A DNA stretch of 38,741 bases, taken from positions 334,068 through 372,808 of the forward strand of contig NZ_LT962469.1 in NCBI RefSeq assembly GCF_900215725.1. Reading direction: 5' to 3'. Made by a program: the position numbers and the translations under genes. This DNA is from Ezakiella peruensis. Its GTDB lineage: Bacteria > Bacillota > Clostridia > Tissierellales > Peptoniphilaceae. Below the pieces are notes generated by a model, which ran no database searches, was not told the origin of the DNA, and saw only the letters and a list, made by a program, of their open reading frames with translations. Shown here piece after piece: positions 1-38,741 of the stretch (position 1 is its first letter; each line of letters starts with the position of its first letter).

Positions 1-1
1 T

Positions 2-49
2 CCAAATGAAAAAAGGGCCAAGTATTACGAAGAAAAAGAAAGAGCATAA
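2..49 (+). CDS. Possible 3' end of an upstream gene (partial)
   Basis: An open frame enters from the left edge and gives 15 residues, rich in Lys, Glu and Tyr (ending KYYEEKERA), before a TAA at 47-49. Codon choice looks like the other genes of the window and a large hairpin follows directly, as expected after the end of a gene. The piece is too short to assign a family, and chance openness cannot be excluded. Confidence 0.3.
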   Translation, partial: PNEKRAKYYEEKERA

Positions 50-53
50 AGAA

Positions 54-164
54 GCTTTCTTGCTATATGATAAATTTTTGAATAAGCTTTATGTCAAGGG
101 CTATGCAAGTTGCTTCGCAACCCTTGACAATCGCATTCAAAAATTTAGTTAGCAAGTAGAAAGC
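54..164. repeat. Long nested inverted repeat (111-nt composite hairpin)
   Basis: Four pairs of complementary arms are nested. GCTTTCTTGCTA (54-65) faces TAGCAA-gta-GAAAGC (150-164). AAATTTTTGAAT (72-83) faces ATTCAAAAATTT (135-146), a perfect match. GTCAAGGG (93-100) faces CCCTTGAC (121-128). TTGC (110-113) faces GCAA (117-120) around a TTC loop. The element holds no ORF of note. It follows the putative end of a gene, so it may act in 3'-end formation, or it may be a small non-autonomous mobile element. The stretch 165-220 shows nothing recognisable. Confidence 0.7.
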
Positions 165-220
165 ATTCTTTTAGATGAACAAATTATTTGTCCAACTTTT
201 TGGGAACACCCCAGACCATT

Positions 221-360
221 TCGGCTGCGAGGGTTCGATGCCCCGCGGTCGAAGATTATATGCGAAGAATTTATAATGGCACAATGTTTATACAGGTATA
301 AAAAATATTCAGAACGAATGTAGGGGCTACTTTATGTAGCCCGAAAAGTCCCGCCCAAAA
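221..360 (+). repeat. Composite intergenic repeat, copy A (with hairpin copy 1)
   Basis: This stretch matches 29288-29428. Both carry GATGCCCCGCGGTCGAAG followed by an A+T-rich spacer, a CAATGTTTATA block, TTCAGAACG, and then the small hairpin and its tail. The hairpin is GGGCTAC (324-330), loop TTTAT (331-335), GTAGCCC (336-342), preceded by GTAG and followed by GAAAAGTCCCGCCCAAAA. The copies are diverged but colinear over about 140 nt. Confidence 0.75.
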
Positions 361-363
361 GAC

Positions 364-426
364 CTAAAGGAAAAATTTGGTCCACATAAAGTGGACCCTA
401 CACGCTTCGCTGGATTTTTCCTTTAG
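364..426 (-). terminator. Nested inverted repeat with hairpin copy 2; possible murE terminator
   Basis: An inverted copy of the dispersed hairpin (GGTCCAC 379-385, ATAAA 386-390, GTGGACC 391-397 on the plus strand) sits inside a perfect 13-bp outer inverted repeat, CTAAAGGAAAAAT (364-376) with ATTTTTCCTTTAG (414-426). Read on the minus strand, the inner hairpin is followed by AAATTTTTCC. The element lies just past the murE stop and could end its transcript. Confidence 0.55.
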
Positions 427-432
427 AAATAT

Positions 433-1842
433 CTATTTGTGTGTTCGTATATAATCCTCTACGGTCCTCCTATCCGAATAAGGAACCTTCTCTCCCTCAA
501 TCAACTGAAAATCTTCGTCACCTTTGCCGGCGAGGACGATTACATCGCCTGGTTTGGAATCTTTTAGCATGGTCTCGACTGCTGTTTTTCTGTCGGCGAT
601 TGTGTGGGTCTTGATGGTTGAGTGCTTGGCCATTTCACTTAAGATTTTTTCTGGGTCTTCAAAATCGGGATTGTCCGATGTTATATAAATTTCATCGGCG
701 TATTTGTTGGCGGCTTCGGGAATTTCGTGCCTGCGTTCATAGGTCCGTCCTCCCACTGATCCAACTGCTATTAAAATCCTGTTCGGATTCCATGATTTGA
801 TTTCGGCTAAAAGCGATTCGATGGATAATTTATTGTGGGCGTAGTCTATTACGACCTTGCGACCATCGTAGTCCAATACTTCCATGCGGCCAGGAATTTT
901 TAAATCTCCTGCCAGGCCCGCCAGCTTGTCAAAAGAAAATCCAATTTCATTTAAGGTTGCCAGGGCAAGTGCAAGGTTCATCCTGTTGTAAGAACCGTGG
1001 AGGTTGGTTGCAATATGTTTGCCGTTTAAGTCAAAGCCGTCTTCGCTTTCGTTTGTGATTACGAAATCAGCCTCAGACCTGCCTACGCTCACGTGGGGAT
1101 TTTTTAGGCCATCAATCATAAATTCATAATTTTCGTCGTCCTTATTTAAAATGGTTTTTTTGGCTAATAATAAAATATTTTTCTTCCACTTCCTGTACTC
1201 TTCAAAATTTTCGTGTTCCAGCGGCCCAATGTGGTCTGGTGATAGGTTGGTAAAAATATTTGCCATAAATCTGGTGCCAAAAACCCGTGACTGCTTCATG
1301 GCCTGGCTGGAAACTTCAATCACCATGTAGTGAACACCAGCGTCTACGGCTTCGCGCATGGCCTTTTGCAGGGTAAAGGGATCTGGAGTGGTATTATTGG
1401 TTTTAATATGTTTGTCTCCGTAAAAAATCCCGCTCGTGCCGATGACTCCGCATTTGAAACCGTATTTTTCTATAATTTCCTTGATAATAAAAGCCACTGA
1501 GGTCTTGCCCTTGGTCCCTGTAACTCCAATTACCCGAAGGGTCTTGGATGGGTGGCCAAAGAAAGTCGAGGAGACCAGGCCCAGGGTTTTTCTGGAATTT
1601 TCCACCACAAAAACGACCGCGTCCTTTGGCAAAGATACTTCTCTCTCAACTATAAAGGCACGAGCTCCATTGTTATAGGCTTCCATCAAATATTTTTCTT
1701 CGTGGGTGTTCACCCGAGTTCCCTTGATGGCGACAAAGAGAGTGTGGTCGTCGCAATTCTTTGTGTTGGTCTCAATCTTTTTTATATCAAAATCATAATT
1801 CTCATCTATATTTAATCTACTAAAAATTTTACTTAAGCGCAT
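433..1842 (-). CDS. murE: UDP-MurNAc-tripeptide synthetase (MurE-type Mur ligase)
   Basis: Cytoplasmic ATP-dependent ligase that adds the third amino acid to UDP-MurNAc-L-Ala-D-Glu during peptidoglycan synthesis. The 469 residues have the Mur ligase layout: an N-terminal nucleotide-binding domain, the ATP loop GVTGTKGKTS at 106-115, the TTPDP block at 151-155, IEVSSQ near 175-180, SPDH at 201-204 with a Lys near 220 at the place of the usual carbamylated lysine, and a C-terminal domain from about 320. The specificity motif is DNPD (390-393). Diaminopimelate-adding enzymes have DNPR, so Lys or Orn is the more likely substrate; this is inference. The start is supported by AAGGAG upstream and by a good promoter. 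It is transcribed alone, divergently from the aldolase gene. Confidence 0.9.
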   Translation of the reverse strand: MRLSKIFSRLNIDENYDFDIKKIETNTKNCDDHTLFVAIKGTRVNTHEEKYLMEAYNNGARAFIVEREVSLPKDAVVFVVENSRKTLGLVSSTFFGHPSKTLRVIGVTGTKGKTSVAFIIKEIIEKYGFKCGVIGTSGIFYGDKHIKTNNTTPDPFTLQKAMREAVDAGVHYMVIEVSSQAMKQSRVFGTRFMANIFTNLSPDHIGPLEHENFEEYRKWKKNILLLAKKTILNKDDENYEFMIDGLKNPHVSVGRSEADFVITNESEDGFDLNGKHIATNLHGSYNRMNLALALATLNEIGFSFDKLAGLAGDLKIPGRMEVLDYDGRKVVIDYAHNKLSIESLLAEIKSWNPNRILIAVGSVGGRTYERRHEIPEAANKYADEIYITSDNPDFEDPEKILSEMAKHSTIKTHTIADRKTAVETMLKDSKPGDVIVLAGKGDEDFQLIEGEKVPYSDRRTVEDYIRTHK

Positions 1843-1869
1843 AGTCTACTCCTTTTATATACTAGGCTT

Positions 1870-1898
1870 ATTTTACTATATCCAGGCTCAATTTGCAA
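1870..1898 (-). promoter_or_regulatory. murE promoter
   Basis: Read on the minus strand: TTGCAA, a 17-bp spacer, then TAAAAT, about 30 nt before the murE ATG. The -35 hexamer happens to be the same TTGCAA palindrome that is clustered near 14256-14400. Confidence 0.6.
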
Positions 1899-1921
1899 TT
1901 GATGACCAGCTTTTCCTTATA

Positions 1922-1951
1922 TTGGATAAAATTAGACATATATGGTATAAT
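1922..1951 (+). promoter_or_regulatory. Aldolase promoter with extended -10
   Basis: TTGGAT (1922-1927), an 18-bp spacer and TATAAT (1946-1951) preceded by TGG, which makes an extended -10. GGAGGT at 1968-1973 sits five bases before the ATG at 1979. The perfect -10 and ribosome binding site suggest strong constitutive expression. Confidence 0.75.
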
Positions 1952-1978
1952 TAATACATAAATTATTGGAGGTAATCT

Positions 1979-2863
1979 ATGAACAAAGAAATGTTAAAAA
2001 TAATGAAGGAAGACAAGGGATTTATTGCAGCCTTAGACCAAAGTGGTGGGTCAACACCAAAGGCCCTACTAAACTACGGTATCGACAAGGATGCCTATGG
2101 TAATGATGAAGAAATGTTTAGCATTGTCCATCAAATGAGGACACGCATTATTAAATCACCATCATTCACAGGTGAAAAGATTATCGGCGCTATTTTATTT
2201 GAAGTAACCATGGATTCCAAGATCGATGACAAGTATACAGGAGACTTTTTATGGGAAGAAAAGAAAATCGTTCCATTTTTAAAAGTTGACCTCGGTCTAG
2301 CTGACGAAAAAGACGGGGTTAGACTTATGAAGGACATCACAGACTTGGATGAAAAGATTGCCCGTGCCAAGGAAAGAAATATCTTTGGTACCAAGATGAG
2401 ATCTGTTATAAATGAGCTCAATGAAGAAGGCATCAAGGAAATTGTTAGACAACAATTTGAATACGCCAAAAGAATTGCAGATGGCGGATTAGTTCCAATA
2501 GTTGAACCTGAAATTACCATCTCCATGGATAAAAAAGCTGAAGCTGAAGATCTTTTAAAGGCAGCCTTAGTCGAAGAATTAAAAAATTGGGGCGACCAAC
2601 CACTTATGTTTAAGCTTACCCTACCAGAAAAGGCTAACTTATATGAATGCCTCTATGACAATCCTGCAGTAATCAGAGTTGTTGCCCTAAGTGGCGGCTA
2701 CTCACGTGAAGAATCCAACAAGAGACTTGCCGAAAACCATGGCGTAGTCGCATCTTTCTCACGCGCACTCACAGAAGGCCTCAAGGCACAAATGGGCGAA
2801 TTTGAATTCGACAAACTATTAGAAGAATCAGTAGATAGCATCTACCAAGCTTCATGTAAATAA
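1979..2863 (+). CDS. fda: Fructose-bisphosphate aldolase, class I
   Basis: Schiff-base aldolase that splits fructose 1,6-bisphosphate into dihydroxyacetone phosphate and glyceraldehyde 3-phosphate, or runs in reverse for gluconeogenesis. The 294 residues are the usual length for the short bacterial class I family typified by Staphylococcus. Visible marks are AALDQSGGSTPKAL at 17-30, IVEPEI near 174-179, the Schiff-base lysine context LMFKLTLPEK with Lys212, and ALSGGYSREES near the C-terminus. In an amino-acid fermenter the gluconeogenic direction, from pyruvate made by the glutamate operon, is a reasonable inference. No clear terminator was seen in 2864-2943. Confidence 0.93.
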   Translation: MNKEMLKIMKEDKGFIAALDQSGGSTPKALLNYGIDKDAYGNDEEMFSIVHQMRTRIIKSPSFTGEKIIGAILFEVTMDSKIDDKYTGDFLWEEKKIVPFLKVDLGLADEKDGVRLMKDITDLDEKIARAKERNIFGTKMRSVINELNEEGIKEIVRQQFEYAKRIADGGLVPIVEPEITISMDKKAEAEDLLKAALVEELKNWGDQPLMFKLTLPEKANLYECLYDNPAVIRVVALSGGYSREESNKRLAENHGVVASFSRALTEGLKAQMGEFEFDKLLEESVDSIYQASCK

Positions 2864-2943
2864 GATTAGATAAGGGCTCGCGAATTTTTGTTCTCAACAG
2901 ATGCTAGATGGTTGTGGATGCCAGTATTTTGAGGTGAAAACGA

Positions 2944-3180
2944 ATGGAAAATAAATTATATTTAATGATTGTTATATTCTTTGGAATAGCAATCAATATA
3001 GTATTCGCAAATGATTATTTCCAATTAGGGACCATTATAATATTTTGGTTTTCAGTATCAATGATTAGTGATTATATAGATGAACAGAATAAACTTCTTA
3101 AAGAGATAATAAAGAATCAAGAACTAATGCTAGATAATAAGAACAAAGAAGACGAAAAAAATGAAGAGCCTGAGGACTAA
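2944..3180 (+). CDS. Small two-helix membrane protein, unknown function
   Basis: 78 residues: two hydrophobic stretches (about 5-22 and 27-43) joined by a short loop, then a highly charged cytoplasm-type tail (about 44-78) rich in Lys, Glu and Asn, probably helical. The start has GAGGTG upstream at good spacing. The gene ends inside a perfect palindrome shared with the convergent regulator gene, and the last four bases overlap that gene. Base composition matches the A+T-rich regulator/transporter cassette more than the aldolase before it. The fold resembles toxin-like or accessory membrane peptides only in a general way; no family is recognised. Confidence 0.65.
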   Translation: MENKLYLMIVIFFGIAINIVFANDYFQLGTIIIFWFSVSMISDYIDEQNKLLKEIIKNQELMLDNKNKEDEKNEEPED

Positions 3181-3194
3181 TTCTCAGGCTCTTC
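3163..3194. terminator. Bidirectional terminator covering both stop codons
   Basis: A perfect 12-bp stem, GAAGAGCCTGAG (3163-3174) with CTCAGGCTCTTC (3183-3194), and an 8-nt loop that holds the TAA of the upstream gene and the TAG of the convergent regulator. On the minus strand a T-rich run follows at once, so termination should be better for the regulator. On the plus strand the T run is weak. The stem codes for EEPE in both proteins. Confidence 0.8.
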
Positions 3195-4499
3195 GCTTGT
3201 ATTGATTTTTCCGTATAATATAAAATCTAGAAATTCTCCTATCTTATCCTTATTTAAATTCATGTAGTTGAATGAAAAAATAGTTTCGTCTTTATCAATT
3301 TGAAAGAATTGTGGATATATGTTGAATGGGAATAGAGATAAATTTTGCTTAATATATTTTATTTTGTCGTTATGAATCCTTATTGATAGGTAGAAACCTG
3401 AGCTGGTACAATGGAAATCTAGTTGTCTTTTTTTTGCCTCAATTAATATTTTATTCCTTAAACTAATTAAAAATTTCCACAGCTTTTCTGTTTTTTTATA
3501 ATACAGTCTGTCTTTAAAACAATTGATAACAAAATTTTCTGTTAGCGATGAAATTTCAGTTTTAAAATTCTTTGCCATAAAACCTTTGGGCATTATTAAA
3601 AACGCAAATTTTATAGATATTGGGAAAACTCCAGACATATCCCCAAGCAAAAATGTTCTATAATCGTTAAACATGAATTGTTGTTTTTCGAATACAAAGT
3701 CTTTTCTATATAAATTTTCAACTATAAAAATATTGCTCTCATTACAAAAGCTTCCAAGCTCTTCTTTACGTTTTTTTGAATAGGATGTTCCAGTAGGGAA
3801 TTGGTCGAAACTTTCAATATATAAAATAGAGGACTTTGGTGGGATTTTATCTACTATAACGCCCTCATCATCTAGCGGCAGATATTTTATATTATATTTA
3901 TTAGCATTAAAAATGCTGGATTTTAAGTTTGTCCTAGGCTCTTCTAAGAAGATGCTTTTTAAGTTATATTCTGACATTAAATAATCTATAATATGATTTT
4001 TTGAGGAAGAGACAAGTACTTGATCGGGGTGAATTTTCAAACCATACAATTTTAATAAATACTCAGCAATGATCTCTCGCAATCTTGGATTACCAATTCC
4101 AGAATTTTGATGAAAAAGAATATTTGCATTAGAATTATTTAATTCCTTGAATCCAGCATAAATTAATTCATCTATATTTTTCTTGAAAAAAGTATTTTTA
4201 TGAAAATTTCTTATCATAGGTATGATTGTATTGCTTGCTTTATTGTTAATGTGACTATTGTCGTTAATATTAATAACATATCTACCAGTTTTACTATTTA
4301 CATAAAAACCTTTGCCTTTTCGTGAAATAATATAACCTTCTATTGATAATTTATCATATGCAACATCAACATAATATTTTTTTACATTATAAAACAATGC
4401 TGTATGTCTAATAGAGGGAAGTCTATCCCCAATCATGTACTTATTATTTTTGATATCACTAACTATATCATCATAAATTTTTTTAGAAAACTCATTCAT
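3177..4499 (-). CDS. MocR/GntR-type regulator with degenerate aminotransferase domain
   Basis: A 440-residue fusion: an N-terminal GntR winged helix (about 1-68, with GDRLPSIRHTA and the wing RKGKGFYV) and a fold-type I aminotransferase-like domain (about 100-440). The family hallmark QFPTG is kept at 233-237. The PLP lysine is not: the block that reads G-T-F-S-K in GabR-type proteins reads GDMSG at 286-290, with no gap over the 19 residues to the conserved Pro. The EDDYD block reads VENLYR at about 260-265, so the pyridine-contacting Asp is also gone. A PLP-free ligand sensor is inferred. A start 27 codons upstream (4580) is open, but GGTGAT stands before the ATG at 4497-4499 and a promoter lies within the longer reading. 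It probably controls the divergent ABC genes. Confidence 0.82.
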   Translation of the reverse strand: MNEFSKKIYDDIVSDIKNNKYMIGDRLPSIRHTALFYNVKKYYVDVAYDKLSIEGYIISRKGKGFYVNSKTGRYVININDNSHINNKASNTIIPMIRNFHKNTFFKKNIDELIYAGFKELNNSNANILFHQNSGIGNPRLREIIAEYLLKLYGLKIHPDQVLVSSSKNHIIDYLMSEYNLKSIFLEEPRTNLKSSIFNANKYNIKYLPLDDEGVIVDKIPPKSSILYIESFDQFPTGTSYSKKRKEELGSFCNESNIFIVENLYRKDFVFEKQQFMFNDYRTFLLGDMSGVFPISIKFAFLIMPKGFMAKNFKTEISSLTENFVINCFKDRLYYKKTEKLWKFLISLRNKILIEAKKRQLDFHCTSSGFYLSIRIHNDKIKYIKQNLSLFPFNIYPQFFQIDKDETIFSFNYMNLNKDKIGEFLDFILYGKINTSEEPEN

Positions 4500-4515
4500 A
4501 ACATCACCAAATATG

Positions 4516-4544
4516 ATTTTATCAATTAAATAAAAATAAATCAA
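4516..4544 (-). promoter_or_regulatory. Promoter of the MocR-type regulator
   Basis: On the minus strand: TTGATT (4544-4539), a 17-bp spacer and TAAAAT (4521-4516). It is placed about 17 nt before the internal ATG at 4499, which supports that start over the longer one. Confidence 0.65.
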
Positions 4545-4547
4545 CTG

Positions 4548-4602
4548 TTTGTTAAAAAACCTGACAACTGTCTGTAACAAAACGATTAATTTGTGGTATA
4601 AT
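4548..4602 (+). promoter_or_regulatory. ABC operon promoter with overlapping operator-like inverted repeat
   Basis: The -10 is TATAAT (4597-4602) with TGG before it, an extended -10. The -35 is weak (TGTAAC, 4573-4578), which fits a promoter that needs an activator. An inverted repeat TTTGTTA (4548-4554) and TAACAAA (4575-4581) covers the -35 and faces the regulator promoter. Position between the divergent genes makes it the best candidate binding site for the MocR-type protein. Confidence 0.55.
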
Positions 4603-4691
4603 AAAAGTGTAAAGAAAACTCGAGTAAATTTAGGTAATGAATAACTGTGTTCCTGAAAAATATTTTTTTGATGATTATGTGAGGATGATTT

Positions 4692-6260
4692 ATGAAGAAG
4701 AGACTAGAAATATTTAAAGATAATGACCTTTTAAGCAAAAATGACTTATTTAAAATGTGTTCATTATACGTGGTTGGTTTTGCAGTTTCTTTTGTTCCGC
4801 CCTATATTAACAAGATGATGATTGAAAATATGGAAACTAACCATATCGGATTTAATGTTTTTTGCGGCTTATTAGCTTTAACATTCGTGTCTGTAATGAT
4901 TAATTATATGACAAACTTTTATATTATGGGCAAATATACGAAAAAAACAAGAAGAAATCTCTTGTATAAAATTTTTGAAAAATCTCAAAAAATGCCTAGC
5001 TATGTATATAATACATATGGAAACAATTCGGTTCTTGGTTTATATATGTTTGATAGTATAAATGTATCGGATGCAATTGTGAAAAGAAGATTTGCAATAA
5101 AGACATTGATATTTCAGTCAGTTATAACTTTGTTAATACTTGCATATATTAATTATATTTTGACAATATATGTTTTAGTATCAGTTCCTATTATGCTAAT
5201 CGCGATTTCTCTTAATAATATGAAGCTAAATGCAATCCAAGAAAAAATGATTACTAATAGAAATGTGCTTATAGGCGAGACACAAAATTTTATTATGCAT
5301 AAAAAGGATATGTATTTATATGATAGAGACGAATATTTTGAAAGCAAATTGAATCTAAAGTTGCAAAATTTTTTAGATAGTCAAAAAAGCTTTCAGTTTT
5401 TAACTCTATTTTTAAAGAGAATACCTGTTTTAATAACCATATTATTGCCTGTAATACTTCTTTTCTTAGGAGCTTTTTATGTAAAGGAAAGTCAAATGAC
5501 ATTAGGTACATTATTCTTTTATATAGGTATTGCAGGTCAATTTTATACTCCGTTGTCTAATATATTTTTATATATAACAGATATAAAAAGTTATAGGGTT
5601 AATGTGGAGAAAATGGAAAATTTTTTATATAATAAAATTGATAATAAAGCATATTTAGGATTGTATTCAGATGCTGAAGATGAAATTTATGTTAATGACT
5701 GTAATATTTATAATGAAAAAGAAGATTTACTCTATAAGGCAAATCTTAGAATTAAAGAGTCTGGATTTTATATTATAAAGGGTCCTAATGGATCTGGCAA
5801 ATCTACTCTTTTTAATATAATTGCTGGGATATACTCTCCCGATCAAATTAAAGGCGATTGTATTATAAACAAAAAATATTTAGACAATATGTCTATCCTA
5901 AAATATCCGCTCTTTTTTATAGAAGGTAGTGTTGAAGAAAATATGTTTTCTGATAATGTGAAAAACATATTTCATATCAATATGGAGAAAGAAATAAAAT
6001 TAAATCCCCTAAATCTATCCAGTGGTGAGGCACAGAAAGTTGCTTTAACCAGAATTATTTCTGAAGATAGAGATATGATTTTACTTGACGAACCTATATC
6101 TAATCTTGAAGTCGATGCAATAGCTGTACTAAAAGATTATATTTATTCGAATAAAGATAACAAAGTAATTATTGCAATAATGCATGATGATAGTTTTGAT
6201 GACATTGCGGACAATATTTTTACAATTAAAGAAGGAGAAATGGAGGGGCAAAATGTTTAA
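4692..6260 (+). CDS. ABC exporter half-transporter A (membrane plus ATPase domain)
   Basis: 522 residues: an N-terminal membrane domain with about six helices (roughly 20-310) and a C-terminal nucleotide-binding domain (about 330-522). Walker A is GPNGSGKST (364-372), the signature is LSSGEAQ (442-448), Walker B is MILLDEP and the switch His is in AIMHDD. The ATPase core is compact: Walker A and signature are about 78 residues apart, against roughly 100 in MsbA-type exporters. The Q-loop glutamine appears to be replaced (ILKYPLFF). The next gene is a paralogue that overlaps by 8 nt, so the pair probably forms a heterodimer. The substrate is unknown; a peptide or drug is possible. Confidence 0.88.
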   Translation: MKKRLEIFKDNDLLSKNDLFKMCSLYVVGFAVSFVPPYINKMMIENMETNHIGFNVFCGLLALTFVSVMINYMTNFYIMGKYTKKTRRNLLYKIFEKSQKMPSYVYNTYGNNSVLGLYMFDSINVSDAIVKRRFAIKTLIFQSVITLLILAYINYILTIYVLVSVPIMLIAISLNNMKLNAIQEKMITNRNVLIGETQNFIMHKKDMYLYDRDEYFESKLNLKLQNFLDSQKSFQFLTLFLKRIPVLITILLPVILLFLGAFYVKESQMTLGTLFFYIGIAGQFYTPLSNIFLYITDIKSYRVNVEKMENFLYNKIDNKAYLGLYSDAEDEIYVNDCNIYNEKEDLLYKANLRIKESGFYIIKGPNGSGKSTLFNIIAGIYSPDQIKGDCIINKKYLDNMSILKYPLFFIEGSVEENMFSDNVKNIFHINMEKEIKLNPLNLSSGEAQKVALTRIISEDRDMILLDEPISNLEVDAIAVLKDYIYSNKDNKVIIAIMHDDSFDDIADNIFTIKEGEMEGQNV

Positions 6261-7815
6261 ATTGTTTAAGCACAAGCTAATAAAATTCACGGAGATTTTA
6301 ATTGCAACAGTTGGATATATAATAGCTCTGCTATCCTTCTTATCTGTTTTTTATATTAACAAATTAATTGCAGATTATGCAAAGGGAATTGCTGAGATTA
6401 CTAATATACAGTTTTATTTTATAGTTGTCTTTTTGATTTTTTTGCAATTGGGACTAGTATTCTATTTTGCGAATTATTATTTTCAAAAAAGCACTTTAAA
6501 TATTGGTGGCAGGATATTTAATTCTATATTTAATAAAATATTAAAACTCTCTCCTTCCGATTATGATAAATATGATAAGTCTAGTATTTTAAATATAATT
6601 TTTTCGGATACATTTTCAACCGCAAATATGACACTTGCGGCAATATCTGGGGTTAGTGGAAATACTATATTTGTGATCTTAGCTGTTTATATTTTGTACA
6701 ATATTAACAGAGAATTACTGATCGTATCATTAATAATGCTACCTATATATTTTATCACTTCTGTGGTAAGTTCTATGGTGATAAAAAGAAAGAATAAGAT
6801 ATTGTTAGAAAAAAACGATTCTATGATTAGTGTTATAAAAAATTACTCAGAAAATATTCCGATAATAAAAATGCTGGATAAAAAAGAAAATATTGAAGAA
6901 GGTTATAAATTGCATGTAAATGAATTTTATGTAGCTGATAAGAAAAAGTTTTTTTATGAAAACTTATTTAGCTCCATATATTCAATTTTTGGAGTAATCA
7001 CACAGATTATTATACTATTTTTAGGATCGAATTTCGTTTCCGAGGGTTTGATGACGATAGGAGACCTAATTATGTACTCTGGTATTTGCGGATTCCTTTT
7101 TGAGCCTATTTCAAATATTTCCAAGATCTTGCAAACTATAAAGAGTGGTAAACCTAATTTTGATAGAGTAAATATTATTCTTTCGCATAGTTCAAAAAAC
7201 ATTTATGATTATAAAAAATCATTTAAAGATATGGATTATGGAATCGAGGCATTAGGCATTGTAAAAGATAATTTGGGAAATAATCTATATGATATTGATA
7301 TTAAGTTGCCATCAACGGGTTTCTATATATTGCAAGGACCAAATGGTAGCGGAAAGTCTACAATATTTAATATTATATCTGGGATATATGATATTAATCA
7401 GCTTGATGGATCAATATATATTAACGATGAATTCAAAGACAACATTTCTATTTTAAATTATCCTTTATTTTTGATAGATGATACAGTTGGTGAAAATATT
7501 TCACTAGGTAATTTAAAGGAAAATTCTCTTTATGAAATGCAGATTGATAAAAAAGTTACTTCAAATCCTCCAAATGTTTCTAGTGGAGAAGCACAAAAAA
7601 TAGCGCTAAATAGAGTTTTAAATTTAGATAGAAAGCTTATTTTAATTGATGAGCCATCAACTAATCTTGAAACTAAAGCGATTAGTTTATTGAAGAAATA
7701 TATTGAAAAAGAAAAAAATAATAAATTGATTGTAGTAATCACTCATGATGAAAATTATAATGAATTAGCTGATGGCATAATGGAGATTAAGGATAAATCT
7801 ATTTATTACAGATAG
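6253..7815 (+). CDS. ABC exporter half-transporter B (paralogue of A)
   Basis: 520 residues from the ATG at 6253, chosen because GGAGGGG lies just before it; the frame is open 69 nt further upstream inside the first transporter gene. It has about six membrane helices, then an ATPase domain with Walker A GPNGSGKST (362-370), signature VSSGEAQ (442-448), Walker B LILIDEP and the switch His in VITHDE. Motif spacing is almost identical to that of its neighbour, which indicates tandem duplication. The Q-loop position reads ILNYPLFL, again without Gln. The 8-nt overlap implies translational coupling and equal amounts of both halves. Export is inferred from the fused membrane and ATPase layout. Confidence 0.88.
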   Translation: MFKLFKHKLIKFTEILIATVGYIIALLSFLSVFYINKLIADYAKGIAEITNIQFYFIVVFLIFLQLGLVFYFANYYFQKSTLNIGGRIFNSIFNKILKLSPSDYDKYDKSSILNIIFSDTFSTANMTLAAISGVSGNTIFVILAVYILYNINRELLIVSLIMLPIYFITSVVSSMVIKRKNKILLEKNDSMISVIKNYSENIPIIKMLDKKENIEEGYKLHVNEFYVADKKKFFYENLFSSIYSIFGVITQIIILFLGSNFVSEGLMTIGDLIMYSGICGFLFEPISNISKILQTIKSGKPNFDRVNIILSHSSKNIYDYKKSFKDMDYGIEALGIVKDNLGNNLYDIDIKLPSTGFYILQGPNGSGKSTIFNIISGIYDINQLDGSIYINDEFKDNISILNYPLFLIDDTVGENISLGNLKENSLYEMQIDKKVTSNPPNVSSGEAQKIALNRVLNLDRKLILIDEPSTNLETKAISLLKKYIEKEKNNKLIVVITHDENYNELADGIMEIKDKSIYYR

Positions 7816-7908
7816 TAAGTGTAGATATATTATTTATTCTAGCTTCGATACTGGGTAATAAAATTAAAATAAATTAAATAAAAAAATGGCTTTGTGAAAT
7901 GTGTATTG

Positions 7909-7940
7909 CCCCCTTAAATCCGGACACGGAAATAAGGGGG
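7909..7940. other. GC-rich hairpin between the ABC operon and the small peptide gene
   Basis: CCCCCTTA (7909-7916) pairs with TAAGGGGG (7933-7940), and the inside adds CCG (7920-7922) with CGG (7927-7929). No T run follows on either strand, so it is not a standard terminator. It lies 11 nt before the -35 of the next promoter. It could be a protein-binding site or a relic end of a mobile element. Confidence 0.55.
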
Positions 7941-7951
7941 TACCTTTCGCC

Positions 7952-7980
7952 TTGAACTTTTTTCACTTATGGTCTATAAT
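7952..7980 (+). promoter_or_regulatory. Promoter of the 33-residue peptide gene
   Basis: TTGAAC (7952-7957), exactly 17 bp, TATAAT (7975-7980). This near-consensus promoter stands 19 bp before the ATG at 8000 and would also allow synthesis of a short RNA ending at the 8126-8146 terminator. Confidence 0.75.
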
Positions 7981-7999
7981 ATATTCATGAGGTGATTGT

Positions 8000-8101
8000 A
8001 TGGTTTATGCTTTGGCTTTGATAATTTTAATTGTAATTATTTTAGTCTTATTAATGGTGTTTGGAATCGTGGTCCCGACTTTATTTAGCGATGAGACTTA
8101 A
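8000..8101 (+). CDS. 33-residue single-helix membrane peptide
   Basis: The frame reads MVYALALIILIVIILVLLMV followed by FGIVVPTLFSDET and TAA. Residues 3-25 are an almost unbroken run of Ala, Leu, Ile and Val, long enough to cross a membrane once. The short acidic end is SDET. GAGGTG precedes the ATG at normal spacing, a near-consensus promoter stands upstream, and a clear terminator begins 24 nt after the stop, so the unit is complete and monocistronic. No family is recognised. Possible roles are a transporter or kinase modulator or a type I toxin-like peptide. An antisense RNA would be expected for a toxin, and none was identified. Confidence 0.65.
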   Translation: MVYALALIILIVIILVLLMVFGIVVPTLFSDET

Positions 8102-8125
8102 GGATTTTAAATACTGATTTTGCCT

Positions 8126-8146
8126 GCCGTTTTTGACGGCTTTTTT
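8126..8146 (+). terminator. Terminator of the small peptide gene
   Basis: GCCGT (8126-8130), loop TTTTG, ACGGC (8136-8140), then six T. A standard intrinsic terminator. Confidence 0.85.
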
Positions 8147-8159
8147 ATTTGTCAAAATT

Positions 8160-8222
8160 TAAAATAAAAAAGGACTCCTAATGAGTCCTTATCATCTTTC
8201 GTCTTTGATCTTGCAAGATCAA
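8160..8222 (-). terminator. Terminator of the asparaginase/exonuclease operon plus an 18-bp palindrome
   Basis: AAGGACTC (8170-8177) and GAGTCCTT (8183-8190) form a perfect stem, and on the minus strand a T-rich run follows. Between it and the gene end lies a perfect 18-bp palindrome, TTGATCTTGCAAGATCAA (8205-8222). It may be a second 3'-end hairpin. Confidence 0.8.
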
Positions 8223-8231
8223 GGGCGATTT

Positions 8232-9116
8232 TTATTTACAAATTTTTTCCAAAGCACCAGTCACTTCCTCTTTTATTATAGGATAAAAGAGCTTGTCCAT
8301 TTGAAAGACCCGATTGTTGTGGGCGAAGTAGGAAATGGCCTTGCCGTCTTTTAGGGCGGTTTTTACCTTGAAGCGAATTATTATTTCATGCTTGTCCCCA
8401 TCTATGGCCACAAATTCATCGTAGTAATTTATCTGCAGGCTCTCGTTTTTAGAAGAAATCCTGACTTCCAAACTGTCGCCGACTACATTAAAATCATTTA
8501 CAAAAAAACTTTGGTCTCCCAGGTCAATTGTGCGGGCGTTTTTTATTGGCAAAAAGATCTTCATAAGGATTGGCAGATTTCTTACATCGTAGTAATTGTG
8601 CTTCAAAAGCATGTCCCTTTTGGATTCGTCCCCGATCCTCACCACTTCCTCGTAGAGCTTGATGGTCTCATATCCTGTTACATTGTCGTCCCGGTCAATC
8701 CCCGATAAAATTTCTGCAGTTTTTAAATTGATTTTATCCAGCATCATAAATTTTTTGTTGGCACGTAGGAGCTTGTAGAGGTCGACCCTCTCTTTGGGAA
8801 AATTCAGCTCCATCCCATAGGACCGAGCCCGCTTATAAAGAAAGGGCAGGTCAAAGACGTCCCCATTAAAGGTAACTATCCGATCAAACCTGTCCATTTC
8901 GTGTTGGAGAAGAGACAAACTCGCAAGCTCATCGCTAGAATTATTTAATAACAATTGCTTGGAATGAATTTCATTATTTTTTATATAACTGTAGCCAATG
9001 CACCAGGCAAAGTCCGCGTACCTGCGAACTCCAGTCGTCTCTATATCCAGGTACAAGTCCTTTGAGTGGGCGTAGCCATTGGGTGAAAAATCATCTGTGT
9101 ACTCAATTAAATTCAT
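8232..9116 (-). CDS. YprB-type RNase H-like 3'-5' exonuclease
   Basis: 294 residues with a DEDD-type exonuclease fold. Motif I is DIETTG (24-29), motif II is FNGDVFDLPF (83-92, Asp86 and Asp89) and motif III is HNYYDVRNL (173-181, Asp177). These match the YprB RNase H-like family of Bacillota, which lacks the TPR part found in the Bacillus protein. It likely acts on nucleic acid in the cytoplasm; the substrate is not known. Its ATG shares one base with the stop of the upstream asparaginase gene (TAATG on the minus strand), so the two are translated together. Confidence 0.82.
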   Translation of the reverse strand: MNLIEYTDDFSPNGYAHSKDLYLDIETTGVRRYADFAWCIGYSYIKNNEIHSKQLLLNNSSDELASLSLLQHEMDRFDRIVTFNGDVFDLPFLYKRARSYGMELNFPKERVDLYKLLRANKKFMMLDKINLKTAEILSGIDRDDNVTGYETIKLYEEVVRIGDESKRDMLLKHNYYDVRNLPILMKIFLPIKNARTIDLGDQSFFVNDFNVVGDSLEVRISSKNESLQINYYDEFVAIDGDKHEIIIRFKVKTALKDGKAISYFAHNNRVFQMDKLFYPIIKEEVTGALEKICK

Positions 9117-10090
9117 TATATTTTAAAGAATTCCTCGATTTCTTTTTTACTTTTTCCAGCCGCAATCAGGGCCATTAGAGCAACTCTTACCTTTTGACCA
9201 GGCAAATAGCCGCCGTTTATAACGCCCTCTTCAAAGAGTTGTTTGCCGCCGCCTTCGTAGCCGTAGGAGCCGAGGACACGACCAGTTGCACACCTGGAGA
9301 CCAAGACGACAGGAATGTCTTTTGCAATGGCTTTTTTAATGCCGGCCATAGTTGCTGGAGGGACATTGCCCCTGCCCAAAGCCTCGATGACCAAACCCTT
9401 GTAGCCGTGGTCTATATAAAAATCAAAAATATCTGATTCAATGCCAACAGCCATCTTGATTAGACCAACCTTGTGCTCGAGCTTATCTACACAGCACTTG
9501 TTGACAGATTTTTCTCTCCTATAATAAAGCACTTCGTCATTATCTATAATCCCCAGAGGCCCAAGCTCAGGAGATTTAAAAGTGTTGACCGATAGGGTAT
9601 TGGTCTTGGTAACTTGAGCAGCTGAATGCACTTCGTTGTTCATAACCACAAGCGTGCCCAGGCCCACAGATTCTTCGTTCAAGACCGTTGCAATAGAAGC
9701 AGTTAAATTTAAAGCCCCATCATAGCCAAGCTCAGATGCATTTCTCATAGCGCCGGTAACGACAATCGGCTTTTTGTTATCTATAGTTACATCCAAATAA
9801 TAGGCCGTCTCTTCCAAGGTGTCCGTCCCGTGAGTAACGATAATACCAATTACATCCTCCTCGTCAAGGGCCTTTAAAACTTCGTTTCTAATCTCAACCA
9901 TGCGGTCTGGAGTGACATGGGGACTAGGAATATTAAAAATCTCCCTCTCCTCTATGTAAACACCGTGGATGTGGGACTTGACATTTTTCATGAGTTCATC
10001 GGCAACTGGAGATGGAATTGCAGCCCCCAGTTTGGGGTCAATCCTCATAGCAATAGTGCCGCCAGTTAAAATAACAACAATTTTCTTCAT
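9116..10090 (-). CDS. ansA: L-asparaginase, cytoplasmic type
   Basis: Hydrolyses L-asparagine to aspartate and ammonia. The 324 residues fit the type I family; there is no signal peptide. The N-terminal nucleophile motif is TGGTIA (9-14, Thr12) and the second catalytic block is THGTDTLEETA (86-96, Thr89 and Asp90). GAMRNASELGYDG follows. A GAGGTGAATT ribosome binding site precedes the ATG. Together with the large glutamate operon nearby it suggests an amino-acid-fermenting lifestyle. Some members of this family also act on glutamine, so substrate range is not fixed by sequence. Confidence 0.88.
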   Translation of the reverse strand: MKKIVVILTGGTIAMRIDPKLGAAIPSPVADELMKNVKSHIHGVYIEEREIFNIPSPHVTPDRMVEIRNEVLKALDEEDVIGIIVTHGTDTLEETAYYLDVTIDNKKPIVVTGAMRNASELGYDGALNLTASIATVLNEESVGLGTLVVMNNEVHSAAQVTKTNTLSVNTFKSPELGPLGIIDNDEVLYYRREKSVNKCCVDKLEHKVGLIKMAVGIESDIFDFYIDHGYKGLVIEALGRGNVPPATMAGIKKAIAKDIPVVLVSRCATGRVLGSYGYEGGGKQLFEEGVINGGYLPGQKVRVALMALIAAGKSKKEIEEFFKI

Positions 10091-10109
10091 AATTCACCTC
10101 GCTAAATAT

Positions 10110-10138
10110 ATCTTAGTGCATTTGCAGGATAAAATCAA
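10110..10138 (-). promoter_or_regulatory. Asparaginase promoter
   Basis: Minus strand: TTGATT (10138-10133), 17 bp, TAAGAT (10115-10110), about 20 nt before the ATG at 10090. Confidence 0.6.
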
Positions 10139-10215
10139 GATAAATTTAAAAGAAATAGCAGATAAAAAACATAATGCGAATGCAAATATATATTTTGTAA
10201 AGATAAGTAAAAGCG

Positions 10216-10246
10216 TTGACAATATATATATATATATATATATAAT
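10216..10246 (+). promoter_or_regulatory. Surface-protein promoter with TA-repeat spacer
   Basis: A consensus -35, TTGACA (10216-10221), is followed by an alternating TA tract that runs into TATAAT (10241-10246). With that -10 the spacer is 19 bp, two more than the optimum; loss of one TA unit would give 17. The ribosome binding site AGGAGGAGG lies just before the ATG at 10319. Confidence 0.75.
10223..10244. repeat. (TA)11 dinucleotide tract
   Basis: Eleven uninterrupted TA units fill the space between the -35 and -10 hexamers of the SLH surface-protein gene. Such tracts change length by slipped-strand mispairing. Confidence 0.95.
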
Positions 10247-10318
10247 ATAATTACAATATAGAAGAATTAGTTTGTTGATTAATCTTCGTATATAAATTTA
10301 AAACACAAGGAGGAGGAC

Positions 10319-13300
10319 ATGAAAAACAAAGTTATAAGTATTTTATTGGCTTTAGCACTCATACTTACATCAGCAGTAAATATTTTTGCCTTAGAAGAAA
10401 ATATTGAAGATGTAAATGCAAGTGAAGTATTAGATTCAGATGTATTGGATCCAGAAAAGCCAGAAGAACCAGAAGAACCAATTGAAGATGACGAGCCACA
10501 AATAGAAGTTCCTGAAGAGGAAGAAGTAGTGGCGGAAGAGGCTGATGAGCATGCACAATCAATCGAAGAAGATGATCAAATATCAGACTCTGATGAAATA
10601 GAAATAAGTGATGAAGAAATACCTGTTGCTGTAGGTGTTCCAGAAGGTTTTGATTTAAGCACAATCAATACCATAGCCAAGGATAAAGATGGAAACTTCT
10701 ACGGTGTAAGAACTTATGGTAATTCTCTTGATACGAAATCTGGCAAAACATTTTACAATCTTACAGAAGAAGAGTACAATCAAATAGCAGATGATTGCTT
10801 TATGGTCTTTAAAAGGCAAGATGGTGGAGCTTTTGAAATTCCAGGAGCAAAGATTGGTACGAACAGTATAAGCGATACTCAACCAAGTGGTACAGTGGCT
10901 GGACCTATCTTTACAGAATTACAATTCAGACATCACATGGCTTATAGAGAAGGTTTTATAAGCAGTAACGATCCAACGAGAATAGATAGTCAAAAAGACT
11001 TGAATTGGTATATGGAGTTAAAGAAAGATTGGATTATAGAGCCTTATGCTGGATTTGGTGATAATAATACACCAGATGACGCCTACACTCACTTTAATTT
11101 AGACTTAGAGGGCAATGGATTTACATTAAAAAGAAATGATACAAATGACCCAGGGATTTTTCAAATTGGACCTGCCCATAGCGGTGGTCCAGGATCAAAT
11201 AAAACTGTCACTATAAAGAATCTTAACATAGTTGGAGATGATAATTACTTCGGTATTTTATTGCGCGATACGACGACATTAAATTTAGAGAATACTCATA
11301 TATCTAATTGTAATACAAGTTTAAGCAGTTGTGGCGGCGGAATAACATTATTAGATGATACTGTTCTTAATATGGATGCTAATTCATCAATCAATGGATG
11401 TAAAGCTAAATTTGGTGGAGCTATTAAACTCTCAAATAATGCTACTGTAAATATTAATGGTTCAAATATATCAAACAATCAAGCTGAATATGGTGGAGCT
11501 ATATACTCTTCAAAGGAAACTAGCGAAATAAATATAAAAAATGCTAAGCTTGCTGATAATGCCTCAAGCAATCAAGGTGGAGCAATTTATGCAAACTCAA
11601 GATTAAATATAGATGGTACTGAATTTACAAACAACTCTACTTCATATTATGGTGGAGCAATTATGAACTTTATGGACACCAAAATAAAAGGATCTAATTT
11701 TGGTAAAAACAAAGCAAACACTGATGGAGGTGCTATCTATCAATCAGGAACTTCAAAATTAGATATAGAAAAAACTTACTTTTTAGAAAACGAATGTAAT
11801 AAAAACGGTGGCGCTGTTTATATCAATAAAGGTGTTGAGGCTAAAATTGAAGAAGCAGAATTTGAGAAAAATGCGTCTAATAATAGTGGTGGAGGCATTT
11901 TCATTCAAGGAAACAATCCAAATGAAGTAGAAGTTATTAAATGTAATTTTGAAGAAAATAAAGCAGCTTGGGGTGGAGCGATTTTTGATAAAGGAAACTC
12001 TAGCATAAAAAATGCTAATTTTAATAAAAACTATGCACAATATTATGGTGGAGCTATTTATACTGCTAATGGCACAACAATTGAAGGTAGTCACTTTATA
12101 GAAAATAAAACTCTACAAGGCGGCGGAATCTATATTAATAATAATGCACAAAATTCAACAATAGTAAGCGATACAAGCTTTGAAAAAAATTCAGTTGATT
12201 ATGGTGGAGCAGGAATATTTGTTGATAAAAATTCTAAACTAGAAGTTACTAACTCTACATTTACTAAAAATAGTGCAGTAAGAGGAGCAGGTATTTCAAG
12301 TGCCGCTGACGTAAATATTGATACAGATTTAAGTAATATAAAAGTAGAAGGTACAAGTTTTACAGGAAATGAAGTTTTAGAAGGTGGAGGCATTTTTACA
12401 GCTTTCCCAACAGAAATTACAAATTCTACTTTCACAAAAAACCAAGCTCTAGCTTATCCTCAAGATGACCAAACTAATCCACATGATTCAGGTGTAGGTG
12501 GAGCAATACGGGTGATGGACAACAAAACTACAATTAAAGCCTCTACTTTTGAAGACAATTTTGCTGGGGGCTCAGGTGGAGCCATTGGTATCAACGGACT
12601 TATTAGAGATAATAAGGGTAAAATAACTGGCATTAAAGAAAATATAAAAGTCGTAATTTCTGATAGTACAAAATTTAGAGGAAACATTTGTAATGTAGGA
12701 CAAGGTGGGGCGATATATACAATTCCTTACCTATATGATATTGAAGATCAAGAAAGTGATGTTGTCGAAGATACTCTTAAAGCAAATGCTTATAACAATT
12801 TATCAACAGCAGCTGACACAGTATTCAAAGATAATGTGGCCCTATCAGGTTTTGTAGATCCGCCAAAAAATTATAAAGACTATACAGACCTTAAATTTGA
12901 TAGAAACTCATTTAAAGAAACACTTCCTAATGAAGATGTAGCAAAGTCACTATTAAATAACTACGATGTGAACTACAAGAACGAAAAGCTTAGCGCTTTC
13001 TTTGATCCAAATGGTGGAGAGTTTACAGAAGGAGAAAATCCAAAGGATACAAGAGTTGTAAAAGGCGAAATAAATAAAGAAATAACATTACTAGATGCAC
13101 CAAAGAAAGAGGGCTATAAGTTTACAGGCTGGAAGTGCTCAATGAATATTCCAGAAGAAATACTAAAGGCCTTACCAAAAGATGTGCTTGAAAAAATAAA
13201 TGAAGGCAAAATTTTCAAAGCTGGAGATAAGTTTGTTTTAGATGCAGATTATATCTTTATTGCTCAATGGGCGGCAGAAGAACCCGAACCAGAACCAAAA

Positions 13301-14173
13301 CCTGAGCCATACGATCCTGGATATTTTTACGATCCTAGTCCAGATTATTTAAATGAAAAATCTGAACCAGAGCGCAGGGACTTGGATGTATACAGATGGT
13401 ATATGGAAGGTAATGAAAATAATGAATTCATGCCAAAGAAAGGAATCACAAGAGCAGAGATGACACAAATTTTTGCCAGGGCTCTTGCTTATGACGGATA
13501 CAAGACATACGGCGACTATAACCCATACCCAGATGTAGACCCTAACAAATGGTATTACCAAGCAGTTATTACTACAACAGAAGCAGGAGTCTTTAAGGGA
13601 ACAGACATGGGAACCTTTGAACCTGAGAGAGAAATCACACAGGCAGAATTAATTGCAACAATCTCTCGCTTCCAAAAACTTAATAATAAAGACGGCAATG
13701 CCTTTGAGATGAAATTTGACCACTGGGCAAGACCAGAAGTCCAAGCAGCTTATGAAGAAAAGTGGCTAGAACTCTACAAAGACGGCAGGGCAAACTTTAA
13801 TGCAGATGCAGTCATCACTAGAGAAGAAGTAGCCACAATCCTAAATAAAGCTTTTGGCAGACCAATTGATGAAAAATACATTGAATACATGCAAGCAAAT
13901 ATTAAGGATATTGAAAAAGCACTCAAGACCTTCAAAGACATTGACAAAGACATGTGGTCCTACTATGAAATCCTAACAGCAGCTAACACCTACGCTGTAA
14001 ATTATAAGGACAAGGAAAGAACAGATTACGGATGGTACAATCACGCAATCGAAGATGATGGGCCAAGCATGCCAGTCGAAAAAGTAAGATGGTACAATGG
14101 GCTATTAAATAACGACAAATATATCGACCATCTTTACCAAATAAAATTCCAAAGGGAAATGAGAAGATATTAG
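10319..14173 (+). CDS. SLH-anchored beta-helix surface protein
   Basis: 1284 residues. A signal peptide (about 1-24) leads into a Glu/Asp/Pro-rich stretch (about 25-105). Residues about 339-795 hold some 17 GGAI/GGGI-type repeats spaced 20-30 residues apart with Asn-rich turns, the pattern of right-handed beta-helix proteins such as polymorphic outer membrane proteins and pectate-lyase-like adhesins. Residues about 890-985 fit a Listeria/Bacteroides-type repeat (FFDPNGGEF ... YKFTGWKC ... FIAQW). A Pro/Glu linker leads to about three SLH domains (1020-1284; DVDPNKWYYQAV, ITRAEMTQIFARAL), which bind cell-wall polysaccharide. A role as adhesin or coat protein is inferred. Expression is probably phase-variable through the promoter tract. 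Confidence 0.9.
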   Translation: MKNKVISILLALALILTSAVNIFALEENIEDVNASEVLDSDVLDPEKPEEPEEPIEDDEPQIEVPEEEEVVAEEADEHAQSIEEDDQISDSDEIEISDEEIPVAVGVPEGFDLSTINTIAKDKDGNFYGVRTYGNSLDTKSGKTFYNLTEEEYNQIADDCFMVFKRQDGGAFEIPGAKIGTNSISDTQPSGTVAGPIFTELQFRHHMAYREGFISSNDPTRIDSQKDLNWYMELKKDWIIEPYAGFGDNNTPDDAYTHFNLDLEGNGFTLKRNDTNDPGIFQIGPAHSGGPGSNKTVTIKNLNIVGDDNYFGILLRDTTTLNLENTHISNCNTSLSSCGGGITLLDDTVLNMDANSSINGCKAKFGGAIKLSNNATVNINGSNISNNQAEYGGAIYSSKETSEINIKNAKLADNASSNQGGAIYANSRLNIDGTEFTNNSTSYYGGAIMNFMDTKIKGSNFGKNKANTDGGAIYQSGTSKLDIEKTYFLENECNKNGGAVYINKGVEAKIEEAEFEKNASNNSGGGIFIQGNNPNEVEVIKCNFEENKAAWGGAIFDKGNSSIKNANFNKNYAQYYGGAIYTANGTTIEGSHFIENKTLQGGGIYINNNAQNSTIVSDTSFEKNSVDYGGAGIFVDKNSKLEVTNSTFTKNSAVRGAGISSAADVNIDTDLSNIKVEGTSFTGNEVLEGGGIFTAFPTEITNSTFTKNQALAYPQDDQTNPHDSGVGGAIRVMDNKTTIKASTFEDNFAGGSGGAIGINGLIRDNKGKITGIKENIKVVISDSTKFRGNICNVGQGGAIYTIPYLYDIEDQESDVVEDTLKANAYNNLSTAADTVFKDNVALSGFVDPPKNYKDYTDLKFDRNSFKETLPNEDVAKSLLNNYDVNYKNEKLSAFFDPNGGEFTEGENPKDTRVVKGEINKEITLLDAPKKEGYKFTGWKCSMNIPEEILKALPKDVLEKINEGKIFKAGDKFVLDADYIFIAQWAAEEPEPEPKPEPYDPGYFYDPSPDYLNEKSEPERRDLDVYRWYMEGNENNEFMPKKGITRAEMTQIFARALAYDGYKTYGDYNPYPDVDPNKWYYQAVITTTEAGVFKGTDMGTFEPEREITQAELIATISRFQKLNNKDGNAFEMKFDHWARPEVQAAYEEKWLELYKDGRANFNADAVITREEVATILNKAFGRPIDEKYIEYMQANIKDIEKALKTFKDIDKDMWSYYEILTAANTYAVNYKDKERTDYGWYNHAIEDDGPSMPVEKVRWYNGLLNNDKYIDHLYQIKFQREMRRY

Positions 14174-14193
14174 TCTTGAATTTTTAGAAGAGA

Positions 14194-14219
14194 GGACCGC
14201 TATGGGCGGTTCTTTTTTT
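14194..14219 (+). terminator. Terminator of the SLH protein gene
   Basis: GGACCGC (14194-14200), loop TATGG, GCGGTTC (14206-14212), then seven T. One G-T pair in the stem. Confidence 0.85.
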
Positions 14220-14255
14220 ATGATTTTGTTTTTATAAAATAATTTTAACTTGTGC

Positions 14256-14400
14256 TTGCAAGAAAAATAAAAAAATTTTCAAAAATTTTTTCTTACAATT
14301 TTTTGCAAGTTTTTTTTGGAAACTTGCAAAATTTCAAGAAAATTTGCATTAAACTTGCAAAATTGCAATTTTTTTGCAAGTTGCATTTTAAATGTTGCAA
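14256..14400. promoter_or_regulatory. Cluster of seven TTGCAA palindromes upstream of the glutamate operon
   Basis: Exact TTGCAA sites start at 14256, 14303, 14324, 14355, 14363, 14374 and 14395, and TTGCAT occurs at 14344 and 14381. Several are CTTGCAAG or CTTGCAA. The matrix is long A and T runs, and there is no reading frame. The cluster fills the 14220-14420 gap between the SLH terminator and the operon promoter, so it is the natural place for an upstream regulator array or a bent-DNA element. A short imperfect hairpin with GCGAA/TTCGC arms follows at about 14409-14430. Confidence 0.6.
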
Positions 14401-14447
14401 AAAATTTTTTTAGGGCGAACTTTCGCTAAAAAGTTGTCCAAAAGGAG

Positions 14448-14477
14448 CTTGAAATTATCTTGGATTCAAGGTAAAAT
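14448..14477 (+). promoter_or_regulatory. Glutamate-fermentation operon promoter with operator-like repeat
   Basis: TTGAAA (14449-14454), 17 bp, TAAAAT (14472-14477), about 40 nt before the glmS ATG. An inverted repeat CTTGAA (14448-14453) and TTCAAG (14465-14470) overlaps the -35 and fills the spacer, a position where a bound repressor would block polymerase. Confidence 0.65.
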
Positions 14478-14516
14478 TAAGATGTAGGTAAAATTATTAT
14501 TTATATGGAGGTCATT

Positions 14517-14936
14517 ATGAAAAACAAAAAGCCGGTTATGGTTTTAGGTGTTATTGGTTCTGACTGTCACGCAGTTGGACTAAAGATCCTGGACCATGCA
14601 TTTAAAGAGGCGGGTTTTGAAGTAGTTAATATCGGAGTATTATCTCCTCAAGAAGACTTCATCAATGCCGCAGTTGAAACAAACGCTGATGTTATTTGCG
14701 TTAGCTCCCTTTATGGTCAAGGCGAACTTGACGTTATGGGCATGAGAGACAAGATGAATGAAGCAGGTCTTGACGATGTGCTTTTATACATCGGAGGCAA
14801 TGTTGTTGTTGGTAAGCAAAACTGGGAAGAAGTCAAAGAAAGATTTATCAAGATGGGCTTCGACAGGGTTTATCCACCAGGAACTTCACCAGAAACTACA
14901 ATCAAAGATTTAAAAGAAGACTTAAAGATTCAATAA
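14517..14936 (+). CDS. glmS: Glutamate mutase sigma (S) subunit, B12-binding
   Basis: Small subunit of adenosylcobalamin-dependent glutamate mutase, which turns L-glutamate into (2S,3S)-3-methylaspartate. The 139 residues form one Rossmann-like cobalamin domain. The base-off/His-on motif DxHxxG is D16-C-H18-A-V-G21, and the SLYGQGE and YIGGN blocks are typical of clostridial MutS. The ATG at 14517 is chosen over one 12 nt upstream because that earlier ATG overlaps the GGAGGT ribosome binding site. It is the first gene of a nine-step cassette; the E subunit lies two genes on. Confidence 0.96.
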
Positions 14937-14960
14937 TTAAAAGGAAGACTTATTAAAGAG

Positions 14961-16418
14961 ATGAAAACTTATCTATTTTTAGATTTTGGTAGCACATTTA
15001 CGAAACTTACATTAGTAGACATTGAAAAAGAAGAGATTGTAGCAACGGCTAAGAGCTATACGACTGTTGCCACTGATGTTACCGAGGGGTATCAAAAGGC
15101 CCTTGAGGCATTAAACGCTCAAGTGAAGGAACCTTATGAGGTGGTTAAGAAGCTTGCGTGTTCATCAGCGGCTGGCGGTCTAAAGATGGTTTCAATTGGC
15201 CTTGTGCCTGATCTGACTGCAGAGGCCGCAAAGCGGGCTGCACTTGGAGCTGGCGCTAGGGTTATTGCAAACTATGCTTACAAGCTAAACAATATGGAGT
15301 TTGACGAAATCAAGAGATTAAACCCAGACATAGTGCTACTGGCTGGCGGAACTGACGGCGGAAATTCAGAAACCATTATTCACAACGCCCAAGGTCTTGC
15401 CGACCATGGAGTTAAGTTTCCAATAGTTGTCGCTGGCAACAAGGCTGCTTACGATGAAATTAAAAAGATTTTTGATGGCAAGGTAGATTACTATTTTACC
15501 GAAAATGTCATGCCAAAGTTAAACGAAATCAATGTTGATCCAGCCCGTGAAGAGATCCGCGAGATTTTTATGAAAAACATTACCAAGGCCCGTGGTATGG
15601 CCAACGTGGAAGATGAAATTTCCCAAGTTGCTATGCCTACACCTCAATCTGTTTTGAAGGCAGCTGAGGCTTTGGCTCAAGGATCCAATGACGAAGATGG
15701 CATTGGAGATTTATTGGTAGTTGACGTTGGAGGAGCTACGACAGACATTCACTCACTTGGTTACGGGGACCCAACTAAGCCTGGCGTATTTACCGTTGGA
15801 CTTGAAGAACCTTTTGCCAAGAGAACTGTTGAAGGTGACTTGGGTATGCGTTACTCAGCTATGAGCGTTTATGAAGCTGCAGGCAACAGGATGGTCAGAC
15901 GCTACTTGAATACAAGTGGCATCGATGTTGAAGGCGAATTTATGAAACGCTACACCAATACATCTTTCGTTTCAACTGATCAAAAGGACATTGACTTTGA
16001 TGAGACCATTGCAAAGATTTGCGTGGACTTGTCAGTTAAACGCCACGCTGGAGTTGTTGAGCCAGTTTACTCACCTATGGGAGTTGTCTATTCACAAAGG
16101 GGTAAGGACCTTAGCGAGGTAAAGACCATTATTGGTACTGGCGGAGTTATTGTAAACTCAAAGAATTATTCAGAAATTTTAAAGGCAGCTCAGTTTAGGG
16201 CAGACGATTTAAATAGTCTAAAGCCAAGGCAACCAAAGCTCTATTTGGATAAGTCTTATATTCTATCAAGCATGGGTTTGTTAACAATGATTGATAAAAA
16301 TATGGCAATTAGGATGATGAAGAAATATATTATAGATTTAGGTGGAGTTGACACTGTAGGCTTTGATGTAGACGAGCCTGAGTATACTGATGTAGAACAA
16401 CTTAACTGCCACCATTAA
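14961..16418 (+). CDS. glmL: Glutamate mutase reactivating ATPase (GlmL/MutL)
   Basis: 485-residue ATPase of the actin/hexokinase fold, the usual third gene of glutamate mutase loci. It is thought to reactivate or maintain the B12 enzyme by exchanging damaged cofactor. Phosphate-binding motif 1 is DFGSTFTK (8-15) and motif 2 is VDVGGATTDIHS from about residue 254. The order S-L-E is the classical clostridial order. AAGGAAG lies 13 nt before the ATG and AAAGAG closer; both are weaker than the site of glmS, so translation may depend on the upstream gene 24 nt away. Confidence 0.94.
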   Translation: MKTYLFLDFGSTFTKLTLVDIEKEEIVATAKSYTTVATDVTEGYQKALEALNAQVKEPYEVVKKLACSSAAGGLKMVSIGLVPDLTAEAAKRAALGAGARVIANYAYKLNNMEFDEIKRLNPDIVLLAGGTDGGNSETIIHNAQGLADHGVKFPIVVAGNKAAYDEIKKIFDGKVDYYFTENVMPKLNEINVDPAREEIREIFMKNITKARGMANVEDEISQVAMPTPQSVLKAAEALAQGSNDEDGIGDLLVVDVGGATTDIHSLGYGDPTKPGVFTVGLEEPFAKRTVEGDLGMRYSAMSVYEAAGNRMVRRYLNTSGIDVEGEFMKRYTNTSFVSTDQKDIDFDETIAKICVDLSVKRHAGVVEPVYSPMGVVYSQRGKDLSEVKTIIGTGGVIVNSKNYSEILKAAQFRADDLNSLKPRQPKLYLDKSYILSSMGLLTMIDKNMAIRMMKKYIIDLGGVDTVGFDVDEPEYTDVEQLNCHH

Positions 16419-16434
16419 ATGATGAGGAGATAAT

Positions 16435-17898
16435 ATGAATTTAAAAAATAAAAGATGGACCGATGAAGAATTTTTCGGCTTAAGAGAGGAAGTTCTTAAG
16501 GGTTGGCCAACAGGTAAGGACGTAGACCTTCAAGAGGCAATCGACTACTTAAAGGCCCTTCCAGATAGCAAAAACTTTGCTAAGAAACTTGAAAAAGCAA
16601 AAGAAGAAGGCAGAACTCTTGCCCAACCAAGAGCTGGTGTTGCTCTTATCGAAGACCACATTGTACTTTTGAAGCACTTGCAAGACGAAGGTGGAGCAGA
16701 CCTTCTACCAAGTACAATTGACGCTTATTCCAGACAAAACAGATATGAAGAATGCCAAAAGGGTATTGATGAATCCAAAAAAGCTGGCCGTTCATTACTT
16801 AACGGTTTCCCAGGGGTTAACCACGGGGTAGCAGGATCCAGAAGAGTTGTAGAAGCTGTGGACCTACCACTTGAAATGAGACACGGCACACCTGACTCCA
16901 GACTACTTGCAGAAATCATGCACGCTGGTGGATTTACATCCAACGAAGGTGGCGGAATCTCTTACAACATTCCATATGCAAAAGCTGTTTCAATCGAAAA
17001 ATCTTTATATGACTGGCAATATTGCGACAGACTTGTTGGCTTCTATGAAGAAAACGGTGTTCAAATCAACAGAGAACCATTTGGACCTCTAACAGGAACA
17101 CTTTGCCCACCAAGTACTTCAAACGCAGTTGCAATTATCGAAGCACTTTTAGCTGCTGAACAAGGTGTAAAGAGTATCACAGTTGGTTACGGCCAATGCG
17201 GTAACTTAATCCAAGACGTAGCTGCTATTAGAGCTCTTGAAGAACAAACAGAAGCATACATGAAGCACTATGGCTACAATGATGTAGTTATTACAACAGT
17301 TTTCCACCAATGGATGGGCGGCTTCCCACAAGACGAAGCCAAGGCATTTGGCGTTATCTCATGGGGTAGTGCGACTGCAGCTTTAGCTGGAGCAACAAAA
17401 GTTATAGTTAAGACTCCACACGAAGCTATCGGTATCCCAACCAAGGAAGCAAACGCAGATGGTATCAAGGCAACCAAGATGGTTCTAAACATGCTTGAAG
17501 GACAAAAACTTCCAATGAGTGATAGACTCAAAGAAGAAATTGAACTCATCAAGGCTGAAACCAAATGCATGTTAGACAAATTATTTGAACTTGGCATGGG
17601 CGACCTAGCAGTTGGTACTGTTAAGGGCTTCGAAGCAGGTATTGTTGATATTCCATTCGGACCTTCAAAATATAATAAGGGACTTATGATGCCAGCCAGA
17701 GACTTTGAAGGCTGTGTAAGATATCTAGAAACTGGTAATATTCCATTTACCAAGGAAATTAAAGACATTAACAGGTCAAAACTCGAAAGACGTGGTAAGG
17801 ATGAAAACAGAGAAGTTAGCTTCCAAATGACCGTTGATGATATATTTGCAGTTGGCTTTGGTAAGCTAATTGGCAGACCAAATCAAACCAATAAATAA
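16435..17898 (+). CDS. glmE: Glutamate mutase epsilon (E) subunit
   Basis: 487 residues, catalytic TIM-barrel subunit. The substrate residues known from the Clostridium cochlearium enzyme fall at the same numbers here: Arg66, Arg100 and Arg149 (the three arginines that hold the two carboxylates), Glu171, Tyr177 and Tyr181. It works with GlmS as a heterotetramer around adenosylcobalamin. The 16-nt gap from glmL and the GAGGAG site indicate one transcript. All landmarks are intact, so an active enzyme is expected. Confidence 0.97.
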
Positions 17899-17928
17899 TT
17901 TTTTAAAACAAAAAAAGGAGTATGTATT

Positions 17929-19176
17929 ATGAAAATAGTTGATGTAGTAGCAAGCGCCGGTAAAACAGGTTTTTACTTTGACGACCAAAAAGCAATCAAG
18001 ATGGGGGCAGGACATGACGGAATGTTCTATGTTGGAGAACCACAAACAGAAGGTTTTACAAAAATCAGAATTCCTGGCGAATCAATTTCTGTAATGCTAA
18101 TTTTGGATGATGGACAAGTTGCCTTTGGTGACTGTGCAGCAGTTCAATATTCAGGAGCAGGTGGACGTGACCCACTATTCCTAGCAGAAGATTATATCCC
18201 TCTAATCGAAGGAGAAATCAGAGACCACTTAATTGGCAAAGAATTAAATTCATTCAAAGAATTAGCTGAAGAATTTGACCACCTACAAGTAGACGGCCAC
18301 AGACTTCACACAGCTATCAGATACGGAATTACACAAGCTTTACTAGATGCTGTTGCAAAAGCAAAACACGTCACAAGAGCTGAAGTTGTTCGCGACGAAT
18401 ACAAGACAGGCGAAGAAATCAAGAGAGTTCCAATCTTTGCTCAATCAGGTGACGACAGATATTCAAACGCTGACAAGATGATCATCAAAGAAGCAGACGT
18501 TCTACCACACGGACTTTTCAACAACGTTGAAGAAAAGACAGGTAAAAACGGTGAACTACTTCTAGAATACATCGAATGGCTAAGAGATAGAATTATCGAA
18601 CACAGGGCAAGAAAAGACTACAACCCAATCTTCCACATCGACGTTTACGGTACAATCGGTGACTTCACAGGTAACGACGTAGACAAGATGGCTGAATACA
18701 TGAAGAAGGTTGAAGCTGCTGCAAAACCATTTGCTATCAGAATCGAAGGACCAATGGATATGGGTGACAAGGACAAACAAATCGAAGTTCTAGCAGCCCT
18801 AACCAAGAGACTTGACGCTGACGGAACAAAGGTTGAACTTGTAGCTGACGAATGGTGCAATACACTTGAAGACATCAAAGCTTTTGTTGACGCAGGAGCA
18901 GGTCATGTTATTCAAATTAAAACTCCTGACCTAGGTGGTATCAACAACACAATCGAAGCTGTTAAATACTGCAAAGACAATAATGTTGGTGCTTACTGCG
19001 GCGGTACATGTAACGAAACAAGCCGTTCAGCAGAAATCCTAACAAACATTTCAATGGCAACAGGTGCCCTCCAACAACTTGCTAAACCAGGCATGGGAGT
19101 TGACGAAGGTATCATGCTTGTAAACAACGAAATGTCTAGGGTTGAACGCCTAGTTAAAATGAGACAAGCAAAATAA
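17929..19176 (+). CDS. mal: Methylaspartate ammonia-lyase
   Basis: Removes ammonia from (2S,3S)-3-methylaspartate to give mesaconate. The 415 residues belong to the enolase superfamily. Catalytic His194 and Lys331, Gln329 next to it, and the Mg2+ ligands Asp238, Glu273 and Asp307 all stand at the positions known from the Clostridium tetanomorphum enzyme. AAAAGGAG precedes the ATG. A strong hairpin without a T run follows the gene and separates it from the mesaconase pair, so mRNA levels may differ on the two sides. Confidence 0.97.
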   Translation: MKIVDVVASAGKTGFYFDDQKAIKMGAGHDGMFYVGEPQTEGFTKIRIPGESISVMLILDDGQVAFGDCAAVQYSGAGGRDPLFLAEDYIPLIEGEIRDHLIGKELNSFKELAEEFDHLQVDGHRLHTAIRYGITQALLDAVAKAKHVTRAEVVRDEYKTGEEIKRVPIFAQSGDDRYSNADKMIIKEADVLPHGLFNNVEEKTGKNGELLLEYIEWLRDRIIEHRARKDYNPIFHIDVYGTIGDFTGNDVDKMAEYMKKVEAAAKPFAIRIEGPMDMGDKDKQIEVLAALTKRLDADGTKVELVADEWCNTLEDIKAFVDAGAGHVIQIKTPDLGGINNTIEAVKYCKDNNVGAYCGGTCNETSRSAEILTNISMATGALQQLAKPGMGVDEGIMLVNNEMSRVERLVKMRQAK

Positions 19177-19190
19177 ATATTAAAAATATA

Positions 19191-19217
19191 TAGGGGGCTT
19201 TATTTTAAAGCCCTCTA
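19191..19217 (+). other. Intercistronic hairpin between mal and the mesaconase genes
   Basis: TAGGGGGCTTTA (19191-19202), loop TTT, TAAAGCCCTCTA (19206-19217): a 12-bp stem with one G-T pair. No T run follows; the next ribosome binding site GGGAGGT begins nine bases later. It looks like an mRNA-processing or stability element, or a leaky terminator. Confidence 0.65.
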
Positions 19218-19237
19218 TTACTAATGGGAGGTATTTA

Positions 19238-20083
19238 ATGAAGGTTATTAATGCAAAAGATATAACACAAGCAGTTAAAGATATGTGTATACATATGAAC
19301 TTTGTGCTTCCAGATGATGTTATGAAAGTTTTAAAAGAAAGAAGAGATGCTGAAGATTGGCAACTTGCAAAAGATACTCTATCAACCATCATTGAAAACG
19401 ATGAGTTGGCAGAAAACAAGTCCATTCCAATGTGCCAAGATACAGGTCTTACTGTTGTCTTTGTAAAGATGGGTCAAAATGTTAAGATTGAAGGTGGCTT
19501 TATCGAAGACGCCATCAACGAAGGCATTAGACAAGGTTACGAAGAAGGTTACTTAAGAAAGTCCATGGTCAAAGATCCAATTAGACGCGAAAACACCAAG
19601 GACAATACTCCAGGCGTTATCTATTATGATATGGTTCCTGAAGAAGATCATTTTGAAATTACTGTTGCAGCCAAGGGCTTCGGCAGTGAAAATATGTCCA
19701 GACAAAAAATGTTAAGACCTGCTGATGGCCTTGACGGCGTTGTTGATTTTATTATTGAAACAGCAGCTATGGCAGGACCAAACGCTTGCCCACCAATCGT
19801 ACTTGGCGTTGGCATCGGCGGAACCTTCGACAGGTCAGCAGTCCTTGCCAAAAAAGCTCTGATGAGACCAATGGATTCATACAATCCTGATGAATTCTAC
19901 AAGGACCTTGAAATCAAACTTCAAGAAAAAATCAACGAGCTTGGCATTGGGCCTCAAGGTTTTGGCGGCAAGACCACCTGCCTCAGGGTTCTTATCGAAA
20001 CATATCCAACTCATATTGCAGGCCTACCAGTATCTGTCAACGTAAACTGCCACGCAGTTAGACACGAAACCAAGGTATTTTAA
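19238..20083 (+). CDS. Class I fumarase-type hydratase, alpha subunit (probable mesaconase)
   Basis: 281 residues, N-terminal half of the two-subunit, iron-sulfur class I fumarase/tartrate dehydratase family. Three cysteines in conserved settings, PMCQDTG (about 66), GPNACPPIV (about 184) and KTTCLRV (about 248), are the expected 4Fe-4S ligands. The family hydrates fumarate, and some members also hydrate mesaconate. Its place between methylaspartate ammonia-lyase and citramalate lyase makes mesaconate to (S)-citramalate the likely reaction; this comes from context. The cluster is probably oxygen-sensitive, in line with an anaerobe. Confidence 0.92.
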   Translation: MKVINAKDITQAVKDMCIHMNFVLPDDVMKVLKERRDAEDWQLAKDTLSTIIENDELAENKSIPMCQDTGLTVVFVKMGQNVKIEGGFIEDAINEGIRQGYEEGYLRKSMVKDPIRRENTKDNTPGVIYYDMVPEEDHFEITVAAKGFGSENMSRQKMLRPADGLDGVVDFIIETAAMAGPNACPPIVLGVGIGGTFDRSAVLAKKALMRPMDSYNPDEFYKDLEIKLQEKINELGIGPQGFGGKTTCLRVLIETYPTHIAGLPVSVNVNCHAVRHETKVF

Positions 20084-20095
20084 GAGAGGTGCATA

Positions 20096-20653
20096 ATGAT
20101 TAAAATTGAAACTCCATTCACAAGAGAAAAACTTGCAGACCTTAAAGCAGGGGACAACGTTTTAATTTCTGGCGTTATCTATACAGCTCGTGACGCTGCT
20201 CACAAGAGACTCGTTGATGACCACGCAGCTGGCCGCGACCTTCCATTCGATCCAAAGGGAGCATGCATTTATTATGTAGGGCCAACACCTACAGCTCCTG
20301 GCCAAGTTATCGGCAGCGCTGGACCAACCAGTTCATATCGTATGGACCCATTCTCACCAATCATGATGGACCTGGGTGCCATTGGCATGATCGGCAAGGG
20401 CAGACGCAACCAAGAAGTTATAGATAAAATCAAAGAAACAGGTGCAGTTTATTTTGCAGCCATTGGTGGCGCAGCTGCTATTATCAAGGACAGGATCAAG
20501 GAATGCGAAATCATCGCTTACGACGACCTTGGTGCTGAAGCTGTCAGGAGACTAGTTGTCAAAGACTTCCCAGCAACAGTTATTATCGACAGCAAGGGCA
20601 ACAACCTTTATGAAATGGGAGTAGAGGAGTATCTATCATGGAAGCAAAAATAG
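20096..20653 (+). CDS. Class I fumarase-type hydratase, beta subunit (probable mesaconase)
   Basis: 185 residues, the C-terminal swivel half of the same enzyme. The blocks LISGVIYTARDAAHKR, CIYYVGPTP and GSAGPTSSYRMD are typical of fumarase beta domains and supply substrate contacts. It begins 12 nt after the alpha gene with its own GAGAGGTG site. The last 16 nt overlap the citD start, which ties mesaconase translation to the citramalate lyase genes. Confidence 0.92.
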   Translation: MIKIETPFTREKLADLKAGDNVLISGVIYTARDAAHKRLVDDHAAGRDLPFDPKGACIYYVGPTPTAPGQVIGSAGPTSSYRMDPFSPIMMDLGAIGMIGKGRRNQEVIDKIKETGAVYFAAIGGAAAIIKDRIKECEIIAYDDLGAEAVRRLVVKDFPATVIIDSKGNNLYEMGVEEYLSWKQK

Positions 20654-20901
20654 TTAAGACAGGCCGTGCAGGTTCACTTGAAAGTAACGACCTAATCGTA
20701 GAAATCGAACCTGCCGATGATCTTATCATTGAAATTAAATCCGTGGTTGAAGATATTTTTAAAGACCAAATTGAAAATGTAGTCAAAAAGACACTCAAGG
20801 ATTTAAATATTGATAAAGCTAAAATTAGAATCGACGATAGGGGCGCACTTGATTTTACCATTAGCGCCAGAGTAGAAACTGCAGTAAAGAGGGCTTTATA
20901 A
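20638..20901 (+). CDS. citD: Citramalate/citrate lyase gamma subunit (acyl carrier protein)
   Basis: 87-residue acyl carrier of the lyase complex. It carries the phosphoribosyl-dephospho-CoA thiol group on a serine; by comparison with the GTLES motif of the Klebsiella protein this is Ser16 in AGSLESND. In this operon the complex most likely works on citramalate rather than citrate. It starts inside the beta hydratase gene after GTAGAGGAG and ends with TAATG shared with citE. Enzymes that make and attach the prosthetic group are not in the window. Confidence 0.93.
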   Translation: MEAKIVKTGRAGSLESNDLIVEIEPADDLIIEIKSVVEDIFKDQIENVVKKTLKDLNIDKAKIRIDDRGALDFTISARVETAVKRAL

Positions 20902-21752
20902 TGAAATACAGGACACTTTTATTTATACCTGGCAACAACCCAGGCATGCTTACAAGCTTAGAAGTGCTTGGAGCAGACGGATATATAATCGACTTGGAAG
21001 ACGCAGTTTCCCTTGACAACAAGGACGCTGCCAGAGACCTGGTCAGATCATTTTTAAAGAACAAAAAGGGCGACCAAGACATCTTTGTCAGGATCAACGC
21101 CCCAGACACAGAATTTTTCGAAGACGATGTCAAGGCCATGCTTGACCTAGACATCAAGGGTTTCGTTTTACCAAAGGCCACCATAGGTTTTGTTAAAGAA
21201 CTCGACGCCTTCTTGGAAGGAACAGATAAAAAATACTATTCCATTATCGAAACTGCGATCTCACTTGAAACTTGCTTTGAAATTGCCAAAGAAGCCAAAC
21301 ATATGCGCGGATTTTTATTAGGCGGCGAAGATATGACCCTTGATCTTGGTGTAAAGAGAACCAAGGAATCCAAGGAAATCGAATACGCCAGACAAAAGGT
21401 AATTGCAGCTGCTAAAGCAAACGGTATTGAAGCAATCGACACACCTTGGACAGATACAGACGACACAGACGGACTTAGAACGGATGCCCTTTATGCCAAG
21501 GCTCTTGGTATGACAGGTAAGGCTCTTATTTCGCCACGTCACGTTGACATCGTTAACGAAGTTTTCTCCCCATCCAAGGAAGATATAGAACACGCCTTTA
21601 GAGTTTTTGAAGCTCTAAAAACTGCCAAGAAGGAAGGCAAGGGAGCCTTCTCACTGGACGGCAAGATGGTAGATAAGCCAGTTATCCTAAGAGCAAGAGA
21701 CAATCTTGTAGCCTCAGGTAACTTTAAGGAGGAATACAATGAACTTATTTAA
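20901..21752 (+). CDS. citE: Citramalate/citrate lyase beta subunit
   Basis: 283 residues, TIM-barrel lyase of the CitE/HpcH family. It splits the citramalyl-acyl carrier thioester to pyruvate and acetyl-acyl carrier; with citrate the product would be oxaloacetate. Marks include LFIPGNNPGML near the start, DLEDAVSLDNKDAAR, VRINAPDTEF and GGEDMTLDLG. It shares one base with citD and overlaps citF by 14 nt, so the three subunits are translated in a chain, as expected for a stoichiometric complex. Confidence 0.93.
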   Translation: MKYRTLLFIPGNNPGMLTSLEVLGADGYIIDLEDAVSLDNKDAARDLVRSFLKNKKGDQDIFVRINAPDTEFFEDDVKAMLDLDIKGFVLPKATIGFVKELDAFLEGTDKKYYSIIETAISLETCFEIAKEAKHMRGFLLGGEDMTLDLGVKRTKESKEIEYARQKVIAAAKANGIEAIDTPWTDTDDTDGLRTDALYAKALGMTGKALISPRHVDIVNEVFSPSKEDIEHAFRVFEALKTAKKEGKGAFSLDGKMVDKPVILRARDNLVASGNFKEEYNELI

Positions 21753-23196
21753 TGATATTAAGTTAGAAAAAAATTATTCTCCAGATAAAACTATTAAAGA
21801 AAATAAACTTGTAGAAAATTTTGACGAGCTCTTTGAAAAACTCGATATCAAAGACGGAGCAAGTTTATCCTTCCACCACCACCTAAGAAATGGTGACTAT
21901 GTATTAAATATGGTTATGGAAGAAGTTCACAAGCGTGGAATCAAAGATATAACTTTGGTTGCCTCATCAATTTTCCCTTGCCACGCACCAATCATTCCAA
22001 TGATTGAAGACGGTACAATTACAAATGTAGTTGCATCTTATATGTCAGGCGATGTTGCCAAGGCCATTTCAAAGGGCGCTTTAAAGGGCAAGGTCCTCAT
22101 GCAAAGTCACGGTGGACGTGCCAAGACCATTATGGATGGGGATGTAAAAATCGATGTTGCATTTATTGCTTCACCTGCTTGCGACATTCGCGGCAATGTA
22201 AGCGCTGTTGACGGAAACGCTTTCTGTGGTACACTTGGATATGCAATTGCAGATTCACTTATGGCCAAGAAGAGGGTCGCCATTACAGATACTCTTATGG
22301 ACCTAGAATCCCACACAGAAATTCCAAGTGAAAGAATCGATTATATTTTAAAGGTCGACTCAATCGGAGATCCAAAGGGAATCGTTTCAGGTACAACTCG
22401 CATTACCAAGGACCCAGTTGGACTTAGAATTGCTCAAAAGGCAGTTGAAGTTATGGTTGCAACTGGCCTGGTAAAAGACGGAATGAACTACCAATCAGGC
22501 GCTGGCGGAGTCAGCCTTGCAGTTACAAAATTCCTGGGCGACTATATGAAGGAAAATGAAATCAAGGGCGGCTTTGCCTCAGGCGGAGTTACAGGCGACC
22601 TTGTAAATATGATGAAGGATGGACTCTTCGACAGAATTTATGACGTCCAATGCTTTGACCTAGTCTCAGCTGAAAATATCAAAGAAGACGACAGACACAT
22701 CTCCATGTCCGCTGAAAAATATGCTTCAGTCGACAGAGACGCAATCGTAAACGGCCTGGACTTTGTTATCTTGGGCGCAACTGAAATCGATACTGACTTT
22801 AACGTAAACGTTATGACCGGCCACGATGGAGTTATCATGGGCGGATCAGGCGGCCACCAAGACACAGCTTATGGTGCCAAGGTCAGCATCATCGTTTCAA
22901 AACTCTTCCAATCCAGAATTCCTACAATTGTCGACCGCGTTGGCGTAATTACAACTCCAGGTTCAACCATTGATATTTTGGTAACAGAAAGAGGAGTTGC
23001 CGTTAACGACAGAAGAGACGACATCAAAAAAGCTCTTGATGAAGCAAATGTAAAATATATGACCATCAGCGAATTAAAGAAGATTCAAGATTCATATATT
23101 GGCGACTTTAAAATAAATCCTAAAGAAGGAAGGAGAGTCATCGGCTATAGTGAGTACCGCGACGGTACAATTATAGACGAGATTTACGAAGTTTAA
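21739..23196 (+). CDS. citF: Citramalate/citrate lyase alpha subunit (acyl transferase)
   Basis: 485 residues, a CoA-transferase-fold subunit that exchanges the acetyl group on the carrier protein for the citramalyl (or citryl) group and releases acetate. Recognisable blocks are SFHHHLRNGDYVL near 44-56, GGRAKTIMDGD, SPACDIRGN, GAGGVSLAV, SGGVTGDLV and GGSGGHQDTA. AAGGAGG lies inside citE, just before the ATG. It closes the methylaspartate route, giving acetate and pyruvate from glutamate. Its stop is shared with the cvfB-like gene. Confidence 0.93.
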   Translation: MNLFNDIKLEKNYSPDKTIKENKLVENFDELFEKLDIKDGASLSFHHHLRNGDYVLNMVMEEVHKRGIKDITLVASSIFPCHAPIIPMIEDGTITNVVASYMSGDVAKAISKGALKGKVLMQSHGGRAKTIMDGDVKIDVAFIASPACDIRGNVSAVDGNAFCGTLGYAIADSLMAKKRVAITDTLMDLESHTEIPSERIDYILKVDSIGDPKGIVSGTTRITKDPVGLRIAQKAVEVMVATGLVKDGMNYQSGAGGVSLAVTKFLGDYMKENEIKGGFASGGVTGDLVNMMKDGLFDRIYDVQCFDLVSAENIKEDDRHISMSAEKYASVDRDAIVNGLDFVILGATEIDTDFNVNVMTGHDGVIMGGSGGHQDTAYGAKVSIIVSKLFQSRIPTIVDRVGVITTPGSTIDILVTERGVAVNDRRDDIKKALDEANVKYMTISELKKIQDSYIGDFKINPKEGRRVIGYSEYRDGTIIDEIYEV

Positions 23197-23993
23197 TGAT
23201 AGGTAAAATTATAAAATTTACAAATGAGGGTGCAATCGTCAACGTAAAGGGTGACGATTTTACCCTTTTAAGGGGAACCTTTAAAAATGTGGACCTGGGC
23301 GATGAAATCGAAGTTGAAATCGCCGACAAAAATGCAGGCACAGTCGTGCCCGTCGACTTTTTACCCCATGAAGGCGAGCTCAGATTCTACAGGGTTTGCG
23401 ACAAGACCAAGTTTGGATATTTTTTAGATATAAATATGCCAAGTGATCTTTTCGTGCCCTTTGCCCACTCATATCCCAATGTTAAAAAGGGCGATATGGT
23501 CGCAGTAGCCATCAAGCGTGATCGTGAAGGCAGACTCTACGGGTCCATGAAAGTGGCGGAGGCCCTGAGCCCTGACCATGAATATAAAGAAAACGACCAT
23601 GTATCTGGCACAGTTTATTCAATCAAAAAAGGCCTGGGAGTTTTTGTCGCCGTTGACAACAAATACGACTCCTTGATTCGTCAAAGAGAAGTAAATCGTG
23701 CCTACGAAATCGGCGACCATATAGAAGCACGCGTTGCAGAAGTTTTGCCCGATGGCAAGATGACTTTATCCTTTAGAGAGAGAGCCCACTTGCAGATTGA
23801 CCAAGATTCCGTTATAATAATGGAAGAGTTATTAAAACATCCGGAAATCGCTGTCGGCGACAAATCAAGTCCGGAAGAAATCTACGAACGGTTCGGTCTA
23901 AGCAAGCAAGCTTTTAAAAGAGCCATTGGCAGATTAAAAAAGCAAGGGCTCATAAAAATTGGGCCTCGCAATATAAGGAGGATAGAAGATTGA
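23196..23993 (+). CDS. cvfB: CvfB/YitL-type S1-domain RNA-binding protein
   Basis: 265 residues. It has three beta-barrel segments (about 1-60, 62-125 and 140-205; the later two are S1-like, with FGYFLDINMPSDLFVP and GTVYSIKKGLGVFVAVDNKYDSLI) and a winged helix at about 212-265 (PEEIYERFGLSKQAFKRAIGRLKKQGLI). This is the layout of CvfB, an RNA-binding regulator that affects virulence-factor expression in Staphylococcus. It shares one base with the citF stop, so it is co-translated with a metabolic operon. Whether it controls this mRNA is open. Confidence 0.88.
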   Translation: MIGKIIKFTNEGAIVNVKGDDFTLLRGTFKNVDLGDEIEVEIADKNAGTVVPVDFLPHEGELRFYRVCDKTKFGYFLDINMPSDLFVPFAHSYPNVKKGDMVAVAIKRDREGRLYGSMKVAEALSPDHEYKENDHVSGTVYSIKKGLGVFVAVDNKYDSLIRQREVNRAYEIGDHIEARVAEVLPDGKMTLSFRERAHLQIDQDSVIIMEELLKHPEIAVGDKSSPEEIYERFGLSKQAFKRAIGRLKKQGLIKIGPRNIRRIED

Positions 23994-24514
23994 AGAAGAT
24001 TAATGTAAATTTTGAAGTAGTAGAGATGATGATTTTCTTTTGGTCAAGCGTAGCTGAGCGTGAAAAGGTTGCAGAGCCTTATATTATTTCAGTTGCTGAC
24101 AGAGACGAGATGAAACTCATATATGACGCAGACTTTGATGACCAAGCGGTCAGACGTGTCCTATCAGCTATTTCAAACAGAGAATTATTAAACGGCGGAT
24201 CAGCCAAAGAAAAGAGATTTTGGAACAACAATATGTGGATGATGGAAGACCTTGGCGTTATGCAAGCCATGATCGACCCAATGAAAAAACTTTCCTTTGA
24301 AGGAGAGCTCGCAGACATCACCACCAAGTCTGGTGCTGAAGAAGTCGACCTAATCTTTGTTCCAGGTACAACCGAAATATACACAATCAAAGACAATAAA
24401 TTAATCGTAAACTTTTTCAAAATTGCAGTCGATATTTTCGGCGGCACAGGAGAGGTTACTTTTAATGAAAAACCATTCAAAGAAGGCATCCTAGAAGCCA
24501 TCAAAGAAATATAA
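23990..24514 (+). CDS. Conserved-looking protein of unknown function
   Basis: 174 residues, soluble, with no signal peptide or membrane helix. The start is TTG at 23990, supported by AAGGAGG eight bases before it and by a 4-nt overlap with the cvfB stop; no ATG gives a better reading. The N-terminal third is helical (VEMMIFFWSSVAEREKVAEPY), the middle carries KEKRFWNNNMWMMEDLG, and the C-terminal part looks like a beta-sheet domain with VDLIFVPGTTEIY and FKIAVDIFGG. I do not recognise a family. It is the last gene before a strong terminator, so it belongs to the glutamate operon transcript. Confidence 0.75.
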   Translation: MKKINVNFEVVEMMIFFWSSVAEREKVAEPYIISVADRDEMKLIYDADFDDQAVRRVLSAISNRELLNGGSAKEKRFWNNNMWMMEDLGVMQAMIDPMKKLSFEGELADITTKSGAEEVDLIFVPGTTEIYTIKDNKLIVNFFKIAVDIFGGTGEVTFNEKPFKEGILEAIKEI

Positions 24515-24517
24515 TTT

Positions 24518-24546
24518 ATAGAGCCATTAACCTGGCTCTATTTTTT
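24518..24546 (+). terminator. Terminator of the glutamate-fermentation operon
   Basis: ATAGAGCCA (24518-24526), loop TTAACC, TGGCTCTAT (24533-24541), then a T run. A perfect 9-bp stem; it closes the 10-kb transcript. Confidence 0.9.
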
Positions 24547-24572
24547 AAAATAATTTTCGAAGGGAGACTATT

Positions 24573-25829
24573 ATGAGAAAAATTTACCAAGTCGAAGACA
24601 AGGTACCAGCAAAACTCTTGGTGCCTCTATCTATTCAACATACCTTTGCCATGTTTGGGGCATCAGTCCTCGTGCCAATAATCTTTGGCATCAACCCCGG
24701 CATCGTTTTACTTATGAATGGAATCGGAACCCTATTATTTATTTGGATTACCCAGGGCAAGGCTCCAGCTTATTTGGGATCCAGCTTTGCCTTTTTGGCA
24801 CCAGGCACAGCCATCATAGCCCAACAGGGTTTGCAGTACGCCCAAGGCGCCTTTGTAGTCGTGGGAATTATTGGTATGATCATTGCCTTTATAATTAAAA
24901 AATACGGGACCAAATGGATTGACGTCGTCCTGCCACCAGCCGCTATGGGTGCAGTAGTTGCCCTTATCGGTTTTGAACTTGTCGGCCTAACCATCAGGGG
25001 CGGGGCAATCGGCGCAGAAATTTTAACCGAATCAGTAAATGGCAAACACATAGCTGTATTTGCAGTAACACTTTTAACAGCCGTCTTTGGATCAGTTTGC
25101 TTTAAAAAATTCTGGGCAACCATTCCAATTTTGATCGCAATTATCGTGGGCTACATTACAGCAGTCGCTCTGGGCATGGTTGACTTCACACCAGTAGCCG
25201 AAGCTAAATTCTTTACCCTACCTGAATTTCATTTGGCAAAATTTTCTATGGAAGCAGTTATCACAATGCTACCTGTAATTTTGGTTATACTTTCTGAGCA
25301 CATCTCCCACCAAGTTGTAACATCCAATATTGTTGGCAAAGATTTAATTAAAGATCCAGGCCTACACAGGTCAATCTTTGCAGACAACTTTTCAACTGCA
25401 CTTTCAGGACTAATCGGTGGTGTACCAACCACAACTTACGGAGAAAACATCGGCGTTATGGCAATCACTGGCGTATATTCAGTTCAAGTTATTGCAGGAG
25501 CTGCAGTTATTTCAATTATAATGGCCTTTATCGGACCACTCTCTGCCTTCATCTCCACAATTCCTGGCGATGTAATCGGCGGCGTAACATTCCTGCTTTA
25601 CGGTATGATTGGATCGAGCGGACTTAGACTTTTGGTCGACCAAAAAGTTGATTTTTCAAATGCAAAAAATTTAATTCTAACATCAGTAATCTTCACAACC
25701 GGCCTAAGTGGACTTACCATAAAACTGGGAGCCATCAACCTATCAGGTATGGTTCTTGCATCTGTAGTTGCAGTTGTCTTGTCACTTATCTTCCACTTGC
25801 TGGATAAAGTCGGTCTGATCAATAAATAG
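24573..25829 (+). CDS. uraA: Uracil permease (NCS2 family)
   Basis: 418 residues with about 14 hydrophobic segments; a proton-coupled nucleobase importer in the cytoplasmic membrane. The signature GGVPTTTYGENIGVMAIT (about 286-303), with its substrate-binding Glu, matches the UraA/PyrP branch that carries uracil more closely than the xanthine branch. The N-terminal QHTFAMFGASVLVPIIFG is also typical. It starts 27 nt past the operon terminator with GAAGGGAG before the ATG. No clear promoter was found in that short gap, so read-through or a promoter inside the preceding gene is possible. It is first of a three-gene run. Confidence 0.92.
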   Translation: MRKIYQVEDKVPAKLLVPLSIQHTFAMFGASVLVPIIFGINPGIVLLMNGIGTLLFIWITQGKAPAYLGSSFAFLAPGTAIIAQQGLQYAQGAFVVVGIIGMIIAFIIKKYGTKWIDVVLPPAAMGAVVALIGFELVGLTIRGGAIGAEILTESVNGKHIAVFAVTLLTAVFGSVCFKKFWATIPILIAIIVGYITAVALGMVDFTPVAEAKFFTLPEFHLAKFSMEAVITMLPVILVILSEHISHQVVTSNIVGKDLIKDPGLHRSIFADNFSTALSGLIGGVPTTTYGENIGVMAITGVYSVQVIAGAAVISIIMAFIGPLSAFISTIPGDVIGGVTFLLYGMIGSSGLRLLVDQKVDFSNAKNLILTSVIFTTGLSGLTIKLGAINLSGMVLASVVAVVLSLIFHLLDKVGLINK

Positions 25830-25836
25830 GTGGCCC

Positions 25837-26481
25837 ATGGATTTGGTAAATCTATATACCAGGCAGCACGAAAATTCTTTACATGAATTAAATTCCAAGG
25901 GAGTCATGACTAACAAGCAGCTCTATGTTGGTCTTCACATGGGGGATATTGCGCCCTTTTTTTCCCGCAAGTACAATAAATTTGTCGAAATGGCAGAAAA
26001 AATTGTGCCCCGGCCAAACGGGATCGCCTATCCTATCTGGTGCTCGGTCTCCAAGGAAAACTGCCTCAAGCCTGTGGAAAAATCTGTAATTTATTGCTTA
26101 GAAGTTCCCAGCGACCAGGTCATTTATTTTTCATCAATCAAATGGGACTATGTATTAAATAATTTATATATAGGCAAGGACCAGGCTGATGAAGAGGCCT
26201 TTGAAAAGAAAATCAAAGCCCTGGGTTGCAAGGACAAATTCAATTTTATTGACGGCCGCTACAAGGGCATGTACCCAGATATCGAAAGGGAAATTGTCGA
26301 TTCATGGGAGAGGATTTTTGATATAGACGAATGGGACTGCTTCAAAGTCCAGGCCAACCTCTGGCAAATAAAAAAAGAATGGGTCAAGCATATAATCTAC
26401 CCAGGCGATGACTTTTTTGCCATCACCGCTGATATGACAGACGATATGGAAAAACACATTCAAGCTTACAAGGAGAAATAA
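25837..26481 (+). CDS. DUF3841-like protein
   Basis: 214 residues, soluble. The pattern of an N-terminal YTRQHENSL, a central IPYP-like AYPIWCSV block, SVIYCLEVPSDQVIYFSSIKWDYVLNN and a C-terminal WQIKKEWVKHIIYP agrees with the DUF3841 family, whose role is unknown. It begins seven bases after uraA and ends directly against the lipoprotein gene, so the three are one transcription unit. There is no link to uracil use in the sequence itself. Confidence 0.65.
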   Translation: MDLVNLYTRQHENSLHELNSKGVMTNKQLYVGLHMGDIAPFFSRKYNKFVEMAEKIVPRPNGIAYPIWCSVSKENCLKPVEKSVIYCLEVPSDQVIYFSSIKWDYVLNNLYIGKDQADEEAFEKKIKALGCKDKFNFIDGRYKGMYPDIEREIVDSWERIFDIDEWDCFKVQANLWQIKKEWVKHIIYPGDDFFAITADMTDDMEKHIQAYKEK

Positions 26482-27099
26482 ATGAAAAAAGTTTTAGCGA
26501 TAATGCTCGCCTGTGCACTATTGTTCACGGCTTGCAATACAAATAAAATGGCAGACGAATTTAAACGCCTGCCAAAGGATGAGAGATTAGTCTTAGAATT
26601 ATCAACCGAAGATCAATTGAAATTGGTCTCTGAAATTATAAAAGAAGTTGAAAGGGTTGCCACAGCTTCCAAAGAATCAGAATATTATAAAGAAGGCAAG
26701 GTTGATGACAGAGTCATTGAAATGGTTGACGGTGCCCTCCAAGGGGTCAAAGAAGACAAGCAAAATCCTAAAAAAATTTTAGATGGCTTAACTGATGGCA
26801 TGAATCCAAAAGCCACAGTCCAAGACTTCAAAGATACCTTTACCATTTCCAACCACGGAGCTTATGATACCAGAAAGTTCTCAGACCTTTCTTTTGAAGA
26901 GCTCAATGCCTATTATAATGCGGTCATGAATACATTGATAGAAAAAATTACTGAAGACCAAGAGGAAATTGATAAACTAGACAAAACCTTCAGACAAGAG
27001 CTAACCAATAAAGACTACAAAGACCCCCCAGTCTGTGAAGCCGTAGTGAAAATAGCTGAAAAACTCCAGGCTCAGGCTGCAAATTTAGAAGAAAAATAG
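26482..27099 (+). CDS. Predicted lipoprotein, unknown function
   Basis: 205 residues with a lipoprotein signal: two Lys, a hydrophobic core and the lipobox LFTAC with Cys18. The mature part is charged and mostly helical, with no cysteine before CEAVVK near the end. AAGGAG lies within the end of the preceding gene. The C-terminal helices (EKITEDQEEIDKLDKTFRQEL) could form a coiled coil. No family is recognised; location outside the membrane on a lipid anchor is the only firm inference. Confidence 0.75.
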   Translation: MKKVLAIMLACALLFTACNTNKMADEFKRLPKDERLVLELSTEDQLKLVSEIIKEVERVATASKESEYYKEGKVDDRVIEMVDGALQGVKEDKQNPKKILDGLTDGMNPKATVQDFKDTFTISNHGAYDTRKFSDLSFEELNAYYNAVMNTLIEKITEDQEEIDKLDKTFRQELTNKDYKDPPVCEAVVKIAEKLQAQAANLEEK

Positions 27100-27104
27100 A
27101 AAGC

Positions 27105-27141
27105 AAATAGGTGTAGGGTGGAAACCCAGCACCTATTTTTT
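27105..27141 (+). terminator. Terminator of the uraA operon
   Basis: AAATAGGTG (27105-27113) pairs with CACCTATTT (27130-27138), with an inner GGGT/ACCC hairpin (27116-27119 and 27124-27127), and T follows. Confidence 0.85.
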
Positions 27142-27283
27142 GTGGAACAAAACATTCACTCGCTCGGCAATGGATGTGTCGTAACGGCGATCCTGAAATG
27201 GTCGCCACTCGTTCGCCTATGCGGACGAGATTTCTCCTACGGATATTGATAAGAATGTTTGTAGGGTCCACTTTATGTGGACC
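27142..27283 (+). repeat. Intergenic stretch with hairpin copy 3
   Basis: No gene. It holds two small hairpins (GGCGA/TCGCC near 27186-27205, and CTCGT 27208-27212 with ACGAG 27225-27229). Then comes the sequence ATTGATAAGAA that also precedes copies 7 and 9, and the dispersed hairpin GGTCCAC (27265-27271), TTTAT, GTGGACC (27277-27283) with the tail GAAAAGTCCCGCCCGAAA. Confidence 0.75.
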
Positions 27284-27368
27284 GAAAAGTCCCGCCCGAA
27301 ATGAAATGTTTTAAAAAAATTGGCTTGTGTAAATCGTCTTTATCTTTTATATCGCTCTGCGGCTGTAG

Positions 27369-27387
27369 GGGCGACTTTATGTCGCCC
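27369..27387 (+). repeat. Dispersed hairpin copy 4
   Basis: GGGCGAC (27369-27375), TTTAT, GTCGCCC (27381-27387). The flanks from about 27338 to 27412 (ATATCGCTCTGCGGCTGTAG before, CCCGCCCGAAATAAAATATT after) nearly repeat those of copy 6 at 29165. Confidence 0.85.
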
Positions 27388-27425
27388 AAGATTCCCGCCC
27401 GAAATAAAATATTTAAATACGCATG

Positions 27426-27449
27426 AAAAAAGAGACCTTTCGGTCTCTT
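27426..27449 (-). terminator. Terminator of glyS
   Basis: AAGAGACC (27430-27437), TTTC, GGTCTCTT (27442-27449). On the minus strand the stem is followed by a T run. It lies 175 nt past the glyS stop. Confidence 0.75.
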
Positions 27450-27487
27450 GAATTATTATATTTGAATGTGGATTTATGATTCTAATA

Positions 27488-27612
27488 CATATATTTCGTA
27501 GGGAATTTCGATGAGATTCGAAGGGAAAAATTAAATCGGTCATGTAGCGGCCGATTTATTTCGGCCAAACCGATTTAATTTCCTAAGAAAGTCGCAAATT
27601 TAACACGAAATA
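27488..27612 (-). repeat. 3'-flanking element of glyS, with nested hairpin copy 5
   Basis: This stretch shares TTTCGTAGGGAATTTCGATG near the terminator side and a TCGCAAATTTAACACGAAAT block near the gene side with 29558-29750, behind the 2-hydroxyacid dehydrogenase gene. Inside is hairpin copy 5, GGCCGA (27549-27554), TTTATT, TCGGCC (27561-27566), enclosed by a perfect 12-bp inverted repeat, AATTAAATCGGT (27529-27540) with ACCGATTTAATT (27569-27580). Confidence 0.65.
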
Positions 27613-27624
27613 CATTCTCATGAA

Positions 27625-29010
27625 TTAAAATTGCATCCTCTCTTCCACATAATCCCTAACTTCGGAAATCTTGATTCTGATTTGCTCCATAGTATCCCTA
27701 TCTCTTAGGGTGACTGTATCGTCTTCCAGGGTATCGAAGTCAATGGTTAGGCAGAATGGCGTACCGATTTCATCTTCACGGCGGTAGCGTTTGCCAATTG
27801 ATCCCCTTTCGTCGTAGTCGCAGTCAAAGTATTTGACCATTTCCTTGTAGACTTCTTCAGCTTTGTCGGATAATTTCTTGGTCAGCGGTAAAATTGCCAA
27901 CTTATAAGGGGCAATACGTGGGTGGAATTTTAAAACAGTCCTTGTCGTACCGTCTTCCAATTCTTCCTCCCTGTAAGCGTCTGCCAAAAATGCAAGTGTA
28001 ACGCGGTCTGCACCCAATGATGGCTCAACTACATAAGGAATATATTTTTCGTTTGTTTGCGGATCCAGATAATTCATATCCTGGCCAGAGCATTCCATAT
28101 GCTTGGACAAATCGTAGTCAGTCCTGTTGGCAATACCCCAGAGCTCGCCCCAACCAAAGGGGAAGAGGTATTCAATATCTGTGGTTGCCTTTGAATAGAA
28201 GGACAGCTCTTCAGGATCGTGGTCGCGTAGGCGCATCATATCTTCTCTCATACCCAGAGAAGTCAACCAATCCTTGCAGAAGGACCTCCAGTAATCAAAC
28301 CACTCATCATCAGTGCCTGGCTTTACAAAAAATTCCAATTCCATTTGCTCGAATTCACGAGTTCTAAAGGTAAAGTTGCCAGGTGTAATCTCATTTCTAA
28401 AAGACTTACCAATCTGTGCAATACCAAAAGGCACTTGCTTTCTGGAAGTCCTTTGGGCACTCTTGAAGTTTACAAAAATACCTTGGGCAGTTTCCGGTCT
28501 TAAATAAATTTCAGATGCAGACTCCTCGGTAACCCCTTGGAAGGTCTTAAACATCAAATTAAATTGCCTAATCTCTGTGTAATCCAGCTTACCGCACTTT
28601 GGACAGACGATATTGTGGTCTTTGATATAAGTTTCTAGCTCTTCGTTGGTCCAGCCATCTGGATTAATGCCGTCAATATTATTTTCGTGAGCATAATCTT
28701 CAATTAACTTGTCCGCCCTAAAACGAGCCTTACAAGCCTTGCAGTCTATAAGCGGGTCAGAGAAAGATCCCAAGTGGCCGCTGGCTTTCCAAACTTCTGG
28801 ATTCATCAAAATCGCCGCATCAATGCCAACATTGAGTTGACTTTCGCGTACAAACTTTTGCCACCAAGCATTTTTTATATTATTTTTTAAAAGCACTCCC
28901 ACCGGGCCATAGTCCCATGTATTGCTAAGGCCGCCGTAAAGCTCGCTGCCTGCAAAGACAAAGCCCCTATTCTTGGCAAGAGATACAAGTGTGTCCATAG
29001 ATTTTAACAT
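27625..29010 (-). CDS. glyS: Glycyl-tRNA synthetase (homodimeric type)
   Basis: Charges tRNA-Gly with glycine. The 461 residues match the single-chain alpha-2 class II enzyme, as in Staphylococcus, not the two-subunit alpha/beta type. Motif 2 contains [25 protein letters not shown]; motif 3 contains [13 protein letters not shown]. Paired cysteines at 90 and 93 (CKAC) and 136 and 139 (CPKC) can bind zinc. AAGGAGGT precedes the ATG. The transcript leader is only about 25 nt, so no T-box riboswitch is present, unusual for a Bacillota aminoacyl-tRNA synthetase but not rare. Confidence 0.95.
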
Positions 29011-29035
29011 AATACCTCCTTATACATATATATTT

Positions 29036-29064
29036 ATAATACCACAGTAAAGGCCATACTTCAA
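29036..29064 (-). promoter_or_regulatory. glyS promoter
   Basis: Minus strand: TTGAAG (29064-29059), 17 bp, TATTAT (29041-29036) with TGG before it (extended -10). The start codon follows about 25 nt later. Confidence 0.65.
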
Positions 29065-29164
29065 GCACAAAGTGTTGGGGGGATTTTGTTTGATTAAATT
29101 GTTTTGTGCAAATGATTGGATTATATGAATCGTATTGATTTCTTATATCGCTTTGCGGCTGTAG

Positions 29165-29183
29165 GGGCGACTTTATGTCGCCC
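29165..29183 (+). repeat. Dispersed hairpin copy 6
   Basis: GGGCGAC (29165-29171), TTTAT, GTCGCCC (29177-29183), preceded by CGGCTGTAG and followed by CAAGAGTCCCGCCCAAAA. Its context repeats that of copy 4. Confidence 0.85.
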
Positions 29184-29266
29184 AAGAGTCCCGCCCAAAA
29201 TAAAATATTTTAAAAACATCTATAGATATAAATAACAACCTCAAAATTGATAAGAACGTAGGTAGA

Positions 29267-29284
29267 GTCCGATTTATTTCGGAC
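29267..29284 (+). repeat. Dispersed hairpin copy 7
   Basis: GTCCGA (29267-29272), TTTATT, TCGGAC (29279-29284), preceded by GATAAGAACGTAGGTAGA. The upstream ACAACCTCAA block is shared with copy 9. The stem sequence is unlike those of the GGTCCAC and GGGCGAC types, but the loop is kept. Confidence 0.75.
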
Positions 29285-29287
29285 ATA

Positions 29288-29428
29288 TCGGCCGCGCGGG
29301 CTCGATGCCCCGCGGTCGAAGATTATTGACGAATAATTTATGAGGGCTCAATGTTTATAATGATATTAAAATTTATTCAGAACGTAAGTAGGGTCCACTT
29401 TATGTGGACCGAAAAGTCCCGCCCAAAA
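29288..29428 (+). repeat. Composite intergenic repeat, copy B (with hairpin copy 8)
   Basis: Colinear with 221-360. It begins with a GC-rich imperfect hairpin around CTCGATGCCCCGCGGTCGAA, then an A+T-rich spacer with CAATGTTTATA, then TTCAGAACG. Hairpin copy 8 follows: GGTCCAC (29392-29398), TTTAT, GTGGACC (29404-29410), and the tail GAAAAGTCCCGCCCAAAA. Confidence 0.75.
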
Positions 29429-29456
29429 AATTTTTCCTATCCGCCCATTTACACAC

Positions 29457-29480
29457 AAAAAAGAGACCTTTCGGCCTCTT
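29457..29480 (-). terminator. Terminator of the 2-hydroxyacid dehydrogenase gene
   Basis: AAGAGACC (29461-29468), TTTC, GGCCTCTT (29473-29480); on the minus strand the one mismatch becomes a G-U pair and a T run follows. Almost the same as the glyS terminator. It lies 270 nt beyond the stop. Confidence 0.7.
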
Positions 29481-29557
29481 AAATATCATTATACATAATT
29501 TTCTGTTTTCCCACCGATATATTTTCTACCACATAATTTGCTAAGGAATCTCTACCA

Positions 29558-29750
29558 CATAAATTTCGTAGGAAAATTTGATGAATTTTCGTGGTCCAAT
29601 TACTCGTAACATTCAATATACATAATTTGTTAGAAAATTTTGATGAGATTTGGATTGGACGAATTTTTTGCCGACGCAGGTGTGCTGAGTGCACATCGAG
29701 GAGGGAAATAAATTCAGGCCGATTCAAAGATCGCAAAATTAGCAACAAAT
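29558..29750 (-). repeat. 3'-flanking element of the 2-hydroxyacid dehydrogenase gene
   Basis: No gene is supported here. Two imperfect copies of a motif like ATAAATTTCGTAGG plus AAATTTGATGA occur at about 29558-29591 and 29620-29652. A TCGCAAAATTAGCAACAAAT block ends against the stop codon, as in the glyS flank. The two flanks are clearly related but differ in length. Confidence 0.55.
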
Positions 29751-30710
29751 TTAATTGACCTTATTGATGGCTTCGCCACCACTCAACACAAGAATAATAT
29801 TATTCGCTGCAATCATCCCCATCTCCTCTCTCGCCTCTATGGTTGCATTGCCCAGGTGGGGGGAGAGGACTACATTGTCCAGCTTGAGTAATCCCTCTGT
29901 GACGGCCGGTTCAAATTCATAAACGTCCAGGCCTGCACCTGCGATTCTCTTTTCTGCCAAGGCTTTGACCAAGGCTTCTTCATCTATAATCGGACCCCGT
30001 GATGTATTGACCAAATAAGCTGTCTTTTTCATTTTCTTAAAAACATCCCCGTTAAATAAATGGTGGAGTTCTTTTGAATATGATGAGTTAAGCGAAATCA
30101 CATCTGACTTTTCAATTAAATCATCAAAAGAAACATAGGTCGCACCTAATTCTTTTTCTTTTTTCTCATCCAGCCTTGTTCTCGAATGATAAATCACATT
30201 CATCTCAAAGGCCTTGGCCCTCTTGCACACTGCTTGGCCAATCCGACCCATACCAAAAATTCCCAGGGTCTTGCCAGCGACCGATGGCCCTAAACCATAG
30301 GTCGGCTTCCATCCTTTAAAATTTCCTTGGCGCAAAGAATCTTCGCCCCGAGTAATCCCACGCATGACGTCTATGATTAGACCAATGGCAATCTCCGCAG
30401 TCGATTGAGTAGAAAACTTTGCCGGAGCATTGGTCACCACAATATTTTTCTCAGCCGCAGCCTTGATATCAATATTATCAAAACCCGCCCCAAAATTTGC
30501 AATGATTTCTAAATTGTCGCAAGTCTCTATAATCTCCTTGTCGATTTTTTCTGATAATGGAACCAGTAGACCATGAGCATCCTTGGCCCGCTTGATCAAA
30601 TCATCCCTGTCCAAAAAATCCAAGCTATCATTATAATCAATTTCAAAATCCTTTTTGATTTTCTCCACCACAGGCTCAGGCACCTGCATGGTAATTAAAA
30701 CCTTCTTCAT
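29751..30710 (-). CDS. D-isomer-specific 2-hydroxyacid dehydrogenase
   Basis: 319 residues, NAD(P)-dependent reductase of the D-2-hydroxyacid dehydrogenase family. The nucleotide-binding loop is GIFGMGRIG (150-158), the catalytic Arg is Arg238 in NTSRGP, the acidic partner is in LDVYEFEP (about 265) and the catalytic His is His285 in SPHLGNAT. Candidate reactions are glyoxylate, hydroxypyruvate or 2-oxoglutarate reduction. In a glutamate fermenter the last would give 2-hydroxyglutarate, but nothing in the sequence decides it. It is transcribed alone. Confidence 0.88.
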   Translation of the reverse strand: MKKVLITMQVPEPVVEKIKKDFEIDYNDSLDFLDRDDLIKRAKDAHGLLVPLSEKIDKEIIETCDNLEIIANFGAGFDNIDIKAAAEKNIVVTNAPAKFSTQSTAEIAIGLIIDVMRGITRGEDSLRQGNFKGWKPTYGLGPSVAGKTLGIFGMGRIGQAVCKRAKAFEMNVIYHSRTRLDEKKEKELGATYVSFDDLIEKSDVISLNSSYSKELHHLFNGDVFKKMKKTAYLVNTSRGPIIDEEALVKALAEKRIAGAGLDVYEFEPAVTEGLLKLDNVVLSPHLGNATIEAREEMGMIAANNIILVLSGGEAINKVN

Positions 30711-30831
30711 AAAAACCCTCCTTTATCTATCCACTACATACCCAATATGAATAAAAATAAAATGCAAATACGAAAAATCCTATACGGATCAATACAAGTA
30801 ACAACCTCAATATTGATAAGAACGTTTGTAG

Positions 30832-30893
30832 GGTCGACTTTATGTGGACCGAAAAATGCCGATATTCGTCCCTTGTGGACGTGAGGCATTTTT
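30832..30893 (+). repeat. Dispersed hairpin copy 9 fused to a second hairpin
   Basis: GGTCGAC (30832-30838), TTTAT, GTGGACC (30844-30850), with one mismatch in the stem. The usual tail is replaced by another nested hairpin: AAAAATGCC (30852-30860) with GGCATTTTT (30885-30893), and inside it CGTCC (30867-30871) with GGACG (30877-30881). The T run at the end makes it terminator-like. The rest of 30711-31081 shows only A+T-rich sequence with no gene. Confidence 0.7.
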
Positions 30894-31081
30894 GATTTAT
30901 TTGCACAAATTTTTTATAAGGTGAATTATGTAACTCATACCTTTAATTTGTCCACTAACAATTTGTAGTTTTATTGTATATAAAATATTAAGAAAAAATA
31001 ATATTTTTTTATATTCATACAGAAAAACAATTTACAGTAAGTCCTACAAGCAAAAACACCCTTCAAGCACAATATATGCCG

Positions 31082-31098
31082 TTTTTTTTTTTTTTTTT
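31082..31098. repeat. Poly-T tract of 17 bases
   Basis: Seventeen consecutive T end three bases before the -35 of the 1733-residue protein gene. Homopolymers of this length are prone to slippage. Confidence 0.95.
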
Positions 31099-31101
31099 GC
31101 T

Positions 31102-31130
31102 TTGACAAACCCTACATATTGTGCTAGAAT
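31102..31130 (+). promoter_or_regulatory. Promoter of the large secreted protein genes
   Basis: TTGACA (31102-31107), exactly 17 bp, TAGAAT (31125-31130). A near-consensus promoter next to the poly-T tract. Transcription should start near 31137, leaving a leader of about 240 nt. Confidence 0.8.
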
Positions 31131-31378
31131 TAATTTGAGTTAGAATATCTTTCGAATATGAGAATTTTTGTCAAACTTTGCCCATTGCAATATTGTCTTC
31201 TTATTATATAGGTTATATATAGATCATATAGGAAAAGAGGACAAGGTCCAGCATTGATTCTTGTTGAGAGCAGGCTAACCATCAGTATATAGACATTAAC
31301 AGAAGGGCCTAGGTTTAGTAATTGATACAAGCAATATATAGGCATAGCTGTTAAAATTAAAAATGAGAGGAGAAAAAA
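31131..31378 (+). other. Long 5' leader of the 1733-residue protein gene
   Basis: About 240 nt with no convincing reading frame between the promoter and the ATG. It repeats TATATAGG-like motifs several times (about 31204-31232, 31286, 31334). It ends with GAGAGGAG before the start codon. Its length suggests control of translation or mRNA stability; no known riboswitch is recognised. Confidence 0.45.
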
Positions 31379-34300
31379 ATGCAAAAAAATAATTATTTGC
31401 GATCTACACTAGCACTAGTCATAGCACTCTTGATGTTTGTGACCATGCTGCCAGTAGACTCACTCGCCGAAACCTACACAGAAGTAGAAAACGGCACAGA
31501 AGTTGAAAAAACTACCGACTGGTCTGAAGCCGGTAGAAAAAAAGACGATGAAGAAAAGGGAAGCTGGGCACTTTCAAGTAAAAATAGACTTGTACAAGTA
31601 AGCGCATCAGACCCACTAAAGACACCAGACATTAATTATGTAGGAACTTACACAAATACTGAAGGTAGAGAAGTAGTAAGATTTACATTCAGTGCTAAAG
31701 TTGCTACTGCCAACCAATGGGACAAGCTTGTCGTTAAACTTCCAAAAGAACTAGACGAAATAGCTGACCATAAGCACGCCTTTAGAGGAATTTTAAAAGG
31801 AACATCTGATGTTTATGGTTATCACGATAGAGGTGACGTAAACCATATAGGCGAAGGATACAATGAATATAAGGCTGTTCCAGATGCTTTAAACTGGAGT
31901 ATAGCTGGAGGACAAAACGCCTATGCTTTTGACTTATATAAAAACGGTTCTATGGTGCCAGGTTCTCAAGTACTTCCTATTGACGTAGTTTTACAAGAAG
32001 GAAAATCCATTAAAAACATTAAGAAAGACCTTGTCATTCAAGCAAGACTTATGGATAAAAAATTTGAAAGAGTCTATATGAGAGCTGGGGAAAAGTCTAA
32101 TGACTACATGCAATATACCATGACAACAATTATACCTCATGAAAAAAATTATGAAGTGTACCTAACAAAAGACTTAAGTGCGCAAATTCCTTCAACGACT
32201 GTGTTAGGAAGTACGAACCAGTTTTTCTCCACAGTATCATCCACTAAGTTTGATATTGCCAATGGTTACCTTGAAGTCTACTATAGACAATTCAAAGGAA
32301 CTACTGGAAAAGGATATGCACTAAGACAAGCGGTAGAATCTAGTTTCTATGATTTATTGGAAGAAAGAGGCGGCATGGTAGGAGAAGTATTCCTACTTGG
32401 AGCAGATGCCAACGTATATCCTTTCTTTGGAGATAGAAAAACTGGAGAACCTAACGATGCTCATAAAATCCAATTTAGAAGATCAGACTTACAAAAAAGT
32501 GCAGATGAAAAAATTGGATTTTTACAAATAGCTGGTAACGAATGGGACGATAGCTTAGAATATCAAAATGGCATAGTCACTAAGAAATCATCCAACGTAG
32601 ACTCTACAAGAGCCATTCTAGGTACAGCAGGCACAGATGGTAACGCTGGTATCTATACTGTTGTAAGATATTTTATTAATAAGGATGATCTTATTAAGCT
32701 TATAAAAGATAACGGTTTAAAGTCCTATGTTTTTAGAACAAGTATCTTGCGTGAAAATAAAGATCACAGATTTGGTGGAAGAGCCTATCCAAAAGTAGAT
32801 TCATATACTGATTATAATTTCCAATTGGATAAAGATATAGATCTAAAAAGAGGAACAGAAGTTAAATTTACCTTTGACCAAGCACAATATAGAAAAGTTG
32901 GGACCTTCAGAGTGATAAGACCACAAATTACAGTGGGAGACAAAAACTATAATATCACCTTTGGTTCTTCTGCGAATTTGAATGGTGACGGAACTGAACT
33001 TACATGGACCGTACCATTTGATATTAGATTAAAAGCAAATGAAGGATTTAAATTAACATCACTTGACTGGGGTAAGAAAGGCAGAAGAGCAACAACAGCA
33101 AGTGTAGACTTTGGCAATGGAGATGTTCTAACTGCAAATGCAGAAGAAAACAAACTACCAATAGAAATGAATCGTTCTGCATCTCTTACAGGAGCCTTAC
33201 TAACATCTACACTTGAAAAACCAAATGTTGATGAAATATTCACAGATTCAACACATATTACAGGTCACTCTTACTTTGATGGAGCAGAAGTAACCATCTA
33301 TCATTTTGATGAAAATGGAAAAGAAGTAAAGCAAACCATATCTGCTGTAGGTGCTACAAGTAATCCAGACAAATTTGATTATTCTACAATCTTAACAAAG
33401 GCAAAATATGTTAACGGCGAAGAATATGATGCCTTTGGCTTTGATACAGATAAACCAAACCAAGGTGGCGTTATTCAAGGCAAGAAAAAGTTTGATGACT
33501 TCAAAATGCCTACACTTGAAAGAGATATGCCAATTCGAGTAGATAACCTTGATACCTTATCATCATTTATTGATTCTAAGGACGTAGTAGAACAAGTACA
33601 AACTAAATTCCACTTTGACCTTAATGGACAAACATCCAAGGAAAATAAAGAAGTGATTGATAAGATTGCTCCATTAAGTAAGGAATATAAATATGATTCA
33701 GAAACTGGAAAAGCTAATGCAGATTATGTTCCATCAGGTTTTGAAGGCGACAATGTAAAATATGGAAATGAAACAACAAAGACTGTAGACGGAAAAACAT
33801 ATCAAAACGTTTTGGACCACGATGGACTAGAATATGATTTACAAAAACCAGACCTAAAAGAAGCATTCTTAAAGAGACAAATGCCAACTAAAGATGAAAT
33901 AAATGTACCACAAGGTAAGAGAATTCTTGGTTGGACAACTACTAAGTTAACAGACATTCCTAACGGCAAGACAGCAATTGAACAATTTAATGAACTTAGA
34001 GATAATAACAAAATTGTTAAAGATGTAGCAGATTGGGCAAAAGTTGATGCTAATGAAACTTACATCTTCGATGCAAAATCTCCAATCGATAAAGAAAGAA
34101 CAGTTTACGCAATTTATGGCGACGGAATTAACATTGTCCTTCACTCAAACAACACAACTGATCTTAAGGACGAAACAACTATAACAATTCCTATAACTGT
34201 CTCTGACATTGACAACACAAATCACATTATAGACACTGTATCAAGTGCAACTCTTTCTAATATGAAAGGCAATCTTGTTATTAAAGAACTTCCAAAAGTT

Positions 34301-36580
34301 CCAGTAACTGGAGAAGATTCTGATATAGCTAAAATTACAGATGCAAAGGCAAAACTTTTCAATAAACCAAACCATTCATTCCTTGGCTGGACACTTTATA
34401 GATTCGATAACGACCCACAAAAATCAGAATTAATCGCTGGTCAAAACAATGAAAGAATTGGTGAATTAATTAATGGTGTAGTTGCAAATGGAACAAAGAG
34501 AATTCCAAAGAGAACAGAATGGATCCAAGATATAACAGGGAATAAATACAAATATACAAGATATATTCCAAACACCTTCTCTGTAGCTTTGAGAGCACAA
34601 GATGTTCCTAGTCAAGATGATAATCAAGGAACAAATGCATATAAGATTTTCTTGGATGCAATTGATGAGGGTAAAGACCTTCACTTATATGCAAACTACA
34701 GACCATTCTTTGATGTAAAAGTTTATCCTTCTTATAAGAATATTGATAAGACAGCAGATGCTACTCATCAATATGGAAAGTATGAAGATACAGTTGAAGA
34801 AGCTAAGAAACATTCTGTAAATGTAGGTTTGCTACACAGAACTGCTGTAACTAATTATGGTACACCAACGGTTCACCAAAACGCTAACTACTATCCACTA
34901 GAAGGTGGAGCAGCTTCTTTAAAACAATGGGATGGAAAATCAACTGATGCTTTAGTTTGGAAACTACCAGGCTTTGATGAATTAGGACAAAGAAAATCTT
35001 ATGTATCAGTAATAGTTACAGATGATAAAAAAGATGCTTATGAAAACTTCCAATCACCAAATTGGGATAAATTGGGAGCAAAAACTTATATAAGACTACA
35101 AGATGCAACTGCTACACAAGACCCTAACGCACCTAAGAACTTACACGAAAATGCAGGTAACCCTTATGGCGATCCAGTCGCAAAAGATCAGGCATTCACA
35201 GTTGGCGTAGATGCCTTTACATCTGCAACTTCAAGAAAAGCACTTGAAACAACTGGAGAAGATAAAGAAGTAATTGGATATGAAATTTGGAACACATCTA
35301 CTCCTCTTAAGGTTCTAAAACCAGTATTTGACAATGTTTATGAAGATCAAACAGAAGCAAAACTACACTGGACAGATGCTGAAAAGAATGCAAATATCAC
35401 AAAGATTATATTAAAAGTTGCTGACGGTGCTGAAACAACTCTTGTAAAACAAAATGATGGAACCTACACTGATGGAACCATAACAGCCACTCCTAATGGA
35501 GACAGACTTGTATTAAGTCCACTTGACTTAATAGGAAAAGCAGGACAAGACATCGTAGCTAAATATGTAGTAGATAAGAATGGAACAGAAGTTACAGGTC
35601 ATGAAGGAAGAAAAACAATCAACAAGAGAGAAAAAGCTGAACCTGTAACTGAAATGAAGCAAATTCATAATGACACTGACGGAAAATCAAAGATTGAATT
35701 TACAGTTCCAAACCCAACTTTAAATAAACCAACAAAAGATACAGTTTATACTGCACAAAAGTGGGATGAAACTCAAGATAAATGGGTTGATTTAGGAAAA
35801 GTAACTCTTGATTCTGACAATGAAATGGGAACACAAAAAGAAATTACTTTAGATGGCGATGTAAAAGATGGCGACATCGTAAGAATTAAAACTGAACAAC
35901 CAGATCTTCTTCCGAATGATTCAACAGGAACAGGCGATGATCCTTACAGGCCACAAGACGGCGATGAAAATCGTAAGTATGTAAAAATTGATAGGGCTGG
36001 TCCTGAAGCAGATGTAAAAGCAAAGGACGAAGCATTTAGAAGATTCATCGACCTTGAAGGAACTATAAATGAAATTCCTTTTGAAAGAAAAGTAACTATT
36101 TCTATTGACTATAAAGACGGTAGCCAAGCTATAGAGTATCAAAAAGAAATAATTACACAACAAGATAAGGATAGCTTAATCAGAGATCTTAACACAGTTT
36201 TAAGAAAAGGAATTGAAGAAGGAAATATTCCTGAAATTAAGATAACAGCAGTTGATAAATTTGGTAATAGCCAAGAATCAAATGTTGATTACACAGAAAC
36301 TTATCAACTTGAAGTTCAAATCGATCAATATAGAGCTGGTAGAAAGTGGGTTAAAGTAACAGCAGATAGAAACAATTCAACTGTAACACTTAAGGTTATT
36401 AAGGCTGACGGTACTACTGATTTAACAGTAACTGCAAATGTTAAGACAGCAGGAGAATTTGTAAAGGTAACCTTTACTAATTACAGATTGCAATCAGGAG
36501 ATAAGATTGAAGTAACAGGAACTTGCCAAGAAGGGGACAAGACTTATACTGCTAACCCAATTATATTAGACATCAATTAA
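31379..36580 (+). CDS. Large secreted multi-module protein (probable adhesin or matrix protein)
   Basis: 1733 residues. A signal peptide (about 1-30, hydrophobic core ALVIALLMFVTML, likely cut near LAET) is followed by beta-rich modules. Regions near 850 (KRILGWTTTKL ... YAIYGDG) and 1000 (HSFLGWTLYRF ... LYANYRP) resemble InlB/Listeria-Bacteroides-type repeats. Residues about 1420-1733 look like three or more Ig-like beta modules (KIEFTVPNPTL, ITAVDKFGNS, LEVQIDQYRAGRKWVKV). No LPXTG motif, SLH domain or C-terminal membrane helix is visible, so anchoring is unexplained. Gram-positive anaerobic cocci carry many such proteins. Promoter slippage may vary its expression. Confidence 0.85.
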   Translation: MQKNNYLRSTLALVIALLMFVTMLPVDSLAETYTEVENGTEVEKTTDWSEAGRKKDDEEKGSWALSSKNRLVQVSASDPLKTPDINYVGTYTNTEGREVVRFTFSAKVATANQWDKLVVKLPKELDEIADHKHAFRGILKGTSDVYGYHDRGDVNHIGEGYNEYKAVPDALNWSIAGGQNAYAFDLYKNGSMVPGSQVLPIDVVLQEGKSIKNIKKDLVIQARLMDKKFERVYMRAGEKSNDYMQYTMTTIIPHEKNYEVYLTKDLSAQIPSTTVLGSTNQFFSTVSSTKFDIANGYLEVYYRQFKGTTGKGYALRQAVESSFYDLLEERGGMVGEVFLLGADANVYPFFGDRKTGEPNDAHKIQFRRSDLQKSADEKIGFLQIAGNEWDDSLEYQNGIVTKKSSNVDSTRAILGTAGTDGNAGIYTVVRYFINKDDLIKLIKDNGLKSYVFRTSILRENKDHRFGGRAYPKVDSYTDYNFQLDKDIDLKRGTEVKFTFDQAQYRKVGTFRVIRPQITVGDKNYNITFGSSANLNGDGTELTWTVPFDIRLKANEGFKLTSLDWGKKGRRATTASVDFGNGDVLTANAEENKLPIEMNRSASLTGALLTSTLEKPNVDEIFTDSTHITGHSYFDGAEVTIYHFDENGKEVKQTISAVGATSNPDKFDYSTILTKAKYVNGEEYDAFGFDTDKPNQGGVIQGKKKFDDFKMPTLERDMPIRVDNLDTLSSFIDSKDVVEQVQTKFHFDLNGQTSKENKEVIDKIAPLSKEYKYDSETGKANADYVPSGFEGDNVKYGNETTKTVDGKTYQNVLDHDGLEYDLQKPDLKEAFLKRQMPTKDEINVPQGKRILGWTTTKLTDIPNGKTAIEQFNELRDNNKIVKDVADWAKVDANETYIFDAKSPIDKERTVYAIYGDGINIVLHSNNTTDLKDETTITIPITVSDIDNTNHIIDTVSSATLSNMKGNLVIKELPKVPVTGEDSDIAKITDAKAKLFNKPNHSFLGWTLYRFDNDPQKSELIAGQNNERIGELINGVVANGTKRIPKRTEWIQDITGNKYKYTRYIPNTFSVALRAQDVPSQDDNQGTNAYKIFLDAIDEGKDLHLYANYRPFFDVKVYPSYKNIDKTADATHQYGKYEDTVEEAKKHSVNVGLLHRTAVTNYGTPTVHQNANYYPLEGGAASLKQWDGKSTDALVWKLPGFDELGQRKSYVSVIVTDDKKDAYENFQSPNWDKLGAKTYIRLQDATATQDPNAPKNLHENAGNPYGDPVAKDQAFTVGVDAFTSATSRKALETTGEDKEVIGYEIWNTSTPLKVLKPVFDNVYEDQTEAKLHWTDAEKNANITKIILKVADGAETTLVKQNDGTYTDGTITATPNGDRLVLSPLDLIGKAGQDIVAKYVVDKNGTEVTGHEGRKTINKREKAEPVTEMKQIHNDTDGKSKIEFTVPNPTLNKPTKDTVYTAQKWDETQDKWVDLGKVTLDSDNEMGTQKEITLDGDVKDGDIVRIKTEQPDLLPNDSTGTGDDPYRPQDGDENRKYVKIDRAGPEADVKAKDEAFRRFIDLEGTINEIPFERKVTISIDYKDGSQAIEYQKEIITQQDKDSLIRDLNTVLRKGIEEGNIPEIKITAVDKFGNSQESNVDYTETYQLEVQIDQYRAGRKWVKVTADRNNSTVTLKVIKADGTTDLTVTANVKTAGEFVKVTFTNYRLQSGDKIEVTGTCQEGDKTYTANPIILDIN

Positions 36581-36612
36581 TAATCAATCGATATAGAAGA
36601 AATTAATAAGTT

Positions 36613-36634
36613 GGAGGGGGAGCTTTGCTCCTCC
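36613..36634 (+). other. Hairpin between the two large secreted-protein genes
   Basis: The GGAGGGGGAGC arm and GCTCCTCC around a TTT loop, with one mismatch. No T run follows, so transcription probably continues into the next gene, whose ribosome binding site GGAGGT starts 12 nt later. Confidence 0.55.
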
Positions 36635-36653
36635 ACCACAGATTGGAGGTAAA

Positions 36654-38741
36654 ATGAAACTCGATAAGAAAGTACTTTCACTCTTACTTGCATTCTTTAT
36701 GGTTTTTTCTTGCTTTGCAGATATTATTCCAATAGCTGCAGAAAGCTTACCAAGAGAAGAATCTGAAGAACTAGTAGGAGTTAAGAAAGGTGACAAAATT
36801 GAATTCACCTTTGAGATACCACAAAATGCTAGCGCTCAGGGAAGTGCTTATATAGCAGATGATGGACTAGAAGTAAGTGACTATGACTTCGAAGCTCAAA
36901 GGGCAGGACAGACTGACACAATAATTGAATTAAAGACCAATGGGCTGAACAAAGCTGAATTTGACTGGTCCACACTACCAAATAGTGACTTCAATTTAAT
37001 TGCTAAATGGAACACAACAGATGGACAGTCAGATGAAAAAATAATTGGACCAATAACGAAAGATGGCACACGTGAATTCAATGTTGGTTGGCCTGTAGAT
37101 GGAACATTGACAGGAAATGCAGTTTTACAGTCAGAATATGACCAAAACATTGGCATTCGTGTAAAATTTACTCCAGCAAACGGAATAGGTGGTAGTGGTA
37201 AATTAAAATTTACTGTAACACTTACAGAACTTGCTGAACCAAGAGCTGAGGTAAAATATGTTGATCCTTATGGTAGAGAATTAACAGACCCAGCCGATTT
37301 ACCAACAGGCACAATGCCAAAGGTAACAGCACCTGAATTAACAGATGTTGAAGTTGATTTGCCAAACAGTTCAAATGAAATCAACATGAGATCATCATAT
37401 GACATCGACGAAGATGAACTAAACGAAGCAGCAAATGGTTTAACATTTAAAGTTGATAATAAATCTACTGGCGATACAGTAACAATAGATGGAAAAGATT
37501 ATAAACTCGATATATCACAACCAAATGCCAAAAAAGTCGGCACAATTAAAATGGTATATCAAAAAGATGTTTTAGTACCACCAGAAAAAGATGATGGCTC
37601 AGGCGAACCAGTAGAACCAGCAGATGGCTATATTCGTTTGACATTTGATGCCAACGAAAAAGTTCAACCAGGCATTACAGGAACCCACAATAACGGTTTA
37701 TATGCAGGAAAGCAAAAATCATATATCGACGTAAAACAAGGAGTTAATTATGATAATGCAAACCTACAAGCTGCAATCAAAGAATTAGCAACAACAGGAA
37801 CAAAAGAAGTAAATGGCGAAACAAAAACTTTTGCACAAAAAGCAAAAGCTCCATGGACACCAGCAGTTCCAACAGATGCGACAGCTGTAGCGGAAGCAAC
37901 TTATAATGCACAATACGAAAAATCAGCAGCCGAACAAGTAAAAGAACTCGGTGGACTAGACCCAGTAACAATTAAAGTTTGGAAAGGCGATAAAGTTGAT
38001 TGGGGCAAGGGAGTTGCTCCAAAAACAACTGATACTGATTACGAAGCTGTGGTAAATTCACTTTTAGATAATGCAGAAGTAACAGAAAATACAGACCCAG
38101 CAAGAACATCAGACGAAGCAGGAAAAAAAGAAGGAACATTACTAGTAACATTTGGAGACGGTTCAACATTAGAAGTAGACAACCAATGGCTATATGTATG
38201 GGAACATATAGTTAAAGTAGACCCTAATAACACAGATCCAGATGCACCAAAAGAAGAAGACCTACCAAAAGATAAAATAGAAGTTAGATTTTTAGCGTCA
38301 ACAGGTGTAAAAAGTATAACAACAACTGGAAAAACATACGCTAAAGAAGGAACAGTATTCCAAGATACAGACTTCCCACAAGATATAACATTTAGAGAAG
38401 GATACAAAGGACCAGTAACATGGACACCAAAAGATAAAACAGTTACAAAGTCATCACCAGCTTTTCTTAAAAGACAACAATACTTTAGATTCACAGCAAG
38501 TGCAGGAAAGACTGTAATTCCAACAGATCCAACAAATCCAGATACACCACAAGGCTATGTATTAGTCACATTTGAAAAAGGTGACCACGGAACATTAACT
38601 GGAATCGATAAAGACGGTAAAAATGTAACAGGCGCTGATAAATTAGCATTCAATGTTAAGAATACAGCAACATGGAAAGACATGAAAGACTACATTCCAA
38701 CAGCAGTAGCTGAAAAAGAATGGAAAGTAGCTGACCCAGCA
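36654..38741 (+). CDS. Large secreted repeat protein (3' end beyond the window)
   Basis: 696 codons are open to the window edge with no stop. The ATG follows GGAGGT. A signal peptide (about 1-30) ends near PIAAES. An N-terminal beta domain (35-230) leads into modules: GYIRLTFDANE at residue 325 and GYVLVTFEKGDHG at residue 634 start two units about 309 residues apart. Each follows a Pro/Asp-rich linker (PVEPAD, NPDTPQ). The first unit includes VTIKVWKGDKVDWGKGV and GTLLVTFGDGSTLEV, the latter resembling Rib/alpha-type surface repeats. The anchor, if any, lies outside. It is 73 nt after the 1733-residue gene and likely shares its transcript. Confidence 0.82.
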   Translation, partial: MKLDKKVLSLLLAFFMVFSCFADIIPIAAESLPREESEELVGVKKGDKIEFTFEIPQNASAQGSAYIADDGLEVSDYDFEAQRAGQTDTIIELKTNGLNKAEFDWSTLPNSDFNLIAKWNTTDGQSDEKIIGPITKDGTREFNVGWPVDGTLTGNAVLQSEYDQNIGIRVKFTPANGIGGSGKLKFTVTLTELAEPRAEVKYVDPYGRELTDPADLPTGTMPKVTAPELTDVEVDLPNSSNEINMRSSYDIDEDELNEAANGLTFKVDNKSTGDTVTIDGKDYKLDISQPNAKKVGTIKMVYQKDVLVPPEKDDGSGEPVEPADGYIRLTFDANEKVQPGITGTHNNGLYAGKQKSYIDVKQGVNYDNANLQAAIKELATTGTKEVNGETKTFAQKAKAPWTPAVPTDATAVAEATYNAQYEKSAAEQVKELGGLDPVTIKVWKGDKVDWGKGVAPKTTDTDYEAVVNSLLDNAEVTENTDPARTSDEAGKKEGTLLVTFGDGSTLEVDNQWLYVWEHIVKVDPNNTDPDAPKEEDLPKDKIEVRFLASTGVKSITTTGKTYAKEGTVFQDTDFPQDITFREGYKGPVTWTPKDKTVTKSSPAFLKRQQYFRFTASAGKTVIPTDPTNPDTPQGYVLVTFEKGDHGTLTGIDKDGKNVTGADKLAFNVKNTATWKDMKDYIPTAVAEKEWKVADPA

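Follow-up and report, generated by a model that had tools for sequence, protein, structure and literature searches.

The GTAG-tagged super-family of REP elements (Di Nocera, De Gregorio and Rocco 2013, PMC3733652) comprises, in the available text of that survey, short-stemmed hairpins with an unpaired 5' GTAG. They form subfamilies with complementary stems and are mostly intergenic, lying beside RAYT genes; the hairpins analyzed here are alike in all these respects. Some GTAG families sit within larger palindromes, and dimers with GTAG outside are favoured in most described families (PMC3733652, section 5). TnpAREP/REP pairs from E. coli, Stenotrophomonas and Marinomonas have the same GTAG foot as our copies, according to the accessible part of PMC8266576; for the latter two it describes certain loop bases as decisive and stem mismatches as worse than most changes of stem sequence.

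We analyzed a window, i.e., the whole 38,741-nucleotide stretch of Ezakiella peruensis DNA from contig NZ_LT962469.1, and the genome around it. With a probability of roughly 0.88, its hairpins are GTAG-type REP elements, i.e., short, non-autonomous DNA repeats that the single RAYT of this genome, a Y1 HUH single-strand nuclease and strand transferase, recognizes in their folded single-stranded form. As is typical of GTAG-type REPs, they occur in many copies, lie outside ORFs of at least 130 aa (nine window copies), show complementary stem changes and are linked to a RAYT (REPtron). All 85 genomic copies have an unpaired 5' GTAG that is set off from the stem by 0-1 base.

Hairpins of the window

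A pattern search of the window returned the nine hairpins of the original prediction, at the positions given there, and no others. In two copies, 27549 and 29267, the stem is 6 bp long, the loop is TTTATT and a single unpaired base separates GTAG from the stem, i.e., C at 27549 (GTAG-C) and A at 29267 (GTAG-A). The first copy (320..342, + strand) is of the 7-bp type, with a GTAG foot, GGGCTAC/TTTAT/GTAGCCC and the tail GAAAAGTCCCGCCC. A nested double hairpin is found on the - strand at 364..426, where 364-376 pairs with 414-426 to form an outer 13-bp stem (spacer CCAGCGAAGCGT) around an inner GTAG hairpin (379-401, - strand, GGTCCAC/TTTAT/GTGGACC). The remaining copies are on the + strand. The 7-bp type includes 27261..27283 (GGTCCAC, tail GTCCCGCCC), 27365..27387 (GGGCGAC, tail TTCCCGCCC), 29161..29183 (GGGCGAC, core identical at the orthologous site of the sister species G002) and 29388..29410 (GGTCCAC, tail GTCCCGCCC). 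A second nested double hairpin (27528..27581, outer 13-bp stem 27528-27540 with 27569-27581) contains the 6-bp GTAG-C hairpin (27544-27566, GGCCGA/TTTATT/TCGGCC). The 6-bp GTAG-A hairpin (29262..29284, GTCCGA/TTTATT/TCGGAC) is accompanied by a tail hairpin with the loop TCGAT (29288..29319, + strand), a second repeat module without GTAG foot.

Both arms had been claimed to match in all copies but one, and the exception is the 7-bp copy at 30832 (30828..30850), with one mismatched pair (GGTCGAC/GTGGACC). It is followed by a terminator-like tail hairpin (30852..30893, + strand, AAAAATGCC...GGCATTTTT) with a nested hairpin inside. The common tail that had been noticed after several copies, GTCCCGCCC, is exact after 324, 27265, 29165 and 29392 and has one change after 27369. 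All nine hairpins lie outside ORFs of at least 130 aa, and shorter ORFs overlap some of them. Searches of the window yielded no Rfam family at its threshold and no tRNA.

Copy number, covariation and turnover of stems

Copies were counted with exact patterns. The pattern GTAGN7TTTATN6C gave 89 matches in the 1.67 Mb genome, compared with 8 for the reversed pattern, and a stricter 7-bp form gave 47 compared with 0. Removal by eye of four non-pairing matches (C1:286955, C1:392742, C1:685082 and C2:27548; contig:position) left 85 hairpins, many of them outside the window, whereas few would have counted against the original prediction. The 5' GTAG foot and the TTTAT loop are constant while the stems covary. 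For the two species together, the covariation analysis covered 13 different 7-bp cores and 20 different 6-bp cores, with one further form (L045) excluded. The covariation is significant, i.e., the score was reached by none of 500 shuffles for either core length, and shifting the pairing partner by one column abolished the scores. For the 6-bp cores, two of five measures were not above shuffles (73/500 for pairs with both partners changed and 406/500 for pair types). One mismatch was found in 18 of the 85 stems, eight of these being of the single type GGGCGAC/GTGGCCC; perfect pairing is therefore not strictly needed. An outer second stem, different from copy to copy, encloses 34 of the 85 hairpins.

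Among neighbouring pairs less than 300 bp apart in the fetched stretches (n = 23), GTAG was outside in 5 and inside in 8, and 10 were in tandem. With GTAG outside in only 5 of 23 pairs, we rejected the REPIN, i.e., two inverted REPs as one unit, as the general unit.

The two sister species share REP sites that reveal three kinds of stem change, namely of matched pairs, of entire hairpins and, apparently, of orientation. Differences between the species lie at the orthologous sites C1:50275, 102021, 151189, 363329, 379725 and 381825. At C1:151189 a single base pair, changed on both arms, is all that distinguishes the two cores, next to an identical left flank of 74 bases; at C1:50275 one base pair differs on both arms together with one loop base. 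At the site of 29262 in G002, the left flank is kept through GTAG and then continues into a different hairpin (GGCCATCCTTTATGGTGGCC). Apparent inversion between the species is also seen at orthologous sites. Window 30832 and C1:154417/154509 are empty in one species; the differences there amount to about 100 and 270 bp and consist of mixed repeats, without sharp ends of a mobile unit; for 30828..30850, the orthologous spot in G002 lacks the hairpin and about 100 bp around it. Joint differences of both arms and a replaced hairpin at orthologous sites mean that two-sided change can result from copying or replacement, without selection on the fold. The original statement that compensatory change means a fold under selection was hence too strong. 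Besides compensatory mutation, the replacement of a hairpin or the copying of one arm from the other may give rise to covarying stems.

Replication template switching can turn imperfect palindromes perfect. The covariation could even be purely mutational, needing neither selection nor a RAYT, a proposal that we regard as possible, though doubtful, and that is compatible with the REP explanation. The single-pair differences on both arms at C1:151189 and C1:50275 fit it, as do the outer stems, which also differ among copies. It leaves unexplained, however, why foot and loop are fixed, how the hairpins were dispersed and why they are linked to a RAYT, and it is at odds with the mismatches retained in 18 of 85 stems.

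The RAYT gene and its distribution with the hairpins

The original prediction of REP elements moved by a RAYT is supported by copy number, by covariation and by a RAYT gene that lies among the hairpins. This gene (C1:49,304-49,981, 226 aa) is the sole PF01797 match in the genome (E ≤ 0.001), and the 3.3 kb around it hold six hairpins, on both sides and in both orientations. Its only NCBIfam match is the REP-associated tyrosine transposase (NF047646, E = 7e-20), with 71.3 bits, below the curated cut-off of 80, which is a naming threshold and not a biological feature. TnpAREP (4er8) was the sole match among PDB sequences up to E = 1, and a weak one (E = 0.02). The alignment contains the motifs HVH, WQ...DH..R and YIVNNP, i.e., the HUH motif, the catalytic Tyr and residues of the GTAG-recognition region are present. 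For E. coli TnpAREP, the available text of PMC6006769 discusses W94, Q95, E100, H101 and R104 under GTAG recognition, terms the role of W94 itself unclear and lists two subclasses with D for E100.

Hairpins and RAYT occur together in related genomes. Of the six genomes of the genus, two carry a RAYT and have 89 and 68 matches to the pattern, whereas the four non-carriers have 1 to 5; a third form (GTAGNGNCNATCCTTTATGGTNGNC) is present in 3 and 14 copies, only in the two carriers. The 7-bp hairpin form was found in 4 of 123 family genomes. All four belong to the 10 genomes that carry the RAYT core, and none of the 123 contains the reversed control pattern. We also fetched 80 named RAYT loci by protein alone. 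A GTAG-footed hairpin lies within 1.5 kb at 67 of them and at 13 there is none; together they have 222 GTAG hairpins compared with a median of 4 for other tetranucleotides. Among seven further RAYT loci of the family, the GTAG hairpin is absent at L078; an eighth carrier (G101, L102) was left out.

Some observations run against a REP/RAYT system, namely the score below the NCBIfam cut-off, the few pairs with GTAG outside, the unsharp ends, the mismatched stems and the loci, L078 and 13 named ones, that lack a GTAG hairpin.

The hairpins might instead be RNA-level signals selected by the host, i.e., terminators, stabilizers of mRNA 3' ends or processing sites, with an incidental RAYT nearby. 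The nine window copies lie outside the larger ORFs, several of them 3' of genes, their sequences fold more stably as single strands than shuffled ones do (z -2.1 to -4.7, DNA parameters) and one tail module is terminator-like. We nevertheless consider this explanation very unlikely, since hairpins occur on both strands, window copy 30832 sits in a divergent gap, a T-run is missing after most copies of the window, the family is absent from close relatives without a RAYT, and orthologous places lack the hairpin or have a different one. That the hairpins are a MITE of some other transposon, or derive from the ends of an IS200/IS605-type insertion sequence as termini or remnants, is hardly credible: the RAYT belongs to the same Y1 superfamily, but it is a single Y1 gene flanked by hairpins in both orientations, no one pair of ends is common to the copies, and the ends of the window's own insertion sequence are quite unlike them. 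An IS200/IS605 insertion sequence would be defined by a tnpA in several copies, each with subterminal hairpin ends, and this was not found; the RAYT is single-copy, unlike a multicopy IS.

For GTAG-type REPs served by this RAYT, we infer that the enzyme acts on the hairpins. On the folded strand it would read GTAG at the foot and TTTA in the loop, require a paired stem of no particular sequence, nick beside the hairpin and join it elsewhere. A RAYT that reads foot and loop and needs only pairing would keep both fixed while the stems drift as matched pairs. Hairpin tips could moreover be exchanged in place, whether through the RAYT or through template switching in replication, and both arms would then change together.

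The antitoxin-like tail and comparison with described systems

Over its last ~50 residues the RAYT shows homology to Phd/YefM antitoxins, namely to their C-terminal end. Among 249 genomes of the order, two have this arrangement. The tail shares 56% identity over 52 residues (E = 6e-16) with the C-terminal part of a Phd/YefM (PF02604) antitoxin in the relative L083, where a toxin-like gene follows the antitoxin. Compared with Phd/YefM antitoxins that have ParE/RelE-like toxins, the RAYT thus shares the C-terminal segment without the Phd DNA-binding part. In these antitoxins the C-terminal segment binds the toxin. No cognate toxin was evident by eye in the adjacent ORF list, no relative of one toxin (L083 type) was found in the genome, and a PF05016 (ParE_toxin) search of the genome gave no match, while the same search matched 8 of 14 control genomes. 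Further copies of the tail were absent from the genome up to E = 1 and from 87 other RAYT loci (80 named, seven of the family) at E ≤ 0.01. Pfam SHOCT was rejected for the tail (15.7 bits, under the 27-bit cut-off).

From sequence, the RAYT might be a chimaera with two functions, which we think unlikely. The tail would still bind ParE/RelE-like toxins of related genomes, so that carriage protects the host, or toxin binding and tail proteolysis would set the RAYT level; REP hairpins would be maintained alongside, their stems renewed by in-place hairpin exchange. If true, this would give a concrete reason for keeping a domesticated transposase and a REP population. The antitoxin segment suggests a testable host benefit of RAYTs and REPs, which is an open question in the field according to the available part of PMC8049555. 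The replacement of the REPtron locus by toxin-antitoxin genes in some E. coli strains, described in the accessible text of PMC6006769, is a different kind of link.

Among the papers listed for REP/RAYT in Firmicutes or Clostridia and for REPs in Anaerococcus, Peptoniphilus or Ezakiella, none reports this hairpin family, and among those listed for RAYTs with antitoxins and for transposase-antitoxin fusions none reports such a fusion. The words Firmicutes and Clostridi- are absent from PMC3733652 and PMC2817692; in the available text of PMC6006769, Firmicutes is absent and Clostridi- occurs twice, once for IS200-type genes. REP counts by a general definition are, however, tabulated for three Bacillota genomes in the accessible part of PMC12306157, which weighs against claiming a first report. 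The hosts named in the available text of PMC3733652 are Proteobacteria, Cyanobacteria, Chloroflexi and the PVC group, whereas the host here belongs to the Bacillota; GTAG hairpins at RAYT loci of many phyla, including those of Gemmiger and Fonticella (Bacillota), extend this 2013 list.

In contrast to the GTAG REPs of that text, the loop here is TTTAT(T) and outer stems differ among copies. The Marinomonas loop requirement of T, T, any, A (PMC8266576, accessible part) fits our TTTA; unlike the pairs described there, ours, known from sequence alone, have stems of 6-7 bp and a spacer of 0 or 1 base. Among the TnpAREP subclasses in the available text of PMC6006769, DHVH and D for E100 fit subclass 2.7, YIxNNP fits 2.4 and WQ fits both, a tentative placement; REPs accompany the two subclasses, each of which is listed for various or few other phyla that are left unnamed. 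The C-terminal extension of subclass 2.1 is helix-turn-helix/DnaA-like in the same text, whereas the tail here is antitoxin-like. The system is a GTAG-type REP/RAYT that goes beyond a routine member in its antitoxin-like tail, its variable outer stems and its turnover at orthologous sites.

Hairpins with a fixed foot and loop and variable, paired stems

All nine hairpins of the original prediction were confirmed in the window, at 324-342, 379-397 (inverted), 27265-27283, 27369-27387, 27549-27566, 29165-29183, 29267-29284, 29392-29410 and 30832-30850. Their cores of 23 bases start with GTAG and are of two types, i.e., a 7-bp stem abutting GTAG with the loop TTTAT, or one spare base after GTAG, then a 6-bp stem with the loop TTTATT. 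In the whole Ezakiella peruensis genome (1,673,080 bases, 5 contigs; the window, with a G+C of 37.2%, is C1:334068-372808), the pattern GTAGN7TTTATN6C gave 89 matches compared with 8 for the reversed pattern. Four matches that did not pair were removed. In an exact test of the remaining 85 hairpins, the stem was paired over 7 bp in 35 and over 6 bp in 32, and 18 had one mismatch. The GTAG foot and the loop bases were invariant, which is weak proof alone because both are built into the search pattern. With a separate pattern, a third hairpin form, GTAGNGNCNATCCTTTATGGTNGNC, was found in 3 copies here and in 14 in a sister species of the same genus. The hairpins were distributed unevenly, with 46 of the 85 within C1:24,000-155,000 and 309,000-402,000 and none on this contig beyond 402,000 (of 1,001,871).

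The stems, predicted to covary, did so strongly in both types, and a shuffle test agreed. In the 7-bp type 92.3% of cells were paired and the covariation score was 0.297 compared with a shuffled mean of 0.101; the corresponding values for the 6-bp type were 97.5%, 0.518 and 0.189, with two of five measures no higher than in the shuffles. Neither score was reached by any of 500 shuffles, and the covariation of both types collapsed when the partner was slid by one column.

Of the 85 hairpins, 34 lay within an additional, perfectly paired outer stem (8 bp or longer); when the right flanks were permuted 200 times, the mean number was 2.9 and the maximum 8. Some outer stems recurred, others were unique, and DNA folding gave the nested form at window 364-426 and 27528-27581. 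By our own crude rules, the left flanks and tails could be sorted into a few classes, which were joined to differing cores. The tails of many copies carried extra hairpin modules (e.g., at window 29288-29319 and 30852-30893) that lacked a GTAG foot and had variable stems under near-constant loops (TCGAT, CTTGT, TTCAT); the two species differed by an indel of one of these modules at C1:102230.

An IS3-family-like element, its family judged by sequence, was located at window 1-217, at the fetched loci L030, L044 and L047 and in the sister species. It has two ORFs of 207 and 256 aa (L200:12304-13902). Since five of nine ends examined (L030, L044, L047 and two in the sister species) directly abutted a REP hairpin at its 3' foot, REPs may be preferred targets of the element.

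Turnover of hairpins between two species

We aligned 400 kb of the E. peruensis genome with 400 kb of the sister species, containing 46 and 34 hairpins, respectively. Both flanks were recognizable in the sister species at nine of the 46 sites (C1 positions), including 363228, where the left flank scored only 26 yet aligned in a separate comparison. The core was unchanged at 50788, 102230, 363228 and 381907. One base pair was changed on both arms at two sites, i.e., 151189 (C-G versus T-A, rest of the core identical) and 50275 (A-T versus C-G, plus one loop base), and at 128600 one arm differed at an already mismatched pair. At 102021 the whole core was a different hairpin between conserved flanks, and at 63033 the short hairpin tip of the sister species looked different by eye. 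Three sites were set aside, namely 50509 and 50648, in a tandem array, and 50110, with weak flanks and a hairpin of opposite orientation in the sister species. The remaining 34 sites had one recognizable flank or none.

Among these 34, the left flank was exact through GTAG and divergent beyond at 363329 (window 29262) and 381825; at 379725 the sister species shares the outer stem and the right flank and has the inner hairpin inverted and of the third form. Empty sites were found at C1:154417/154509 and window 30832. Stems may be renewable as units, as suggested by the two-arm differences and the hairpin swap seen at orthologous sites; with two genomes compared, these changes are unpolarized. 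Gene conversion between copies could conceivably have acted where one flank is itself repeated.

The transposase, the hairpins around it and its antitoxin-like tail

The genome has one Y1 transposase gene (PF01797 match; C1:49304-49981, minus strand, 226 codons), here called RAYT. Its nearest NCBIfam model is the REP-associated tyrosine transposase (E=7e-20; 71.3 bits, below the curated cut-off of 80), and TnpAREP was its sole, weak PDB sequence match (E=0.02). The protein contains HVH, WQ, DH..R and YIVNNP. The surrounding 3.3 kb held six hairpins with at most two mismatches to the pattern, compared with 0.47 expected by chance. A tandem array of three REP hairpins spaced 139-140 bp (L001:2475-2776) adjoins the gene and is found in the sister species, too.

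Within the genus, RAYT occurred in two of six genomes, E. peruensis and the sister species, with 89 and 68 pattern matches; the four genomes without it had 1 to 5, under reversed controls of 3 to 13. Across the family, the RAYT protein was matched in 30 of 123 genomes, by its transposase part in 10 and by its tail alone in 20. The 7-bp hairpin form was present in four of the 123 (47, 22, 10 and 1 copies), all among the 10 matching the transposase part, and its reversed control gave zero in every genome. GTAG hairpins with stems of at least 6 bp lay nearby in six of the seven further family RAYT loci examined, a set without L102; the seventh, L078, had none. Their loops were mostly their own, with TTTAT again at L077.

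Among 80 named RAYT loci of many phyla, picked by protein similarity alone, 67 had a GTAG-footed hairpin (stem at least 7 bp) within 1.5 kb. GTAG ranked first of 256 tetranucleotides (222 hairpins; median 4), followed by TAGG, TGTA and CGTA, which each overlap it by a one-base shift; we hence take their counts as the same hairpins. The same loop occurred with different stems in 22 of the 61 named loci having at least two GTAG hairpins, the same rule as in E. peruensis. At a dozen or more named loci (L104-L183), the stretch matched as RAYT coding sequence itself included GTAG hairpins, which frequently had GTAG on either side (e.g., L107:2522, L160:5264).

The last ~50 residues of RAYT resemble the C-terminal end of Phd/YefM antitoxins. 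This tail was found in none of 87 other RAYT loci searched and matched proteins of 21 other family genomes (E 2.5e-10 to 1e-5), i.e., 20 that have just the tail, plus G122, whose RAYT core is elsewhere. The two relatives scanned are Phd/YefM antitoxins, one passing the Pfam cut-off (E=3.5e-9) and the other just under; the former is 56% identical to the tail over 52 residues (E=6e-16). At L083 the antitoxin precedes a ParE-like toxin ORF, which is itself under the Pfam cut-off (E=0.0017). Relatives at L082, L090, L100 and L101 are short frames, and the ORF lists of L100 and L082 held no obvious toxin. By matched ranges, transposase part and tail share one protein in two of 249 genomes of the order. 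The RAYT frame is open in both species. Its dN/dS is 0.10 in the core; the tail, with only 9 changes to count, gives 0.14-0.15. Neither a cognate toxin nor a second tail copy was found in the E. peruensis genome. The fusion is a fact of the sequence; hypothetically, the tail would bind a toxin.

Proposed mechanism and known systems

By analogy with studied enzymes, RAYT most likely binds the folded strand and nicks beside the hairpin, which would lead to a fixed foot, a fixed loop and free but paired stems, as observed. Stems could be renewed as units by either RAYT or replication template switching.

GTAG REPs and RAYTs as such are well known, and the literature searched held no report of this hairpin family. 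A 2013 survey attributes GTAG REPs to Proteobacteria, Cyanobacteria, Chloroflexi and the PVC group, and its section 7 describes palindromes surrounding REPs from a few species (PMC3733652). The spacing of the RAYT motifs agrees with that of the E. coli TnpAREP residues W94-Q95, E100-H101 and R104, as named in PMC6006769; the two proteins were compared here by spacing and by the weak PDB match. According to PMC8266576, GTAG matters in the studied TnpAREP enzymes; two of three systems depend decisively on loop bases, and in these two a stem mismatch is more harmful than most changes of stem sequence. The Marinomonas loop requirement described there, T, T, any base, A, is matched by TTTA of the E. 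peruensis hairpins.
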